A stretch of 64,000 nucleotides of DNA, taken from Actinoalloteichus fjordicus (GTDB lineage Bacteria > Actinomycetota > Actinomycetes > Mycobacteriales > Pseudonocardiaceae). Every line of letters starts with the position of its first letter. Position 1 is the stretch's first letter. A program made the translations under genes and the position numbers. The notes under the pieces are model-generated. The model ran no database searches. It had not been told where the DNA came from and saw only the letters and a program-made list of their open reading frames with translations. Location of the stretch: contig NZ_CP016076.1 of NCBI RefSeq assembly GCF_001941625.1, forward strand, positions 1,116,001-1,180,000, written 5' to 3'. Below, piece by piece: positions 1-64,000 of this stretch.

Positions 1-258
1 GAGATCGCCGGACAGTTCCGCCCCGTACGCCTTGAGCAGCTCGGGAAGCATGTAGGTCCGTCGGAGCAGCGTGATCAACCCCAGCTTGACCTGGACCTGG
101 CATTCGACCTCGGCCAGGTCGACCTGCTCGGCGAGCCGGGCGGTCAGGTCCCAGCGCAGTGGTTTCCCGGGCTCCGGGACCTCCGGGGTCAACGTGATGT
201 CCTGCACCTGCAAGAGATAGGTCTCGTCGCTGCGGTCCTCGACCAGATCGGTAGCCAT
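1..258 (-). CDS. hypothetical protein, 3' part cut off by window edge
   Basis: An open frame of 86 codons starts at ATG 258-256 and runs off the left edge with no stop. The visible N-terminus begins MATDLVEDRSDETYLLQ. It continues with a beta-rich segment containing TPEVPEPGKPLRW and VKLGLITLLRRTY. The PGxPL...VKLG(P/L)I pattern loosely recalls ML (lipid-recognition) domains, but too little is visible to assign a family. No signal peptide is seen. The gene points away from the biosynthetic cluster and is separated from it by decayed DNA, so it probably belongs to the neighbouring chromosome. Confidence 0.6.
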   Translation of the reverse strand, partial: MATDLVEDRSDETYLLQVQDITLTPEVPEPGKPLRWDLTARLAEQVDLAEVECQVQVKLGLITLLRRTYMLPELLKAYGAELSGDL

Positions 259-900
259 GCGCCGATAGTAACCGTACGCCTACTTCTAGTGTCCGGCTAG
301 GGTTCGGGATCGGAACCGCCCCTTTGCGGAGGCGACCGTCGGCCGTCCGCGGCCGGGGACCGGCGAACCTGCGGCAGTCCCCGACCGGCATCGGCCCGCT
401 CGGTCCACTGCGGATGATCCAGCGCAACCACGTGACCGGCGTCAAGCCGATGCCTTGCACTTCAGGCCGGCGTCAGGCGTTTTGGGCTCGACCGGTGGCG
501 CCCAGGGCACGCCTGTTCTCCCTGCGGGAGCGGGGGTGGGTCCGACTGGGTCGATCAGCCGACCCGGCGACCACGGTCTCCTCGTGCGAGCGGGGTGAGC
601 ACGAGTACCCCGACGACATACCGGAAAGCCCCATATCTGCCTGCACAGAGGTTACCCAGTTCGTCATCGCTTCTAGACGTGGCGTGTGGAACACGGCCGA
701 GGAGGGAACTCCAGATGAAGCCGGACATGACGACCGAGTGATGCCCCCCGTTCACACCAATTGTCTTGGAGCAGAACCAGAGCACGGGTACACGCGTAAC
801 GACGATCAACGGACACCCGACCACACCATGCAGCACCGTCTGACCTCACGATTCTCTATCATCGCAGGTCACGGCGCTGCGGAGATCGCGCTGGCAGTGT
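259..900. other. gene-poor stretch, no supported gene
   Basis: Frames here lack homology-like blocks and the usual actinomycete codon periodicity. The longest (324-902, plus strand) is rich in Arg and Pro as expected for out-of-frame GC-rich DNA. Local base composition is more mixed than in nearby genes, for example around 640-860. I see no clear promoter or terminator. Confidence 0.5.
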
Positions 901-934
901 GAGGGTCAGGGGTTCGAGTCCCCTCAGCTCCACA
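901..934 (+). other. 3' fragment of a tRNA-Ala-like gene, possible attachment-site scar
   Basis: The sequence carries a perfect T-arm: stem AGGGG, loop TTCGAGT, stem CCCCT. The 3' acceptor strand CAGCTCC and a discriminator A follow. This matches the 3' third of actinobacterial tRNA-Ala, whose acceptor starts GGGGCTG. No D-arm, anticodon arm or 5' acceptor strand is found upstream, so it is not a working tRNA gene. Such 3' tRNA ends are the usual crossover sites left by integrative elements. No integrase gene and no second copy were noticed in this window. Confidence 0.75.
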
Positions 935-1460
935 ATCACATAGCTTGACCGGGACGCCCGTTGACCTGCATGGACGAGGTCGGCGGGCGGTCGTGGCTTC
1001 TGTCCTTTGTGGACTGGCGCGTGCCGAGCCGGCGCAGAACTGGAGCAGCGCTGTTGATCAGGCGAAACTGGGTCAGGATCCGGCTCCAGCTCTACCCGAC
1101 CGTCCCGGTGGAATGCACGAGACATCAGTGCCCTTTCTCGGGCGGACAGTGCGGATAGCTCGTCAAGCGGATCGGTACTGGAGTCGTCGGGCTCCACGTT
1201 CGTGGTGGCACCGACAGGCGGCGAGTGTCTTCTGAGGTGAGGCAGTACCTCGGCTAATTGCTCGCATCCGTTTCGGAGACCCGTCCCGGGTGAACAGTTG
1301 CGACGCCCTTACCTGCTTGAGCATTGCGTCCAGCATCCACCGACGGGCGCCCGTACCTGCCTGCGTAGGCCACTGAACGCTCCAGACGGCAGATCTGAGT
1401 AATCTCGGATAGGTGTGAACACCTCGCCGGGACGAGCGGCAGGGCGTCGACCTTGCCGGG

Positions 1461-1674
1461 GTGGAGGTCATCGTCGTCAACGACGGCGGGATGCCGGTCG
1501 AGAAGGTGATCGCCACAGCACGGGACTGCGGCCTGCCGGTCGCGGCGGTGACTCGGCCGCGCCGGCTTGGCCTGCCCAGCCCGCAACATCGGCCTGGACC
1601 TCGCGAGCGGCCGGTATGTGGCGTTCCTCGACGACGATATCGACGTCTTCGAGCGCATCGAACAGGACGTGTAA
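1461..1674 (+). pseudogene. family-2 glycosyltransferase fragment, frameshifted
   Basis: Two pieces of a GT2 (GT-A fold) catalytic domain lie in different frames. The first, from 1461, reads VEVIVVNDGGMPVEKVI, the nucleotide-sugar binding strand of GT2 enzymes. The second, ending at TAA 1672-1674, reads ARNIGLDLASGRYVAFLDDD, with the conserved N-G-L and the DxD-like metal site. A short frameshift separates them near 1560-1580, and both ends of the enzyme are missing. It is a dead remnant of a gene that once lay next to the tRNA scar. Confidence 0.8.
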
Positions 1675-1790
1675 GCCCTCTCGGCGGAGAGGGAAATACG
1701 CCGCCGGATCTCCTGGACCTCGTCGACGAGGTCCTCGTGCCGTCCTCGGATCGTGGTCGGGCGTCCGCGATCCGGGCCAACTCCCATCGG

Positions 1791-2603
1791 TCACTCGGCA
1801 GAGCCGACCAGGTGACGTCTCGCCTCATACAGCAGCACGCCCGCAGCGACGGCCAGGTTGAGTGACTCAGCGGTGCCCACCATCGGGATTCGCACACAGT
1901 GATCACCGCGGTCGATGAGGTCTTCGGGGAGCCCGTCGCCCTCGCTGCCGAGCAGGATGGCGATCGGCGTGCGGTACTCGGTGGACCAGTGCTCGTCATC
2001 GGCCCGGCCGGAGGTGGTGACGACCTGCACGCCGTGCTCGCGGACCCAGTCGAAGAAGCCGTCGGCAGTCCGGACGTGTGCAACGTCGACCGCGAACAGC
2101 GATCCCATGCTCGCCTTCACCGCAGCGGGTGCGAACGGGTCGGTGCAGTCGCCGACCAGGATCACTCCTGCGCCGCCGACCGCGTCGACGGTGCGGATGA
2201 TCGTCCCCAGGTTGCCGGGGTTCCCCACCTCGTGCAGGACGGCGAACACCGCACCCGGGGTGACTTCGAGTGTCTTCAGCTCGCTGGTCCGGCCCCGCAC
2301 GATCGCGGCGAGCCCTGGCGGGCTGTCTCGGTCGGACAGCCGTTGGAACAGCTCCTTGCTGAGTCGTGCCACTCGCACGCCCCGCGCCTCCTGCTCGGCC
2401 ACCATGGCACTCGCCGCCGACTCGCGGAGCAGGTCCGGGGCGACCAACAGGGTCTCGATCGGCCAGCCCGCTGCGACCGCCCGCCAGACAGGTTGGATGC
2501 CCTCGACGACGAAGGCGCCTTCACGCTGGCGACGCCGTCGGTCACCCAGCGCCCGTACCCGCTTGACCAGCTGATTCGACGCGCTGCTGATGATTTCGGT
2601 CAT
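1791..2603 (-). CDS. SpoU/TrmH-family RNA 2'-O-methyltransferase (putative self-resistance)
   Basis: This 270-residue protein of the SPOUT class transfers a methyl group from SAM to a ribose 2'-OH of RNA. An N-terminal substrate-binding domain is followed by the knotted catalytic domain. SPOUT motif 1 is NPGNLGTIIRT, motif 2 is AILLGSEGDGL and motif 3 is IPMVGTAESLNLAVAAGVLLYE. These are the motifs of the TrmH, thiostrepton-resistance and AviRb enzymes. The start is taken at ATG 2603, with AAGGA 11 bases upstream; ATG 2624 is an alternative. It is divergent from a second SpoU gene 237 bp away, at the edge of the cluster. A housekeeping rRNA methylase is also possible; the target nucleotide cannot be read from sequence. 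Confidence 0.85.
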   Translation of the reverse strand: MTEIISSASNQLVKRVRALGDRRRRQREGAFVVEGIQPVWRAVAAGWPIETLLVAPDLLRESAASAMVAEQEARGVRVARLSKELFQRLSDRDSPPGLAAIVRGRTSELKTLEVTPGAVFAVLHEVGNPGNLGTIIRTVDAVGGAGVILVGDCTDPFAPAAVKASMGSLFAVDVAHVRTADGFFDWVREHGVQVVTTSGRADDEHWSTEYRTPIAILLGSEGDGLPEDLIDRGDHCVRIPMVGTAESLNLAVAAGVLLYEARRHLVGSAE

Positions 2604-2840
2604 CTCCGGTCCGTTCCTTGCCATGATCCCTGTCTCGACACCGCACGGTATCTGTACGCGAGCTTCGTGCTGCTGGCGACCACACGGAAGGCGGGTGCCC
2701 GGCGCTCCGGAACCTGAGCGGGACGAACTGTCCGTGACCAGGCCTTAGCGTTCCCGGTGTCGGTTGGGAACTGCGCATTGGCGTTGCGGACGGTGCGTTA
2801 CTATAAGTTCCGACACTGGTGGCGCGGCGATAAGGTAAGG
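2604..2840. promoter_or_regulatory. divergent promoter region between the two SpoU genes
   Basis: This 237-bp gap separates oppositely transcribed SpoU methyltransferase genes. A possible rightward -10 (TACTAT, 2799-2804) lies 15-16 bases after a weak TTGGCG-like -35 near 2778. The match is poor. The local sequence around 2790-2830 is A/T-richer than its surroundings, which fits a promoter. Start sites cannot be fixed from sequence alone. Confidence 0.35.
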
Positions 2841-3650
2841 GTGAAATTGCAACACATCGGAGCGCAGCATCCGCGGATTCGCCAACTCATATCGATTCAA
2901 AAGAATTCGGCACCGAATCCGCACAAACTCTTCGTCGCGGAAGGCCTGTGGGCGCATAACCTGCTGCTCAACAATGACGTGACGGTCGATGCGTTCTTCT
3001 GGTGCCCGGAAGCTGCTTACGGTGATGAGGCCCGCAAGCGTGCCGACGAGCTGATGAGTCGCGCCAATTCGGCGTACCAGATTTCCGCGAAGACGCTTGA
3101 GCGGATCTCCGAGCGGGACCGGCCGGACGGATTGATATCGCTTGCGGCCCTCCCGCGATATACGCCTGCGGACGTGCAGCTGCCGCCGAATGCGCTGGTG
3201 ATCATCGCCGATGGCATGGAGATCCCCGGCAACCTCGGTACCCTCATCCGCACCTTCGACGCCTGTCGTGGTGATTGCCTGATACTGACGAACCGTCGCA
3301 CTCGACTCACGCATCCGAAAGTGTTCCGGGCCAGCCAGGGGATGCTGCTGACGACGCCTATCATCGAGTTCGACCAGATCGAGGACGCCGTCGACTGGCT
3401 GCGCGAATGGGACGTCGAGGTGTACCTCAGCGATACCAGAGACTCGCGCAACTATCGGCAGTATGATTATGGGAAGGGTCGCACGGCGTTTGTTCTCGGC
3501 GCCGAGCGGTACGGGATACCGAAGGCGTGGAGCCAGCCCGACTTCAACCGGGTGTTTGTGCCGATGCTCGGCAATGCCGACTCGCTTAACGTCTCGGTCT
3601 CGGCGGCCGTCCTGTTGTATGAGGCAAGGGCGCAGAAAGAAGGCTGGTGA
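2841..3650 (+). CDS. SpoU-family RNA 2'-O-methyltransferase, second copy (putative self-resistance)
   Basis: This protein of about 269 residues has the same layout as the divergent neighbour. The N-terminal substrate domain reads LISIQKNSAPNPHKLFVAEG. The knotted SPOUT domain carries motif 1 (IPGNLGTLIRTFDA), motif 2 (AFVLGAERYGIP) and motif 3 (VPMLGNADSLNVSVSAAVLLYE). GTG 2841 is chosen because AAGG repeats lie just upstream; the frame stays open to 2757. Enzymes of this type protect thiostrepton and avilamycin producers by methylating 23S rRNA (known for the families, inferred here). It is not a recent duplicate of the 1791-2603 gene, since the two proteins share mainly the SPOUT motifs. 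Codon use is a little less GC-rich than in the NRPS genes. Confidence 0.88.
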   Translation: MKLQHIGAQHPRIRQLISIQKNSAPNPHKLFVAEGLWAHNLLLNNDVTVDAFFWCPEAAYGDEARKRADELMSRANSAYQISAKTLERISERDRPDGLISLAALPRYTPADVQLPPNALVIIADGMEIPGNLGTLIRTFDACRGDCLILTNRRTRLTHPKVFRASQGMLLTTPIIEFDQIEDAVDWLREWDVEVYLSDTRDSRNYRQYDYGKGRTAFVLGAERYGIPKAWSQPDFNRVFVPMLGNADSLNVSVSAAVLLYEARAQKEGW

Positions 3651-3903
3651 CTTTCGGTTGCCCTGTGTGATCAACTGCCACGGTCGGACATGACGGTCGA
3701 TCGTGGTGGATCACCTGCTGCGGACTCAATCATTGATCCCGAACCGCACCCCATCCCCTCCCGACACGCTATGGTTTGACGGTGTCGAGAGTCGGGAGTG
3801 GCTGGCCGAATGCGGGGTCGCTCCGGGCTACGGCTACATTCGTGACTGATGCCCCGCCCGGTGAGCGCCGGCGGCGGACGCGACGCGCAGGAGGTTGTCG
3901 ACG

Positions 3904-4158
3904 ATGGCAGTGTACGAAGGAGCAGTTGCCCAGGTGTGGGCCGACGTTATCGGGGTGGATGTCTCCGAGGTCGATACGGTCACCAGCTTCTTCGATGTCG
4001 GGGGAAATTCATTCCTGCTGATCAAGTTGGTCGACGAACTAAATTCGGTCCTGGGCATCGAGACGGACATCGTCGCATTGTTGGAATACTCGACGATCGA
4101 AGAGTTCGTCGCCCACTGCAACTCTCGGCTTGACCGTGCGGAGTCAGAGCCAGCTTGA
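3904..4158 (+). CDS. free-standing peptidyl/acyl carrier protein
   Basis: An 84-residue single-domain carrier protein that holds an acyl or aminoacyl group on a phosphopantetheine arm. The attachment motif is DVGGNSFLLIKL, with the modified Ser in GGNSF. The GGxS form is more PCP-like, while the Asn and the following Phe are unusual. ATG 3904 is preceded by AGGAGG at 3889-3894 with ideal spacing; an upstream in-frame TTG at 3895 abuts that site and is unlikely. The gene's 3' end overlaps the 3' end of the convergent ABC exporter gene by 15 bp. It could be the partner of one of the two stand-alone adenylation proteins and carry the residue modified by the halogenase. Confidence 0.9.
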   Translation: MAVYEGAVAQVWADVIGVDVSEVDTVTSFFDVGGNSFLLIKLVDELNSVLGIETDIVALLEYSTIEEFVAHCNSRLDRAESEPA

Positions 4159-5910
4159 CCATAACCGGGCGTAGGCGCCGCCCTGGTCGAGAAGATCCTG
4201 ATGGGAACCGACCTCGACGAGTCGTCCGTGCTCCATCACGGCGATCCGATCCGCGTCGTAAGCCGTGTGCAGACGGTGCGCGATCGCGATGACCGTGCGA
4301 CCCGCAAGCACGGTCGCAAGCGCCCGCTCGAGACTTCGGGCCGAGCCCGGACTCAGCTGAGAGGTCGCTTCGTCGAGAATGACCACCGGCGGATCTGCCA
4401 ACAACAGTCGGGCCAGGGCAAGCTGTTGCGCCTGGGCATCCGTGAGCGGCTCCCCGCTGGTGCCGACCGCAGTGTCCAACTTCTCCGGGAGGTCGGCGAC
4501 CCAGCCGCTCGCGCCAACCGTCTCCAGCGCCGTCCACAGCGCGACGTCGTCGGGCTGTGGACGCACGTCCCGACCGGCCCGCGAGGTGGACATCTCGAGG
4601 TTGTCCCGGAGCGAGCCACCGAAGATGTACTGGTCCTGGGTCACCAGCATCACGTGCTGGCGCAGTTCGTGCAGCGGAATCTCGTGCAACGGCACGCCAG
4701 AGATGTGCACGGCGCCTGCACGTGGATGGTAGATCCCGGACAGCAGCCGGGCGAGCGTCGACTTGCCGCTTCCGGTCTGACCCACGATGGCGAGCCGCTC
4801 GCCGGGCCGCACCGTGAGGTCGATCCCGTGCAGCACGTCCGGCCCGTCTTCATAGCCGAACTGAACGGCGCTCGTGGACAGGTCGGCCGAAGAAATGGTG
4901 CGGTCCTGGCTCGTCGGTGCCGGCTTCGTCGTGGTGTCTGCGACGCCGAGCAGACGCGCCAGCGACACCTTTCCCTGCTGGAGCGTGGGCACCCAGTCAA
5001 GCAAGACCTCGAGGGGAACCATCGCCTGCAGGATGTACAGCGTCGCAGCGGTGACCTGGCCCAGGTCGACCCAGCCTTGGCCGTAGGCGTACCCGCCGAG
5101 CAGCAGGGCCAAGGTCAGCGGCGCGACGAAGAGGAACTCCTCGACCGGGTAGAGGACCGTCCGCAACCGCAGCGTCCTGCCGACGGCGCCGTACCAGGAT
5201 CGGGTGTCCTGACCGGTGCGGCGCATCCGGTCGGCCTCCAGGCCGAATGCCTCGACGGTGCTCGCACCCGCAACGGTGGCTGACAGGCCTTCTGTGATGC
5301 GTGCCGAGGCTTCGGCTTCGCGGAGGTACGCGCCGTAACTGCGGGACAGGTACCACCGGTTGACGAGTACGAGAGGCGGCGCGATGACCAGCAGCGCGAA
5401 CGCGAGCTGCCACGACACCAGCAGGATGGCACCGACACTGAGCACGATCCACACCACTGCTTCGGTGACCTGGGGTACCGCGAGCTGCATGGTTCGTCGC
5501 AACATGTCGACGTCCCGCGAAGCGCGCGTCACCAGATCGCCGTCGTCGGATCTCTCGACGTCGGCCAGGGGAAGCGCCAGCGCATCGTCGACGAACTTCT
5601 CCCGAATCTCGGCCAGGACCGTCGCGGCCAGTCTGCCCGCCGAACGGAAGGCGACACGGATCAGGAAGACCTGGATCAGAGTGAATCCGAGTAGGGCGCA
5701 CGCGAGGACCGTCACGTGGCCGACCGTCGTGCCGTCGCGCACGGACTGAACCATGTCGCCCAGCAGTCTGGGCCCGACCAGACCGCTCGCTGCGGCCAAC
5801 CCGTACTGCAGCAGAACCACGGCCAGATCCCGCTTGTGGCGACGCGCGAGCGTCCCCACGAAGCGGCGGATCGTCTTCTCGCCTGCTACGGGAAGCGTGC
5901 GCGCGCTCAT
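4144..5910 (-). CDS. ABC exporter half-transporter with intact Walker A and degenerate signature
   Basis: A 588-residue exporter-type half-transporter: an N-terminal six-helix membrane domain (about residues 25-310) and a C-terminal nucleotide-binding domain. Walker A is GQTGSGKST (377-385) and Walker B is VVILDEAT with the catalytic Glu near 514. The switch His is in AIAHRL. The signature expected as LSGGQ is instead LTDAQ (about 489-493), so this subunit cannot complete a partner's ATP site. It overlaps the upstream half-transporter gene by four bases (ATGA), indicating coupled translation of a heterodimer. Position inside the cluster suggests export of the product. The GTP/ATP-binding half most likely powers transport together with the FSGGE signature of its partner. 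Confidence 0.92.
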   Translation of the reverse strand: MSARTLPVAGEKTIRRFVGTLARRHKRDLAVVLLQYGLAAASGLVGPRLLGDMVQSVRDGTTVGHVTVLACALLGFTLIQVFLIRVAFRSAGRLAATVLAEIREKFVDDALALPLADVERSDDGDLVTRASRDVDMLRRTMQLAVPQVTEAVVWIVLSVGAILLVSWQLAFALLVIAPPLVLVNRWYLSRSYGAYLREAEASARITEGLSATVAGASTVEAFGLEADRMRRTGQDTRSWYGAVGRTLRLRTVLYPVEEFLFVAPLTLALLLGGYAYGQGWVDLGQVTAATLYILQAMVPLEVLLDWVPTLQQGKVSLARLLGVADTTTKPAPTSQDRTISSADLSTSAVQFGYEDGPDVLHGIDLTVRPGERLAIVGQTGSGKSTLARLLSGIYHPRAGAVHISGVPLHEIPLHELRQHVMLVTQDQYIFGGSLRDNLEMSTSRAGRDVRPQPDDVALWTALETVGASGWVADLPEKLDTAVGTSGEPLTDAQAQQLALARLLLADPPVVILDEATSQLSPGSARSLERALATVLAGRTVIAIAHRLHTAYDADRIAVMEHGRLVEVGSHQDLLDQGGAYARLWSSWL

Positions 5911-7640
5911 CGGCCTGCCTCTAGTGCGTCGTTGCGCCTGACCAGATCCCGATATTCGGCATGGGTAGCCAGTAGTTCCTTGTGCGACCCCGTGGCCGTC
6001 ACTCGACCGTCGACGACATAGGCGACGAGTCCGGCTTGCTGTAGCAACAACGGACTCACCGTGAACACGACCATGCTTCGGCTGTCCGGGAGAGCCTCGT
6101 GGTGCCTGGCCAGATTGGTTGCGATGGTGTGCTCCGTGTAGGCGTCGACGGCGTTGGTCGGTTCGACGAGCAAGGTGACGTCGGCGTCGGCCAGAATCGC
6201 GCGAGCCAGTCGCAGACGTTGTAGCTCGCCACCCGAGAACGTCCTGCCCCGGCCACGCATCTGCGTGTCGGAGCCGTTCGGCAGCGAATCGATGATGTCC
6301 GCTGCGCAGGAGACCTCGAGTGCGGCCGCGAGCTCTTCCGGAGTGGTGGTCTCCGACGGTGCGATCTCATGCTGGATGGTCCCGCCGAAGAACCGGTCGC
6401 TGTTGCGCGCCAGCAGCACCCGGGAACGCACGACAGCCAGCGGCAACGAAGCCAGCGGCTCGCCGTCCAACGTGACATCGCCGGAGTCGCCGAAGCGAGC
6501 CAGTCGTCGGGCGAGCGGGTCCGCTGTGGACGAGTCGGCGCACACGACTGCCAGCAACGTCGACGGCGGGACCTCCAGACCCGAGGTCCGATCGACCAGG
6601 TGTGCCGCGCCCTTGTTCTCGGCCGCCACCGTCGATCGCGCTCGGTCCGGTGCCTCGGTGTTCAGCAACGCCGTGACACGGCTGGCGGAGACCAACGCCC
6701 TGGTCACCTGTTTCGCGCCTTCCATGATGTCGTTGAGGGGGAGGGTGAGAAAGACTGCGAATGCGTAGAACGAAACCATCTGGCCGACCGTCACCTGCTG
6801 ATCGAGCGCGAAGCGAGCCGCGGTGTAGGTGGCGATCGCGGCGATCAGGCCCGGCATGAGGACGCGCGCCCCGTCGAGATTCGCTTCGGCCTGCGCCACC
6901 TTGGTGTCCGCGACCCGCAACTGTGCGGAATCGGTGTGGAAAGCCGTCGAGAACTGCTTCTCCCCGCCGACCCCGCGCAGCACCCGCAGGCCTGCGGCGA
7001 TGTCGACTGCTCGTGCCGACAACCGGCCTTGCTGAGACCGGTACTCGTCCTGATTCCGGTGCAGGGGACGCAAGAGAAGTCCGCTGAGCACGAGTAGCGC
7101 GGGAACCATGACCAGGACCATCAGCCCGAGCGGCACCGAGATCGTGAGCATGAAGATGGTGACCACGATGACGGCCACGATTGAGCCGAGGAACCGGCCT
7201 GCGTGTAGCAGCCCGTTGCCGATAGTGGTCACATCCGACGTCACCGTCGCGGTCAGGTTGCCGACATCCTGCCCTCGCGAGAGCGAGCCGCCGAGCTTGG
7301 TGACGTGCCGCGTGACCGCCTGCACGGTCAAGCCTGCGGACACGGTACGGCTGATGACGGTCTGTCGATAGAACGCGATTCCTGCGGCCGCTCTCACCAC
7401 GCCGAGTAGTAGGATGACTCCGGACCAGTAGATCAGGGCGCCGCTGTCGCGGCCGGTGATGCCGAGGTCCAAGGCCTGGCCGAGGGCGACCGGAATGAAT
7501 GCCTGGCTGGCATTCCACACTGCTGACGTCACCATTCCCCAGGCCGTGCTGGCCTTCTGACGCGAGACGAGCCAGAGGAGATATCTGGCTGCCGAGCGAT
7601 GGTCGATTGCTTGCGCACCGAGCTCGGGGATGCGTCGCAT
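5907..7640 (-). CDS. ABC exporter half-transporter with degenerate Walker A, Walker B and switch His
   Basis: A 577-residue partner of the downstream exporter gene, with an N-terminal membrane domain and a C-terminal nucleotide-binding domain. The signature FSGGELQRLRLARA is intact. Walker A, however, is replaced by VVCADSSTADPLA (no GxxGxGKS), Walker B reads LLVEPT with its Asp lost, and the switch-His segment reads VVFTVSP. It probably does not hydrolyse ATP itself but supplies the signature loop to the other subunit. The start is ATG 7640, with a GGAG about 12 bases upstream. A longer frame upstream has no clear ribosome site and runs through the intergenic repeat region. First gene of a leftward two-gene operon, divergent from the NRPS operon. 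Confidence 0.9.
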   Translation of the reverse strand: MRRIPELGAQAIDHRSAARYLLWLVSRQKASTAWGMVTSAVWNASQAFIPVALGQALDLGITGRDSGALIYWSGVILLLGVVRAAAGIAFYRQTVISRTVSAGLTVQAVTRHVTKLGGSLSRGQDVGNLTATVTSDVTTIGNGLLHAGRFLGSIVAVIVVTIFMLTISVPLGLMVLVMVPALLVLSGLLLRPLHRNQDEYRSQQGRLSARAVDIAAGLRVLRGVGGEKQFSTAFHTDSAQLRVADTKVAQAEANLDGARVLMPGLIAAIATYTAARFALDQQVTVGQMVSFYAFAVFLTLPLNDIMEGAKQVTRALVSASRVTALLNTEAPDRARSTVAAENKGAAHLVDRTSGLEVPPSTLLAVVCADSSTADPLARRLARFGDSGDVTLDGEPLASLPLAVVRSRVLLARNSDRFFGGTIQHEIAPSETTTPEELAAALEVSCAADIIDSLPNGSDTQMRGRGRTFSGGELQRLRLARAILADADVTLLVEPTNAVDAYTEHTIATNLARHHEALPDSRSMVVFTVSPLLLQQAGLVAYVVDGRVTATGSHKELLATHAEYRDLVRRNDALEAGR

Positions 7641-7819
7641 GGCTGGAGGGGACTCCTCTATCGGCGTGTTGATCGTGCGGCAGCCTAGCGTCCGGCTACT
7701 TCGGTGGATAGGCCTGGCGGATGTCGGCGCGTGCGACGGGCCGCCCCGCTGTGCGCTCATCTCCCCGTCGGTCCGCCTGGTGTCGCTGACATCGTGGTGC
7801 CTGCGGGCTCCCATCCGTT

Positions 7820-7905
7820 TCACGCCGAGACGGCCTTGGCTGTTCGACCGACAGTAGATGAATCACGCCGAGACGGCCTTGGCTGTTCGACCGACAGCAG
7901 ATGAA
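7820..7905. repeat. tandem duplication of a 43-bp unit upstream of the NRPS operon
   Basis: Two head-to-tail copies, 7820-7862 and 7863-7905, differ at one base (AGTAGATG versus AGCAGATG). Each begins TCACGCCGAGACGGCC and ends ACAG(T/C)AGATGAA. They sit in the roughly 350-bp gap between the divergent ABC exporter operon and the main NRPS operon. The gap also contains an A/T-rich piece (about 7905-7925) that could include promoter elements. A regulatory role such as paired operators is possible but unproven. Confidence 0.85.
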
Positions 7906-7989
7906 GAATGATCTTATATCGTGAGCTTTCGCAGTCTAGTGTGTTGACTCGCCGCCGGAGATGTTGTGACCTAGGGGAAGATTTGCCTC

Positions 7990-9756
7990 GTGAGTGGACT
8001 GTCCTTACTCGAACAGATCAGTGACATCGCTGCAAGTGACCCGCGTCGGCCTGCGGTGCGTGCAGGCGAAGGACTGCTCGACTACGGCGAAGTGATGTCG
8101 ACGGTGACCGATCTGCGCGATCAGCTGCGCGCGCAGGGAGTCGGGCCGGAAGACGTGGTGGCAACCGTGTTGCCGCGGGGCGGTAATCCGATCATCGCCA
8201 TGCTGGCCATCTGGATGGCGGGTGCGGCGTATCTGCCGGTCGACGTGAAATGGCCCGAGCGGCGGCGTGAGCTCGTCCTCGGCGAGGTGGCGACCTTCGC
8301 TCTGGAGATGTCCGACGGCGAGGCGCATGGTGGCATGCCGGGTGAATCCGGGTTCCGCATCCGACGCCTGCGCGAAGGTCACACCCGGGTCGACGGTGCG
8401 AGCGCGACCGAGCGGAATCTGGCCTATGTCCTCTGCACGTCCGGCTCCACCGGTACCCCGCTGGCCGTCGGTGTCGAGTTCGGCGCGTTGGACAACTACG
8501 CACGATACCTCCTCGACCTGGTGAGGCAGCCTGCTCTGCACTCCGAGGGCGACCTGCGGGTACTGCTGTCGGCCGATCTGGCTTTCGACGCGTCGCTCCG
8601 GCCCGTGCTGCTGCTCGCGGCGGGCGCCGAGCTCATCGTCGCGCCGGACCTGACGGAGGGCTCGTGGCAGGACCACATCGACTGCATCGCCGAGCACAAG
8701 GTCACGGTCCTCAGCGGCGTGCCGTCCTGGTACTCCGGGCTGTTGGGTGCGGGTTACGTACCCGGTGACTCCGCAGTGCAACTGGCCTTCATCGGTGGCG
8801 AGGCGGTGCCGAACGGCGTCGTGCGCCAACTGGCCGCGAGTCAGTCCGTCGTGGTGCAGTACGGACCTACGGAGACGACGGTCGCGGCGACGGGCGGTCG
8901 GCTCGTCGACGACGAGTTCCTGGAAGCACCGATCGGCGTACCCGTGCCGGGGGCGCAGATCCAGCTGTACCGCAACGTCGAGTTCGACCCGGCGATCGAC
9001 GGCGAGCCTGCCTACCTGTATGTGGGCGGCGCGGGCGTCGCGCGCGGATACCTGAGCAACCCGCGGCTGACCGCAGAGCGATTCACCCCGAACCCCTCCG
9101 GCCCGCCGGGGTCGCGACTGTTCCGGACCGGCGATCTCGCGAAGGTGTCGCCGCAGGGCGCCTACAGTTTCCTGGGACGGTCGGACGATCAGGTCAAGAT
9201 CAGCGGCAGGCGGATCGAACTCTCCGAGATCTCGACGGTCCTCAACCGGCATCCCGCTGTCGCCCAGTCGGTCGCCTTCGTCGACCGGGACTCCCCGAAC
9301 CCCTTGCTCGTCGCCTGCTACGTCGGTGATCGTGGCGCGGCCGAATCGGGAGAGGAGGCCGGTGTTCGGGAATACCTGGCCCGCGAGCTCCCGAGCTACG
9401 AGGTGCCCGCCGTGGTTCGGCGCGTGGAGTCCATGCCGATGACCGAACGCGGGAAGGTCGATGTCCCGGCGCTCGCGCGGCTGGTGAAGCCTGCGGAGAC
9501 CGACGCACGGGACGAGGAGCCCGATGATCCCGCCATGACCGACGTCGAGAAGAGGGTGATCGCGATCGTGCGCTCGACGTTGGATCTTCGGTGCTCGCTC
9601 GACGACGAGTTCTTCACGCTGGGTCTCAGCTCGCTGGACTCGCTGAACATCCTGGCCCAGATTCGCGAGGAACTCGGCGTCCGAGTGCGATTACGGGACT
9701 TCTTCCAGGCGCGCACCACTCGGAACCTCTGCAAGCTCATCGGGGACGTCAGTTGA
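7990..9756 (+). CDS. NRPS loading-type module: adenylation-PCP
   Basis: A 588-residue protein: an adenylation domain (about 1-500) and a carrier domain (about 515-588). Core motifs are A3 TSGSTGTPLAV (the usual PKG is replaced), A4 FDASLRP, A5 QYGPTETT, A7 FRTGDLA, A8 near GRSDDQVKISGRRIEL and A10 ERGKVDV. The carrier motif is LGLSSLDSL, with the modified Ser near 548. Reading the binding pocket by eye gives about D-A-R-S-F-G-Q-V-A-K. Arg at the third position is rare and might face an acidic or otherwise unusual substrate, so no substrate is assigned. There is no condensation domain, so it probably starts the chain and feeds the PKS two genes downstream. First gene of a long, tightly spaced rightward operon. 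Confidence 0.93.
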   Translation: MSGLSLLEQISDIAASDPRRPAVRAGEGLLDYGEVMSTVTDLRDQLRAQGVGPEDVVATVLPRGGNPIIAMLAIWMAGAAYLPVDVKWPERRRELVLGEVATFALEMSDGEAHGGMPGESGFRIRRLREGHTRVDGASATERNLAYVLCTSGSTGTPLAVGVEFGALDNYARYLLDLVRQPALHSEGDLRVLLSADLAFDASLRPVLLLAAGAELIVAPDLTEGSWQDHIDCIAEHKVTVLSGVPSWYSGLLGAGYVPGDSAVQLAFIGGEAVPNGVVRQLAASQSVVVQYGPTETTVAATGGRLVDDEFLEAPIGVPVPGAQIQLYRNVEFDPAIDGEPAYLYVGGAGVARGYLSNPRLTAERFTPNPSGPPGSRLFRTGDLAKVSPQGAYSFLGRSDDQVKISGRRIELSEISTVLNRHPAVAQSVAFVDRDSPNPLLVACYVGDRGAAESGEEAGVREYLARELPSYEVPAVVRRVESMPMTERGKVDVPALARLVKPAETDARDEEPDDPAMTDVEKRVIAIVRSTLDLRCSLDDEFFTLGLSSLDSLNILAQIREELGVRVRLRDFFQARTTRNLCKLIGDVS

Positions 9757-11186
9757 CTGGCGCGGCTGTGCGCAAACACGCCTTCCCGCTCGGTCCACTG
9801 CAGGAGCAGATCTGGCGCTTCTGGCGCCAGAACCCCCGGAGCACGGCATACATCATGCCGGAGGTCTATCTCTTCGACGGCGCCTTCGACGTCGCTGCCG
9901 TCACGTTCGCCTTCGACGAGACGGCGCGCCGCCACGAGTCCCTGCGAACAACCTTCCACGAGGTCGACGGCGCCGTCGTGCAGGTCGTCAGCCCCGATCC
10001 GGCGCACGCTCCGGTCGAGGTGCTCGATTTCCGGGAGCTGTCCGGGGCCGTGCAGGCCGAGCAGTTGGAACGCGCCATCACCGACGCGGCCAACTCGACA
10101 TTCGACCTGACCCGCCTGCCTGCGATCAGGCTCACCGCCATCCTCCTGTCGGACAGACGGACGGGGCTGGTCCTGTCCGCTCACCAGATCATCTGCGACG
10201 GCAGCTCGATGGCGCTCGTCGTCGATGATTTCGGCGAGTTGTACCGCTCGGCCCGTGCGGGCACGACGCCGGAGCTCGTGCCGGTCACGCCGGGATATGC
10301 CGCCTTCGTGACGGAGCAGCTCGCGACCCTTGCCGACGACGCATCCCGCGACGACCTGGTGTCCTGGACCGAACGGCTCACGGGAGCCACCGGCAGCGTG
10401 CTGCCGGGAGACTCCCGGAAAGCGGTGGGCGATCCGGCGGCGTCGGACACCGACGATCTGTCCACCACATTACTGTCCACCACGCTCGACGACCGGCTGG
10501 CCGACGAGGTGGTGGCGTACGGGCGTCGTGCCGGGTCGACACCGTTCTCTGTTCTGCTCGCTGCGATGAACGTCATGATCGCCGCCGCCACCGGCGAGGG
10601 CGACGTGTGTGTCGGGACCGCGACGAGCTGCCGGACCCCGAAGTTCGCGCGCACCGTGGGAATGCTCACGAACCTGGTCGTGGCGCGCTCCCGGATCGAT
10701 CTGTCTGGCACGTTCGCCGAAGCATCATACGAGGTGTCGCTGAACCTGCTGGATGCCATTGATGACCAGGACCTGCCGTTCAGCCGGGTGTCGGATCTGT
10801 GGCGGGAGAACGGATCCCTCGCCGACACCGAACTGGTCCGGACGACCTTCTCCGCAGGCGCCAGCGGTGGGCTGGCCCTGGGCGAGGGCAGTCTGTCGGA
10901 GCGGGTGGCGCGTACCTCGCAGGGGCCCTTCGCCCTCGGCGTCGTCTGCGACATCACCGAGGCAGGCATCGCTCTCGACTGGCAGTACGCGCTGCGCGCC
11001 TACTCGCCCCGGCTCTCTCTCGGCTATTGCGACGCGTATCAGCAGATCCTGACGATGTTGTTGAGGCAGCCCGACGCGGCGATGGACTCGCTCGGGATCA
11101 CGGAGGTACTGCCTCGGGTCGACGCGGTCCCTGCGGAACGAGCCGACGGTCGGAGGCGCGGGGTGGGGGGAGAGGCAGATGCGTGA
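9753..11186 (+). CDS. stand-alone NRPS condensation protein with altered HHxxxDG motif
   Basis: A condensation domain of about 477 residues encoded alone. The N-terminal C1-like segment reads PLGPLQEQIWRFW and the C2-like segment RRHESLRTTFHE. The catalytic motif reads HQIICDG: the second His, normally the general catalytic residue, is Gln (about residue 145). It resembles the later C-PCP protein (29612-31324), which keeps HHIACDG. The TTG start at 9753 overlaps the previous stop (TTGA); GTG 9768 is the alternative. The gene overlaps the PKS start by 8 bases. It may be inactive, structural or mechanistically different. Its position between the loading module and the PKS is unusual because a KS needs no C domain. 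Confidence 0.88.
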   Translation: MTGAAVRKHAFPLGPLQEQIWRFWRQNPRSTAYIMPEVYLFDGAFDVAAVTFAFDETARRHESLRTTFHEVDGAVVQVVSPDPAHAPVEVLDFRELSGAVQAEQLERAITDAANSTFDLTRLPAIRLTAILLSDRRTGLVLSAHQIICDGSSMALVVDDFGELYRSARAGTTPELVPVTPGYAAFVTEQLATLADDASRDDLVSWTERLTGATGSVLPGDSRKAVGDPAASDTDDLSTTLLSTTLDDRLADEVVAYGRRAGSTPFSVLLAAMNVMIAAATGEGDVCVGTATSCRTPKFARTVGMLTNLVVARSRIDLSGTFAEASYEVSLNLLDAIDDQDLPFSRVSDLWRENGSLADTELVRTTFSAGASGGLALGEGSLSERVARTSQGPFALGVVCDITEAGIALDWQYALRAYSPRLSLGYCDAYQQILTMLLRQPDAAMDSLGITEVLPRVDAVPAERADGRRRGVGGEADA

Positions 11187-14100
11187 GCCGCTGGCCATCG
11201 TGGGCATGGCGTGTCGAGTCCCTGGTGCCGCCGATTACCGTGCGCTGTGGGCCAATGTCGAGGCAGGCTCGACGGGCATGGTGGAGGTCAGCGAGCAGGA
11301 TCGTGAGCGCGAGGGGATCGTCCTTCCGCCGGACGTGAGACATCCTTACGTGCCCGTGGCCGCGCCGCTTGAGGACCACGACAGGTTCGACAACGCCGCC
11401 TTCGGCATCACCGCAGGCGAAGCCAACGGCGTCAATGTCAATCACCGCGTCATGATGGAGGTCGTCCTCGAGGCGTTGGAGGACGCAGGCTGCGACCCGC
11501 TGCGGCACTCCGGCAAGATCGGTCTGTTCGCCGCAGGCGGTGCGGCCTCGCCGATCACGGTCCTGGAGCGCATCGGCGACGCCCGGTGGGGCGATGCCGC
11601 GAGGCCGCTCAGGTCGTCGGAAGCGGTCAACTGGGTGTCGCTGCTCGATCACGACCTCCTGTCGACTCGGATCGCCTACGCCCTTGATCTCCGTGGCCCG
11701 TCCATGACGGTCCAGAGTGCCTGCTCCAGCTCGCTGGTCGCGCTGCACCTCGCCAGCCAGAGCGTGCTGTCCGGTGATTCCGATGTGGCCGTGGCCGGGG
11801 GCGTGAACGTCGAGCACCCGCATCGGGCGGGCTATTACCACCAGCCGGGCGGCATCTGGTCCTCGGACGGCCGCTGCCGTCCGTTCGACGCGTCCGCCGA
11901 TGGCACGATCTCGGCGAGCGGGGCGGGCGCGGTGGTGATCAAACGACTCGACCACGCGCTCGCCGACGGAGACGCGATCCACGCCGTCATCCGCGGTAGC
12001 GCCATCAACAACGACGGCAGACGCAAGGCCGGGTTCACGGCGCCGAGTGTGAATCAGCAGAGCCAGGTCATCAGCGCGGCGCTGGCCGCTGCGGACGTGG
12101 CGAAGGGCGACATCGGCTACCTCGAGACCCACGGAACCGCGACCGAGATCGGGGATGTCGTCGAGTGGGCGGGCTTCGAACGTGCCCTCGGTGCCGAGGG
12201 CACGCGGTGCGCCATCGGCGCCGTCAAAGGCAACGTCGGCCATCTGGGTGCGGCAGCAGGCGTCGTCGGACTGATCAAGGCCGCACTCGTGGTCAGCCAC
12301 GGTCGGATCCCGCCGGTCGCGAACTTCGTGCGGCTGAATCCGAGGATCACGGCGGGCCCCAGGCTGTTCGTGCCCGCAGACTCGACGGCCTGGGAGGACG
12401 ACGGACGTCCGCGACGCGCCGGGGTGAGCTCGATGGGCGTCGGCGGTACCAACGCGCACGTCGTACTGGAGCAGGCGCCGGTGCGCGAGCAGACCGACGC
12501 GCCGGGCGACGGCGCGTACCTGCTTCCGGTCAGTGCCGCCTCGGCGCGCAGCGCAGAGAAGACGATGGACCGGGTGGCGGATTTCGTCACCGAGGACCCG
12601 GACTCCCTCGGCCGACTCGCCCACACGTTGACGACGGGCCGACGGGTGCTCGCCCACCGGCAGGCCGCCGTCGTGACCAGGCGCGATCAGCAGGTTGGCA
12701 CGTGGCGGACGGCGGTTCGGCGGGCGAAGAAGAACCCCCACACCGTTCTCGTGTTCTCGGGGCAGGGGAGTGCACTCGGTGACCTGACGGTGGCCGAGGA
12801 GGAGATCGACGGCTTCGCCGACGCGTTCTCGGAGGCGCTGTCGAGCCTGGCGGTCGAGGACCGGCCGCTGGTGGCGGCCCGTCTCACCGGAGCGCCGGAG
12901 ACCGAGCCCACACCGCGGATCACCGAGCTCGCGATGCTCGTCCGATCCGTGGCGATCGCGAGGTCGTTGCTCGGCGACGGCATCCAGCCTCGGTCCTTGT
13001 GCGGATACAGCCTTGGCGAGCTCGCCGCAGGCGTGGTCGGCGGAGTGTTCACCCTGGCCGAGGCTGCCACTGCGCTCACGGAGCGTGCCCGCATCCTGGC
13101 GGGTGCTCCGCCCGGCGAGATGATCCGAGTGCGGCTGCCCGAGGAGTCGGCGGCCCAGTACCTCAACGATCGTGTGTCGTTGGCAATCGTGCCCGGTGCC
13201 AGGGACTGCATCCTCAGCGGTGAGTCGCTCGCGATCGACGCGGTCGCGGCCGAGTTGCGGGCCGCCAAGGTCGCCTCGGTCCGGATTCCGGTCGCGCACC
13301 CTTATCACAGCGCGGTCCTGGAGCCGTTCCTTGAGAAGTACGCCGCGACCTGGGCCCAGATCGACCTGCGGCCCCCGACGCTGCGGCTGATGTCGCCGAC
13401 GGCCGGCGGCCCACTCGACGAGGCGACTGCGCGGGACCCCGCATTCTGGGCAGGCCAGTTGGTCCGGCCGGTCCGGTTCGGTGACACGCTGAGCGCTCTG
13501 CGGTCCGACGGCGCGGATCTGGCCGTCGTCCTGGATTCCGGCACGGGCGTCACCCCGTTCGTCAAGGACGTGTTCGGTACCGACGCGGTGGCCATGACCA
13601 CCGCAGGCCAGGCGGGGTACGACGCGAACTCGCGCGCCCGGCTTCTCGCGACGGCCTGGACGGCCGGGCACGACAAGGTGCTCCCGTCCACCGCCGAGCG
13701 CCGCGTGGAGGGCGCGCGAACCGCCGTCGTCCATGCCCCCACCTACGCGTTCGACCGGGACGACCGCGTCCGGGACGACGAGAAGAGGCACGAGCCCATG
13801 TCGGTGGAATCCAGCCCGGCTCGCGGTTCCGGTGGGCCACCGCTGCCGTCGCTCGCGCCTGAACCGGCGCAGGCCAAGGTTCAGGCGCCGGAGCCGATGT
13901 CGGCGCAACCTCCGCCCACCGCCGACCGCGACGGCATCGAGGAAGGCATCCGGCGGGTCGTCGCGAAGCTGGTCGGGCTCCCGCTGCACGAGGTGTCGCC
14001 GAGCACGTCCTTCATCAACGCCGGGTACGACTCGTTCCTGCTCATTCAGTTGGCGGATGCGCTGTCGGACGAGTTCAAGGTCGCCGTCGACGTCCGCCTG

Positions 14101-16992
14101 CTGTACTTCGAGCGGGACACGCCCGCCCTCCTGGCCGAGCACCTCGTCGACATCGTGCCTGCGAGCTGGCGCCCGTCGGGCGACGTGGCAGCGTCCGCCC
14201 CGGCCCCTGCACCGGCCCGCGTGCCTGCCCCCGCACCGGTCCGCGCCCCCGCGCCGCAGCCAGAGCCTGCTCCTCAGCTTGAGGAGACCGCCGACGCCCC
14301 TGCGGAGGAAGAGCAGGAGTGGGCCAGGCGTACCCCGGTGTCGAAACGAGTCACCGAAGAGGACCGGTACACGCTCGTCGACCAGCGGAACGTGGTGTTC
14401 TCGCTGCGTACGGGCCGCCGCGAGGTGAGCTATCCCGTGGTCGGGGTCAAGGGTGAGGGCTCGCACTTCGTCGACGTGGACGGCCGCGAGTACCTCGACC
14501 TGTGCATGGGCTTCGGCGTCACCATGTTGGGACACGCGTCCGAGCCGGTGAAGCAGGCTCTGCGCTCCTTCGAGCCCTCCGACCTGTTGCTGGGCCCGCA
14601 GTCGTCGACCGCGGGTGACGTCGCCCGAGGCATCGCGTCGTTGACAGGGGTCGACCGGGTCGGCTTCGCCACCTCGGGCACCGAGGCGGTCATGGCCGCT
14701 GTGCGCGCGGCTCGCGCCAAGACCGGGCGAGACCTGCTCGCGGTGTTCACCGGTTCGTTCCACGGCACGTTCGACGGAGTGCTGGTCGCTCCTCGGGCAG
14801 GCGGACTGCCGGGTGAGGCGACGACCCTCGGCCGGGGCACGCCTGCCGGGATGGTTCAGGACGTCCTCGCCGTCCCGTATGACGAGTCGGCGATCCCCAT
14901 CCTCGAGTTCTACGGCGACCGCTTGGCGGCGGTGTTGGTCGAGCCGGTCCAGAGCCGACGCCCCGGCTACCAGCCCGGCGAGCTGTTGCAGCGGCTTCGC
15001 ACGCTCACCAGCGAGCTGGGTGCCGCCCTGATCTTCGACGAGATCATCACCGGGTTCCGGTGCCATCCGGCCGGTGCGGCCGGCTACTTCGGTGTCCGAC
15101 CGGATCTGGTCACTTATGGCAAGGTCATCGGCGGCGGCATGCCCATCGGAGTCATCGCGGGCGAGGCGGAGTTCATGGCGCCCATCGACGGCGGTCGCTG
15201 GCGGCAGGGCGACGCCGGGCTGCCGCATCGGCCGAGCATGGTGTTCTCCGGAACGTTCAGCAAACAACCGATGGCGATGGCCGTCGCGCAGCACATGGTC
15301 GGATATCTGCGGAAGGAGTCGCCTCGGCTGCAGGCCGACCTCACCCGGCGGACTGCCGATCTCGCCGAGGCGATCAATGCACACTCGGCGGCACACGGTT
15401 ATCCGGTCACGGTCGAGAACTTCTCGTCCCTGTTCCGTATCAACGTCGGCGGCTCCGAGCGAGCGGAGAACATGTTCTTCCTTGGCCTGCTCGGCCGTGG
15501 TGTCTATGTGTGGGAGGGGCGCACCTGCTTCCTCTCCGCTGCACACGACGATGCGGACTGCGAGCGAATCGTGCGGACCGTCGCCGAGACCTCGGCCGAG
15601 ATCGCCGCGAGCGGCCTCTGGCCGGGAATCGGAGCAGCGGTCGCACCCGCACGGCCGCTGTCGCCTCAACCACCGAGTCCCCCCGACGAATCGTCGCCGG
15701 TCGTCGGCCAGGCCCCGCTCACCGACGGTCAGAAGCTGCTGTGGATGAGCAGCGAACTGGGCGGCGATCGCGGCGCCTCGTATCGCATGTCCGACGTGCG
15801 CCGGATCGAGGGCGCGATCGACGAGAAGCGGTTGGCGGCCGCCATCGCCTCGGTCGCGCAACGACACGAGGCGATGCGGATCGGATTCGATCAGGATGGC
15901 GCGGCGCAGAACTCCGTCGCCCACGCCGTTCCGAAGCTGACCACGTGCGCCATGAGTGACGCGTCGCCGGAGGACGTCGAGGCCCTCCTCAGCCGGTTCG
16001 CGAAGCGGCCGGTCGACATGTCGGTCCCGTCGCTGTTCCAGTTCCACCTCGTTCAGACCGGCGACGTCTCGTTCCTACAGGCCACCGCGCCGCACGCGGT
16101 GGTGGACGGCTGGTCGTTCGAGGTTCTGTGGGCGGAACTGTCGTCCTGCTACCTGGGGGATGCGGCGAGCCACGCCCTCGCCACGCCTGCGAGCTTCCTG
16201 GAGTATGCGCGGTTCAAGCGAGCCGAGGAGGACGCACAGTTCGACACGAACGCCGCGCTGTGGCGCCCAAGGCTGGACAGCTTCTGGACGGCGGGCCGAA
16301 TGATCGACGGTAGCGGGCCGTTCGTGCCGGTCACTCGCATCGATTCATTCTCCGAGACGAGTCTGGCTGACTTGCGCAGCGTCTCGCGCACCAGCCGGTC
16401 CACGATGCACACTGCGGCGCTGTCGGCGGTGACGGTGGCGTCGGCGCTGCTCATGGGCGTACCGCAGGCGATCGTGATGGCCCACCGGACCGGGCAACCG
16501 CACTACGCAGGCAAGCCGCTCGTCGGCTTCTGCGTGGACCAGCTGCCGGTCGTCGTGGAGCTCTCCGACGATCGCAGCCTGACGGACGTGACCAGGGACG
16601 TCCAGCTGCAGCTCGTGGACACCTCGAACGCCACAGCAGGCCTGTACCGGCTGCTGCAGGACCGGCGCTACCGCAGGCTTCCTGCCGCTCTCCTCGCGTT
16701 CGACTACGCGCACGAGAGCCAGGGGGACCTGTTCGGGTTCGCGGCCGCACCGGTGGCGATGCCGCGCGAGGCCATGCCCCGGCCGGTGATGGTGACCGTC
16801 GAGGAGCACAGCGCCGGCTTCGAGATCATCTCGGAGGTGTCGCAGGCCAGCGACCTCGCGCCGTACGCGGTGGACCTGGCAGTCATGGTGGAGCAGGTGC
16901 TGTCTAATCCCACCGTCCCGCTCGGTGAACTGCGCCAAGGCCGGTCTAGTCGTGGATCGAATTTCGATCAATCGAATGAGCGTGACAGTTAA
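11179..16992 (+). CDS. hybrid PKS-NRPS: KS-AT-ACP-aminotransferase-C
   Basis: A 1937-residue protein. The ketosynthase (about 1-430) has Cys182 in QSACSSSL, His318 in ETHGTAT and His355 in KGNVGHLG. The acyltransferase (about 530-830) has Ser611 in GYSLGE and HPYHS near 706-711, closest to malonyl-type enzymes. The ACP has Ser952 in GYDSFLL. A Pro/Ala-rich linker (about 1020-1065) leads to a PLP aminotransferase of the GSA type (about 1085-1490) with Lys1315 in TYGKVIGGG. The C-terminal condensation domain (about 1515-1925) has PHAVVDG, keeping the catalytic His1639. No KR, DH or ER is present. The expected chemistry is one malonate extension, then amination of the beta-keto group to a beta-amino acid, as in mycosubtilin/iturin synthases. 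ATG 11179 overlaps the C protein gene. Confidence 0.95.
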   Translation: MREPLAIVGMACRVPGAADYRALWANVEAGSTGMVEVSEQDREREGIVLPPDVRHPYVPVAAPLEDHDRFDNAAFGITAGEANGVNVNHRVMMEVVLEALEDAGCDPLRHSGKIGLFAAGGAASPITVLERIGDARWGDAARPLRSSEAVNWVSLLDHDLLSTRIAYALDLRGPSMTVQSACSSSLVALHLASQSVLSGDSDVAVAGGVNVEHPHRAGYYHQPGGIWSSDGRCRPFDASADGTISASGAGAVVIKRLDHALADGDAIHAVIRGSAINNDGRRKAGFTAPSVNQQSQVISAALAAADVAKGDIGYLETHGTATEIGDVVEWAGFERALGAEGTRCAIGAVKGNVGHLGAAAGVVGLIKAALVVSHGRIPPVANFVRLNPRITAGPRLFVPADSTAWEDDGRPRRAGVSSMGVGGTNAHVVLEQAPVREQTDAPGDGAYLLPVSAASARSAEKTMDRVADFVTEDPDSLGRLAHTLTTGRRVLAHRQAAVVTRRDQQVGTWRTAVRRAKKNPHTVLVFSGQGSALGDLTVAEEEIDGFADAFSEALSSLAVEDRPLVAARLTGAPETEPTPRITELAMLVRSVAIARSLLGDGIQPRSLCGYSLGELAAGVVGGVFTLAEAATALTERARILAGAPPGEMIRVRLPEESAAQYLNDRVSLAIVPGARDCILSGESLAIDAVAAELRAAKVASVRIPVAHPYHSAVLEPFLEKYAATWAQIDLRPPTLRLMSPTAGGPLDEATARDPAFWAGQLVRPVRFGDTLSALRSDGADLAVVLDSGTGVTPFVKDVFGTDAVAMTTAGQAGYDANSRARLLATAWTAGHDKVLPSTAERRVEGARTAVVHAPTYAFDRDDRVRDDEKRHEPMSVESSPARGSGGPPLPSLAPEPAQAKVQAPEPMSAQPPPTADRDGIEEGIRRVVAKLVGLPLHEVSPSTSFINAGYDSFLLIQLADALSDEFKVAVDVRLLYFERDTPALLAEHLVDIVPASWRPSGDVAASAPAPAPARVPAPAPVRAPAPQPEPAPQLEETADAPAEEEQEWARRTPVSKRVTEEDRYTLVDQRNVVFSLRTGRREVSYPVVGVKGEGSHFVDVDGREYLDLCMGFGVTMLGHASEPVKQALRSFEPSDLLLGPQSSTAGDVARGIASLTGVDRVGFATSGTEAVMAAVRAARAKTGRDLLAVFTGSFHGTFDGVLVAPRAGGLPGEATTLGRGTPAGMVQDVLAVPYDESAIPILEFYGDRLAAVLVEPVQSRRPGYQPGELLQRLRTLTSELGAALIFDEIITGFRCHPAGAAGYFGVRPDLVTYGKVIGGGMPIGVIAGEAEFMAPIDGGRWRQGDAGLPHRPSMVFSGTFSKQPMAMAVAQHMVGYLRKESPRLQADLTRRTADLAEAINAHSAAHGYPVTVENFSSLFRINVGGSERAENMFFLGLLGRGVYVWEGRTCFLSAAHDDADCERIVRTVAETSAEIAASGLWPGIGAAVAPARPLSPQPPSPPDESSPVVGQAPLTDGQKLLWMSSELGGDRGASYRMSDVRRIEGAIDEKRLAAAIASVAQRHEAMRIGFDQDGAAQNSVAHAVPKLTTCAMSDASPEDVEALLSRFAKRPVDMSVPSLFQFHLVQTGDVSFLQATAPHAVVDGWSFEVLWAELSSCYLGDAASHALATPASFLEYARFKRAEEDAQFDTNAALWRPRLDSFWTAGRMIDGSGPFVPVTRIDSFSETSLADLRSVSRTSRSTMHTAALSAVTVASALLMGVPQAIVMAHRTGQPHYAGKPLVGFCVDQLPVVVELSDDRSLTDVTRDVQLQLVDTSNATAGLYRLLQDRRYRRLPAALLAFDYAHESQGDLFGFAAAPVAMPREAMPRPVMVTVEEHSAGFEIISEVSQASDLAPYAVDLAVMVEQVLSNPTVPLGELRQGRSSRGSNFDQSNERDS

Positions 16993-17036
16993 TCTATATC
17001 CACGACCTGAGGGTCATCGGAGGATGGGGGTCCAGA

Positions 17037-18164
17037 TTGTCGAGCGACCGGACAGATACTGCGGTGCATGATTTAGACCATGCTCTTGGCACGGCGACTG
17101 CGGCGTCAAGCCCGGTCGAGTGTTACAACGAATGGGACCCGCTCGAGGAAGTTATTGTTGGAATTGTCGACAATGCCCATTTTCCGCCATGGCATGTCGC
17201 CGTCGGCGCGCCGCTGTCGGCGGCGCAACGCGAGATCTTCCAGCAGCGGGCCGGGCAGCCGTTCCCGGCCGACCAGGTGGCCGCCGCGCGTGATGAGCTC
17301 GATCAGCTCGCGGAGATCCTCGAAAGCATGGGCGTCGTGGTGCGTCGGCCGGAACCGCGTGATCACTCTGCCTCCTATGGCGTTCCCGGCTGGTCGAGCA
17401 CCGGGCTGTACGACGCCATGCCGCGGGACCTGTTGCTCGTCGTCGGTGACGAGATCATCGAAGCGCCGATGGCATGGCGGTCGCGGTACCACTCTGTGTC
17501 GGCGTTCCGACCACTGCTGAAGGACTACTTCCGGCGCGGGGCGCGGTGGACTTCGGCGCCGAAGCCCGAGCTGCACGATGACCTGTACGTGGAAGACTGG
17601 ACGGATCAGCCCGACGGCGAGCCGTTCCGTTCGGTGATCACGGAGTACGAGCCGACCTTCGACGCGGCCGACTTCATGCGCTTCGGCCGGGACATCTTCG
17701 CCCAGCGCAGCCACGTCACCAACGGGATGGGCATCGAATGGTTGCGCAGGCACCTCGGTGACGACTATCGCGTCCACGAGGTCACGCTCGAGGACGACCA
17801 CCCGATGCACATCGACGCGAGCCTGGTGCCGCTCGCTCCAGGGAAGCTGCTCATCCAGGCCGAGCGGGTGCCGGAGGTGCCCAGCCTGTTGAAGGACTGG
17901 GAGGTGCGAGTCGCGCCCACGCCGGTCATACCCGACAGCCACCCGTTGTACATGACCAGCAAGTGGATCAACATGAACGTGCTGATGATCGACGAGGAGC
18001 ACATGCTCGTGGAGGCCCAGGACGTGCCGATGCAGCGGCTGGCCGAGAGCTGGGGCATCACTCCGGTCCCCTGTCCGTTCCGCAACTTCAACAGCTTCGG
18101 TGGTTCGTTCCATTGCGCGACGACCGACGTTCGCCGCCGTGGCGAGTTGCGGTCCTACTTGTGA
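17037..18164 (+). CDS. glycine-type amidinotransferase
   Basis: A 375-residue member of the L-arginine:glycine amidinotransferase family, which moves the amidino group of arginine onto an amine to form a guanidine. Catalytic segments are complete: Asp in FDAADF (about 209), His258 in HPMHIDASL and Cys360 in GGSFHCATTD. The TTG start at 17037 follows GGAGG at about 17020; no ATG is available in frame. It lies between two megasynthase genes and overlaps the next start (GTGA), so it is an integral biosynthetic enzyme. Relatives build guanidino groups in saxitoxin and cylindrospermopsin. The acceptor here could be glycine, giving guanidinoacetate as a building block, or an amine on the assembled chain; sequence alone does not decide. 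Confidence 0.93.
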   Translation: MSSDRTDTAVHDLDHALGTATAASSPVECYNEWDPLEEVIVGIVDNAHFPPWHVAVGAPLSAAQREIFQQRAGQPFPADQVAAARDELDQLAEILESMGVVVRRPEPRDHSASYGVPGWSSTGLYDAMPRDLLLVVGDEIIEAPMAWRSRYHSVSAFRPLLKDYFRRGARWTSAPKPELHDDLYVEDWTDQPDGEPFRSVITEYEPTFDAADFMRFGRDIFAQRSHVTNGMGIEWLRRHLGDDYRVHEVTLEDDHPMHIDASLVPLAPGKLLIQAERVPEVPSLLKDWEVRVAPTPVIPDSHPLYMTSKWINMNVLMIDEEHMLVEAQDVPMQRLAESWGITPVPCPFRNFNSFGGSFHCATTDVRRRGELRSYL

Positions 18165-21100
18165 AGCCGGTGGGGCGCCTGGTGCACCGGCTCATCGAGG
18201 CGCAGGCCGAGCAGACCCCGGACGCGGTGGCAGTGGTCTGGGATGGCGGGACCTACACCTTCCGCCAACTCGATCAGCGGGCCACCGTGCTCGCCACCCT
18301 GCTCGTCGAGCGCGGTGTTCGGCCAGAACGCCTGGTAGGCGTGAGCATGGAGCCGTCGCCCCTGCTCCTCGTGGCGATGTTCGCGATCTGGAAGGCAGGC
18401 GGGGCCTACGTCCCCATCGACGCGTCGCTGCCGCGCGACGTCGCCGAGGGCATGGTCTCCGACGCAGGAGTGACCTTGCTGATCGGCAATGGTCCCGTCG
18501 CGGTGGATCTCGCCGGGGTGCATACGATCGATCTCGACGGCCTCGACCTGTCGAGTCCGCCCACGGCCCTGCCGTCAGTAGAGCTGCACCCGTCTAACCT
18601 CGCGTACTGCGTGTTCACGTCGGGCTCGACGGGTAAGCCCAAGCTGGTCGCGGCCGCGCACGCGAGCTTCGTCAACCACGCGCGGGCGCTGCGCGACCAA
18701 CTGTCGCTGGGCCCACAGGATCGTTCGCTGCAGTCCACGGCGATGGCCTTCGACGCCGCGCTCGAGGAGATCCTCCCGGCGTGGCTGGCCGGAGGCGCGG
18801 TGGTGATGCCGGCACAGAGCAAGTTCACCAGCTGGGAGTTCACCGGGCTCATCGAGCGGCTGTCGGTGACGATGGTCAGCCTGCCCAGCGCCTACTGGCA
18901 CCTGTGGGTCGACGACCTGGTGGCAGGCGTGGTGAGCCTGCCGCCGAGCCTGCGCACCGTGTTCATCGGCGGCGACAAGATCCTCGTCGACAAGCTGACG
19001 GCCTGGTACGGCGTTCCGGGTGCGGAACGGATCAACTGGGTGTCGGACTACGGGCCGACCGAGACGTCGATCAGCGTCGCCCTGCACCATCCCGCCCGCG
19101 ACGGCATCGGCGGCTCCGACGGTTCCGACTATGCCCTGGTGTCGCTCGGCCGTGCGTTCGCGCAGGCAGCGCTGTACATCCTCGACGACGAGTTGCGGCT
19201 CGTGCCCGACGGCGAGCCCGGCGATCTGTGGGTGGGCGGCCCGCCGGTGACCCGCGGCTACTACGGAGCTCCGGCGATGACAGCCGACCGCTACCGTCCG
19301 GACCCGCAAGGGTCGTCCGGTGCGCGGATGTACCGGACCGGCGATCGCGCCGCCCGGATGCCCGATGGCACGCTCTCCTTCCTCGGCCGTTCCGATCGCC
19401 AGGTGAAGATCCGCGGGCAGCGGGTGGAACTCGGCCAGGTGGAGAGCGCGCTGCATCAACTCGACGGCGTGACGGACGCCGTGGCCGTCGTGGTCCAGAA
19501 CCGGACTGCGGGGTCGTCCCTCGTCGCGTACGTCGAGACCGGGCCCGACGTCTCGGAGGCCGAGATCAAGGCCCGCCTGGTCGAGCGGCTGCCCGAATCC
19601 GCGCTGCCGACGCACATCGTGCTGCTGGACAAGATCCCGCGTTCGCCGCTGAACGGGAAGGTGTCACGAGCCGCCTTGCCGTCGATCGGCGAGGCACGAG
19701 CCTGCCGTCTCGACGTCGCGGCCATGACCACGCTCGAACGCGCGGTCGCCATGGTCGTCGCCGACGTTCTCGGCGTGTCGGTCAGCGACCGACACGAGGA
19801 CGTCTTCTCCATCGGCGGGGACTCGCTGCAGGGTATGCAGATCCTGAGCCGGGTCGCCGAGGTGACCGGTGTGGCACTGACCTTCACCCAGTTCCGCGCG
19901 GCCCCGCACGTCGCCGGGATCGCCGCGTCGGTGACGCGGCTCCGCGGCGCAGGCGCCGCCGAGTACGCGATCGCTCCCGCCGCGAACCGCGAGGAGTGGC
20001 AGCCCGCGTCGCGTGGACAGCAGGCGCTCTGGTACCTCGACAAGGTGCACCGAGGTGCGCCCCTGTACGCGATCCCGGTCTGCTATCGGATCCGCGGACC
20101 GCTCGACATCGAACGCCTGGACGCCGCCCTGACCGCCATCGTCACCCGGCACGAGGCACTGCGGACGGTGCTGGTCCAGAAGGGCGGCACGGTGTGGCAA
20201 CACGTCCGCCCCGCCGAGCCGGTCCGGACCGAGGTCGTCCGCGCCGACGACTTCACCGACGCCGCCGAGCGCGTCCAGACCGCGGCCGGGGGCACCTTCG
20301 ACCTGGGCACGGGACCGCTGCTGCGCTCGTCGGCGTTCCAGTTCGACGGCGAGTGGTTGTGGCTGCTCGACGTGCACCACGCGGTGTTCGATGCCTGGTC
20401 GCTGGCCGTGTTCTGGCACGAACTCGCGGCGCTCTACGAGGGCCGACCGCTGCCGGACGTCGCCGTGCAGTACGCCGACTACGTCGTGTGGCAGCAACGC
20501 TGGTTGGCGGGGCCGGAGGCGGCAGCGCAGCGGGCGTACTGGTCGACACAGCTGACGGGCGCCCCTGAGCCTGCGCAGCTGGGAACGGGGCGAGCGGCCG
20601 GGGCCCGCGTGGGCACGGACGGCTTCGCCCTGCGGTTGCCGCCCTCGGCCATCGACACCGCGGCCGTCAAGCGCGTTGCCCAGGAGTGTCGGTCCACTCC
20701 GTACACCGTCCTTCTCGCGTCCTTCTTCCTCGCCCTCAGCCGTGCGATCGGCACGGACGAGCCGGTAGTCGGCCTGCCGGTCGCCTGCCGTAACCGACCA
20801 GGTACCGAGAACATCATCGGATACCTCGTGAACACGGTCGCGGTGCGCGCCCGGTTGAACCGGGCCATGAGTTTTCGCGATGTGGTCGCCGACGTCGACG
20901 CGGCAATGGCCGAAGCCCTGACGAACCAGGACCTGCCCTTCGCCGATGCAGCCGATGGAGCGTCGCGCAGCGCCCGAGCAGGCGCTCCGCCGATCTTCCA
21001 GGCGATGTTCGGGTTCCAGTCCACACCGCTCGACAGCCTCGACGGCATCGCGGGACTGACCATCGTCGAGCACTTCGTGCACTCCGGAACAGCCAAGACG

Positions 21101-21313
21101 GCACTGACCTGGACGGCGCGCAACGAAGCGACCGGTCTGGTCGGCGAGATCGAGTACGCCGCCGACGCCTTCGACACGGAGTCCGCCGCGCAGTGGCAGG
21201 CCGACCTGATGGCCACCCTGGACGCGGCGCTGGCCGAACCGGACCAGTCGATCGGCACGCTCCTCGACAGGTCCGTGCGGTGTGATCCCGGCTCTGTAGA
21301 ACGTATCGGTTGA
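18161..21313 (+). CDS. NRPS adenylation-PCP-condensation
   Basis: A 1050-residue protein: adenylation (about 1-490), carrier (about 515-590; Ser555 in IGGDSLQG), condensation (about 610-1040). The GTG start at 18161 overlaps the preceding stop as GTGA. Adenylation motifs are TSGSTGKPKLV, FDAALEEI, DYGPTETS, YRTGDRA and LNGKVSR. The pocket read by eye is about D-A-E-S-F-G-D-I-S-K. Glu at the third position is common in pockets for basic residues (known for Orn and Lys codes), so a Lys-, Arg- or guanidino-type substrate is plausible. The condensation motif is HHAVFDA (His740 kept, Gly replaced by Ala). The protein would accept the chain from the PKS-linked C domain and pass it to a downstream carrier. 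Confidence 0.94.
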   Translation: MKPVGRLVHRLIEAQAEQTPDAVAVVWDGGTYTFRQLDQRATVLATLLVERGVRPERLVGVSMEPSPLLLVAMFAIWKAGGAYVPIDASLPRDVAEGMVSDAGVTLLIGNGPVAVDLAGVHTIDLDGLDLSSPPTALPSVELHPSNLAYCVFTSGSTGKPKLVAAAHASFVNHARALRDQLSLGPQDRSLQSTAMAFDAALEEILPAWLAGGAVVMPAQSKFTSWEFTGLIERLSVTMVSLPSAYWHLWVDDLVAGVVSLPPSLRTVFIGGDKILVDKLTAWYGVPGAERINWVSDYGPTETSISVALHHPARDGIGGSDGSDYALVSLGRAFAQAALYILDDELRLVPDGEPGDLWVGGPPVTRGYYGAPAMTADRYRPDPQGSSGARMYRTGDRAARMPDGTLSFLGRSDRQVKIRGQRVELGQVESALHQLDGVTDAVAVVVQNRTAGSSLVAYVETGPDVSEAEIKARLVERLPESALPTHIVLLDKIPRSPLNGKVSRAALPSIGEARACRLDVAAMTTLERAVAMVVADVLGVSVSDRHEDVFSIGGDSLQGMQILSRVAEVTGVALTFTQFRAAPHVAGIAASVTRLRGAGAAEYAIAPAANREEWQPASRGQQALWYLDKVHRGAPLYAIPVCYRIRGPLDIERLDAALTAIVTRHEALRTVLVQKGGTVWQHVRPAEPVRTEVVRADDFTDAAERVQTAAGGTFDLGTGPLLRSSAFQFDGEWLWLLDVHHAVFDAWSLAVFWHELAALYEGRPLPDVAVQYADYVVWQQRWLAGPEAAAQRAYWSTQLTGAPEPAQLGTGRAAGARVGTDGFALRLPPSAIDTAAVKRVAQECRSTPYTVLLASFFLALSRAIGTDEPVVGLPVACRNRPGTENIIGYLVNTVAVRARLNRAMSFRDVVADVDAAMAEALTNQDLPFADAADGASRSARAGAPPIFQAMFGFQSTPLDSLDGIAGLTIVEHFVHSGTAKTALTWTARNEATGLVGEIEYAADAFDTESAAQWQADLMATLDAALAEPDQSIGTLLDRSVRCDPGSVERIG

Positions 21314-21331
21314 GTTGGAGAGGATCTGATC

Positions 21332-22372
21332 ATGTCGCCGACTTTCTCTGACACCATGTCCGGTGGTCGAGGGGCTCGACATCGGTTCGCTCCGGAGATT
21401 CTCGACGCCGTCCGCGTCGCGTCTCGCCCGGACAACTGGCGCGGTCCCACCGAACTCGCCCGGCACTGGTTCTGGATCGCGTTCTGGTGTGCGGCGTCGG
21501 TGTGGACCTTCAACAACTGGACGCTCTGGGCGTCAATCCCGGTGTACCTGCTCGCTGCCTTCTTCATCGGCGGCCGCCAGCGCGCGGTGGCGGGTGTGCT
21601 GCACATGGCCACGCACCGTGCGTTCATGGCCAACCATCGGGTCGGCAGCGTCCTGGGCGCCGTCTTCGGCGGGTACCCGGTGCTGCAGAGCTTCACCGCG
21701 TACCGCGCATCGCATCTCGGCGAACACCACGGCCGCTTGGGCGACCCGGAGCGCGATCCCGACTACCGCCAGTACAAGGACAACGGCCTGTGCGGCGACA
21801 ACCTGGGTCGCCCGGCGTTGAACCGCTATCTGCGCAAGGTGGTAGGCCCGAGGTCCACCGGCTCGTACATCCTCTACCTGCTGCGGCACCGGATCTGGTC
21901 GAGGGACGAGGCGCCGTTCGAGCGCGCCCTGCGCATCACCTTGCTCGTCGCCGTGCTGGCGTGGGCGGTGGTCGCCAACTGGTGGCTGTGGTTGATCCTG
22001 CTCTGGTTCGTTCCGCTGGTGACCACGCAGGTCTGGATCGGCGCGGTAGCCGAGTTGATGGAGCACTTCCCGCTCATCGAGAACGCGCCGCGCATAGACC
22101 TCTACATGTCGTGGAACCGGGACTACGGGTTCTGGACTCGTTTCCTGTTCGGCGAGACCGACGGCGAAGGATTCCACCTGGTCCATCACCTGTTTCCCAG
22201 GACGCCGATGTGGCGCCTGCGTGAGGTCGACGCCATCCTCGCGAAGGACCCGGTGTACGCCGCGCTTCCTCGGCTCAGCGGGGTGCTCGGTGGCATGGTG
22301 CAGATCTACCGGTCGCTGCCGCCGACCCCACGTCGACGCCCGCAGACGGGCGCGGTTCCGACAACCACGTAG
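21332..22372 (+). CDS. membrane di-iron oxidase of the fatty-acid-desaturase fold
   Basis: A 346-residue integral membrane protein with three metal-binding His clusters: HMATH (HxxxH), HLGEHH (HxxHH) and HLVHH near the C-terminus. Hydrophobic segments flank these (about 45-75 and 205-240). The family inserts double bonds or hydroxyl groups using O2 and a di-iron centre. The cluster shows no fatty-acid starter, so the substrate is more likely an amino acid or carrier-bound intermediate; this is inference. ATG 21332 has GGAGAGG just upstream. It sits in the main operon between two NRPS genes, 18 bp after the first. Only distantly similar to the second family member at 28511-29575. Confidence 0.88.
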   Translation: MSPTFSDTMSGGRGARHRFAPEILDAVRVASRPDNWRGPTELARHWFWIAFWCAASVWTFNNWTLWASIPVYLLAAFFIGGRQRAVAGVLHMATHRAFMANHRVGSVLGAVFGGYPVLQSFTAYRASHLGEHHGRLGDPERDPDYRQYKDNGLCGDNLGRPALNRYLRKVVGPRSTGSYILYLLRHRIWSRDEAPFERALRITLLVAVLAWAVVANWWLWLILLWFVPLVTTQVWIGAVAELMEHFPLIENAPRIDLYMSWNRDYGFWTRFLFGETDGEGFHLVHHLFPRTPMWRLREVDAILAKDPVYAALPRLSGVLGGMVQIYRSLPPTPRRRPQTGAVPTTT

Positions 22373-22453
22373 TCGCGCCGCAGGGCCACAGCTCGCCGCG
22401 CTGAGATACGGATATACGGCGAACTCCACCTTCTTCCCCGGTGAGGAACCACA

Positions 22454-24046
22454 TTGGATCACATGAGCGGCTCGACCTCGTTGGTCTCGCGGTTCGAACG
22501 ACAGGCCGGATCCACGCCGGCGGCGATCGCGATCGACGACGCTGGTCAGCGTGTCACCTACCAGCAGCTCGACGCATGGTCGGACGAGGTCTGCGCCGAG
22601 CTGATGGCGGCCGGGGTCGTACCCGGCGGTCTCGTCGGAGTGCTGCTGCCCCGTGACTCGCGTTGGATCGCCGCGATCCTGGGCGTGCTGAAGACCGGCT
22701 GCGGTTACGTGCCCCTCGATCCGATGTATCCGGCCGAGCGACTGGCCATGATGGCGTCGGATTCGGCGCTCACACTGGTCCTCGGCGAATCCTCGGGGAC
22801 GGAACCGGTCCTGGGCCTGCCGTGTGTGGCGATGCCTGCCCCGACTGCGCAGGGTCGGTCGACGGCCCACCCGCCCGTCGGCCCCGACGCACCGGCGTAC
22901 GTCATCTACACGTCGGGTTCGACCGGGCGGCCGAAGGGGGTGCCGATCAGGCACCGCAACGTGCTCGCTCTCCTGGACGCCGCCCGCGCTCGAATGCCGT
23001 TCGCGGCCACCGACGTCTGGTCCTTGTTCCACTCCTTCAGTTTCGACTTCTCGGTATGGGAGATGTGGGGGCCGTTGCTGTCGGGCGCCCGCATCGTCCT
23101 CGTCCCGCAGAATGTGCGGCTGGACCCGCAGGAGTTCGTCTCCTTCCTGGCGAGTTCCGGTGTCACCGTGTGCAACATGGTTCCGTCGATCTTCCGGCAT
23201 CTCGTCGCGTCGGGTGACGGTCCGCAGGACGAGCTGGCGCTGCGCCAGGTCGTCTTCGGTGGTGAGGCGGTCGACCCGGTGTCGGTCTCGGAGTGGCTGT
23301 CGGCACTGCCCGCCGACCGCCGCCCGGCAATCGCGAACATGTACGGGATCACCGAGTCGACCGTGCACGTGACGCTGCGACAGATGACGGCAGCCGATTT
23401 CTCGCGCTCCGCGCCGGGAACCCTCATCGGCACGCCGCTGTCCCACGTGCGGATGCGACTGGTGGACTCGCAGCTGCGGCCGGTCGAGCCAGGGGACGTC
23501 GGCGAGATCCTCCTCGACGGTGCCGGGATCAGCGACGGCTATCTCGGCCGCGCGGAGCTCAACCGCGAGCGGTTCCCCACCAGGATCGGCGACGACGGAT
23601 CGAGCGAACACTGCTTCCGCACCGGCGATCTCGCCAGCTGGGACGAGGCCACGGGCAGCTACGTCCACCGCGGCCGCATCGATGATCAGGTGCAGCTGCG
23701 CGGTCACCGCATCGAGTTGGGCGAGGTCGAGGCGTCGCTGCGAGCCTGTCCCGACGTGTTCGACGCCGCCGTGGTGCTGCACAGTCCCGCCGGGCGCGAT
23801 TCGAGCCTCCTGGCCCACGTCGTCGCGGCTCCGTCCACTGCGGCCGCCCCGCACCACACGCACGAGGCGGATGACCCCGAGCACGCACACCGGGTCGTGC
23901 GGGCGATCAGGCGCAGCCTGGCCGACCTACTGCCGCACTACATGATTCCGCAGCACATCCGACTGGTCCCGACCTTGCCGACGAGCGAAAGCGGCAAGGT
24001 GGATCGCAATGCACTTGTTCCGCCTTCCCACTCGGCTGAACAGTAA
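22454..24046 (+). CDS. stand-alone adenylation protein, threonine-like code
   Basis: A 530-residue adenylation protein without a carrier domain. Motifs are TSGSTGRPKGV, FDFSVWEMW, NMYGITEST, FRTGDLAS, GRIDDQVQLRGHRIELGEVE and the A10 lysine in ESGKVDR. The pocket read by eye is D-F-W-N-V-G-M-V-H-K, one residue from the published threonine code DFWNIGMVHK. It should make Thr-AMP and load a carrier in trans, such as the free PCP at 3904-4158 or a carrier in the C-PCP proteins. With a SyrB2-like halogenase at 35868-36821, a SyrB1/SyrB2-style route to 4-chlorothreonine is suggested. The TTG start at 22454 has GAGG seven bases upstream; ATG 22463 is possible. A His/Asp/Glu-rich insert lies near residues 470-480. 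Confidence 0.92.
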   Translation: MDHMSGSTSLVSRFERQAGSTPAAIAIDDAGQRVTYQQLDAWSDEVCAELMAAGVVPGGLVGVLLPRDSRWIAAILGVLKTGCGYVPLDPMYPAERLAMMASDSALTLVLGESSGTEPVLGLPCVAMPAPTAQGRSTAHPPVGPDAPAYVIYTSGSTGRPKGVPIRHRNVLALLDAARARMPFAATDVWSLFHSFSFDFSVWEMWGPLLSGARIVLVPQNVRLDPQEFVSFLASSGVTVCNMVPSIFRHLVASGDGPQDELALRQVVFGGEAVDPVSVSEWLSALPADRRPAIANMYGITESTVHVTLRQMTAADFSRSAPGTLIGTPLSHVRMRLVDSQLRPVEPGDVGEILLDGAGISDGYLGRAELNRERFPTRIGDDGSSEHCFRTGDLASWDEATGSYVHRGRIDDQVQLRGHRIELGEVEASLRACPDVFDAAVVLHSPAGRDSSLLAHVVAAPSTAAAPHHTHEADDPEHAHRVVRAIRRSLADLLPHYMIPQHIRLVPTLPTSESGKVDRNALVPPSHSAEQ

Positions 24047-24145
24047 TATTCTATCCGGGCGGACGCATTCGACGAGAATTCCGAGAGCTGGGGGGCTCGG
24101 CTGCGTCGGCGTAGTGATTTGCCAGCATTCGACGTAAGGAGAGTT

Positions 24146-24955
24146 GTGTATCGTCTCGACGGCAGGGTCGCGTTCATCACTGGGATCGGCCGAGGTCAAG
24201 GGCGCAATCAGGCGGTGCGGCTGGCTTCCGAAGGTGCGGACATCATCGGTGTCGACATCTGTCGTGATGTCGAATCCGCGGCCTATTCGATGGCGTCGGA
24301 AGACGACATGGCCGAGACCGTGCGACAGGTGGAGGCACTGGGCAGGCGAGTCGTCGCCCGGGTCGCCGACGTGCGTGATGGTGCGGCGTTGCGAAAGGCC
24401 GTGCAGGAGGGAGTCGAGCAGTTCGGCAGGCTGGACTTCGTGGTGGTGAATGCAGGCATCAGCACCGCCCAGTTCGGGATGACGACGCCGGAGCAGGAAG
24501 AGCAGGCATGGAATGACGTCATCGCCGTGAACCTCACCGGGGCCTGGAACACCGTGCAGGCTGCCATCCCGTACATGGTCACTCGCGGGCGAGGCGGTTC
24601 GATCGTCTTCATCGGCTCGACCGCGGGGCTGCGTGGCCAGCGGGCGGGCGGGTACACCGCAGCCAAGCACGGCGTCGTCGGAATCATGCGTGGGCTGGCC
24701 AACGAGCTGGCCGAGGACAACATCCGCGTCAACGTCGTGCACCCTGCGGCGGTCAACACCCCGATGGCGGTCAACGAGGGGATGCAGGCGTACGTAGACG
24801 CGCAGGCCCAGCAGGGTGGGGGTGACCAGAACGTGACGCTGTTGGAGCCTTCCGACATCACCGCCGCCGTCGCGTTCCTGCTCTCGGACGAGGCCCGCTA
24901 CATCACCGGCACGGACCTCCCGGTCGATGCGGGGTTCGTGAACCGCGTCAGCTAG
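24146..24955 (+). CDS. mycofactocin-type short-chain dehydrogenase
   Basis: A 269-residue Rossmann-fold oxidoreductase. The cofactor loop TGIGRGQGRNQAVRLA is followed by EGADIIGVDIC, the pattern of mycofactocin-coupled SDRs, which also carry an extra segment (here about residues 40-55) after the second strand. The catalytic triad is visible as Ser in IGSTAG and YTAAK. Members hold NAD(H) tightly and pass electrons to mycofactocin (known for the family). GTG 24146 is chosen because AAGGAGAG lies immediately upstream. It closes the main rightward operon, and its 3' end overlaps that of the convergent methyltransferase by 8 bp. A likely job is oxidising a side-chain alcohol or reducing a carbonyl of the product. 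Confidence 0.9.
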   Translation: MYRLDGRVAFITGIGRGQGRNQAVRLASEGADIIGVDICRDVESAAYSMASEDDMAETVRQVEALGRRVVARVADVRDGAALRKAVQEGVEQFGRLDFVVVNAGISTAQFGMTTPEQEEQAWNDVIAVNLTGAWNTVQAAIPYMVTRGRGGSIVFIGSTAGLRGQRAGGYTAAKHGVVGIMRGLANELAEDNIRVNVVHPAAVNTPMAVNEGMQAYVDAQAQQGGGDQNVTLLEPSDITAAVAFLLSDEARYITGTDLPVDAGFVNRVS

Positions 24956-25997
24956 CGCGCAGCGACAGCAGGACGCTCTGCACTTCGAGTACCTCTCGTT
25001 CGGCGAGTGCGTCGAGGTAAGCGGCCCGCTCAGCCCGCCCGACGGCCAGCAGTGAATGCGGCGGTATCCAGCGGTCGCGGACCATGTCTCGGCTCAGCGT
25101 GAACGGCGACGAACTGTCGGTCGCCGTGCTCAGGTGCCAGCTGTCCCGGTCGGGGATCATTCGGCGGAGCAGGCCGTCGAGTGACCCGTCCGCAGCGGTG
25201 ATCTCCGTGTCGAACCAGACCTGTGCGACGCCTCGCTGGTCGAGAAGGTCACGAAGCGTGGTGTTGATGAAAGCGAACGCGGTGGTGCTGTCCGGAGCGT
25301 TGAACGCGATCCGCGAATAGGTGGCGGGGTCGGTGTAGGTCGTGCAGTCGCCGACGACGTACCGGGCGTCGACACCGTTGATCGCGGCGTTCGCGGTGGC
25401 GTAGGCCACTGATCGGGCGCCGATGTCGACGCCCACCCGCTGCGGATGACCCGAAGCAGCCAGTTGGGACAGGAAGCCGCTCCCACATCCCATGTCGAGG
25501 AATGATCGGCCCGGCAGATCGAGGTCTTCGACGCCTCGGAGCAGTTCGATCGATGAGGCGTGCGGCGGCATGCACCCGCCGTCGGGCCAGTCTCGGGTGA
25601 AGCCGTCCGGACCGTGCTCGAACAGCCGGTCGGAGAGGAAGAACCCGTCCTGGTACTCGGTGATGGCGACGGTGCCGCGCCTTTCGCGATCCGGAAGGAT
25701 CGTGACCAGCCCGAGGTCGACGAGCAGGGCGGCGAGTTCCGGAGCCAGGAGCCTCCACCGTTCCGCCTGCACCTGTCCACCCAGGAGGAATAACTCGAAC
25801 AGGACCGCGGCAGGGTCGTCGATCAGCGACACTTCTCCGAGGTGGTACAGCGAGAACCGCCCGATGTCAGACAGGACGGTGTCGCTGGACGTATCGAGCG
25901 CGAGCAGGGTCGGCAGCTGATCGGTCCGGTAGTTCGCCGCGCGGAGCAATGCGCCGAGTCGGCCGAGGGAGTCGCGCTCGGCCCAGAACGTGTCCAT
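24948..25997 (-). CDS. SAM-dependent methyltransferase with HemK/PrmA-like layout
   Basis: A 349-residue protein. The N-terminal part (about 1-130) is helical and of the kind found in DUF7059-type methyltransferases. The C-terminal Rossmann domain has motif I FLDMGCGSGFLSQLA and acidic motif II (VGVDIG). Where N-methylating relatives have NPPY, this protein has FNAPD, so the usual amino-group site is altered. ATG 25997 is chosen because upstream codons of the open frame look non-coding. It lies 76 bp downstream of the MbtH gene on the same strand, so the two probably share a transcript. N- or O-methylation of a peptide residue is likely, but the changed motif leaves the target open. Confidence 0.82.
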   Translation of the reverse strand: MDTFWAERDSLGRLGALLRAANYRTDQLPTLLALDTSSDTVLSDIGRFSLYHLGEVSLIDDPAAVLFELFLLGGQVQAERWRLLAPELAALLVDLGLVTILPDRERRGTVAITEYQDGFFLSDRLFEHGPDGFTRDWPDGGCMPPHASSIELLRGVEDLDLPGRSFLDMGCGSGFLSQLAASGHPQRVGVDIGARSVAYATANAAINGVDARYVVGDCTTYTDPATYSRIAFNAPDSTTAFAFINTTLRDLLDQRGVAQVWFDTEITAADGSLDGLLRRMIPDRDSWHLSTATDSSSPFTLSRDMVRDRWIPPHSLLAVGRAERAAYLDALAEREVLEVQSVLLSLRAS

Positions 25998-26073
25998 ATG
26001 AATTGCCCCTGGTTCGGTGAAGACGGCGCCCTTGGTCGGGCCTCGATGGCGGCGGTTCTTCAGCCGGTGTCGG

Positions 26074-26286
26074 CTATCCGCGAGCGTCCATCGCCTGCCG
26101 CACGCTCTTGGGTCGCATGTCGGTCCAGACCTCGCCGATGTAGTCCAGGCATTCGGTCTTGCTGCCCGTGTGACCGATTTCGTTCCAGCCGGCAGGCAGC
26201 GATCGACCGGCAAGCCAGATCGAGTACTGCTCTTCCTCGTTGACTACGACCGAGTAGGTCCGGTTGTCCACGTCGTTCTCGTTCAC
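26074..26286 (-). CDS. MbtH-like NRPS accessory protein
   Basis: A 70-residue protein with the family signature: NEEEQYSIW, then PAGW, GSKTECLDYI and WTDMRP near the end. MbtH proteins bind adenylation domains and are needed for their folding or activity. GTG 26286 is preceded by GGAGG with six bases of spacing, better than the upstream ATG at 26310. It is the only MbtH gene in the window, so it probably serves all four adenylation domains of the cluster. Divergent from the methyltransferase gene at 26520. Confidence 0.95.
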   Translation of the reverse strand: MNENDVDNRTYSVVVNEEEQYSIWLAGRSLPAGWNEIGHTGSKTECLDYIGEVWTDMRPKSVRQAMDARG

Positions 26287-26336
26287 GAGCTGCCTCCGTG
26301 TGTTCTTCAACCAACGGCATGAGCTTAGCGCCCTGC

Positions 26337-26351
26337 CGAGTAGGTTACTCG
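26337..26351. promoter_or_regulatory. small inverted repeat in a divergent promoter region
   Basis: CGAGTA-GGT-TACTCG is a perfect 6-bp inverted repeat with a 3-bp centre. It lies in the 233-bp gap between the MbtH gene (leftward) and a methyltransferase gene (rightward). Its size and place suit an operator for a small dimeric regulator. No regulator gene is present inside the cluster, and the match could be chance. Confidence 0.35.
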
Positions 26352-26519
26352 CGCGCCAACCGAATTAACCAGGGCGCTAGACTGTCCGCAGGCAACGACT
26401 CCGGCCCGCACTTCTTATCCTCCCACCAACCACAACCGGCCGTGGCGGCTGGATGCACGTGAATCTTACTCCCGCCCCCGACCCGCATTCCGGCTGCGAT
26501 GCGACCTGGAGAGACTCAA

Positions 26520-27359
26520 ATGGCAGAGATCGATTCGATCACGATCGACGAGATGTACACCTCCCGCCACCTCGAGGTGGCCGACCGGGCTCAGTATCGC
26601 AGTTTTGAGCCCCGGCGATCCAGCATGTTGTACGAACTGGTCGACGATCTTGACATCGGGCCGGGGGATCTCGTGCTCGATATCGGCGGGCGCGACGCGT
26701 CGCATTCACTTGCGCTGGCCAGCCTGTTCGGCTGCGATGCCGTTTCGGTGGATCCAGTGGCGAGTAACAACGAGCAGGCGCGGGCCGCCGTGGCCGAGCA
26801 TCCGTTGGGCAGCAAGGTGTCGATCCGGTCCGGCATGATGGAGGAAATCCCCGCTGCCGACGGCGAGTTCGACTTCATCTTCAGCCGGGACATGTTCTTT
26901 CATGTCGTCGATGCCGACCGGGCACTGGCCGAGGCCCGGCGCGTTCTCAAGCCCGGCGGACACCTGCTGCTGTATCAGACCTTTGCCACCGACCGCCTTG
27001 AGCCGTTGGAGAGAGCCGAGCTCTACGCCGGCCTGGTCGTCGCGCCCGAGCGCATGTCGCCGGACGACTTCCAGAAGCGGGCGTCGGCGGCCGGTTTAGT
27101 CATCGAGTCGACCGACGTCATCGGCTCCGAATGGCGTGAGGCTTGGGAGGAGGACGGCGAGGGTCTGACGTCCCGGCAGCTGTTGTACGCGGCCCGACTG
27201 ATCCGTAAGTCCGAGCAACTACGGGCCGAACTCGGAGATGCCGACTACCGCGTCGAACTCGCCAACGCCCTGTGGGGCGTCTACCAGATGATCGGGAAGC
27301 TCGAGCCCCGGATCTTCCTGCTGCGAAACCCTGCGGTGTCCGACCAGGACAACCCGTGA
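26520..27359 (+). CDS. class I SAM-dependent methyltransferase
   Basis: A 279-residue UbiE/type-11-like methyltransferase. Motif I is VLDIGGRDASHSLAL, a slightly unusual glycine loop. Motif II is AVSVDPVASN, a post-I acidic segment FDFIFSRDMFFHVVDAD follows, and then LKPGGHLLLYQTF. The C-terminal half is helical, of the type that forms a lid over small substrates. ATG 26520 is preceded by GGAGAG at good spacing; an upstream ATG at 26499 lacks a site. It is a single-gene rightward unit whose end is 26 bp from the convergent PLP-enzyme gene. The substrate may be a free amino acid or a peptide intermediate. Not closely similar to the other methyltransferase of the cluster. Confidence 0.88.
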   Translation: MAEIDSITIDEMYTSRHLEVADRAQYRSFEPRRSSMLYELVDDLDIGPGDLVLDIGGRDASHSLALASLFGCDAVSVDPVASNNEQARAAVAEHPLGSKVSIRSGMMEEIPAADGEFDFIFSRDMFFHVVDADRALAEARRVLKPGGHLLLYQTFATDRLEPLERAELYAGLVVAPERMSPDDFQKRASAAGLVIESTDVIGSEWREAWEEDGEGLTSRQLLYAARLIRKSEQLRAELGDADYRVELANALWGVYQMIGKLEPRIFLLRNPAVSDQDNP

Positions 27360-27384
27360 CGACCGTGGCATTCGGCGCGTCCCA

Positions 27385-28509
27385 CTAGTGTCCGCGGGCG
27401 GTGAGAAACTCCTCCATACGCTCGAAGGCCTGCGGCAGTGCCGAACGACCGAGCCCGACCCGGAACCGGTTGTCCGTGGTGTCGAAGACGGTTCCGGGCA
27501 GCAGTAGGACACGCTGGTCGCGAACCAGATCGGTGACGAAGTCCTCGACCGGGACGGGCAGCAGCAGCCGTGGAAACGCGAGCATGCCCGCCGCCGGTGC
27601 CGCCCAGGCGAACGTGTCGGGATGGCTGCCGAAGAACGACTCGGCATGGGCGAGATTGGCCTTGATGATCGTCCGGCTGCGCTCGATCAGGTGATCGTGA
27701 GCTCGCAGCGCGATCAGCGACAGGATTTCGGCAGGCGCCGAGGAACAGACCGTCGTGTAGTCCTTGAGGGTTCGGGCCGTAGCGGTGATGGCCGGGTTGC
27801 GGGTCGCGAACCACCCGATGCGCAGCCCCGCCAGGGCGTACGCCTTGGACATCACACCGACGCTGACGGCGCGCTCGTCCAGATCGCAGGCCGCCGGGAG
27901 GGTATCGGCGTCGTCGTACTCCAGATGGCGGTACACCTCGTCGGAGACGACCGTGACGCCTGCGTCGCCCGCCATCGCGAGCAGCTCGGCGAACTCGGCG
28001 TGGCTGGGCAGCGCACCGGTCGGGTTGTGCGGGAAGTTGACGAACAGTGCGCGGGTGTTCGGCTGCAGTGCCTTCCGCACGGCGTCGATGTCGAGTCGCC
28101 ACCCGTTGTCGGCGTCCAGTTCGACGCCGGTGATCGTGGCGCCGAGCGACGGCGCGATCCGGTGCAGTGACTCGAAGGCAGGCCACACCACCACCGCGTG
28201 GTCTCCCGGGCCGAGCAGGGTGTGCGCGAGCAGGAACAGCGCTTCGACGGCGCCGCCCGCGCACACGGTGACCTCGGTGGCCGCGGTCTCCGGGTACTGA
28301 TCGGCGATCGCCTCGCGAAGCAGTGGATGGCCGGTGGTCTCGGTGTAACCGAGTTCGAGCCCGTTCCACAATGCCCTGGTATCGGCGTCGGCCAGCTCCA
28401 GCAGGTCGCGGAGGGACAGCGGATCGACGTCGGAGGCACAGGCGAAGTACTCCACCTCAGGGTCCCACCGGCCGAAGAAGCCTTCGATCTTGCAAGGATT
28501 CGGGATCAC
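27385..28509 (-). CDS. PLP-dependent aminotransferase-fold enzyme, possible cyclic-arginine synthase
   Basis: A 374-residue fold-type I (class I/II) PLP enzyme. Key segments are FPHNPTGA, the Asp/Tyr cofactor loop VVSDEVYRHLE, the Schiff-base Lys in VGVMSKAYALAGLRIGW and the C-terminal Arg in RVGLGRS. The wording of these segments resembles VioD (capreomycidine synthase) and related enzymes that cyclise hydroxyarginine, more than typical aspartate aminotransferases. GTG 28509 starts one base after the stop of the desaturase-like gene, giving tight coupling. In guanitoxin biosynthesis a membrane hydroxylase and a PLP cyclase (GntB, GntC) convert Arg to enduracididine. The same pairing here is suggestive, but an ordinary transaminase remains possible. 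Confidence 0.85.
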   Translation of the reverse strand: MIPNPCKIEGFFGRWDPEVEYFACASDVDPLSLRDLLELADADTRALWNGLELGYTETTGHPLLREAIADQYPETAATEVTVCAGGAVEALFLLAHTLLGPGDHAVVVWPAFESLHRIAPSLGATITGVELDADNGWRLDIDAVRKALQPNTRALFVNFPHNPTGALPSHAEFAELLAMAGDAGVTVVSDEVYRHLEYDDADTLPAACDLDERAVSVGVMSKAYALAGLRIGWFATRNPAITATARTLKDYTTVCSSAPAEILSLIALRAHDHLIERSRTIIKANLAHAESFFGSHPDTFAWAAPAAGMLAFPRLLLPVPVEDFVTDLVRDQRVLLLPGTVFDTTDNRFRVGLGRSALPQAFERMEEFLTARGH

Positions 28510-28510
28510 G

Positions 28511-29575
28511 TCAGCTTGGGTCCTTCGTCTGGCCCTCATGCAGCAGCGACCGGCGCCGGTCGAGGAAACCGAGCATGGCAGGGACCGGGCTGATGATGCG
28601 CGGCTGAGTGGCGAGTCGTTCCTGGTGGCGGGCGTTGATCGCGGGCATCTGCGACCAGTGGGTGGCCGGACTCAGGTGGTGCTCCTGGTGGTACCCGTCG
28701 TTGAACGTGACGAGGTTGTAGAACCGGCCGTAGTGGCTGACCGAGTCGGTCATGCGGGAGTCCGGGTTCGCACCGTAGTGACGGTAGTAGTTCTGCACGT
28801 TCACCAGCGTCAGTGCGCAGAAGAACGCAGGCAGGTAGACCAGCACCGTCCACTGCCAGGAGATCACCGCTAAGCCGACCAGCGCCAGGCAGTGGGCGGC
28901 CCGATCGATTTGGATCTGACGCAGTTCCCGCCTGTTCCGGTCCGGCTTCTTGGAAGCCAGCGCGAGTAGATTCTCCTCGCGTGCACCGACCCGCCACAGT
29001 CGAACGACCATCGCCAGCTCCCTGGCCCGGCTGATAATCGAATCCACGGCCCCGCGCAACGCGTAGGACACGAGCGGCTCGTGTTGGCCATTCTTGCCGT
29101 GGCGGTACGTCGACGAACGATCGCGGGTCGATTGACCGTCCTCGGGGCGGTCATTGTTGTACCGGTGGTGGTTGCGGACATGCGTCAACTCGTACGCCTG
29201 AACCGACTGGCCGATGTTCACCGAGTTGATGATCGACACGACCGCGTTGAGCTTGCTGCTCACGAACCAGGGCATGTGGGTGAACAGGTGGGATACGACA
29301 ATGGTGTTGTAGGCCATCATGGCGGTGAGCAGGACTCCACCGGTGATTCGCCCCGCGAGCGGCATGAGGTTCCAGGTGCTCGCCAGCGTGAACGTGATGG
29401 CGAACTGCGCGACGCTGATAGCCGCCAGTATCGCGTCTTTGCGGCTGTGCTTCCAGATTGCCATTGACCGCCAATCCTCGGCGAAGTCGGGATCGAGCTG
29501 GGTGTCGAAGAGGCCCGGTGTTTGATCGAGGATGGTACCGGCTGGGTGGCAGCGCGGGTAGTGTCCTGACTTCAT
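28511..29575 (-). CDS. membrane di-iron oxidase of the fatty-acid-desaturase fold, possible arginine hydroxylase
   Basis: A 354-residue integral membrane protein with His clusters HLFTH, HVRNHH and YHQEHH, and hydrophobic stretches around 55-100 and 235-260. The fold is that of fatty acid desaturases and membrane hydroxylases. ATG 29575 is 36 bp from the divergent C-PCP gene; the longer upstream frame overlaps that gene and is rejected. It forms a two-gene operon with the PLP enzyme. By analogy with GntB, which hydroxylates free L-arginine in guanitoxin biosynthesis, it may make gamma-hydroxyarginine for cyclisation. A true fatty-acid desaturase is less likely because no lipid genes are nearby. 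Confidence 0.87.
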   Translation of the reverse strand: MKSGHYPRCHPAGTILDQTPGLFDTQLDPDFAEDWRSMAIWKHSRKDAILAAISVAQFAITFTLASTWNLMPLAGRITGGVLLTAMMAYNTIVVSHLFTHMPWFVSSKLNAVVSIINSVNIGQSVQAYELTHVRNHHRYNNDRPEDGQSTRDRSSTYRHGKNGQHEPLVSYALRGAVDSIISRARELAMVVRLWRVGAREENLLALASKKPDRNRRELRQIQIDRAAHCLALVGLAVISWQWTVLVYLPAFFCALTLVNVQNYYRHYGANPDSRMTDSVSHYGRFYNLVTFNDGYHQEHHLSPATHWSQMPAINARHQERLATQPRIISPVPAMLGFLDRRRSLLHEGQTKDPS

Positions 29576-29611
29576 ACGACTTCGGTCCCACCGGTGTGGC
29601 GAAGGGCGGAG

Positions 29612-31324
29612 ATGACAACACATGACCAGGTGGGGGCGCATTCCCCGCAGATCGAGGGCGCGGTCCCATTGATCGATCGAACGACCGACACACTCCCCAT
29701 CGGCCCGCTGCAAGAGGGCCTGTGGGTGTTCTGGCAACTGAACCCGGCCAGCGCGGCGTACAACCTCCCCGAGACCCTCCACGTCGAGGGCGAGTTCGAT
29801 CTGGACGCCATCCGGTTCGCATTCGACGAGACGGTGCGGCGGCACGAGGCACTGCGCACGACATTCCATGAGACCGAGTCCGGTGTCGTCCAGGTCGTGT
29901 CAAGCGACCCGGGTCCGCTGCCCGTCACGGTCACCGACCTTCGCGACGTGCCGGCGGCCGAGCACGCGGACCGGCTCGCCGCCACTCTCTATGACGAGGC
30001 GAATGCGCCGTTCGACCTGGCTGCGGACCTGCCGATCAGGCTCGCCGTCATCCGCGTCGCCGAGGAGCGCACGTCGCTCCTCATCACCACCCACCACATC
30101 GCGTGTGATGGACCGTCGTTATCGCGTGTGCTCGAGGATTTCGAGGCGTTCCACCAGGCGGCACGACGCGGGACTCTTCCGGATCTCCCGCCCGCTCCCC
30201 CCGGCTACACCGAGTTGGTCCGGCAGCAACTCGCCGCGCTCGCGGGGCAGGGACTCCGCGATGAGCTCGACTACTGGCGAGACCGGCTCGCAGGCGCACG
30301 TGGCAGCGTGCTGCCGGGTGACGGCGGCAGCAGGTCGACGGAGGGCACCCATCGAACCTCTTCCGTGTCGACCGTCCTCCAGCCCGAACTCGCGGCCGAG
30401 GTGCTCGACTACGCCCGCCGATCGCGGGCCACCCCGTTCACCGTTCTGCTCTGCACGATGCAGATCATGATCGCCCACGCGTCGAAGGACCGTGAGGTGG
30501 TGCTGGGCACCGCGACGGAAGGGCGGTCGCGACGGTTCGTGGACACGGTCGGGATGCTCGTGAACACCCTCGTGATCAAGTCGACGATCGACACGTCTGC
30601 CTCCTTCGCGGCCGTGCTCGAAGCCGTGTCCCTCGACGTGATGGACGCGCTCGACTATCAGGATCTGCCTTACAGCCGCGCGATCGCCGAGCTCGACGGC
30701 TCCGGCCGAGGATCGGGCGACGACCTGATCAAAACCATGTTCACCGCAGGTGCGAAGGGCGGGTCCGCAGCCCGTAGCGAACGGGAGTCCGGAGTTCCGG
30801 CATACCGGGTCGAGGGCCCGTTCGACGTCATCACGTGGACCTATATCGAGGGTTCCGTGGTCGTCCTCGACTGGGAGTTCGCGCTGCGTTCGTACTCGCG
30901 CGAGACCGCAGCGGGTTACCGGGACGCCTACCAGGAGATCCTGGCCGCGTTGGTGCGCGATCCCGAGGCGCCGATCGATTCTCTCGGGCTGACCGACGTG
31001 CTTACCCGATTCGTCCCTGACGCGTCCCCGACTACGGTCGCCGGCTCGGCTGAGTCCGTGGCGTCCGACGCGGGAACGGCCGACGGGGCCGACGACACGA
31101 CCCTGTCACCGGTCGAGACGGCCGTCGCGGCTATCTGGGCCGAGTTCCTGGAGGTCCCGGTCGAGTCGCCGTTCGACGACTTCTTCCAGCTCGGCGGCCA
31201 TTCGATGGTGGCGAGCCGAGTTGTGGCGGTCGTCCGCCGGAAGGTTGCGCCCGTGACCATGCGGAAGCTGTTCGATCACCCGCGACTGCGCGACTTCTGC
31301 GCCCTGCTGGACACAGGCGGGTGA
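29612..31324 (+). CDS. NRPS condensation-PCP protein lacking adenylation domain
   Basis: A 570-residue protein: condensation domain (about 25-455) with intact HHIACDG (His162), an acidic Asp/Ala-rich linker (about 465-495) and a carrier (about 500-565; Ser531 in LGGHSMV). There is no adenylation domain, so the carrier must be charged in trans, presumably by one of the stand-alone A proteins. ATG 29612 follows GAAGGGCGGAG. Its C domain resembles the altered free C protein at 9753-11186 in length and wording (PLQEGLWVFWQLNP against PLQEQIWRFWRQNP), suggesting duplication. It begins a rightward group of three NRPS genes, divergent from the oxidase/PLP operon by 36 bp. Confidence 0.93.
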   Translation: MTTHDQVGAHSPQIEGAVPLIDRTTDTLPIGPLQEGLWVFWQLNPASAAYNLPETLHVEGEFDLDAIRFAFDETVRRHEALRTTFHETESGVVQVVSSDPGPLPVTVTDLRDVPAAEHADRLAATLYDEANAPFDLAADLPIRLAVIRVAEERTSLLITTHHIACDGPSLSRVLEDFEAFHQAARRGTLPDLPPAPPGYTELVRQQLAALAGQGLRDELDYWRDRLAGARGSVLPGDGGSRSTEGTHRTSSVSTVLQPELAAEVLDYARRSRATPFTVLLCTMQIMIAHASKDREVVLGTATEGRSRRFVDTVGMLVNTLVIKSTIDTSASFAAVLEAVSLDVMDALDYQDLPYSRAIAELDGSGRGSGDDLIKTMFTAGAKGGSAARSERESGVPAYRVEGPFDVITWTYIEGSVVVLDWEFALRSYSRETAAGYRDAYQEILAALVRDPEAPIDSLGLTDVLTRFVPDASPTTVAGSAESVASDAGTADGADDTTLSPVETAVAAIWAEFLEVPVESPFDDFFQLGGHSMVASRVVAVVRRKVAPVTMRKLFDHPRLRDFCALLDTGG

Positions 31325-31448
31325 GCAGGCATGGCGGACATGACGATGCGTCGCTCAAAAACTGCTTGTGTGGTGTCGCAACAGGAGCGAGTTACATGAT
31401 CTCCTCTGTTAGCATCGCCCGACAGCGCGTCGACTCGATGAAGGTGAT

Positions 31449-34268
31449 ATGTCGGACTCGGTGATGCCCCAGCGACGGGACCAGGGGACCGAAGTTGTGG
31501 CGACTGAGGCCGAGCCTCGATTAGCGCCCGTCTCGGTCGGTCAGGAAGCACTCTGGTTCATCGACCAGGTGACGCCAGGCACGTCTCAATACCTGATGAC
31601 CTTTCCGTTCCGGATGACCGGTGAACTCGACGTGCCCGCGCTCGAGAACGCGCTCGACCGGCTCGTCGCCCGGCACGGAGCTCTCCGGACGACGTTCGTC
31701 GAACGCGACGACCAGGTGTGTCAGGTCGTCCATGACCACGTGCGCGTGCCATTGTTCGTCGAGGACGTGGCGGGCGGCGAATCCGGGGTGCGGCAACGGC
31801 TGTTACGTGAGGCCGACCGGGGCTTCGACCTGACGACCGGCCCGCTGTTCCGGGCGACTCTGCTCAGGTGCGGCGACCGGGAACACGTGCTGGTGCTGGC
31901 TACGCACCACATCATCTTCGACGGCGGCTCTCTCGACATCGTCGTGGACGAACTCGCCGAGTTCTACGCCGACGAGCTGGGTGCGGCCTCGTCGAAGGGG
32001 CAGGCAGGCCAGTACGCCCGGTTCGCGATCGATGAGCGGGCATGGCTCGACGGGGAGGAGAGTCGCGAGGAGCTGGACTTCTGGCGCGCGACTCTCTCCG
32101 GCGCCCCGCAGCTCACGCTGCCGACCGATCGCCCCCGGTCCTCGGCTTCGTCGGTCACCGGTGATCTCGCGCAGTTCACGGTCGGCGAGCAGGAGTTCGA
32201 GGGCGTTCGCTCGCTGCTCGCGCAGGAGCGGCTCACGCCCTTCATGTTCGCCCATGCGCTGCATCATCTGGCGGTCGCGCATCTGACCGGCCTGCGGGAC
32301 ATCGTCGTCGGCAGCCCGGTCTCCAACCGACCCGACGGATTCCGCGACGCCGTCGGCTACTTCGTGAACATGATGGCGTTACGGGTGGACTCGTCCGGCG
32401 AGCGCACCTTTCGGGATCTGCTGCGTCAGGTGCGGGGTGCCCTGCTGGACGCCTACGAGAACCAGAGATACCCGTACGCCCGTCTGGTCTCCGCCCTCGC
32501 GACCACGGAACGCGGGTTGCGTCCTGACCTGTTCGACACCGTTCTCCTCGTGGAGTACGAGGCGTCGGGAGAGGACCGATGGGGAGGTCTCGGCGTGACG
32601 CGTCTTGAGACCGACAACAGCACGACCAAGTTCGAACTCGGCGTGTCGGTCATCTGGGGCGACCGCGGCTTCGAGACCGACATCGCGTTCCGTACGGCAC
32701 TCTTCGACCGAGCGACGATCGCCTCCTTCGCCGAGCACTACCGGTCGCTCGCGCTGCGGGCCATCGCCGAACCGGATGTCGAGCTGGCGAGCCTGCTGTC
32801 GGCCGACGCCGTTCCGTTCGACCGGGAGGAACCGGTCCGACGTCTTGTCGGTGCCGGGGCGTCACCCGCGTCGCGACGTGACGCGGCGGTCTCGGGTGGG
32901 TCGTCGTCGAAGTCGCCCGCTGCGCGCCGGGCGCCGAGGAACTCCCGGGAGGAGACCTTCGCCCGGCTCGTCGCCGAGGTGCTCGGCCGGGAGTCGGTCG
33001 GGATCGACGACGACTTCTTCGAACTCGGCGGGCACTCGCTGCTGATCCCGCGTCTGGTGTCACGGGTGCGGGCGGTGTTGGGCGTGGACGTCGCGATCCG
33101 GTGGGTCTTCGAGTCGCCGACGGTGGCCGGACTCGTCGATCGCCTGGAGAACCCGGTGCCCGACTCGCCGACGCGTTCCAACGGCCATGCTTCGAGCGTC
33201 CGGACAGACAGCCGGATTCAGGTCCGGCGTCTCGTCCCCGCGTCGCCGCCCGATGAGGTGGTCTCGGGCGGGTCGTCGTCGAAGCTGTCGGCTGCGGGCC
33301 GGGCGCCGAGGAACTCCCGGGAGGAGATCCTCGCCCAGCTCTTCGCCGAGGTGCTCGACCAGGAGCTGGTCGGGATCGACGACGACTTCTTCGACCTCGG
33401 CGGGCACTCGCTGCTGATCCCGCGTCTGGTGTCACGGGTGCGGGCGGTGCTGGGGGTGGACGTCGCGATCCCGTGGCTGCTCGAGTCGCCGACGGTGGCC
33501 GGACTCGTCGATCGCCTCGGCAGCCCGGTGCCCGACGCGCTGGCGCCGCTGCTCCCACTGCGCGCGGGCGGCGACCTCGACCCGGTCTTCTTCCTGCCGC
33601 CGATCGGCGGTCTCAGCTGGGCCTATGCACGATTCCTGCCCTTCATCCCGAAGGGTCGCCCGGTCTACGGCCTGCAGGCGACGCGTCTGATCTCCGGTGC
33701 GGACCGGCCGGGAACGCTGCGGCAGGTGGCCGAGACCTATCTCGATCTCATCACCGGAGTCAGCCCAGGCAGTCCGTTGTCGCTGGTCGGATGGAGCCTC
33801 GGTGGGGTCGTCGCGCAGGAGATCGCGGTGCTGGCGCAGGAGTCCGGACGTCCGGTGCGCGATCTAGTCCTGCTCGACGCCGTTCCAAGCGTTCCTCGGG
33901 TGATTCCTGCCGACGAGGCCGTCTCCTCGGAGGCCATGGAGGCGATCACGGACTCGATCCGCGGATCCGTCGGCAGCGAAGCAGACGAGTTGACCGAGTC
34001 CCTGTTCGGCGAGCTGCTGGACACTGCCACGCACTGCTTTCGCCTGTTGGCAGCTCATCGATCCCGACCGTTCGACGGCCACACCGTCAGTTTCGAGACC
34101 GACGAGACCGGGCCGCTACGCAGCCGGATCGGGATCACGTGGACCGACCTCTCGTCCGGTGGCGTCGACACGCATCGGCTGACGTGCCTGCACAGCGAGG
34201 TCATGGACATGCCGATCGTTCGCCGGACCGGCCCCGCCGTCGCAGGCATCCTGGCGCGGCCTCGGTAA
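31449..34268 (+). CDS. terminal NRPS protein: condensation-PCP-PCP-thioesterase
   Basis: A 939-residue protein. The condensation domain (about 20-455) has HHIIFDG (His154). Two nearly identical carriers follow, Ser530 and Ser654, both in LGGHSLLIPRL. A type I thioesterase (about 690-935) has Ser783 in GWSLGG and a late His in LHSEV. No adenylation domain is present. The double carrier ahead of the thioesterase may speed final condensation, hold two copies of the last residue, or allow thioesterase-driven dimerisation or cyclisation. ATG 31449 has AAGGTG just upstream. The thioesterase makes this the chain-ending protein. The C domain's early segment APVSVGQEALWFIDQV is typical of LCL/DCL-type domains. 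Confidence 0.95.
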   Translation: MSDSVMPQRRDQGTEVVATEAEPRLAPVSVGQEALWFIDQVTPGTSQYLMTFPFRMTGELDVPALENALDRLVARHGALRTTFVERDDQVCQVVHDHVRVPLFVEDVAGGESGVRQRLLREADRGFDLTTGPLFRATLLRCGDREHVLVLATHHIIFDGGSLDIVVDELAEFYADELGAASSKGQAGQYARFAIDERAWLDGEESREELDFWRATLSGAPQLTLPTDRPRSSASSVTGDLAQFTVGEQEFEGVRSLLAQERLTPFMFAHALHHLAVAHLTGLRDIVVGSPVSNRPDGFRDAVGYFVNMMALRVDSSGERTFRDLLRQVRGALLDAYENQRYPYARLVSALATTERGLRPDLFDTVLLVEYEASGEDRWGGLGVTRLETDNSTTKFELGVSVIWGDRGFETDIAFRTALFDRATIASFAEHYRSLALRAIAEPDVELASLLSADAVPFDREEPVRRLVGAGASPASRRDAAVSGGSSSKSPAARRAPRNSREETFARLVAEVLGRESVGIDDDFFELGGHSLLIPRLVSRVRAVLGVDVAIRWVFESPTVAGLVDRLENPVPDSPTRSNGHASSVRTDSRIQVRRLVPASPPDEVVSGGSSSKLSAAGRAPRNSREEILAQLFAEVLDQELVGIDDDFFDLGGHSLLIPRLVSRVRAVLGVDVAIPWLLESPTVAGLVDRLGSPVPDALAPLLPLRAGGDLDPVFFLPPIGGLSWAYARFLPFIPKGRPVYGLQATRLISGADRPGTLRQVAETYLDLITGVSPGSPLSLVGWSLGGVVAQEIAVLAQESGRPVRDLVLLDAVPSVPRVIPADEAVSSEAMEAITDSIRGSVGSEADELTESLFGELLDTATHCFRLLAAHRSRPFDGHTVSFETDETGPLRSRIGITWTDLSSGGVDTHRLTCLHSEVMDMPIVRRTGPAVAGILARPR
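32843..33540 (+). repeat. 372-bp tandem duplication encoding the double carrier
   Basis: Two in-frame copies, about 32843-33200 and 33223-33540, are offset by 372 bp measured between the carrier serine codons (33036 and 33408). Long stretches are identical at DNA level, for example from the GACGACGACTTCTTC region through the first half of the carrier. Even the preceding linker (SGGSSSK and RAPRNSREE) is repeated. This indicates recent duplication or ongoing gene conversion rather than two old domains. Confidence 0.9.
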
Positions 34269-34328
34269 GGATCCCCGCACCCTGCCCCCGCCTCGGGCGG
34301 TCGCCGAGCATAGAGAGGGACGTGCCCA

Positions 34329-35825
34329 GTGAGAACGCTGCATTCCTGGTTCACTGCCACTGCTGACCGGTTACCTGATGAGATCGCGCTGGTGGTGGCC
34401 GGGCAGCAATGGACCTACGTGGAGCTCGATCGGGTCGCGCGACGCGTCGCCTCGATCGTCGCGGATACCGTGCCTCGGCGCCCGGCCCGGGTCGGGCTGC
34501 TGGCCGCGCGCAGCGTGGGGGCCTATGCGGGCTACCTCGGCGTGGTGCGCGGCGGCAACGCGGTGGTACCGATGCATGTCGATTATCCTGCCGAGAGCAA
34601 CCGCCAGGTCGTGGAGGTTGCCGAGCTCGACGCCCTGATCGTCGATGACGGCCGCGACCTCGAGTTCGCGAGCGGCTTCGACCTGCCGATCATCGAGGTC
34701 GGCAGCGAGGATGCCAGACGGTTGTCCGAGGAGCGCGTGGCGGACGCCGTCGAGGACGCGGAGGACCCGGAAGACATCGCGTACATCCTGTTCACCTCGG
34801 GGTCCACCGGCGTGCCGAAGGGGGTGCCGATCCGGCATCGCAATCTCGATGCCTTCGTCCGGTACCAGCTGGACCGGTACGGCATCGGTCCCGGCTGCCG
34901 TATGTCCCAGACGTTCGGGCTGACTTTCGACCCGTCGGTGTTCGTCATGGCCGTCGCGTGGGGGAGTGGCGCCACGCTGGTGGCACCGTCGCGCGCCGAG
35001 TTGGTCGATCCGGTCGGGTTCGTCAACGATCACGCCGTGACGCACTGGTACTCGGTGCCCTCGATCGTCTCGTGGGTGCACGACGCCGGGTCGCTGGAGC
35101 CGGGCAGCCTGCCCACGCTGCGCCGCAGCCTGTTCGCGGGGGAGCAACTGACCCTGGAGCAGGCGCGCGTGTGGTCGGACGCCGCGCCCAACAGCACGAT
35201 CGAGAACCTGTACGGGCCGACCGAGAGCACTATCACGGTCACCACGTACCAACTGCCTGCCGATCGAGCCGCGTGGCCGCAGACCGAGAATGCAACGGTG
35301 CCGATCGGCCCGGTGTACCCGCATCTCGAGTACCGGATCGACCCGCTGACCGGTGAGCTCCAGGTCCGAGGGCCGCAGCGGTTCGACGGGTATCTCGACC
35401 CGGCGGACAACGCAGGCCGCTTCTGGGATCCCGATGCGGCCTGCGATGCCGGCTTGGTCGGCAGTGCCGCGTGGTACCGCACCGGTGATCGCGTGGCCGA
35501 CATCGACGGTGATCTCGTTCACCTGGGTCGCCTCGACGACCAGGTCAAGATCATGGGCAGGCGCCTCGAACTCGGTGACGTAGAAGCCGCGTTGCGGCAG
35601 TGGGCAGGTGTCGGTGACGTCGTCGTGGTCGCAGGCCCCGGCCCGACCGAAGACCTTCAGCTCACTGCGGTATACACCGGCGTGGCCGTCGATGCAGGCG
35701 AGTTGCGCCGCCGACTGTTCCCGAACGTGCCGAGCCACATGATTCCCGCGCGGTTCGTGCACGTGGAAGCGCTGCCGCTCAATGCCAACGGCAAGATCGA
35801 CCGCAAAGCCTGCCGGGCGCTGTGA
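34329..35825 (+). CDS. stand-alone adenylation protein, unassigned substrate
   Basis: A 498-residue adenylation protein without a carrier. Motifs are TSGSTGVPKGV, FDPSVFVM, NLYGPTEST, YRTGDRV, GRLDDQVKIMGRRLELGDVE and the A10 lysine in NANGKIDR. The pocket read by eye is D-P-F-Y-L-A-L-I-T-K, which I do not recognise. Pro at the second position is unusual, and the largely hydrophobic lining would not suit a charged guanidino side chain. GTG 34329 has GAGAGGG upstream. It is the last of three rightward NRPS genes. It probably loads one or both carriers of the C-PCP and C-PCP-PCP-TE proteins, since neither has its own A domain. Convergent with the halogenase gene, 42 bp apart. Confidence 0.92.
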   Translation: MRTLHSWFTATADRLPDEIALVVAGQQWTYVELDRVARRVASIVADTVPRRPARVGLLAARSVGAYAGYLGVVRGGNAVVPMHVDYPAESNRQVVEVAELDALIVDDGRDLEFASGFDLPIIEVGSEDARRLSEERVADAVEDAEDPEDIAYILFTSGSTGVPKGVPIRHRNLDAFVRYQLDRYGIGPGCRMSQTFGLTFDPSVFVMAVAWGSGATLVAPSRAELVDPVGFVNDHAVTHWYSVPSIVSWVHDAGSLEPGSLPTLRRSLFAGEQLTLEQARVWSDAAPNSTIENLYGPTESTITVTTYQLPADRAAWPQTENATVPIGPVYPHLEYRIDPLTGELQVRGPQRFDGYLDPADNAGRFWDPDAACDAGLVGSAAWYRTGDRVADIDGDLVHLGRLDDQVKIMGRRLELGDVEAALRQWAGVGDVVVVAGPGPTEDLQLTAVYTGVAVDAGELRRRLFPNVPSHMIPARFVHVEALPLNANGKIDRKACRAL

Positions 35826-35867
35826 CTCCGGCCGACGGACCAGCACCACAGCACCCGGCCTCGCGGA

Positions 35868-36821
35868 CTACTGGATACGGAATGGGTAACCCCGCTGGTT
35901 CTCCGTCGCGATTCGGTTGATGCCGTAGTCGTCGACGCCGGAGACGAGCACGGCGCCGTATTTCGAGAGATCGATCTCGCCGCCGTACTCGACCACGTCA
36001 TCGGTGTTCGGGTAGACCTTGACCTTGGTCGGCACGTAGCGGGCCGCGAATCCCATGCGGTAGTCCCGCACACTACCCGTGTGTGGCAGGGACGCGTGCA
36101 TGAGAGTGGACCAGAAGATGACCGACTCCCCACGCTTCATGACCAGAGGGAACGCTTGAGACTCGTCCGGCTTCCAGTTGGGATCCTTCTGCAGCTGCCG
36201 GTAGTCGTAGCCGAAGAAGCCCCGCTTGATTCCTTCTTTCTCCGTGCTATTGAGCGTTTCGGGTTGGAAGTCCATGGGCTTTGACTCATCGTAGTTCATG
36301 TGGTGGTGGGTCCCCGGCATCAGCTGGAGGCAGCCGTTCTCCAGCGTCGAGTCGGTGAATGCCGTCCACACCGTGATGGTGCCACCGAACGCAGGCTCGC
36401 CGTCCTCGGACGGCCAGGCGATCTGCGGTTTCTTGCTGGCGTTCGCGAAGGTGGCTGCCTGGTGCCAGTCCGTTCCCTCGTCGCCTGCGTACTTGGGGAA
36501 GAACTCAGTACGCCAACACAGGACATCGGGGCCGAGGATCGACGCCACCCGGTCGACGATCCTGGGGTTCATGATGTGCTCCGAGAGCAGATCAAGGTCT
36601 AAATGGCGGTCATAATTCGCAATGTTGGTCGCCGAACCCCGGGCTTCGGCGTCGTAGATAGCATGGGATCGATCAACCAGTTGACGTCTAATCGACCGCC
36701 ACCGCTCCTCCATCTCTTCCGGCTCGTAGATCCGGACTGGGCCGATGTAGCCCTCCCGATCGAACTGTTCGCGTTGCTCTTGAGACAAAGCGAAGTCGCC
36801 ACGTGCGTCGTTGTTCGTCAT
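35868..36821 (-). CDS. SyrB2-like non-heme Fe(II)/2-oxoglutarate halogenase
   Basis: A 317-residue enzyme that, from its family, chlorinates an unactivated C-H on a carrier-bound amino acid. It follows the syringomycin halogenase SyrB2 almost end to end in length and wording, including [32 protein letters not shown] and FWSTLMHAS. The deciding motif is HQA at 120-122. Hydroxylases have HxD/E here, and the Ala leaves the iron site open for chloride. The second iron His is 242 in LMHAS, and the 2-oxoglutarate Arg lies in YRMGFA. ATG 36821 is used; the ribosome site is weak. A likely substrate is Thr loaded by the Thr-coded A protein. It is the last gene at the right edge of the cluster, alone on its strand. 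Confidence 0.93.
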
Positions 36822-37109
36822 CGTGATCACTTTATCATCACGGGAGCCTTGAATCACCCCGGAGAACACCGCGCATTTCATTGATTCGTCGGTGGGCGGC
36901 AGGTGGGCGTGCGCCGTGTCGAGTCGGACCTTCCGCATCGGTGACCGCCGAACGGTGCGACAGCGCCACCTCAATGGCGTGCGGCGCGTTGCCGAGGTCG
37001 CCGGTCCCTCGGTGGGCGAGCGCTGGTCTCCGGTGTGCGGTCTGCCTGCGTCGACGTGGCCGGCTTCCGCCGGTCTCGCGGATCTTTCACCATGTCGGCG
37101 GATCTCGGG
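36822..37109. other. non-coding stretch at the right edge of the cluster
   Basis: Short Arg/Gly-rich frames exist on both strands but none shows a family-like block or a ribosome site. The first part must contain the promoter of the leftward halogenase gene; its A/T-rich piece near 36825-36840 is the best place. The base pattern otherwise looks like decayed intergenic DNA. Confidence 0.5.
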
Positions 37110-37205
37110 TCAAGGGCCATCGTTCATCGACTCGATCGTGTGGCGAACGATGACGTCTGGATCATCGTAGGGAGTCTGGGGGCGTGCTCGGCGACGACGA
37201 CCCTC
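37110..37205 (-). pseudogene. 3' remnant of an alpha/beta hydrolase gene
   Basis: Read leftward this encodes TPYDDPDVIVRHTIESMNDGP followed by a stop at 37110-37112. That closely matches the C-terminus VPYEDPDTVVRHVIESMTGSP of the intact hydrolase at 58191-59099. DNA similarity continues upstream across a small deletion near 37180 (GGGGGCGTGCTCGGCGAC against GTGGGTGGCGTGCTCGGCGAC), which breaks the frame. Similarity then fades after about 37205. Only the last 30 or so codons survive. Confidence 0.8.
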
Positions 37206-37434
37206 GACGGCCGATCGGCTGTCGCGTTCGAGTACTTCCGGTGGTCGTGGCCGGTGCCTGCGGAGTGTGGGAGAGGCGACGCGCTTCGGGGCGGTGAACG
37301 CGAAATGGTCTCGCAAATGGGACATAGTTCCCACCCGTACTATCGGGCGCGGCCGTACCGTGGGTCACCTGACCCCTCCGCGCGGCCCTGTCGTCACTGG
37401 AGAGTGAAACCTTCTATGGACTCGTCCGCGAGCC

Positions 37435-37491
37435 CGGGGTCGTCTGTCGACGACCCCGTTCCCAGTCCCCCGCCCCAGTCCTCGACTGGGG
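37435..37491 (+). promoter_or_regulatory. two adjacent hairpins ahead of the CNNM transporter genes
   Basis: Hairpin one (37435-37458) has a perfect 10-bp stem, CGGGGTCGTC against GACGACCCCG, with a TGTC loop. Hairpin two (37473-37491) has a perfect 8-bp stem, CCCCAGTC against GACTGGGG, with a CTC loop. They are 14 bases apart and end about 31 bases before the likely start codon at 37523. No U-run follows, so a simple intrinsic terminator is unlikely. A structured leader or processing site is possible. No known riboswitch consensus was recognised. Confidence 0.6.
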
Positions 37492-37522
37492 CCTGTCGCG
37501 ATCGTTGCGGCGAGGTGATGTC

Positions 37523-38923
37523 GTGATCGCCGCCGCGTTGACACTTCTGCTGGGCATCATCGTCATCCTGGTGATCATCGCCGCGAACGGGTACTTCGTC
37601 GCCCAGGAGTTCGCCTACATGTCCGTCGATCGGGCAAGGCTGCGCGCACGGGCAGGCGAGGGCGACGCGGCGGCACGCCGCGCATTGCAGGTCACCCGCC
37701 GCACGTCGTTCATGCTGTCCGGTGCCCAGCTGGGCATCACGGTGACCGGCCTGCTGATCGGCTACGTCGCCGAGCCGCTGGTGGGAGAGTCCCTCGCGGC
37801 GCTCCTCGGCGACACGGGTCTGTCACCGGCGGTGGCCGTCTCCGTCGGAACCGTCGGGGCGCTCGTGGTGGCGTCGATGGTACAGATGATCTTCGGCGAG
37901 CTGTACCCGAAGAATCTCGCGATCGCAGCTCCGGAGCGGCTCGCGCTCGGCCTGTCCCGGTCCACGCTCATCTACCTGGCGGTGTTCGGGTGGCTGATCA
38001 CGCTGTTCGATCATGCTGCGAACCTCCTACTGCGTATGGTCCGCGTGGAGCCGGTGCACGACGTCGACATCACGATGAACGCCGATGATCTCAAGCGCGC
38101 GGTGGCCGACTCACGGGCGAGCGGCGATCTGCCGCCGGAGCTGTCGATGCTGATCGACCGGGTGATCGACTTCCCTGGCCAGGACGTGGAGCACGCGATG
38201 GTGCCGCGTTCGCAGGTCGGGGTGGTGAGTGCTTCCACGACCATCGGCGAGTTGCGGCGCCTGATGGCGGGTGCCCACACCCGCTACCCGGTGTTGGACG
38301 GCGAGGAACAGCCCGTCGGGACCGTACAACTAGTCGACCTGTTGCGCAGTGACGCGCCAGACGATGCGCCGGTGACGACGATCATGCGTTCGCCGGTGCT
38401 CGTCTCGACCCTGATGCCGTTGCCGAATGCACTGGAGCAGCTCACGCAGGCGCGGAGTCAGTTGGCTTGCGCGATCGATGAGTACGGCGGGTTCGCGGGC
38501 ATTCTGACGGTCGAGGACCTCGCGGAGGAGCTGGTCGGAGAGCTCACGGACGAACACGACGCGGCGGCCGCGCCCGGGGTGGTCGCCGAGGCGTCCGATG
38601 TGTGGCGAGTCGGCGGCGACATCCACGTCGACGAGGTCGAACGCGCCCTCGGGCATGGCCTGCCGCCGGGCGACTATGAGACCTTTGCCGGTCTGTTCAT
38701 CGCGTACCACGGCGCGCTTCCCGCGGGCGGTGAAGCAGTGGAGGTGCCGCTGCCGGAGGACCCCGGCGACCTGGTCGATGCCGAGCCCGTGCGCAGGACG
38801 CTCCACATCGAGGTCCTCCACCTGTCCGGACATGTTCCCGGCGAGCTCCGCGCGCGACTCGTCGAGGAGCGCGGCACGGACGTCACGCGGCACATCAACG
38901 GCGACGAAGGGAACGGACGATGA
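37523..38923 (+). CDS. CNNM/CorC-type membrane protein with CBS pair and C-terminal transporter-associated domain
   Basis: A protein of about 466 residues. The N-terminal DUF21/CNNM membrane domain (about 1-190) has several helices, the segment AQLGITVTGLLIGY and GELYPKN. A CBS pair follows (about 205-330), with MVPRSQV at its start and DEYGGFAGILTVEDL at its end. A CorC_HlyC domain closes the protein (about 350-430). Such proteins are linked to magnesium or cobalt efflux. GTG 37523 is chosen because GAGG precedes it; TTG 37505 keeps the frame open but lacks a site. Its stop overlaps the next start (ATGA), so the two paralogues are likely co-translated and may form a heteromer. Confidence 0.9.
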   Translation: MIAAALTLLLGIIVILVIIAANGYFVAQEFAYMSVDRARLRARAGEGDAAARRALQVTRRTSFMLSGAQLGITVTGLLIGYVAEPLVGESLAALLGDTGLSPAVAVSVGTVGALVVASMVQMIFGELYPKNLAIAAPERLALGLSRSTLIYLAVFGWLITLFDHAANLLLRMVRVEPVHDVDITMNADDLKRAVADSRASGDLPPELSMLIDRVIDFPGQDVEHAMVPRSQVGVVSASTTIGELRRLMAGAHTRYPVLDGEEQPVGTVQLVDLLRSDAPDDAPVTTIMRSPVLVSTLMPLPNALEQLTQARSQLACAIDEYGGFAGILTVEDLAEELVGELTDEHDAAAAPGVVAEASDVWRVGGDIHVDEVERALGHGLPPGDYETFAGLFIAYHGALPAGGEAVEVPLPEDPGDLVDAEPVRRTLHIEVLHLSGHVPGELRARLVEERGTDVTRHINGDEGNGR

Positions 38924-39981
38924 GCGACGCACTCTCCGTCACCGTGATCACGGCGCTCCTCATCATCCTGAGCGCGTTCTTCGTCGTCATCGAGTTCGCG
39001 CTGCTCGGTGCGCGCCGTCACCGCCTGGAGGCCGAGGCGGCGACGAGTCGGTCCGCGCGTGCGGCCCTTCGCGGCGCGCATGAGCTCACCATCATGCTGG
39101 CCGTGGCACAGCTCGGGATCACCGCGTGTACGTTCGCGCTCGGCGCCGTCACGAAGCCGGCCGTCGACTACGCGCTGTCCCCGCTGTTCGCATCCTGGGG
39201 GCTGCCGAGCTGGCTCGCCGACGGCGGCGCATTCGCGTTGTCGCTGCTGTTCGTCACCTTCCTGCATCTCGTGGTGGGGGAGATGGCACCCAAGTCATGG
39301 GCGATCGCCCATCCGGAGACGGCGGCGAAGATCATCGCGGTGCCCTCGCGGGCGTTCGCATGGGTGTTTCGGCCTCTGCTGCTGTGGGTCAACGCCTTGG
39401 CGAACCGGCTGGTCGCCGCAAGCGGGATCACGCCGGTGGATCGGGCGGCGGTCGGTGGGCAGAACGTCGACACCATCCGCCAGCTGGTCGAGCACTCGGC
39501 CTCGGTGGGAACGCTCGAGGCCCCCTTCCGCACGCAGTTGTCCGACGTACTCGAGCTGGAGCGTTTCACCGTCGGTGATCTGGTCCAGCGGCGGGGCCTG
39601 TTGGCCTCCGTCGGCCCGGGTGCGTCGGTGGATGACGTCCAGCGTGCGGCGGCGCAGTCCGGCCACCTGCGCATCCTCGTGACGGACGAGCGCGGTGCGC
39701 CGACCCGATTGGTCCATGTCCGCGACTGCCTCCTGGAACCACCCGATCGGCCTGTCGACGGCATCGCCCGGCCGTTGCTGACCGTCGACGCTGCCACCGC
39801 TGTCTACGAGGTGCTTGCGCAGATGCGCGCGCGCAGCGAACAACTTGCGCTCGTCGCACGGGACGGCGAGGTCGTGGGGGTGATCACGATCACGGACATC
39901 CTGCGCCGCATCATGCCGCGCGACGGGTCCCGGCCGGTGGGGCGGGCACGTGCCCCCAGGCCTGCGGCATCTGCGGGGTGA
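38920..39981 (+). CDS. second CNNM-type membrane protein with CBS domains
   Basis: A 353-residue paralogue of the upstream gene. The DUF21 membrane domain (about 1-190) includes AQLGITACTFALG and GEMAPKSWA, the matching conserved positions. A shortened CBS pair follows (about 200-335), ending DGEVVGVITITDILRRI. The C-terminal CorC_HlyC domain is absent, so it is shorter than its partner. The ATG overlaps the upstream stop by four bases. A terminator-like hairpin lies about 90 bp downstream. The pair probably forms a divalent-cation exporter complex unrelated to the biosynthetic cluster. Confidence 0.9.
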   Translation: MSDALSVTVITALLIILSAFFVVIEFALLGARRHRLEAEAATSRSARAALRGAHELTIMLAVAQLGITACTFALGAVTKPAVDYALSPLFASWGLPSWLADGGAFALSLLFVTFLHLVVGEMAPKSWAIAHPETAAKIIAVPSRAFAWVFRPLLLWVNALANRLVAASGITPVDRAAVGGQNVDTIRQLVEHSASVGTLEAPFRTQLSDVLELERFTVGDLVQRRGLLASVGPGASVDDVQRAAAQSGHLRILVTDERGAPTRLVHVRDCLLEPPDRPVDGIARPLLTVDAATAVYEVLAQMRARSEQLALVARDGEVVGVITITDILRRIMPRDGSRPVGRARAPRPAASAG

Positions 39982-40069
39982 TCCGGACACGGGTCGATGC
40001 TGCGAAGAGAGAACGGAGACATCGCATCGGTCGCCGGGTTCTCGTCGGGGTCGTCGAGCAGCGTTGACG

Positions 40070-40097
40070 GGGTGGGGCGGCCGTGGTCGCCCCACCC
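40070..40097. terminator. strong hairpin downstream of the CNNM operon
   Basis: A perfect 10-bp stem, GGGTGGGGCG against CGCCCCACCC, encloses an 8-base loop, about 90 bp after the CNNM stop. No long U-run follows on either side, as is common for actinomycete terminators. A closely related hairpin lies next to the S33 peptidase gene at 59505-59534. Confidence 0.65.
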
Positions 40098-40165
40098 GGT
40101 TCGGCGTCGCGGCTCGTCGTTCGCCGCCTGCGGTTGGAGGAGACGTTCTTCTGGCTCGGTGCCTG
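40098..40165 (-). pseudogene. 3' remnant of an S33 peptidase gene
   Basis: DNA from 40098 to about 40165, together with the preceding hairpin, resembles 59535-59600, which is the 3' flank and last codons of the intact S33 peptidase. Shared pieces include CGCCGCCTGCGGTT next to the stop position and CCAGAAGAAC (leftward strand), which encodes the PQKN of that C-terminus. Small deletions break the frame. Only about 10 codons are recognisable, so the call rests mainly on order and flank. Confidence 0.5.
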
Positions 40166-40700
40166 CGGCGGCGGGCAGCGCGAGTCCATCGAGACCAGTG
40201 GGCGCCGGGGAGCCCGTTCCGTAGGAAGCCCGGCTGGGGACCGGACGGCGCCCGCTCGATACCAGGGTCACCGGTGTCTACCTCGGCGTCGGCGCGTATC
40301 TGAAGACCACCCTTGCCGACGACGACAAGGACGAGATCCACAGCAGGTGGCAGGCAGGCTGCCTCGGCGACGTCCCGTCCGCCGAGGTCGAGGACGCCGT
40401 CTCCGCCACCCGGACGGGCTCGAGGGCACTGGCCGGAATCAGATGACCAGAGCCTCCATCAGACCCACGGCGGTTCGCTGATCCGAGCACCGGGCCAGGC
40501 GTGGGAGGCCGAGCATGTCGGTTCCACCGCCGTCCCCCCAGGTCAGCCGCCTGCCGCGGTGACAGGCGGCGCGACGACCGACAGAGCTTCGGGGCTCCGC
40601 ACGGTGCCGTACATCCACCGAACGGTGGAGGCGCGAATCAACCCCAGCTCAGACGCCACGGTCGATCTGGCGGGGTGCGGTGCGCCCGTAACTTCGCAAT
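40166..40700. other. intergenic region with scraps of decayed genes
   Basis: No complete gene is supported. A rightward frame from 40273 to TGA 40444-40446 reads GVYLGVGAYLKTTLADDDKD and looks like the C-terminal end of a lost protein. A second piece near 40500-40545 reads WEAEHVGSTAVP, the hallmark of GrpB-family proteins, with nothing usable around it. The last 60 bases should contain the promoter of the ABC transporter operon. Confidence 0.5.
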
Positions 40701-41639
40701 ATGTCCGCATTGGAAGTGCGAAATCTGCACAAGCGCTACGGGCGGCACGTTGCCGTCGACGACGTCTCCTTCACTGTTGAAGAGGGGGAGATCTTCGGCA
40801 TCATCGGGCCCAACGGCGCAGGCAAGACGACCACCGTCGAGAGCATCGCCGGCCTGCGAACGCCCGACTCGGGCTCGATCTCCGTGCTGGGATTCGACCC
40901 GGTCAAGGACCGGGCGGAGGTGCGTGAGCGACTCGGCGTGCAACTGCAGGAGAGCAGCTTCCCAGACGCGATCAAGGTCACCGAAGCGCTCGAGCTCTAC
41001 AGCTCCTTCTACCGGGACCCCGCCGACTGGCGCGAGCTCATGGAGCTCCTGGGTCTCACCAAGAAGCGCAACACGCAGTACAAGGCTCTCTCCGGCGGGC
41101 AGAAGCAGCGACTGTCGATCGCGCTCGCTCTGGTCGGCAATCCGAAGGTCGCGATTCTCGACGAGCTCACGACGGGACTGGACCCGCAGGCGAGGCGCGA
41201 TACCTGGAGCCTCATCGAGCGGGTTCGTGACACGGGCGTCACGATCCTCCTTGTCACGCACTTCATGGATGAAGCGGAGCGCCTCAGCGACCGGATCGCC
41301 GTCATTCATGGTGGCCGGGTTGCCGCAGTGGATACGCCGGTAGGGCTGATTGCGCAGGCGAGCGCGACGCAGCAGGTCCGGTTCCGCGTGACCCAGCCGT
41401 TGGACAAGAGCGTCCTGACCGAGCTTCCCGACGTGACCGATGTCGAGGTCACCGAGGGCCGCTGGCTGGTCACCGGCAGGGGACAGCTTCTGAGCAGCGT
41501 CGCACGGGCTCTCGGCAGGGTGGAGGTCGTGGCGCAGGATCTCCGCGTCGACCAGCGCAACCTCGACGACGCGTTCGTGGCCTTTACGGGACGCGCCCCG
41601 GAATCATCCCCGGAACCCTCCGAGAGGAAGGCTGACTGA
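40701..41639 (+). CDS. ABC-2 type transporter ATP-binding protein
   Basis: A 312-residue DrrA/CcmA-type ATPase. Walker A is GPNGAGKTTT (about 40), the Q-loop is in VQLQESSFPD, the signature is LSGGQKQRLS, and Walker B is VAILDELTTGLDPQ with the catalytic Glu. The switch His is in VTHFMDEAERL. A C-terminal extension of about 90 residues is of the kind seen in antibiotic and lipid efflux ATPases. The start is ATG 40701. It overlaps the permease start by one base, and the operon continues with a histidine kinase and a regulator that probably control it. Confidence 0.93.
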   Translation: MSALEVRNLHKRYGRHVAVDDVSFTVEEGEIFGIIGPNGAGKTTTVESIAGLRTPDSGSISVLGFDPVKDRAEVRERLGVQLQESSFPDAIKVTEALELYSSFYRDPADWRELMELLGLTKKRNTQYKALSGGQKQRLSIALALVGNPKVAILDELTTGLDPQARRDTWSLIERVRDTGVTILLVTHFMDEAERLSDRIAVIHGGRVAAVDTPVGLIAQASATQQVRFRVTQPLDKSVLTELPDVTDVEVTEGRWLVTGRGQLLSSVARALGRVEVVAQDLRVDQRNLDDAFVAFTGRAPESSPEPSERKAD

Positions 41640-42403
41640 TGCGCACTCTCCGGAAGATGATCAAGGTCGAGACGAACCTCTTCCTTCGAGACTCTGCCAC
41701 CGTCATCTTCGGTGTGCTGTTCCCGACGGCACTCCTGCTCGGGCTGGGTGCCGTCCCGGCACTCAGGGAGTCGACGCCGGAGACCGGCGGGCTCCGGTCC
41801 ATCGACATCTGGGCGCCGACCGCACTGGTGTTCGGGATGGTGATGATCGCCGTGCAGCACGTCCCGTCGGTGATCGCGACGTATCGTGAGCGCGGCATCC
41901 TGCGGAGGATGTCGACCACTCCTGCGCATCCCAGGAGCGTCCTGCTCGCGCAGATGATCGTCGCGTTCACCTCCGTGGTCGTCTCCGCGACACTCATGAT
42001 CTTCCTCGCGTGGGTGGTGCTGGATATCGCGCCGCCCGAGCGACCCCTGGAGTTCATCGTCGCCTTCATCGTCGGCTATGCGGCGCTGCTCGGGCTCGGC
42101 ATGATCTCTGCGGCCGTGGTTCGCACGAGCAGTGCCGCGAACCAGATCGGCACCCTCCTGTTCGTTGCGCTGATGTTCTTCGGCGGGGCCTTCCTGCCCC
42201 GTGTCGTCATGCCCGACGTGCTGCGCGAGGTCGGCGAATTCATCCCGCCCGGGCTGCAGGCTCTCACCGCGGCGTGGTCCGCCGAAGCGGGCGAGATCAC
42301 CGCCACCGCCGGTGGCCAGCCCTTCTGGCTGCAGATTGCCATAATGGCGGGCATCGCACTGATCGCGAGCGCGGTCGCCGCGAAACTCTTCCGCTGGGAG
42401 TAG
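41639..42403 (+). CDS. ABC-2 type transporter permease
   Basis: A 254-residue membrane protein with about six hydrophobic segments. The DrrB-like N-terminus reads KVETNLFLRDSATVIFGVLFP, and late segments include LFVALMFFGGAFLPRVVMP. It pairs with the upstream ATPase to export a small hydrophobic or toxic compound. The stop codon is followed directly by the kinase gene. Substrate unknown; drug or antimicrobial-peptide efflux is typical for such ABC plus two-component operons. Confidence 0.9.
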   Translation: MRTLRKMIKVETNLFLRDSATVIFGVLFPTALLLGLGAVPALRESTPETGGLRSIDIWAPTALVFGMVMIAVQHVPSVIATYRERGILRRMSTTPAHPRSVLLAQMIVAFTSVVVSATLMIFLAWVVLDIAPPERPLEFIVAFIVGYAALLGLGMISAAVVRTSSAANQIGTLLFVALMFFGGAFLPRVVMPDVLREVGEFIPPGLQALTAAWSAEAGEITATAGGQPFWLQIAIMAGIALIASAVAAKLFRWE

Positions 42404-42409
42404 GTGTCG

Positions 42410-43756
42410 ATGATGCGGGATGCCGGGGCCGTGGAGCGTCCGAACTCCGGGACGCACGAATCCGCCGTCGCGGAAGGCGCGGAGATCGCGAATCGCTCCC
42501 AGCTGGCCTGGAAAGAGGATCAGCTGCGGGTCTGGGACCTTCTGCAGTTGTTCACACCGTGGCTGCTGCTGACGATCTCGACGGCGATCTATTTCGCGTG
42601 GGTGCTGCCGGCCTCCGGCGAACGCTTCTGGCCCGTGGGCGCATCCGTCTTCGGGCTGGTCGTGGCCTCGGTGCTGTGGGTGCTGTTCGGGCACACGCTG
42701 CCCCTCAGGAGGAGGATGCTCCGGCCCGCGTCGGCGGGCATCTACCTCGTCGGGCTGCTGGCACTGTGCGTCACCCTCATGACGTACTCCGACATCTTCC
42801 TCGTCTTCACCATCGCGGGCTTCTTCCACGCGCACCTGCTCACACCGTGGCCGTTGGGGGTGCTCGGAGTCCTGGCCACCTCCGTGGCCCTCAACGGCTC
42901 GGCGATGCGGGTGTGGGCTGACCCGACCCCGGAGTCGCTCGCGGAGTTCACCCTGATCGTCGCCGTGCAGACCGCGGCGATCGCGGCGGGCATCCTGCTG
43001 ACGGCGCGCAACGAATCAGCGGAACGCAAGCGGGAGGAACTGGTCGAGCGACTCGAGGCGGCACTGCACGAGAACGCCGGGCTCCATGCCCAACTGGTCG
43101 TCCAGGCCCGTGAATCCGGAGCCCAGGATGAGCGGCAGCGCTTGGCAGGCGAGATCCACGACACTCTGGCCCAGGGGCTCGCAGGCATCATCACGCAGCT
43201 CCAGGCCGCGGAGCGTTCCGCGAGTGTGCAGGGCGAGACGGAAGAGCACGTCGCGCGGGCACTTCGGCTCGCGCGCAGCAGTCTGACCGAGGCCAGACGG
43301 TCCGTGCAGGCGCTCGCTCCCCAGGAACTCGGGCGAGCGCACCTCCCCGACGCGCTGCGCACGTTGACCGAGCGATGGGCGGAGGACCATGGGGTGCGAG
43401 CGCAGGTGGAGGTCACCGGCGACCGAGAGCCACTGAGCCCGGCGATCGAGGTGTCGCTCTTTCGGGTCGCGCAGGAGTCGCTGACCAACGTGGCGAAGCA
43501 CGCGGCGGCCTCGCGCGTCGGGGTCACGCTGTCGTACACGGGCGCCGAGGTGCTGTTGGACGTGCGGGATGATGGACGCGGGTTCGCGAAAGCGGCCGGT
43601 ACCGGCTTCGGCCTGACGAGCATGCGCCAACGCATCAGAGGGGTCGGCGGTCACATAGAGGTGCAGAGCGCACCGGGTGAGGGAACTTCCGTCAGTGCGC
43701 GCGTTCCGGCGATCGCCCCCGGGGGTGCGGGGTCGAAGGGGGAGACCGACCGATGA
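42410..43756 (+). CDS. NarL-family sensor histidine kinase
   Basis: A protein of about 448 residues. The N-terminal membrane region (about 45-200) has several helices with no large outer loop, suggesting membrane-stress sensing. A short coiled segment (about 205-235) leads to the HisKA_3 dimerisation domain with the phospho-His in LAGEIHDTLAQGLAG. The HATPase domain has ESLTNVAKHA, DDGRGF and GFGLTSM. ATG 42410 has GGGAG nine bases upstream; GTG 42404 is an alternative. It overlaps the response regulator gene. Likely controls the linked ABC transporter. Confidence 0.92.
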   Translation: MMRDAGAVERPNSGTHESAVAEGAEIANRSQLAWKEDQLRVWDLLQLFTPWLLLTISTAIYFAWVLPASGERFWPVGASVFGLVVASVLWVLFGHTLPLRRRMLRPASAGIYLVGLLALCVTLMTYSDIFLVFTIAGFFHAHLLTPWPLGVLGVLATSVALNGSAMRVWADPTPESLAEFTLIVAVQTAAIAAGILLTARNESAERKREELVERLEAALHENAGLHAQLVVQARESGAQDERQRLAGEIHDTLAQGLAGIITQLQAAERSASVQGETEEHVARALRLARSSLTEARRSVQALAPQELGRAHLPDALRTLTERWAEDHGVRAQVEVTGDREPLSPAIEVSLFRVAQESLTNVAKHAAASRVGVTLSYTGAEVLLDVRDDGRGFAKAAGTGFGLTSMRQRIRGVGGHIEVQSAPGEGTSVSARVPAIAPGGAGSKGETDR

Positions 43757-44373
43757 TTCGACTAGTGATCGTCGACGACCATCCGATCGTGAGGGGCGGT
43801 CTTCGCGACACCTTCGCGGACACCGAGGACATCATCGTGGTCGGTGAGGCAGGGGACGGCGCCGAGGGCATCGAACGTGCGAAGCTGCTGGCCGCGGATG
43901 TCGTGCTCATGGACCTTCGGATGCCCGGGATGGACGGCGTCGCCGCGACCGCAGCCCTGCGCGAGCGGGTCCCGAGTGCCCGAGTGCTGATCCTGACCAC
44001 CTTCGACAGCGAGAGCGACGTACTGCCTGCGATCGAGGCTGGTGCGATCGGATATCTGCTGAAGGATGCTCTGCCCGACGAGCTGATGCGAGCCGTCCGT
44101 GCAGCCGCGCGTGGCGAGTCGGTGCTCGCGCCGTCGGTGACGCAGCACCTGATGGGGCAGGTTCGGCGGCCGGGCGCAGGCACACTGACCGATCGAGAGA
44201 AGGAGGTGCTGCAATTGGTCGCGAACGGCAGTTCGAATCGAGAGGCCGCTACAGCGTTGTTCATCGGCGAAGCGAGCATCAAGACCCATCTGCAACACAT
44301 CTACGACAAGCTCGGCGTTCGCGATCGAGCCTCGGCGGTGGCCGAGGGCTACCGCCGTCGCCTGCTCACCTGA
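43753..44373 (+). CDS. NarL/LuxR-type response regulator
   Basis: A 206-residue two-domain regulator. The receiver domain has acidic residues in VIVDDHPIV and the phospho-Asp in VVLMDLRMPGMDG, with TTFDSE and YLLKDA as the switch Thr and Lys segments. The C-terminal LuxR-type HTH reads LTDREKEVLQLVANG and then IKTHLQHIYDKLGV. ATG 43753 overlaps the kinase stop. It should bind upstream of the ABC operon in response to the kinase. Confidence 0.94.
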   Translation: MIRLVIVDDHPIVRGGLRDTFADTEDIIVVGEAGDGAEGIERAKLLAADVVLMDLRMPGMDGVAATAALRERVPSARVLILTTFDSESDVLPAIEAGAIGYLLKDALPDELMRAVRAAARGESVLAPSVTQHLMGQVRRPGAGTLTDREKEVLQLVANGSSNREAATALFIGEASIKTHLQHIYDKLGVRDRASAVAEGYRRRLLT

Positions 44374-44756
44374 TGCCCCCGCTGCCTGCCACCGCACGGC
44401 AGGACCGTCGCGAGCGGCATCGAGATCGGAATGGACGACGACGTTCGCCAGGTCGCGGTAGTGCGGCTCTTCCCAGCCGGGGTGTAGAGGTTGCAGGCGC
44501 CCACCCCGATGGTGATCGCCTCGTATGTGCCGTCGGCTTCCGGGTACGGAACGTGCCGTTCGAATGAGTTGCGTCGTCTCCCACGGTGCCCTCGCCGGGC
44601 GCGTCGGTGGCGGTTGCGGACATGACCATCTTTTCGAGCTGTTTCTGCGCCTGTCTTGGTGGTGTGTGCTCGCCGACCGCTCGTTGACGCACCGGGAGGC
44701 GGGTCTGGCGCACGCCATGCGCGCCAGACCCGCCGCCGACTCGGCAAGCTCCTGCG
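44374..44756. other. intergenic region with a frameshifted leftward gene scrap
   Basis: On the minus strand two pieces in different frames join into one protein-like text: GTYEAITIGVGACNLYTP (about 44485-44540), then WEEPHYRDLANVVVHSDLDA (about 44420-44480). A one-base change near 44480 separates them, and no proper start or stop frames the whole. I do not recognise the family. It is probably a decayed small gene. Confidence 0.4.
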
Positions 44757-45422
44757 TTACACGCCGACACCACCGGTGGTGGGTGGCGTGGCCAGCAGTT
44801 GCAGCTCCCAGGCGAGCGCGATCCCGCTACCGCCACCGTGTTCGGCGAGCACCGGCGTGGTCACGGCTGCCCTCGCCTCGTCGGCCCAGTCGCGCTGCCA
44901 TTCACCGGCCAGGACCGTCCAGGTGATGGGCACCACGCCTGCCTGCACCATGCGACGCACCGCCATGTCGTGCGCCTCGGCAGTGGCCCCGCCGCTGGCG
45001 TCCGTGACGACGAAGACGTCGTAGCCCTCACCCACTGCCTGGATGGCGGGCATGGCGACGCAGATCTCCGTCCACAGCCCGGCGATGATCAGCTTCTTGC
45101 GCCCGGTCTTCTCCACGACGTCGACGACGTTGCGGTCCTGCCAGGTGTTGATGAGTGTGCGGTTGATCGGCTTCTGGTCCGGGAAGACGTCCTGGAGGGC
45201 CTTGATGAGGTAACCGCCGCGTTCCTCGATGACCGTGGTCAGCACGGTGGGGACGTCGAGTCCCTTCGCGAGCTTGGCCAGGCCGACCACGTTGTTGACG
45301 ATCATGGTCGATTCGTGGCTGTTGAGGTTCGCGAACTGGAAGGGCTGATGGTCGATGAGTACCAGGACGCTCTCCTCGGGGGTGAGCAGCGCTTCGAGTC
45401 CGGCCTTTGCGGTACGCGTCAC
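44757..45422 (-). CDS. isochorismatase-like cysteine hydrolase
   Basis: A 221-residue cysteine hydrolase. The early Asp is in VLVLIDHQPFQF, the Lys in INRTLINTWQD/RKKLIIAG positions, and the nucleophile Cys in GLWTEICVAMPA. A C-terminal tail of about 30 residues after TTPVLAEHGGG extends past the core and includes Gly-rich text. YcaC-like members with this layout hydrolyse amide-type substrates, but the actual reaction is unknown. ATG 45422 is the start. A dead LysR-type gene lies upstream in divergent orientation, the usual place for its regulator. Not part of the biosynthetic cluster. Confidence 0.9.
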   Translation of the reverse strand: MTRTAKAGLEALLTPEESVLVLIDHQPFQFANLNSHESTMIVNNVVGLAKLAKGLDVPTVLTTVIEERGGYLIKALQDVFPDQKPINRTLINTWQDRNVVDVVEKTGRKKLIIAGLWTEICVAMPAIQAVGEGYDVFVVTDASGGATAEAHDMAVRRMVQAGVVPITWTVLAGEWQRDWADEARAAVTTPVLAEHGGGSGIALAWELQLLATPPTTGGVGV

Positions 45423-45660
45423 GATGTCTTCTCCTGCGTGGACGAGTTCGACGTTCGACAGTCAGAGTCAGAGAGCTCGGGTGGCGCCACCCGGTAGACG
45501 AGCAGGCCGAGCCCGGACCGCGCGATCACGGGAATCGGACAAGACCCGGCTTGACCAGCCTTGACGAGGGCACTTGCGACGTCCTCGGCGTGTCGAGAAC
45601 GACGCTACGGCGGTGATCGGCGGGCGTCCAAGACTTGCCAGGACGCCCGCCGATAGGATT

Positions 45661-46005
45661 CGTCTATCGATCCGCTCCCGCGTTCTGCGCTACTTCATTG
45701 CCGTAGCCGAGGAACTTCACTTCGGTCGCGCAGTCATCCGTCTCTATCTCTCCCAGCCGTCGCTGAGCCATCAGATCTGGAAGCTCGAGGAGGCCCTCGA
45801 ACGCCGCTCTCGGTGTGTTCGAGCCGTCGGGTGCAGCTCACCGCTGCGGGTCACACGTTGGCTGAGGAGGCGCCGATAGCGCCGGCCGCCGTGGAACAAG
45901 CCGTCGCCGTCCTGGAAGACCGTGATCGTTTCGCCTGCCGCCACGTCGTCACCGGCAGTGTCGGCGGCAATGTCGACCTGGATGCTGACCACCGCTGGGT
46001 ACGAC
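45661..46005 (+). pseudogene. LysR-type regulator remnant, frameshifted and truncated
   Basis: The HTH is clear in one frame: [17 protein letters not shown], then [20 protein letters not shown]. The expected wing continues in a different frame as [18 protein letters not shown], so a frameshift lies near 45805-45820. The sequence decays after about 45940, and the whole effector-binding domain is missing. The piece is divergent from the isochorismatase-like gene and was probably its regulator. Confidence 0.85.
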
Positions 46006-46050
46006 GGTGATCTGAGCACGTGTCGCGACAGTCGGCTCGGCGTGCCGCGA

Positions 46051-46734
46051 TCAGTCCTCTCTGCGCACCAGACCGATCCGGTAGGCGAGGACGACTGCCT
46101 GCACGCGGTCCCGTAAGCCGAGTTTGGTGAGGATTCGGGATACGTAGGTCTTCACCGTCTCCGTGGAGATGACCAGCTTCTCGGCGATCTCGGCATTGGA
46201 CAGGCCTGCGGCGAGCTGTTGGAGAACCTCCAGTTCGCGGCGGGTGAGCGTCCGCACGACGTGGTCTCGTTCCGGGTGCGAGGTGTCGGTCGGGCGCAGT
46301 CGTTCGGCGAAGCGGCCGATCAGGCTTCGGGTGACTGCGGGCGCCAGCAGGGACTCGCCGCGGGCGATGGTGCGGATGCCGTCGAGCAGTCGGGCAGGCG
46401 GGGTGTCCTTGAGCAGGAAGCCGCTGGCGCCTGCGCGAAGTGCCTCGTAGACGTATGCGTCGACGTTGAAGGTGGTGACGACCAGCACCTTCGGCGGTGC
46501 CTCGACACCGGGGCCGGCAAGCCGCCGGGTCGCCTCGATGCCGTCCAGAACCGGCATGCGAACGTCCATCACGACCACGTCGGGGCGCAGCCGCCTTGCC
46601 AGCTCCACCGCCGCACGGCCGTCTGCGGCCTCACCGACGACCGTCATGTCGGTCTGTGTCGAGAAGATGGTGACGTACCCGGTGCGCACCAGCTCCTGGT
46701 CCTCGCAGATCAGGACGCGGATCGACTCGGTCAT
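46051..46734 (-). CDS. NarL/LuxR-type response regulator
   Basis: A 227-residue regulator. The receiver has VLICEDQELVRTG and the phospho-Asp in VVVMDVRMPVLDG, with VVTTFN and FLLKDT as switch segments. The HTH reads LTRRELEVLQQLAAGLSNAEIA, then ETVKTYVSRILTKLGL. It overlaps the upstream kinase gene by four bases, so the two are a co-translated pair. A CPBP protease gene precedes them on the same strand, separated by only 10 bp. Targets unknown. Confidence 0.94.
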   Translation of the reverse strand: MTESIRVLICEDQELVRTGYVTIFSTQTDMTVVGEAADGRAAVELARRLRPDVVVMDVRMPVLDGIEATRRLAGPGVEAPPKVLVVTTFNVDAYVYEALRAGASGFLLKDTPPARLLDGIRTIARGESLLAPAVTRSLIGRFAERLRPTDTSHPERDHVVRTLTRRELEVLQQLAAGLSNAEIAEKLVISTETVKTYVSRILTKLGLRDRVQAVVLAYRIGLVRRED

Positions 46735-47918
46735 CCGGCACTGCCCGACGGGATCAGGGCATGGACGCGGAAGCCGCCGTCCGAGCGAGGACCGGCCACC
46801 AGGTCGCCGTCGAGCATCCGCACCCGTTCCCGCAGCCCGGTCAGACCGCGTCCTCCCGACGGCGCGACCGGTGTGTCGGCGGCGGTTCCTGTGGTGGTCA
46901 CCTCGATCTCGACGTGCTCTTCGCCGTGTCGGACCAGGACCGTGGTCGGTCGCCCGGTCGCGTACTTGATGGCGTTGGTGAGCGCTTCCTGTATCACCCG
47001 GTAAGCGGCCAGCTCCACGTCGACGGACTGCGGCCTGCCGACGCCCTGCTCGGTCAGCTCGACGGGCTGACCCGACATCCGGGCGTGCTCGACCAGGTCG
47101 CCCACACTGCCCATGGTCGGTGTCTTGGCCGGGGTCGTGGAGTCGCCGGTCGCCTCGAGCACATCCAGCAGGGCCCGCAGCTCGGTCAGCGCCCGGCGCC
47201 CGGTCTCGCTGATGGCGGTCAGCCCTCCTTCGACGCGTGCCGGTGCGGTGTCGAGCACGAACTGTGCCGCGTCGGCCTGGACCACCATCGCGGTCACGTG
47301 ATGGGTGACCACGTCGTGGAGGTCACGAGCGATTCGCGCCCGCTCGGCGGATGCGGCCACGGCTGCGGCCAGCCGCTCGCGTTCGGCTCCTTCGGCGCGC
47401 CACCTGCGCACACCGCTCCCAGCCAACCAGATCACCGCCGTCAACAGATAGAACGCGAGATAGTCGAGAAACCCCTGGGGTGACCCCAGTTCGTGCAACA
47501 CGACCACGAGGACCACGTAACTCGTCGTCAGCACCGCACCCAGCCCCAGCCGGAACCGGACGAGGTGTGCTCCGGCGGCATACAAGGCGAGGAGGAATCC
47601 CACCTTTCCGAACGTGTCCGGGTAGCCCAGCACCTGACTGACCGCGAACGCACCGCTGGTGATCAGGACGCACGCGGCGGGCCACCGGCTCCGTACCGCC
47701 AGCGGCAGACACAGCGCCAGAGTCACAACCAGTCCGATCGCCCCGCCGGACGTGCCGACCTGCAGCCGGGGGAGATCGCCGATCTCCGGCCCGATGTGGG
47801 ACACCGTGGGGACGAAGGCCAGTACCGCGACTCCCACCGCCAACGCGATGTCCTGGCGGGGAATCGGGTGATCGCGCCGCCGGACCATGGCGCGGAGGGA
47901 TGCCGTGTCGACGAGCAT
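46731..47918 (-). CDS. NarL-family sensor histidine kinase
   Basis: A 395-residue kinase. Membrane helices fill about residues 20-165. The phospho-His is in IARDLHDVVTHHVTAMV, and the ATPase domain has IQEALTNAIKYA and GGRGLTGLRERV. ATG 47918 starts 10 bases after the CPBP protease gene, so the three leftward genes likely share a transcript. The D-box DxGxG is weak: the segment VEIEVTTTGTAAD replaces the usual DNGxG. That is common in this kinase class and does not itself mean loss of activity. The signal is unknown. Confidence 0.92.
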   Translation of the reverse strand: MLVDTASLRAMVRRRDHPIPRQDIALAVGVAVLAFVPTVSHIGPEIGDLPRLQVGTSGGAIGLVVTLALCLPLAVRSRWPAACVLITSGAFAVSQVLGYPDTFGKVGFLLALYAAGAHLVRFRLGLGAVLTTSYVVLVVVLHELGSPQGFLDYLAFYLLTAVIWLAGSGVRRWRAEGAERERLAAAVAASAERARIARDLHDVVTHHVTAMVVQADAAQFVLDTAPARVEGGLTAISETGRRALTELRALLDVLEATGDSTTPAKTPTMGSVGDLVEHARMSGQPVELTEQGVGRPQSVDVELAAYRVIQEALTNAIKYATGRPTTVLVRHGEEHVEIEVTTTGTAADTPVAPSGGRGLTGLRERVRMLDGDLVAGPRSDGGFRVHALIPSGSAG

Positions 47919-47928
47919 CCTGCGCAGC

Positions 47929-48765
47929 CTAGCGGTGGCGCCATGGCGCCAGGTTCCCGCGCCTGCGCGCGGCGATGAGCATGGGCGTGGCGAGCAGCAG
48001 GCTCACGACTATGGGGGCGATCGACGCCTCGATGCCGAAAATACCCCCGGTCAACAGGTCCGGGCCGGTCGGCTGTGCGGTCAGCACCCCGACGGCCTCA
48101 TGACCCGAGACGGGGATGCCGAGCAACGCCACGCTGGTGTTCCACGCGAAGTGCAGGCCGATTACCAGCCAGAGGTTGCGCCGCCACAGGAACGCCGCAC
48201 CGAGCAGCACCCCGGCCTCGACGGCGATCGCGAACGAGCTCCACACCGTGGCACCAGGGTTGGCCAGGTGCAGGAGCCCGAACAGCACAGCGGTGATCGC
48301 CAGTGCCATCCCACTGCCCCACAGCCGTTCCAACGCCTGCAACACCAGACCTCGGAAGATCAGCTCCTCGGTCACCGCCGCCCAGAGTTGTACGACCACC
48401 ATGCTCGCCACGATCGCCGTGCTGCCGCCGGACGAGCGGGTGAACGAGAACTCCGTGATCACCATGAGCACCGAGGCGGCGATGAGCACGACACCGAGTG
48501 CGCTGCCGATCGCCGCGTGGGACACCGCCCGCCTCGGCGCGATCTCCGGCACGCTCCGCCGCGCCACGTAGCGCATGACCACCCAGTAGACGGCGACGGC
48601 GGCCACGGCCCCGACGACGGCGAGCACCGGGTGCCCACTTGAGGACAGCGCCGACACTCCGCCGATGCCGACGGTGCCGACCAGCATCCACCCGAGCGGA
48701 GACCGCAAGACGCGGTGGAAACGCCCGATCTCGTGATCCGTGCGCTCGGCGGCTTCCGCGTCCAC
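47929..48765 (-). CDS. CPBP family intramembrane metalloprotease
   Basis: A 278-residue membrane protein with about eight hydrophobic segments. The CPBP (Abi) motifs are present: EE in VTEELIFRG, His in FGLLHLAN and a final GLHFAWN. These residues bind zinc in Rce1-type proteases, which process prenylated proteins, bacteriocins or membrane regulators. ATG 48765 is the start. It leads an operon with a kinase and a response regulator. A role in processing a membrane signalling factor is possible but not shown. Confidence 0.88.
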   Translation of the reverse strand: MDAEAAERTDHEIGRFHRVLRSPLGWMLVGTVGIGGVSALSSSGHPVLAVVGAVAAVAVYWVVMRYVARRSVPEIAPRRAVSHAAIGSALGVVLIAASVLMVITEFSFTRSSGGSTAIVASMVVVQLWAAVTEELIFRGLVLQALERLWGSGMALAITAVLFGLLHLANPGATVWSSFAIAVEAGVLLGAAFLWRRNLWLVIGLHFAWNTSVALLGIPVSGHEAVGVLTAQPTGPDLLTGGIFGIEASIAPIVVSLLLATPMLIAARRRGNLAPWRHR

Positions 48766-49150
48766 TCATGACCTCCGGCTGATCAATCGCCACCTGATCT
48801 GGTGACCCGGTGAAGGCTATGAGCGCTCGGCCGTCGCGGAATCCCCGCCGAGGGGACGATTCGGATAGCTCTCACGGGGGACCCCGGCGCACGAGACCGG
48901 CCACACCGAGGGGATTCGCGCCGCGCGGTCTCGCCATGGGTCTCTCCGCCGTTGCCGTCAGCGATCTCAAACGGATCGGTCCGCCCGACCGTGCCGATGA
49001 AGACTTCGTGATCGGGGACGAGTGGCGAAGGCGGTGAGTCTCGGTCGTCTTCACCCCACTCAACCGGGATCGGAACTAAAGCATGGCTGTGCGTTCCACT
49101 GCGTTCAACACGTTCATCGGAACCAGACGACCCTTCCGGAGCCGTTCCGA
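48766..49150. other. intergenic region, no clear gene
   Basis: A short rightward frame (48810-49037) ends SDLKRIGPPDRADEDFVIGD. It has an unusually normal amino-acid make-up in its last 25 codons but no ribosome site and no recognised family. It may be the tail of a lost gene. The rest holds the promoter region of the leftward CPBP operon. Confidence 0.45.
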
Positions 49151-49795
49151 TCAGTGGCTCAGATTGACCTGTACCCGGTGATGCTCGCCCTTCTCGATCA
49201 GGTCGACGAACCCGAGGGCATAGTCAGCGGCGGAGATCGCGCCGCCGTCGGGCTGGACCGCGACGTCGTCGCCGAGCCGGTAACGGCCGAGTCGTTCGCC
49301 CGGCATCCGGGCGCCGAACCGCAGCGCCGGGCTGACGAAGATCCAGTCGAGTGTCGCGGGTGCGGCCGGGAGATCCTCGAGGATGAGCGCCGCCCCGGAG
49401 CGGATCTCGTCGTGAAGTTCGGCGGGGATGTGGCTGAGGTCGGTGACGAAGCGATCCGCCCCGGGCGCGGGGCGCAGCGACGAGGCTCCGCCGACGACGT
49501 ACAGGGGTGCGCCTGCGTCATCGGCCAGGCGCGCGATGGTGCGGTAGGCGTCGCGGAACGTGTGGGCCAGCGGGCCGCGTGGGGCGATGGCGCCCACTAC
49601 GGCGTCCGCGCCCTCGATGGGCGCCGAGAGCGTTGCCTCATCGGCGGCGTCGCCTTGGACGTAGGTCACGTTCGGGAGTGGCGCCTCGGGGAGGGAGCGG
49701 CTCAGCGCGGTGACTCGGTGACCCCGTGCTGCGGCCTCCGCGACGATGGCCGAACCGGCATAACCGGTGCCGCCGAGGACAGTAATTCGAGACAC
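49151..49795 (-). CDS. NAD(P)-dependent epimerase/NmrA-like oxidoreductase
   Basis: A 214-residue atypical SDR. The dinucleotide loop reads ITVLGGTGYAGSAIV at the N-terminus, followed by GHRVTALSR and VQGDAAD. There is no clear YxxxK, as in NmrA and YwnB-like proteins, so it may sense or reduce NAD(P)-linked quinones. GTG 49795 has AAAGG at good spacing. It is divergent from a HxlR regulator gene (88 bp gap), a common pairing in which the regulator controls the reductase. Confidence 0.88.
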   Translation of the reverse strand: MSRITVLGGTGYAGSAIVAEAAARGHRVTALSRSLPEAPLPNVTYVQGDAADEATLSAPIEGADAVVGAIAPRGPLAHTFRDAYRTIARLADDAGAPLYVVGGASSLRPAPGADRFVTDLSHIPAELHDEIRSGAALILEDLPAAPATLDWIFVSPALRFGARMPGERLGRYRLGDDVAVQPDGGAISAADYALGFVDLIEKGEHHRVQVNLSH

Positions 49796-49883
49796 GAAGT
49801 ACCTTTCTGTGGAGTGCGTGGCGCCGGATGCGGCGCTGCGATTACCGTATGAGTGCAACTCTCCAATGGGAAGAAGGCACTTT

Positions 49884-50300
49884 GTGGTAACCACCCAGGC
49901 CGAGTCGGTGCTCCGTGGCAGCCCCTACCGCGCGGACTGCCCGACTCGCCACATCCTGGATCGCGTCGGCGACCGTTGGACGGTGCTGATAGTGGGCGCC
50001 CTCTGGGACGGCAACGCCCGCTTCTCAGAGCTGCGTCGACGCATCGAGGGCGTCTCGCAGAAGATGCTTACCCAGACTCTCCGCGGGCTCGAACGGGACG
50101 GGCTCGTGCACCGCACCGTTCACCCCGAAGTTCCGGTCCGCGTCGAGTACACGCTCACCGAGGCGGGCCGTACCCTGCGCGAACCGCTACGCGCACTACA
50201 GGAATGGGCGATCACGCACCTCGGCGATGTGTCAGCATCGCAGGAGGACTACGACCACGCGAATCGACCTCTTTCCGATTCCACGGATCGCGACAAGTAA
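49884..50300 (+). CDS. HxlR-family transcriptional regulator
   Basis: A 138-residue winged-helix regulator. The conserved Cys is in DCPTRHILDRVGDRWTVLIV, and the recognition region reads RFSELRRRIEGVSQKMLTQTLR, followed by LERDGLVHR. The Cys is used by HxlR/HypR/QorR members to sense quinones or electrophiles. GTG 49884 has GAAGG six bases upstream; an ATG at 49866 has no site. The divergent NAD(P)-reductase and the nearby quinone-reductase-like gene at 50669 are likely targets. Confidence 0.92.
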   Translation: MVTTQAESVLRGSPYRADCPTRHILDRVGDRWTVLIVGALWDGNARFSELRRRIEGVSQKMLTQTLRGLERDGLVHRTVHPEVPVRVEYTLTEAGRTLREPLRALQEWAITHLGDVSASQEDYDHANRPLSDSTDRDK

Positions 50301-50668
50301 CGCTGCGATATCGGCGCTGTCTACTGCCGATAGTCACATCGCCGATGTCCAGGTCCGGCTCGAGGTGTCTCCACGGCCCTGCCAGGCGATCGGAGTCAAG
50401 CGGTGCGAGACAAACAGCCCCGGGCTGCGAGAGCTCACCGCTGAGCCAGATTCCCACTTGCCGCTCGCTGATACGGCGGCTGACGCTCGCGTCGGCGAAT
50501 GGATGCTGTCTGATTTCTCTTGCCTGTGCTGACGGTGATGCGTCATCACTCGCGTGGTTGGTCCATGCCGCCTCCGTGTCAGGTGGGGATCCCGCCGAAC
50601 CGATCAGATTGGCAGCTGACTCATCTGCATCGGCCTAGTCGCAAACCGTCAGAGAAAGAGAGCGAATC
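50301..50668. other. intergenic region, no gene seen
   Basis: Short frames on both strands lack family-like blocks. The stretch is somewhat lower in GC than its neighbours around 50310-50560. The last 40 bases contain a purine-rich site (AAAGAGAGCG) serving the next gene. Confidence 0.5.
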
Positions 50669-51670
50669 ATGAGAGCGTTCGTCGTCCACGAATACAAGGG
50701 TCGGTTGTCGGAGGAGGACGTCCCCGAGCCCGTCGTCGGAGAGACGGATGTGCTCGTTCGGGTCGTCGCGGCAGGTCTGAACCAGCTGGACGAGAAGATC
50801 AGGGAAGGTGCATTCAAGCGGATCCTCCCGTACAAGCTCCCGCTGATTCTCGGGCACGACGTCGCGGGGACCGTGGTCCGTGTCGGGGCGAGGGTGCGCG
50901 GGTTCACGCCAGGCGAGGAGGTCTACGGCCGTCCGCGTGACGGGCGGATCGGCACCTTTGCCGAACGTGTCGCCGTCGACGAGTCCGACCTCGCTCGCCG
51001 TCCCGCATCCCTCGGCTCCGTGGCGGCGGCTTCGCTGCCGCTGGTGGCGTTGACCGCGTGGCAGGCGCTCGTCGAGCGCGGGAACGTGCAGGCAGGCCAG
51101 AAGGTCCTCATCCATGCAGGCGCAGGTGGGGTCGGTACGGTCGCGATCCAGTTTGCCAAGCACCTGGGCGCGACGGTCGCGACCACGGCGAGCGGTTCCA
51201 ATGCCGACTTCGTTCGCGAGCTCGGCGCGGACACCGTCATCGACTACCGCACGCAGGACTTCGAGAAGGAGCTCTCCGGCTACGACCTGGTGCTCGACAG
51301 CCTCGGCGGGGAGAACCTCGAGAAGTCGCTGCGGGTCCTCCGTCCCGGGGGGAAGGCGATCGGGATCTCCGGCCCGCCGGACCCCCTGTTCGCGAAGACG
51401 GCCGGGTTGAACCCCGTGCTGCGGCTGGCGATCACCGTGCTGAGCGGCAAGGTCCGCAGGCAGGCGAAGAAGCTCGGTGTCAGCTACGAGTTCCTCTTCA
51501 TGCATGCGAGTGGAGACCAGCTCCGCCAGATCACCACGCTCGTCGAGAGCGGCGTTCTTCGCCCGGTCGTGGGGAAGACCTACCCGTTCGATCAGACCCC
51601 CCAGGCGCTGGAGTCGCTCGCCAAGGGCGGCGCCAGGGGCAAGACCGTCATCACCCTCCCCGCCGATTGA
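50669..51670 (+). CDS. NADP-dependent quinone oxidoreductase/alcohol dehydrogenase-like (zinc-free MDR)
   Basis: A 333-residue medium-chain reductase. The N-terminal GroES-like domain includes ILGHDVAGTVVRVG. The Rossmann domain has HAGAGGVGTVAIQFAKHLGA and the NADP loop TASGSNADFV. Zinc-binding Cys/His residues are absent, as in QOR/zeta-crystallin types. The start is ATG 50669. It is near the HxlR regulator and may be part of the same electrophile response. The C-terminus TYPFDQTPQALESLAKG is typical of the family. Confidence 0.93.
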   Translation: MRAFVVHEYKGRLSEEDVPEPVVGETDVLVRVVAAGLNQLDEKIREGAFKRILPYKLPLILGHDVAGTVVRVGARVRGFTPGEEVYGRPRDGRIGTFAERVAVDESDLARRPASLGSVAAASLPLVALTAWQALVERGNVQAGQKVLIHAGAGGVGTVAIQFAKHLGATVATTASGSNADFVRELGADTVIDYRTQDFEKELSGYDLVLDSLGGENLEKSLRVLRPGGKAIGISGPPDPLFAKTAGLNPVLRLAITVLSGKVRRQAKKLGVSYEFLFMHASGDQLRQITTLVESGVLRPVVGKTYPFDQTPQALESLAKGGARGKTVITLPAD

Positions 51671-51707
51671 TCCACGTCGCATCGCACGAACTAAGGAGGG
51701 ACTCGCG

Positions 51708-51734
51708 CTACACCGGGATGCGCGCCGCCATGAT
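51708..51734 (-). pseudogene. last codons of a Trm11-like methyltransferase gene
   Basis: Read leftward it encodes IMAARIPV and a stop, matching IMVARIPV-stop of the intact gene at 56743-57783. About 30 of 35 bases around the stop agree. It joins directly, with no spacer, to another gene remnant at 51735. Confidence 0.65.
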
Positions 51735-51904
51735 CTGATGCGCGGTCACAACGAGCTGATCACTCGGACGCGGTCGCGCATCGCGTGCTGGGCGATCTCG
51801 GCGGCTGGTCGATCCAGTCGAAGCCGTGCACGGCCGAGGAGCGTACGTGCAGTCCGCAGGGCACGCCTGCCCGGTAGAGCCCGCGGGCGTAGTCGACGCG
51901 GCCT
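51735..51904 (-). pseudogene. 3' remnant of an HSL-type esterase gene
   Basis: This segment is about 90% identical by eye to 54765-54935, the 3' end of the intact esterase at 54776-55732. A run of 26 identical bases spans the stop codon (51746-51748 here). A one-base deletion near 51805 breaks the frame, and similarity stops abruptly at about 51904. The stop and a few flanking bases are kept, while the catalytic Ser and Asp regions are gone. Confidence 0.85.
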
Positions 51905-51943
51905 GGAGGTCGATTCCGGTTGACTCCGCTGGGTCGATGAACC

Positions 51944-52441
51944 ATTCACTACCGTCACGCCGACCGCGTCGTCGATGCGCTGCGCTCCCGCGTCGCGGAG
52001 GTCGAGTACCTGCTGGCCGAGGGCGAGGCCGCCAGGCGGCACCGCTCGACGTGAGTTTTCGTCCGTCGACGGGAACCGCGCGGCCACTGATGGCGTACAT
52101 CGCGGTTCCCGCCGACCGTCCTGCGTCAGTGGGCGAGGGCGGGTCCGGCTGCGAGGCGGTGCAGGCCGAAGGGTGCGAGTTCGGCCGGACGGCTACCGGT
52201 TTCCGTCCAGGGCCGTGCTGCTGTCGAGCCACCTGCTCGCCGAGGACTCGCAGATCTGCGACCAGCGACACGACGGACCCGATGCCGCCGTGCGGGAAGC
52301 CCTGAACGGACTCGACGTGCGATCTGAGATCGGTCCGCGACCCCGGTCGACGGGGAGGAACCACCGTGCGGGTGCCCCGATGATCCACGCCGGAGCATCG
52401 GCGCCCCGCCGCTGGTCTGGACTTCCGGCACCGACGCGCCG
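51944..52441. other. graveyard of small gene fragments
   Basis: No intact gene is seen. Rightward, 51944-52053 reads HADRVVDALRSRVAEVEYLL and ends in TGA; it looks like a real protein tail of unknown family. Rightward near 52208-52265, AVLLSSHLLAEDSQICDQ is the switch-His region of an ABC transporter ATPase (usually LLSSHLLAEVE.IC), with nothing else of that gene left. The neighbouring leftward hydrolase gene ends at 52442. Confidence 0.65.
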
Positions 52442-53149
52442 TCAGCTGAGCAAGATCGCTTGCGTGACCTCGTCGGGATGGGTGAGCATGCCGTCGTGGG
52501 GTCCTGGCACGATCACCGGGCTCAAGCCGAGGCGCGTGGCGAACTCGGCGCCCGGCCGCGCCAGGACCTGGTCGTTCTCGGCGAGCAGATAAGCCAGGTC
52601 CACGTCGAGGGACGTGAGGTCGGGCAGGTCCAGGGCGTCGGTGTAATAGGCGCCGGGAGTGGGTTCGAGCAAGTCGAACAGCAGGTCACGAGTGGCTTGG
52701 GGAGCGTCGGGCGCGAGCAGGCCTGCCAGCTCCCGGGAGACGTCGACGGTACCGTCCGGGCTCGCCGCAATGGCGTCCCGGATCATCGTGGCGTAGTCCG
52801 GGTTCTCGTCCACCAGCGGCACGCCGCGGGCGGGGACCAGGGCACTGTAGAAGATCACCTTGGAGACCTGGCCCGCGAGCCGGTGCGTGGCGGCGGTGAC
52901 CGGATAACCGCCCCAGCTGTGCGCAACGAAGGTGACGTCGGTGAGCTCGCGGTCGAGCACCGCCTGGACGGTGTGCTCGACCGCATCGGACAGACGCAGT
53001 GCGGCGCGCTCGTCACCGTCGGCGAATCCCGGCAGCGTGAGCGTGATCGCGGTGTGGCCTGCGGCGCGGAGCCGGTGGGCGACCGGCGTCCATTGCCAGC
53101 CGCCGTGTCCGGCGCCCGGTACCAGGACGAAGGTGGAAGTGCTCGTCAC
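52442..53149 (-). CDS. alpha/beta hydrolase (EstC-like)
   Basis: A 235-residue hydrolase. The N-terminus TFVLVPGAGHGGWQW forms the oxyanion strand, and the nucleophile Ser is in VAHSWGGYP. The late His is in VPGPHDGMLTHP. The wording resembles small plant-SABP2/EstC-type esterases. GTG 53149 has GGAG seven bases upstream, and the longer frame upstream overlaps the divergent sigma-factor promoter. It lies divergent from an ECF sigma gene with a 192-bp gap and may be one of its targets, as ECF41-type sigma factors often sit beside the genes they control. Confidence 0.9.
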   Translation of the reverse strand: MTSTSTFVLVPGAGHGGWQWTPVAHRLRAAGHTAITLTLPGFADGDERAALRLSDAVEHTVQAVLDRELTDVTFVAHSWGGYPVTAATHRLAGQVSKVIFYSALVPARGVPLVDENPDYATMIRDAIAASPDGTVDVSRELAGLLAPDAPQATRDLLFDLLEPTPGAYYTDALDLPDLTSLDVDLAYLLAENDQVLARPGAEFATRLGLSPVIVPGPHDGMLTHPDEVTQAILLS

Positions 53150-53341
53150 GAACTGTCTCCATTCGCAGGTCATGCCCCGACCGGAGGTGGTGGGGTCTGC
53201 CGACGAGATGCAGCCCGGACCAGAAAAGTTCGACGAGACGGAAAGAAAAACGGTCGGGCACGCACTCGTTCCCGCCGGATCACCCGCCATCCGGACCCGC
53301 GACTGCCTGCCTGCCTGCCGAGCCCTGGCATACTCGCGGTT

Positions 53342-54250
53342 GTGACGCCAGATGAAGAGCTGGTGGCGCTCGCCTTGGCAGGTGACAGCACCAGCTTCGG
53401 TGCGTTGTTCACCCGGCATCGCGCTGGCATGACCGCAGTCGCGATCGCCGTGCTCGGGGATCCGGTCGAGGCCGAGGACGCTGTGCAGGACGCCGCGCTG
53501 ACCGCCATGAGCCGTCTCGCCGATCTGCGCAATCCCGCTGCCCTCGGACCGTGGTTGCGGACCATCGTCCGCAACGGCTGCCGGATGCGGCTGCGCTCGC
53601 CTTCCCCCGTTGCCCTCGACGAGCCGCCTTCAGTGTCCACCGATCCACACCAGGCCCTGGACCGCGCCGCAGCACGGGACTGGGTCTGGCATGCCATCCA
53701 GCGGCTCTCGCCACCGCTACAGGAAGTGACGCTCCTGCGGTACTTCACCGCTGCCCGTTCCTATCAGGATATGGCGCTGGCCTGCGGCGTTCCCATGGGG
53801 ACCGTGCGCAGCCGGCTCAACCAGGCCCGCACCGTGCTGCTCCGGGAGCTGAGTGCGACCGAGCACACGTTCCCGGACGACGCGAGCGCGTTCGCCCGTG
53901 CCCGCGGGCACGAGGCCGAGTACACCATCGCCGCGGGCAACGCAGGCGAATTCGCCTCGGTGCTGCGGGACCGCTGGCATCCCGACGCCACCGCGAGCTG
54001 GACCGACGGGCGCCAGGTCCACGGCATCCGCGGGGTTGCCGACGTCATGGCAAAGAGCGTGGACTCAGGCATCCGGCAGCGGCTGGTCACCGCGGTCGCC
54101 GGCCGTGACGTGCTCGTCTGGCAGATCGACGTGCTCAATCCCCCAGGTGTGGCCGGCTGTCCCGCCCGGGCGTGTTGGCTGCTGGACCTGGATCGGGACC
54201 GCGTCCGCAGGCTCCGGCTGTTCCATCCGGCCTCGCCGGGTCTGTCGTGA
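53342..54250 (+). CDS. ECF sigma factor with C-terminal SnoaL-like domain
   Basis: A 302-residue sigma-70-family protein. Region 2 (about 5-75) includes ALFTRHRAGM and DAVQDAALTAM. Region 4 (about 110-165) includes LQEVTLLRYF and YQDMALACGVPMGTVRSRL. The C-terminal half (about 185-300) is a SnoaL/NTF2-like domain with WHPDATASWTDG. In SigJ/ECF41-type factors this domain controls activity in place of a separate anti-sigma. GTG 53342 is the likely start; a much longer upstream frame crosses the divergent hydrolase gene and is rejected. Confidence 0.9.
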   Translation: MTPDEELVALALAGDSTSFGALFTRHRAGMTAVAIAVLGDPVEAEDAVQDAALTAMSRLADLRNPAALGPWLRTIVRNGCRMRLRSPSPVALDEPPSVSTDPHQALDRAAARDWVWHAIQRLSPPLQEVTLLRYFTAARSYQDMALACGVPMGTVRSRLNQARTVLLRELSATEHTFPDDASAFARARGHEAEYTIAAGNAGEFASVLRDRWHPDATASWTDGRQVHGIRGVADVMAKSVDSGIRQRLVTAVAGRDVLVWQIDVLNPPGVAGCPARACWLLDLDRDRVRRLRLFHPASPGLS

Positions 54251-54775
54251 CGACCGGGCAGTTCCGGCAGCGCATGGCACGATCGCGCAGGTGCGCAAAC
54301 CAGCGCAGACGCAGCGGGTGTGCCGGATCGCAGCCGACGAACGTCGGCTGATGCTCGAGGGCAGTCTCATGAAGCCTGGGCGACTCCGCCGAGACGATCA
54401 CGGTCGGCCGGCTGATCCTGCGTGAACGCTAGGTCCCCTGACCTCCACAGTCTTGTCAGCGAGCAATGTCTGCGGACGACGCGGGCGTGTCTCGCTTGTC
54501 GTGTTCTCCGGCGGGTGCGAGCCTCCGGCCCCCGCGCAGGTGACGTCGCTCCCGGGCCTGCTGTGGTTGCGTTGCAGGACGACGCCGGGCAGGCCGAGGC
54601 GGCCCGTCAGGGCTGCTGCGGCATTGCCCAGCGCCGACGAGCCGCACCGCTCCGACTTCTTCGGACGCCCTCGACGCTCATCTCAGGCGCGGACGGTCGA
54701 TTGCCGTGCGGCTGCTTATGCAGGCCGGATGACGACGGAGTGCACGAGTGTCGATCGTCGCCTCCTGATGCGCGG
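54251..54775. other. intergenic region, no supported gene
   Basis: A rightward frame just after the sigma gene (to about 54425) reads RIAADERRLMLEGSLMKPG but has no start signal and no family match. The rest is GC-rich with no protein-like frame. Bases just before 54776 flank the esterase stop and are shared with the remnant at 51735. Confidence 0.45.
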
Positions 54776-55732
54776 TCACAACGAGCTGATCCTCCGGACG
54801 CGGTCTCGCATCGCGTGCTGGGCGATCTCGGCGGCCGGGTCGATCCAGTCGAAGCCGTGTACGGCAGAGGGGCGTACGTGGAGTTCGCAGGGCACGCCTG
54901 CCCGGTAGAGCCTGCGGGCGTAGTCGAGGGTCTCGTCTCGCAGGATGTCGAGCTGCCCGACCTCGAGGTAGGTCGGCGGCAGCCCCGAGAAGTCCGTCGT
55001 CCGTGCCGGGGCCGCTGCCGCCGGTACCGCGTCGGTGCCGCGGGCGGTCCCGAGCAGGGCGGTCCAGGCGGTGCGGTTGCCCTCGTAGGACCAGACGACG
55101 TGCTCGGTGAGGGTCGGGTCCGGCGTCACGGTGCGGTCGTCGAGCGTCGGGTAGATCAGGATCTGTGCCGCCGGGCGCAGGCCGTGGTCCCTCGCGAGGA
55201 GCACTGCGCCCGCACCGATGCCCCCGCCCGCGCTGTCGCCCATGACGGCGATCCGCGCTGCATCCACGCCTGACCGTTCCGCGTTCTCGAACAGCCAGCG
55301 GACCCCGGCGAAGGTGTCGGCGGCGGGGACGGTTCCCTGGTGCTCCGGTGCGAGGCGGTAGCCGACGGACAAGAACGGGACGCCCGTGCGGTGCACGTAG
55401 TGGTTCACCAGATGCTCGTAGTCGTCGAGCCTGCCCGCGACCATCGATCCGCCGTGCACGTAGACCACCGCCGAACCGGGGACGGGGGTGTCCTGGCGCT
55501 CATGCCAGCGGAGTTCGACGGAGTGTCCGTCCTCGGCCGGTACCGAATGAACGGTGACGCGCACGTCGTCCGCGCGCGGGATCGCACCGAAGGCGGCGGC
55601 GAGTCCGGCGTCGAGTGAAGGCCGTAGCGCCAAGGCCTCCTCGTACGCTCGCGTGGCGTAGTCCTGGCTCTCGCCGGTGTGCGCGGATCCGACGGACGCC
55701 GAAGTGGTCTCGGTGGGGAGGCGGCTGATCAC
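54776..55732 (-). CDS. HSL-family esterase/lipase
   Basis: A 318-residue alpha/beta hydrolase. The oxyanion motif HGGS is in VVYVHGGSMVAG. The nucleophile Ser is in VMGDSAGGGIG, and acid and His are in the late segments QLDILRDE and AVHGFDW. This layout is typical of hormone-sensitive-lipase (GDSAG) esterases acting on short acyl esters. ATG 55732 is the start. No secretion signal is visible, so it is probably cytoplasmic. A decayed copy of its 3' end is at 51735-51904. Confidence 0.93.
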   Translation of the reverse strand: MISRLPTETTSASVGSAHTGESQDYATRAYEEALALRPSLDAGLAAAFGAIPRADDVRVTVHSVPAEDGHSVELRWHERQDTPVPGSAVVYVHGGSMVAGRLDDYEHLVNHYVHRTGVPFLSVGYRLAPEHQGTVPAADTFAGVRWLFENAERSGVDAARIAVMGDSAGGGIGAGAVLLARDHGLRPAAQILIYPTLDDRTVTPDPTLTEHVVWSYEGNRTAWTALLGTARGTDAVPAAAAPARTTDFSGLPPTYLEVGQLDILRDETLDYARRLYRAGVPCELHVRPSAVHGFDWIDPAAEIAQHAMRDRVRRISSL

Positions 55733-56742
55733 GATCCCATTCTCCCGCGACGCACGCCGCAGGCCCGCTGCCGAGGAGGCGACGCCGATCCGCGCCCGAG
55801 CGCGGTCGGCAGGCGCAGCGGGGTGCGGGGGAGACGCCGCGTGCCGCCGTGTCGAGGTGTTCTCGCAGGTACGGCGCTGTCTCGCAGGGATCGGCGGCTC
55901 CGATCGTGCGGAGCGTGATCCGGGGCGTTCGATGTCCTGGAGCGGCCCCTACCCGATTTATCGTCCCCGCCAGGCAGTGTTCTCTGCCCTTCCGACACGA
56001 TCGCGGCGGCCGGTCGCACCTCTGGATCACTGCACGCTCGGCACGGAGGGCGCAGGCTCAGGGATGCGCGGGCGCAGTCGCGCAGCCGTGACGACAGTGG
56101 GCGGTAGCACTCACGCCGCGCCACGACGAACCACCCGGACGCCTCGATCGCCAGGACTCGGCGTTCTTCGACGACACAGCCCCGGATGCCCTCGGTCAGG
56201 TCGATGCTCGGGTGCCGGCTCAGCCCCCGCGTGCGGCTCATATCGGCCATGGGGTTGGGCGATTCGGGAACCGACGACCGTATGAAGATCGGCGGTGGAC
56301 CCATCTGCTCCGCGGCGAGCCGATGGACCTCGGATACGCGGACCGTTCTCCCGGTTCCGGGATTATGGACTTGTCCCACGGAATTCCGGTCGGCGAGGAC
56401 ACGGCGGCGACATCGTCGAGGGCCGCAGCCGAAGAAGTCCGTATGACTGCTCCGCGCCGGTGCAGCGGGTCGGTTCCATCGCGAATCGGGTCTCGGGCGG
56501 ATGGATGTTCCTGGGGCGAACGAAACTTCCCCGTAGTTGTTGAGGGCACGGTCGGGAATCGTCCTCAACGGGCCGCCGCACAGCAGGCAGGAATGGCGGA
56601 CGTCGTACTCGGATGACGGGACAGGCGACATGAATGGAATCTTCGGGATAGGTCGGGCGGGGAAGGCGGCTGCCTCGGATCACCAGCTGAGTACAGGTTT
56701 CGTGTCCCGTCGGCGGGATGGCGATCGACCGCGGTCCCCGCG
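55733..56742. other. 1-kb stretch without a convincing gene
   Basis: The longest frame (55729-56631, minus) is Arg/Pro/Ser-rich and has no recognisable motif apart from a lone CLLCGG near its start. Codon third-position bias is weak in all six frames. Composition is patchy, with lower-GC pieces around 56220-56440 and 56560-56690. It may be decayed coding DNA or imported sequence. Confidence 0.5.
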
Positions 56743-57783
56743 CTATACCGGGATGCGCGCCACCATGATGTCGCGGACGATCGCCTGATCGACGCGGTGT
56801 ACGAAGCCCCGGTGGATCTCGCTGTCGAGCGGCTCCAGCCCGGCGGCCCGCAACACCTCGAGAACGTCGTCCCGGCCCGCGACGTTGGTGTTCCAGGAGA
56901 TTCCGAGCGCGCCGCCCGGGCGCATCAGCTCGAGCCAGGAAGGCAGCGCGGCGTCCAGCAGGGCCAGCGGCCCGCGCCGCAGGCCGTCCTGACGGCTGTG
57001 GCTGCCGTGCTGAACGCCATAGGGCAGGTCGGTCACCAGCAGGTCGAACGACTGGGCCCGGAACGCCTTGCGGCCCTCCGTCGTATCCAGGTTGCAGACG
57101 CTGAGGTGCTGGACGTCGCCTTCCTTGTACCGACTCTTGTCCGGCGCCATCGTGACGGTGAGCTGCTTGCCGAGCACCTTGCCGTCGCGGCGCAGCCGCG
57201 CGATCTCGGCGCTGTGCTTGAGCCTCTTGTTCTTCAGATAGGTTCGGATGAACGCCGAGTAGGCGTCGAAGTCGCTCTTGTCGATGTCCACGCCGGTCGC
57301 GTCGTACCCGTACATCAACGCCTGGTTCAGCGTCGTGCCGCGCCCGCACAGCGGGTCCAGCACGGAGAAGCGCCGCGAGCGCATCCGGTCCCCGAACGCC
57401 GAGCTCCAGAGGGTGACATTGAGCAGCAGCTTGGTGAACTCCTGGTTGGTCTTGCCCGAATACTTGAGGATGGTGAGCAGATCGTCGTCGTATTCCTGTA
57501 GCGGATTCAGCGGTACGGGCGCGAGGAGTTCCCCCTCCCGCCGGAAGAGCGCGTAGACGGTCGACAGATTCGACAACAGGTCGGATTCGTCCTCGGTCAG
57601 CGGCGATTCGGTGGAAAACGTGACGTAGCCGATTCCGCCGATCGTCCGGTGCTCGATCGACTGCAGCCTTCCGGCGAGTACGGCCTGGTTCAGTACCTTC
57701 AGTTCGGCGACCATGAGATCGATCGCCGACCGGGCGTATACGCGGTTCGCCGAGGGCAGGAGAAGGGCAGCATAGGTGACCAC
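56743..57783 (-). CDS. Trm11-like RNA/DNA methyltransferase
   Basis: A 346-residue protein. The N-terminal domain of about 130 residues is followed by a Rossmann methyltransferase domain. Motif I reads VLDPLCGRGTTLNQALM, with TGVDID as the acidic site. The catalytic motif reads TDLPYGVQHG, a variant of the (N/D)PPY of amino-methylating enzymes. The closest layout is Trm11/TrmG10, which make N2-methylguanosine in tRNA, but no THUMP domain is obvious. GTG 57783 has GGAGG six bases upstream. Alone between gene-poor stretches; its last codons recur as a remnant at 51708. Confidence 0.85.
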   Translation of the reverse strand: MVTYAALLLPSANRVYARSAIDLMVAELKVLNQAVLAGRLQSIEHRTIGGIGYVTFSTESPLTEDESDLLSNLSTVYALFRREGELLAPVPLNPLQEYDDDLLTILKYSGKTNQEFTKLLLNVTLWSSAFGDRMRSRRFSVLDPLCGRGTTLNQALMYGYDATGVDIDKSDFDAYSAFIRTYLKNKRLKHSAEIARLRRDGKVLGKQLTVTMAPDKSRYKEGDVQHLSVCNLDTTEGRKAFRAQSFDLLVTDLPYGVQHGSHSRQDGLRRGPLALLDAALPSWLELMRPGGALGISWNTNVAGRDDVLEVLRAAGLEPLDSEIHRGFVHRVDQAIVRDIMVARIPV

Positions 57784-58190
57784 AGGATGCCTCCACATCA
57801 CGGCGCGCGAGGAGCAGACCTTATCAATGCTGGTCTTCCGCGCCCTGCCTCGGCCCACTGCCTCCGCCGGAAGGGCTGACTGCTCATGAGCACGGCAGCC
57901 GGCCGGCTGCTGCTGTCCGGGGCTTGCACTGGCACGCGGGATGCAGCCACACCGTGGCCGAGTGGATTCGGATGCTGCCGCACCGCCGTCGTCTCAGGTC
58001 GTTCTGGAGCACAGCCCGGACGGCCTCGGTAAGGCGAGCAGATCGCAGGCGGTCCGATCCGCAGGGGAAGGAGCGCCTCGGGAGCGCGCCGCAGCGGAGG
58101 TGCGGGTGCGCGGTGCTGGCGAGTGGTCCGCGCGGACGTGCCGCCACCGGCCGACGGAACGAATTCTCGTCGAATCGGCGGTGTGTCGAA
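57784..58190. other. intergenic region, no gene seen
   Basis: Frames on both strands are Arg-rich and lack family-like blocks. The left end carries the ribosome site and promoter region of the leftward methyltransferase gene. I see no terminator with a clear stem for the leftward hydrolase gene that ends at 58191. Confidence 0.5.
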
Positions 58191-59099
58191 TCACGGGGAG
58201 CCGGTCATCGACTCGATCACGTGGCGAACGACGGTGTCGGGATCCTCGTAGGGGACCTGGTGGGTGGCGTGCTCGGCGACGACGACGCGACCTCCTGGCG
58301 CCAGCGCTGCCAGCAGGCGGTGGCTTCTGTCGACGTGGGCGCGATGGGCGTCCGGCATCCGGTCCGGGCGGCGACCTGCGGAGATGACGGTCGTCGGGAC
58401 CTGCGGGAAGTGGACGTCTGAGCCGCCGAGGATCCCGGCCACCTCGGTGAGATGCGAGTCCATCCGGGAGAGGGTGTCGGCCAGTTCGCGAATCGCCTGC
58501 GGCGTTCGGTAGAAGCTGGTCGTCTGTTCGATCATCTCGTTCGTCGCCTCGGGGCCTGCGAGCCGGGCGCTCATCCGCAATCCGGGCCGGGTCTCGAAGA
58601 ACCCGTGCGCGGACGCCCATCCCATGACACGAAGCTGCGCGACCGCGAGGTGTTGCAGTGGAACCCGCACGGCCTGCGGAGTGGGCGGCGGAGTGGTCGG
58701 CGTGGGGTCCACGAACACCAGGCCCGACAGTTCCCCTGGATGCCGTACGGCGTGTACTGCCGAGACGAGACTCCCGTAGGACCAGCTGACGACGATCGCA
58801 GGCTCGATCTCCAGGGCACGGAGCAGCTCGTGCAGGTCGTCCGCCATCGCCGTGATGGTGCGTCGTGGTGTCCCGGCGGATCGTCCGACGCCCCGACGGT
58901 CGTAGGTGACGACCGTGGCGACCTCGGCCAGCCGCTCCTCGACGACCGGCCCCCAGGCGCCGCCTACGCCCTGGCCGCTGCCTGCGGCCTCCAGCACCAC
59001 AGTGGGCCCCGTGCCTCTGATCCGGACGCACAGGGCGTCGCCGCCCAGCTCGATCAGTCGAGGAACGTCGTGGAAATGCTTCGCCCATACAGTCGTCAT
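58191..59099 (-). CDS. alpha/beta hydrolase
   Basis: A 302-residue hydrolase. The oxyanion segment reads VVLEAAGSGQG and the nucleophile Ser is in IVVSWSYGSLVS. DRRGVGRS is the conserved turn, and the late His is in EHATHQVPYED. The cap domain (about 150-220) is helical. Members include haloperoxidase-like and lactone-cleaving enzymes; the substrate cannot be read. ATG 59099 is the start. A broken copy of its 3' end is at 37110-37205 beside the biosynthetic cluster. Confidence 0.92.
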   Translation of the reverse strand: MTTVWAKHFHDVPRLIELGGDALCVRIRGTGPTVVLEAAGSGQGVGGAWGPVVEERLAEVATVVTYDRRGVGRSAGTPRRTITAMADDLHELLRALEIEPAIVVSWSYGSLVSAVHAVRHPGELSGLVFVDPTPTTPPPTPQAVRVPLQHLAVAQLRVMGWASAHGFFETRPGLRMSARLAGPEATNEMIEQTTSFYRTPQAIRELADTLSRMDSHLTEVAGILGGSDVHFPQVPTTVISAGRRPDRMPDAHRAHVDRSHRLLAALAPGGRVVVAEHATHQVPYEDPDTVVRHVIESMTGSP

Positions 59100-59504
59100 C
59101 GGATCCCGCCTCTCCCCAGTCGAATTCTCATCGGATGGCCGTTCCGCAGGGGTTCTCGCGGACCGCTGCCCGGACGCGCTGAACGCAGCGTCGGCCCCGG
59201 TTCAGGTCGGTCCGAGTCGCCGTGCTCGTCACGCGACGCCTGTCTCCGGTTGATCGGTCCGGCGTCACGGCTCGGCGAGCATGCGAATGTGCCTCACACA
59301 CGACACTGCTTTCCGCGCCTATCGCAGTAGCGGTGCGGACGCCCTCCATGGCAGTCAACCTAGGTTGACGCCGCCCTGCAAGTCAAGCGCCGGCCCGCTG
59401 AGCCTGGTCCTGCCTTTGACGTCGCGCCGATTCGACCCACCGACCGAGACGGGGACGGACCGCGACACCGGCGGTGGTCGACTTCGTGAGAACCGCACAC
59501 GGCG

Positions 59505-59534
59505 GGGGTGGGACGGCCATGGCCGCCCCACCCC
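59505..59534. terminator. long near-perfect palindrome downstream of the peptidase gene
   Basis: Fifteen base pairs with one mismatch fold around GGCC-AT-GGCC, flanked by GGGGTGGG and CCCACCCC. It lies about 40 bp after the stop of the leftward S33 peptidase gene, as expected for a terminator. It closely resembles the hairpin at 40070-40097. Confidence 0.7.
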
Positions 59535-59572
59535 ACGATCGGAGCGTCGTGACTCGTCTCGCCGCCTGCGGT

Positions 59573-61066
59573 TCAGGCTGCGTCGCAGGTCAGGTTCTTC
59601 TGGGGCATCGTGCCGTCGACGAGGTATTTCGTGGTGATGTTGAGTGCGCAGGGGTTGTCGCCGAGGACGTAGACGCCGTGGCCGCTTCCGTCGACGTTGA
59701 CGAGTCGGGATCGGTCGCCGAACTTCTCGTCGAGGAGTTCGCCGCCGCGCAGCGGGGTGACCGGGTCGCGTTGGTTCTGCACGATGAGGACGTTGGTGGG
59801 GCCGTCGTCGTTGACTGCCACCGGCGGTTCTAGCGGTTCCTGCCAGTAGGCGCAGGGCGTGATGTTGGCGGCGGCCGCGCCGTAGAGCGGGTGCTGCTCG
59901 CGGTCTTCTGCGACGGCGCGCTGGTAGGTCTCGACGTCCTCGGGCCATTCGACGTCGTTGCAGGTCACCGCGAGGAAGACCGACCAGCTGTTGTCATGCG
60001 GCGAGGGCGCCACCGGGTCCGTCTGCGCGTTGCTCACCGGCGCCTCGGAGTGCAGCAGCGACTGCCAGTACTGCGCCATCCCGCCATACGACGCCTCCCG
60101 GTAGAGCGTCGCGAAGGTGGCCAGCCGGAAGACCTGGCCGTTGATCCCCTCCACGGGGGCCTCGTCGAGTCGCTCGGCGAGGGTGAAGTAGGTCTCGCGG
60201 ACCTCCTCGGGCGTGCTGCCCAGGCCGTAGGCGTCGTGCCGGGCGGCGGCCCACTTCTCGAAGTCGGGGAATGTCTCCTCCATGCCCTGGCCGTACCGGC
60301 GCATGCCGTCGTGGTCGAGGTGGGTGTCGCCGATGTTGCTGTCGAGCACGATCCGGTCGGCGCGTTCGGGGAACATCGAGGCATAGGCGGCGCCCAGCGC
60401 GGTCCCGTAGGAGTACCCCAGGAAGCTGGCCTTCTCCTCACCGAGTGCGGCGCGGATCCGGTCCAGGTCGCGGGCGATGTTCGCCGTCGACAGGTGTCGC
60501 AGTCGTCCTTCGTCGTCGTTCGCGGCGCACTGCTCGGCGACGCCCTGGGCGATCGCCGCCTGATCGGCGACCCCGGCGTCGTCCACCGCGTACGGCGGGA
60601 TGTTGCCTGCGTACTCCTGATCGCCTGCGAAGCCGCAGCTCACCGGAGTCGAGTGTCCGACGCCCCTGGTGTCCATGCCGATCAGGTCGTAGCTGTCCAG
60701 GACGCTGGCAGGCATGCCCTGGGTGCTCAGGAAGTTGGGCTGATCCAACCCGGTCCCGCCCGGACCACCGGGGTTCAGCAGCAGCACGCCGCGCCGCTTG
60801 TCCGGGTTCTTACTGGCCAGGCGAGAGATCATGATCTCGATCTGCTCACCGTCGGGGTCGCTGTAGTCCAGGGGCACCGGCACGGTGGCGCACTGCAACT
60901 GCGCCAGGTCGTCGGGAACATCCTCGGGACACTCGCCCCATTCCACCGGTGGAGCAGGCTCGTCGCCCGGTCCGGCGGCCGCGGCAGGCATTCCGAGCAC
61001 TGTCCCGGTGAGCCCGAGTACGGCCGCCAGGATCACACCTCGCCCGACGCTCCGTTGACGATCCAT
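59573..61066 (-). CDS. secreted S33 family (tripeptidyl aminopeptidase-type) peptidase
   Basis: A 497-residue alpha/beta-hydrolase peptidase. The N-terminus is a signal peptide: basic MDRQRSVGRG, hydrophobic VILAAVLGLTGTVL, and cleavage after AAAA (about 30). The oxyanion segment reads NPGGPGGTG, and DTRGVGHSTP is the conserved turn. The nucleophile Ser is in FLGYSYGTAL, Asp is in QNQRDPVTP and His in GSGHGVYV. The C-terminal TAP-like domain is present. Streptomyces relatives trim tripeptides from secreted proteins. ATG 61066 follows GGGAG by ten bases; longer frames upstream lack a signal peptide start. Confidence 0.93.
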   Translation of the reverse strand: MDRQRSVGRGVILAAVLGLTGTVLGMPAAAAGPGDEPAPPVEWGECPEDVPDDLAQLQCATVPVPLDYSDPDGEQIEIMISRLASKNPDKRRGVLLLNPGGPGGTGLDQPNFLSTQGMPASVLDSYDLIGMDTRGVGHSTPVSCGFAGDQEYAGNIPPYAVDDAGVADQAAIAQGVAEQCAANDDEGRLRHLSTANIARDLDRIRAALGEEKASFLGYSYGTALGAAYASMFPERADRIVLDSNIGDTHLDHDGMRRYGQGMEETFPDFEKWAAARHDAYGLGSTPEEVRETYFTLAERLDEAPVEGINGQVFRLATFATLYREASYGGMAQYWQSLLHSEAPVSNAQTDPVAPSPHDNSWSVFLAVTCNDVEWPEDVETYQRAVAEDREQHPLYGAAAANITPCAYWQEPLEPPVAVNDDGPTNVLIVQNQRDPVTPLRGGELLDEKFGDRSRLVNVDGSGHGVYVLGDNPCALNITTKYLVDGTMPQKNLTCDAA

Positions 61067-61365
61067 CTGTTTCACACTCCCGACGAGAACGCACAGTGGG
61101 GCTGGTCGACTTTGCGGACCCGGCGCCCTTGAGCACCGTTCCGGCCACGCCAACAGGTGGACAGCCGCCCTTGCTGTCGCGTTCTCGATCTCGTTTCTGG
61201 TTGTTCGGGTACCGGAACGAGTCTGGCCGTCCGACGCTGCCCGCACATCGGACCGGCGGCTCGAATGGTCTTCGACGAGAGTCGAGGCGGTGATTCGACC
61301 AGAGTCGAGGACGCCCCAGCCCTCGGTCTACTGCGTCGGCAGGGAGGCGTCGCGATAATGACCAG

Positions 61366-62559
61366 GTGAAGACGGACGTCGCGCCACGACTCGGGGGGTG
61401 GCAGCAGGCCTGGCGGCTGGTGGCGGCTGCGGCACTGGGCATTCCCTTCTGGCTCGCCATCGGTGCGCAGCTGCCGCCGGGATGCGCGGCCGACACGTGT
61501 TCCTGGTTCGCCACCGTTGATCCGCTGGTCGCTCTTGGCTGCCTGACGGTGCTGCTGTGGCGGCGGCGGTTTCCGCTCGCCGTCGCCACGACGGTCGCCA
61601 TCGCCTCGACCGCGTCGGCACTCGCCACCGGTGCCGCGCTGCTGGCGCTGTGCTCGATCTCCGCTCGTCGCCGTCCGGTCGAGATCGGGATCGTCGTGCT
61701 GGCCTACGTGACCGCGTCGCAGTTCGCTCTCGGGCTCTACCCGATCCGGGCCGTGCCTAGCGCGATCTGGCTGCAACTCGCACTCCCGTTACTGAGTGCG
61801 GGCATCGCGGTGGCCATCGGCGTGGCCATCGGCGCCCGGCGGGTCGAAGTGCAGTCCTTGCGAGAACGCGCGGAGAGCGCGGAACGGGAACAGACCGCAC
61901 GAGCGGCGCAGGCACGGGCTCTGGAACGGAACCGGATCGCGCGAGAGATGCACGACGTGCTCGCGCACCGGATCTCGCTGGTCGCCATGCAGGCGGGCGT
62001 GCTGGACCACCGCAGCGATCTCACCGCCGAGGAGAACGGCGTGCTGATCCGCGGCATCGCCGAGGGCTCGCATCAGGCGCTGGAGGAACTACGCGACGTC
62101 CTCGGGGTGCTCAGGGCTGACCCGGGTGCCCCGGAACCGCCACAACCCTCCCTTGAGCGGCTCCCCGAGCTGGTCGCCGACGCCCGCACCTCCGGACTGG
62201 ACGTCACGCTCACCACCACCGTGACCGCGACACCACCCGATGCCGTCGGACGAAACTGCTACCGAATAGTCCAAGAAGGATTGACCAACGCCGCCAAGCA
62301 CGCCCCCGGCGCACGCGTACGCATCACCCTGGACGGAACGGCAGGAGACGAACTCCACATCAGCGTCCGCAATTCGCGGGCCACCCAGGAGATCGGCCGA
62401 TCGCCGACGTCGGGATTCGGCCTTCTCGGCCTCACCGAACGAATCACTCTCGCGGGCGGAGAACTCGACCACCACGCGACACCCGACGGCGGATATCTCC
62501 TCACCGCGCGGCTGCCCTGGCCCAGGCCGTCATCACGAGAAGAGAGCACGAGTGGATAA
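61366..62559 (+). CDS. NarL-family sensor histidine kinase
   Basis: A 397-residue kinase. Membrane helices span about residues 15-155. A short coiled stretch with ERAESAEREQTARAAQ leads to the phospho-His in IAREMHDVLAHRISLVAM. The ATPase domain has IVQEGLTNAAKHA and GFGLLGLTERI. The GTG start is at 61366. It overlaps the next gene by 8 bases, so the two form a co-translated pair. No transporter or other linked gene shows what it senses. Confidence 0.93.
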   Translation: MKTDVAPRLGGWQQAWRLVAAAALGIPFWLAIGAQLPPGCAADTCSWFATVDPLVALGCLTVLLWRRRFPLAVATTVAIASTASALATGAALLALCSISARRRPVEIGIVVLAYVTASQFALGLYPIRAVPSAIWLQLALPLLSAGIAVAIGVAIGARRVEVQSLRERAESAEREQTARAAQARALERNRIAREMHDVLAHRISLVAMQAGVLDHRSDLTAEENGVLIRGIAEGSHQALEELRDVLGVLRADPGAPEPPQPSLERLPELVADARTSGLDVTLTTTVTATPPDAVGRNCYRIVQEGLTNAAKHAPGARVRITLDGTAGDELHISVRNSRATQEIGRSPTSGFGLLGLTERITLAGGELDHHATPDGGYLLTARLPWPRPSSREESTSG

Positions 62560-63229
62560 CGAGCGGGAGCCGGTTCGAGTCGTCATCGTCGACGACGACC
62601 AACTGGTGCGGATGGCGCTGCGGCTCGTCCTCGACGGTGAACCGGACCTGACCGTCGTCGGAGAGGCGGCCGACGGGGATGCCGCGATCACCGTGGTGGA
62701 CGAGCAGCGGCCGGACGTCGTGCTGATGGACGTGCGGATGCCCGGCCGGGACGGCCTCAGTGCGACGCGGGAGCTGCTCACCCGGCCCGCGCCGCCGGGG
62801 GTGCTCATGCTGACGACCTTCGACTCCGACGACCTGGTGCTCGGCGCACTGCGCGCCGGAGCGCTCGGGTTCGTCCTCAAGGACACCCCGCCGTCGCGGA
62901 TCGCCGAGGCGGTGCGGACCGTCGCGGACGGCAACCCCGCGCTGTCCCCGGCGGCCACGGCACGGGTGATCGCCGCAGCCACCGGGCCGCACTCCGCCGA
63001 GGCTCGCAGTCCGGCCCGCGACGCCGCCCGAAAACGGCTGTCCACCCTGACCGAGCGCGAACTCGATACCGCTCGGGCCATCGCGGACGGGCTGGGCAAC
63101 CCGGAGATCGCCCAACGGCTGCACATCAGCATCGCGACCGTCAAAGCGCACACCGGCAACATCTTCGCCAAGCTTGCGGTCGACAACCGGGTGCAGATCG
63201 CACTCCTGGTCCGCGACGCCGAGCAGTGA
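62552..63229 (+). CDS. NarL/LuxR-type response regulator
   Basis: A 225-residue regulator. The receiver has VVIVDDDQLVR and the phospho-Asp in VVLMDVRMPGRDG, with LTTFDSDD and FVLKDT as switch segments. The HTH reads LTERELDTARAIADGLGNPEIA, then IATVKAHTGNIFAKL. GTG 62552 overlaps the kinase stop region. Completes the third two-component pair of this window. Confidence 0.94.
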   Translation: MDNEREPVRVVIVDDDQLVRMALRLVLDGEPDLTVVGEAADGDAAITVVDEQRPDVVLMDVRMPGRDGLSATRELLTRPAPPGVLMLTTFDSDDLVLGALRAGALGFVLKDTPPSRIAEAVRTVADGNPALSPAATARVIAAATGPHSAEARSPARDAARKRLSTLTERELDTARAIADGLGNPEIAQRLHISIATVKAHTGNIFAKLAVDNRVQIALLVRDAEQ

Positions 63230-63557
63230 CCAGGGCAGGCGCCACGAAGCCGATGCTGTTCGAGGAAGCTTCGCCGAGTCGCTGACGTACACCGACCGGT
63301 GAGTTGCGTCGCTGTCGACCACCGGTCCCGGAGCGGCGAGGACGGTGACCGGCGAGCCGGCGTCACCACGGCGGGCGGCGTCTCGTCGGAGGAGATCCGC
63401 GGTTGTTCGCGGGCGGGGCTGCCGTGTTCCGACCGGCCCGACCGAAGGCGGGTCGCAACCTGACAGCAGGTGTCAGGTTTCCGCTTCAGACTGGCTCCGT
63501 CAGTCGGCCCCGACACTCGAGGTGGGCCGAGACCTACGGATGAACGAGGGTGCTTCC

Positions 63558-64000
63558 ATGCGAGAGACCCCCGAGGACCTCACCGAACTGCAGGCGCTCC
63601 TGGACGCCTCGCTGCTCCGCTCGACCCCGCACCTGCGCTCGATCATCAACGCCGAGAGCACTCTGAGTGCGGAGCAGCTCACCGGGGTCCTCACCGGGAT
63701 GTGCACGCTGGCGCTGTCCACGGTGACGGCGAAGGGCGAGCCGAGGATCAGTGGCGTCGACGGCCACTTCCTGCACGGGAAGTGGCACTTCGGCACGGCG
63801 GTAGACGCTGCCAAGGCCCGTCATCTGGCGGCCCGTCCCGCCGTCAGCGCCGCACACCTGCGTGGTGAGGACCTGGGGGTGTTCACCCACGGCGTGGTGG
63901 AGGTTCTCAACCCCAGGAACGGCCAGCCTGCCGAGGACTGGCCCGATCTTCTCGCCTATCTCAAGGGCTTCTACGGCGACGACTTCTTCGACTGGGACGA
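63558..64000 (+). CDS. pyridoxamine 5'-phosphate oxidase-like flavoprotein, 3' part cut off
   Basis: An open frame runs off the right edge with about 147 codons visible. It starts MRETPEDLTELQALL, and the split-barrel core includes CTLALSTVTAKGEPRISGVDG, HGKWHFGTAVDAAKARHL and VSAAHLRGED. This is the FMN/F420-binding fold of PPOX proteins, which reduce small molecules or bind haem or cofactors. ATG 63558 has GAGG eight bases upstream; ATG 63540 is in frame as an alternative. The function cannot be refined without the C-terminus. Confidence 0.8.
   Translation, partial: MRETPEDLTELQALLDASLLRSTPHLRSIINAESTLSAEQLTGVLTGMCTLALSTVTAKGEPRISGVDGHFLHGKWHFGTAVDAAKARHLAARPAVSAAHLRGEDLGVFTHGVVEVLNPRNGQPAEDWPDLLAYLKGFYGDDFFDWD

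What the first reader, a model, noticed from the sequence alone, without database searches (positions are those of the whole stretch)
1791..36821. Split NRPS/PKS cluster for an unrecognised chlorinated, guanidine-rich peptide
Seen: four adenylation, five condensation, six peptidyl-carrier, one KS-AT-ACP-aminotransferase and one thioesterase domain, spread over eight proteins, plus an amidinotransferase, a SyrB2-like halogenase, two His-box oxidases, a PLP enzyme, a mycofactocin-type SDR, two methyltransferases and two SpoU methylases. I know of no characterised cluster with this set. Inference: a ribosome-targeting peptide with chlorothreonine, a guanidino unit and a beta-amino acid.
Basis: partly seen in the sequence, partly recalled or inferred. 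Interest (0 to 1): 0.92.

Follow-up and report, generated by a model that had tools for sequence, protein, structure and literature searches.

The report
Guanidine peptide gene cluster family
This stretch of an actinomycete genome is an intact set of about twenty genes that probably builds a small, chlorinated, guanidine-rich peptide for which no characterised relative was found here, and four sister gene sets with a shared core occur in other actinomycetes.

Summary
Profile and PDB searches confirm four A, five C, six PCP (one free-standing), one KS-AT-ACP-aminotransferase-C protein, one thioesterase, an AGAT-type amidinotransferase, a SyrB2/CytC3-type chlorinating enzyme, two His-box oxidases, a PLP enzyme, a mycofactocin-type SDR, two methyltransferases and two SpoU methylases. 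An MbtH protein and an ABC exporter pair are added.

Four sister clusters were found: Actinophytocola gossypii, Catellatospora bangladeshensis and two unnamed Pseudonocardiaceae genomes. Eleven elements recur in all five. Halogenase, one methyltransferase, a separate C-PCP protein and a doubled PCP were seen only here and in A. gossypii. C1 is a decayed paralogue of C-PCP.

Chlorothreonine is well supported (threonine-type A domain plus halogenase); guanidino unit and beta-amino acid by domain content. Enduracididine is only suggested: the PLP enzyme misses both curated cut-offs and control aminotransferases score nearly as high. The ribosome target rests on two cluster-specific SpoU clades, not seen in two sister clusters. 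MIBiG could not be searched; ten paper searches (listings, some capped) showed no characterised match. Verdict: an uncharacterised cluster family built from known enzyme types.

The parts
1791..2624 (-). SpoU1, SpoU/TrmH-family RNA 2'-O-methyltransferase (probable self-resistance)
   Evidence: PF00588 6.7e-38; cluster-only clade 98/98; homologues beside or within sister clusters in A. gossypii and G531
2757..3650 (+). SpoU2, second SpoU-family methyltransferase (start uncertain)
   Evidence: PF00588 8.7e-29; cluster-only clade 100/100
3895..4158 (+). free-standing peptidyl carrier protein (start 3895 or 3904)
   Evidence: PF00550 2.8e-16; in 5 of 5 clusters
4144..5910 (-). ABC exporter half 1
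   Evidence: PF00664/PF00005; 5 of 5 clusters
5907..7823 (-). ABC exporter half 2
   Evidence: PF00664/PF00005; 5 of 5 clusters
7990..9756 (+). A1-PCP, code DARSFGQVAK
   Evidence: PF00501, PF00550; code
9747..11186 (+). C1, discrete condensation domain with HQxxxDG (second motif His lost) and no PCP; start uncertain
   Evidence: PF00668 1.9e-59; motif; 46% paralogue of the C-PCP protein
11179..16992 (+). KS-AT-ACP-AMT-C hybrid protein (beta-amino acid former)
   Evidence: Pfam; active-site motifs
17037..18164 (+). AGAT-type amidinotransferase (AMDT)
   Evidence: AGAT 1jdx 409.5 bits, HsvA, SxtG; FHC and HID motifs
18161..21313 (+). A2-PCP-C, code DAESFGDISK (start uncertain)
   Evidence: Pfam; code identical in 7 of 7 modules of this kind examined
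21332..22372 (+). GntB-like membrane di-iron hydroxylase
   Evidence: PF00487 2.8e-34; NF041365 222 bits, cut-off 380; His boxes
22454..24046 (+). A3, free-standing adenylation domain, threonine-type code DFWNVGMVHK
   Evidence: PF00501 8.8e-82; code
24119..24955 (+). mycofactocin-type short-chain dehydrogenase
   Evidence: TIGR03971 347.2 bits, cut-off 300
24948..25997 (-). MT1, class I methyltransferase (start uncertain)
   Evidence: PF05175 7.5e-8, NF001790 3.1e-9; of the 13 other genomes compared seen only in A. gossypii
26077..26286 (-). MbtH-like protein (ends approximate)
   Evidence: PF03621 2.6e-20 for 26080-26355
26499..27359 (+). MT2, SAM methyltransferase
   Evidence: PF08241 2e-18
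27385..28509 (-). GntC/VioD-like PLP enzyme (start uncertain, 28509 or 28539)
   Evidence: PF00155 6.1e-40; NF041364 257 bits, cut-off 415
28511..29464 (-). FADS2, second His-box oxidase, found with AMDT and/or A2
   Evidence: PF00487 2.5e-28; start from homologues
29594..31324 (+). C-PCP without its own A domain
   Evidence: PF00668, PF00550; as a second copy beside C1 only here and in A. gossypii
31449..34268 (+). C-PCP-PCP-TE, tandem carriers and thioesterase
   Evidence: PF00668, PF00550 x2, PF00975; alignment
34329..35825 (+). A4, free-standing adenylation domain, code DPFYLALITK
   Evidence: PF00501 1.1e-56; code identical in 4 of 4
35868..36821 (-). SyrB2/CytC3-type chlorinating enzyme
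   Evidence: TIGR01762 444.6 bits, cut-off 226.3; CytC3 513 and SyrB2 436 bits; HQA motif

Best explanation
The region is a complete hybrid NRPS/PKS gene cluster that makes a short, strongly basic pseudopeptide, probably exported by the ABC pair and tolerated by the producer through 2'-O-methylation of its own rRNA. Proposed order (inferred): A1 loads an amino acid; the KS-AT-ACP adds a C2 unit and its aminotransferase turns the beta-keto group into a beta-amine, giving a beta-amino acid, with a vicinal diamine if the A1 residue keeps its alpha-amine. The PKS C domain joins this to the A2 residue, a basic and probably guanidino amino acid prepared by the FADS2 oxidase and perhaps the amidinotransferase. 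The GntB-like hydroxylase and the PLP enzyme prepare a hydroxylated or cyclised arginine-type residue. Threonine is activated in trans by A3 and chlorinated at C4 by the SyrB2-type enzyme while on a carrier. A4 loads a last residue in trans and the TE releases the product. C1 is probably a worn-out copy whose work is done by its intact paralogue, the C-PCP protein, so four rather than five condensations may count. Shown: domains, active-site motifs, the conserved core in five clusters, the C1/C-PCP paralogy and cluster-specific SpoU clades. Inferred: substrates, order, product, ribosome target.
For: Domain and motif calls. Five clusters share eleven elements. A2 code identical in 7 of 7 modules and A4 code in 4 of 4. 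A threonine-type A3 code is present in both clusters with a halogenase (A. gossypii has two A3 copies, one with this code), while Catellatospora (DFFSIAMVHK) has no halogenase match in its genome. AMDT directly precedes A2-PCP-C in 5 of 5 clusters, overlapping it by 4 bases in the window if A2 starts at 18161. FADS2 and AMDT lie in one stretch of at most about 20 kb in 10 of the 13 family genomes (own included) with a strong FADS2 hit. SpoU1 and SpoU2 form two clades apart from the 15 other SpoU copies found in three genomes. C1 and C-PCP are 46% identical paralogues; G531 and G684 have a single C-PCP of this type with an intact HH motif.
Against: The PLP enzyme is not a clear GntC or VioD: below both cut-offs; two control relatives score 236 and 223 bits against 257; 1895 plasmid records hold relatives, the best 47% identical; GntC residues N52, S26 and H250 are changed (my reading of the alignment). 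Because C1 seems dead, the module order is uncertain. SpoU genes were not found in the stretches read of the Catellatospora and G684 clusters. G533 and G013 have FADS2 and A2 without AMDT in the stretch read, and seven other clusters have FADS2 with AMDT but without this A2, so which enzyme feeds A2 is open. G531 has the threonine code without a halogenase in the cluster (weak genome matches only). A1, A2 and A4 codes have no substrate known to me, and no paper of the library holds them.
Confidence: 0.6

Rival explanations
1. Cryptic halogenation: threonine is chlorinated on the carrier, but chlorine is lost later, for example by SDR oxidation and ring closure, so the product has no chlorine.
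For: The SDR gene lies next to A3 in all three clusters that have it: window, A. gossypii, Catellatospora; cryptic halogenation is reported for largimycins (PMC9396626, abstract seen in the search listing).
Against: The SDR is also present in Catellatospora, which has no halogenase match, so its role does not depend on chlorine.
Confidence: 0.2
2. The cluster makes a guanidine peptide that does not act on the ribosome; the SpoU genes are neighbours with another task.
For: In the window the SpoU genes sit at the cluster edge, and they were not seen in the stretches read of two of five clusters; SpoU1 misses the TsnR/NshR cut-off (73 against 425 bits).
Against: Both SpoU genes recur together within or beside the cluster in three genera (window, A. 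gossypii, G531), as cluster-only clades.
Confidence: 0.3
3. It is the cluster of a known antibiotic whose genes are described in a subscription paper or in MIBiG, neither of which could be searched here.
For: The library holds only open-licence papers; no cluster database was available; three of the ten listings were capped (20 of 143, 25 of 29 and 15 of 29 shown).
Against: Ten paper searches showed no characterised match, judged from the listings.
Confidence: 0.2

Closest known systems
Guanitoxin GntB/GntC (L-enduracididine formation)
   Same: A His-box hydroxylase with GntB as best curated hit (222 bits) and a PLP enzyme with GntC as best curated hit (257 bits), in one cluster
   Different: Both below the curated cut-offs (380, 415); active-site N52 and H250 changed (reading); an extra FADS2 oxidase without an NCBIfam hit; NRPS/PKS context
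Viomycin/capreomycin clusters (cluster content recalled; trans-acting A domain of capreomycin from the abstract of PMC12400406, listing)
   Same: PLP enzyme similar to VioD (236 bits), A domains acting in trans, basic peptide
   Different: No other 2-oxoglutarate oxygenase than the halogenase among the genes profiled; here a PKS-aminotransferase, an AGAT-type amidinotransferase and a halogenase
Syringomycin SyrB1/SyrB2 and CytC3 (SyrB1 recalled)
   Same: Threonine-type A domain with a non-haem iron chlorinating enzyme
   Different: A3 is a lone A domain whose carrier is elsewhere; no lipid-starter domain recognised
Mycosubtilin/iturin and microcystin KS-AT-ACP-AMT modules (recalled)
   Same: Aminotransferase fused after an ACP to form a beta-amino acid
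   Different: Followed by a lone C domain and accompanied by an A1-PCP protein as the likely starter
AviRb and TsnR rRNA methyltransferases (PDB 1x7o and 3gyq; names recalled)
   Same: SpoU fold with an L30e-like substrate domain; 129 and 57 bits for SpoU1
   Different: Closest solved relatives are TrmH-family enzymes without a resistance label; target nucleotide unknown

Membership tests
SyrB2-type chlorinating enzymes (TIGR01762) | score above the curated cut-off 226.3 | tested here: met
   444.6 bits
SyrB2-type chlorinating enzymes (TIGR01762) | HxA/G in place of HxD/E at the iron (recalled) | tested here: met
   HQA at residue 171 of the long reading, aligned with HQA of SyrB2 and CytC3
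SyrB2-type chlorinating enzymes (TIGR01762) | chlorinates a carrier-bound amino acid | not testable with these tools
   needs an in vitro assay
GntC enduracididine cyclase (NF041364) | score above the curated cut-off 415 | tested here: not met
   257 bits; controls from two other actinomycete loci 236 and 223
GntC enduracididine cyclase (NF041364) | catalytic Lys219, Glu9, Ser25, Asn52 (PMC10367076, passages) | tested here: inconclusive
   Lys, Glu and Ser25 kept; Asn52 is Tyr and Ser26 is Asp (hand reading)
Capreomycidine synthase VioD (TIGR03947) | score above the curated cut-off 390.9 | tested here: not met
   236 bits
GntB arginine gamma-hydroxylase (NF041365) | score above the curated cut-off 380 | tested here: not met
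   222 bits
GntB arginine gamma-hydroxylase (NF041365) | three His boxes of the FADS fold | tested here: met
   HMATH, HLGEHH, HLVHH
AGAT-type amidinotransferases | full-length similarity with catalytic His and Cys (recalled) | tested here: met
   AGAT 409.5 bits over residues 24-375; HID and FHC
Mycofactocin-coupled SDR (TIGR03971) | score above the cut-off 300 | tested here: met
   347.2 bits
Mycofactocin-coupled SDR (TIGR03971) | mycofactocin genes in the genome | not tested
   no search made
TsnR/NshR resistance methyltransferase (NF000477) | score above the cut-off 425 | tested here: not met
   SpoU1 73.4 bits; SpoU2 gave no NF000477 hit at 1e-20

The most novel reading that the evidence does not exclude
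A new class of ribosome-directed antibiotics: a pseudopeptide with a PKS-made beta-amino acid, two differently made guanidino residues (one from amidinotransferase plus FADS2, one from the GntB-like and PLP enzymes) and 4-chlorothreonine, with self-protection by two rRNA 2'-O-methyl marks; FADS2 and the PLP enzyme would then form a guanidino amino acid not described before.
Probability: 0.3. Interest if true: 0.8.

Novelty: new variant of a known kind. Interest (0 to 1): 0.5.

Why it matters
If right, the five clusters define an unworked family of guanidine-rich peptides with a built-in comparison: two carry the halogenase and three do not, three carry the paired rRNA methylases, and one A-domain pocket is unchanged down to 53% identity. 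Two of the strains are named (A. gossypii, C. bangladeshensis), so product, chlorination and resistance can be tested by gene deletion.

Tried and rejected
Rejected: reading the PLP enzyme as a proven GntC. The model's best hit looked convincing, but a control with relatives from Streptomyces sp. Mg1 (an annotated aminotransferase beside an ornithine cyclodeaminase gene) and Nonomuraea gerenzanensis (no annotation held) gave nearly the same scores. Rejected: my first reading of the 2745-3674 minus-strand frame as a gene; the gene there is SpoU2 on the plus strand. Rejected: MT1 and FADS2 starts as given by the longest ORF; homologues start later. Rejected: that the halogenase is part of the core; it is in 2 of 5 clusters. 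Uninformative: searching papers for the A-domain codes (no paper) and for A. gossypii (no paper). Not used: structure prediction and fold search, since no claim turned on a fold.

Dropped before counting: one genome of the 14 with a match (G455, E 1.7e-4, 34% over about 100 residues) was left out of the FADS2 count; five of six genomes with a match were weak (best E 5e-8 to 3.4e-4) and only the own genome was strong. A cluster element is called absent only from the stretches fetched; A. gossypii and C. bangladeshensis are draft assemblies with the cluster split over contigs (the Catellatospora GntB-like gene is on another contig). The halogenase alone was searched in whole genomes of the sisters: no match in C. 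bangladeshensis, weak matches in G531 (E 3.8e-7) and G684 (E 2.2e-12, 45% over about 100 residues).
Full report
What is there. The window is part of a 7.12 Mb single-contig genome. The count of six PCPs is right once the free-standing carrier at 3895-4158 is included. Active-site motifs are present in KS, AT, ACP, AMT and TE, in the amidinotransferase and in the halogenase. The exception is C1, which reads HQxxxDG. The PKS C domain reads PHAVVDG: it keeps the second His. The AT motif HPYH is not canonical, and I do not assign its extender unit.

Sister clusters. A scan of named genomes with the amidinotransferase gave 45 loci of up to 10 kb on each side. By tblastn two carry the same cluster: A. 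gossypii (amidinotransferase 90% identical) and Catellatospora bangladeshensis (85%), the latter in another order, Micromonosporales. A family-wide search with FADS2 (390 genomes) led to G531 and G684. Across the five clusters these recur in 5 of 5: free-standing PCP, two ABC halves, C1, KS-AT, AMT, amidinotransferase, A2-PCP-C, GntB-like, GntC-like and FADS2. An A1-position A domain and an MbtH gene are also found in all five, but the G684 A domain is of another type (36% identical; code DVWHLSLVDK, recalled as serine). A4 and the C-PCP-TE protein are in 4 of 5 (Catellatospora has an A-PCP-C and an A-PCP protein instead). SDR and MT2 are in 3 of 5, both SpoU genes in 3 of 5. Halogenase, MT1, the separate C-PCP protein and the doubled PCP before the TE are in 2 of 5 (window and A. 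gossypii).

A worn-out module. C1 and C-PCP of the window are paralogues (46% identical; next best 30%). G531 and G684 have a single protein of this type, beside the KS, with its own PCP and an intact HH motif, and four C domains in all against five in the window and A. gossypii. C1 reads HQ in the window, A. gossypii and Catellatospora; that it lacks a PCP was checked by profile for the window only. I read this as duplication followed by decay of C1, its role taken by C-PCP where that is present.

Substrates. Pocket codes were read by motif position. A3 is DFWNVGMVHK, which I recall as the threonine code. A. gossypii has one copy with the same code and one with DVWNVAMVHK. G531 has the same code without a halogenase in the cluster. 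Catellatospora has DFFSIAMVHK and no halogenase match in its genome. A2 is DAESFGDISK in 7 of 7 modules of its kind, including G533 and G013, which are only 53% identical in the A domain. Glu and Asp in the pocket fit a basic residue (inference). A4 is DPFYLALITK in 4 of 4. A1 is DARSFGQVAK in three clusters and DARSFGQIAK in G531. I know no substrate for the A1, A2 and A4 codes, and no paper in the library holds them.

Guanidino chemistry. The amidinotransferase matches AGAT, HsvA and SxtG. It is not rare: 12 of 60 relatives, own included, have a match. FADS2 is: 13 of 390 family genomes, own included, have a strong match (one weak match dropped), and in an even sample of 396 genomes of the phylum only the own genome does. 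The amidinotransferase is in the stretch read in 10 of those 13; in A. gossypii it is on another contig of the same cluster, and in G533 and G013 it was not seen (none in G013, a genome 74% complete). In seven of the ten it is the direct neighbour. So FADS2 probably works on the amidinotransferase product or on a similar guanidino acid. The GntB-like enzyme and the PLP enzyme suggest enduracididine by analogy with guanitoxin, but this fails the family test. The scores are 222 (cut-off 380) and 257 (cut-off 415), and two control relatives score 236 and 223. Residues named in PMC10367076 (12 passages seen) are partly changed, by my reading of the alignment.

Resistance and target. The three genomes searched hold 8, 7 and 4 SpoU genes. 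In a tree of 21 sequences the six cluster copies form two clades of their own (98/98 and 100/100), while 14 of the 15 others fall into five groups shared between genomes. The joint grouping of the two cluster clades is weak (62/42), and two SpoU2 rows have an unusual letter make-up, so I claim only the two separate clades. This supports cluster-borne methyltransferases and, indirectly, a ribosomal target. By the curated cut-off SpoU1 is no TsnR, and SpoU2 gave no TsnR hit. In the PDB, SpoU1 is closer to 1x7o (129 bits; AviRb, recalled) than to 3gyq (57; TsnR, recalled), but closest to other TrmH-family enzymes.

Literature. Ten searches were run. Only PMC10367076 was opened, for passages; the other papers were seen in listings, three of which were capped. 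None of the listings described a cluster with this set. Subscription papers and MIBiG were not available, so absence from print is not shown.

Verdict. The finding is real, and apart from C1 no sign of decay was seen; it is one of a family of five clusters for which I found no characterised member. Its enzymes are of known kinds in a combination that I could not match. The chlorothreonine, guanidine and beta-amino acid inferences are sound at the level of domain content; enduracididine and the ribosome target remain hypotheses.

Noticed in passing
L077, L079, L114-L118 (genomes G029, G021, G758, G764, G493, G653, G523): A second group of Pseudonocardiaceae NRPS clusters has the amidinotransferase and FADS2 as direct neighbours; in four of them read for this (G029, G758, G764, G493) the adjoining A-PCP protein has the code DAWFLGHVVK; the core PKS-aminotransferase was not seen in the stretches read.
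   Followed up: partly
G533 (L119, L127) and G013 (L120): The A2-PCP-C module with the invariant code and FADS2 occurs without amidinotransferase in the stretch read; G533 has two halogenase relatives (37-40%) nearby, and G013 has a 60% identical halogenase on another contig.
   Followed up: partly
L026, Pseudoalteromonas luteoviolacea, 929-2959: An amidinotransferase (50%) and a FADS2 relative (39%) are direct neighbours in a proteobacterium, upstream of MbtH and NRPS matches.
   Followed up: no
L075, A. gossypii contig C25: The contig ends on both sides in an A3-type A domain, so this strain has two copies, with codes DFWNVGMVHK and DVWNVAMVHK.
   Followed up: partly
L085 2329-8874 (about 9.7 to 3.1 kb left of window position 1): A run of plus-strand genes with APH-type phosphotransferase, glycosyltransferase, histidine phosphatase and HAD hydrolase domains lies left of the cluster; it may be a separate sugar pathway.
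   Followed up: no
window 37505-39981: Two CNNM/CBS-domain membrane proteins in tandem follow the halogenase and probably mark the right edge of the cluster.
   Followed up: no
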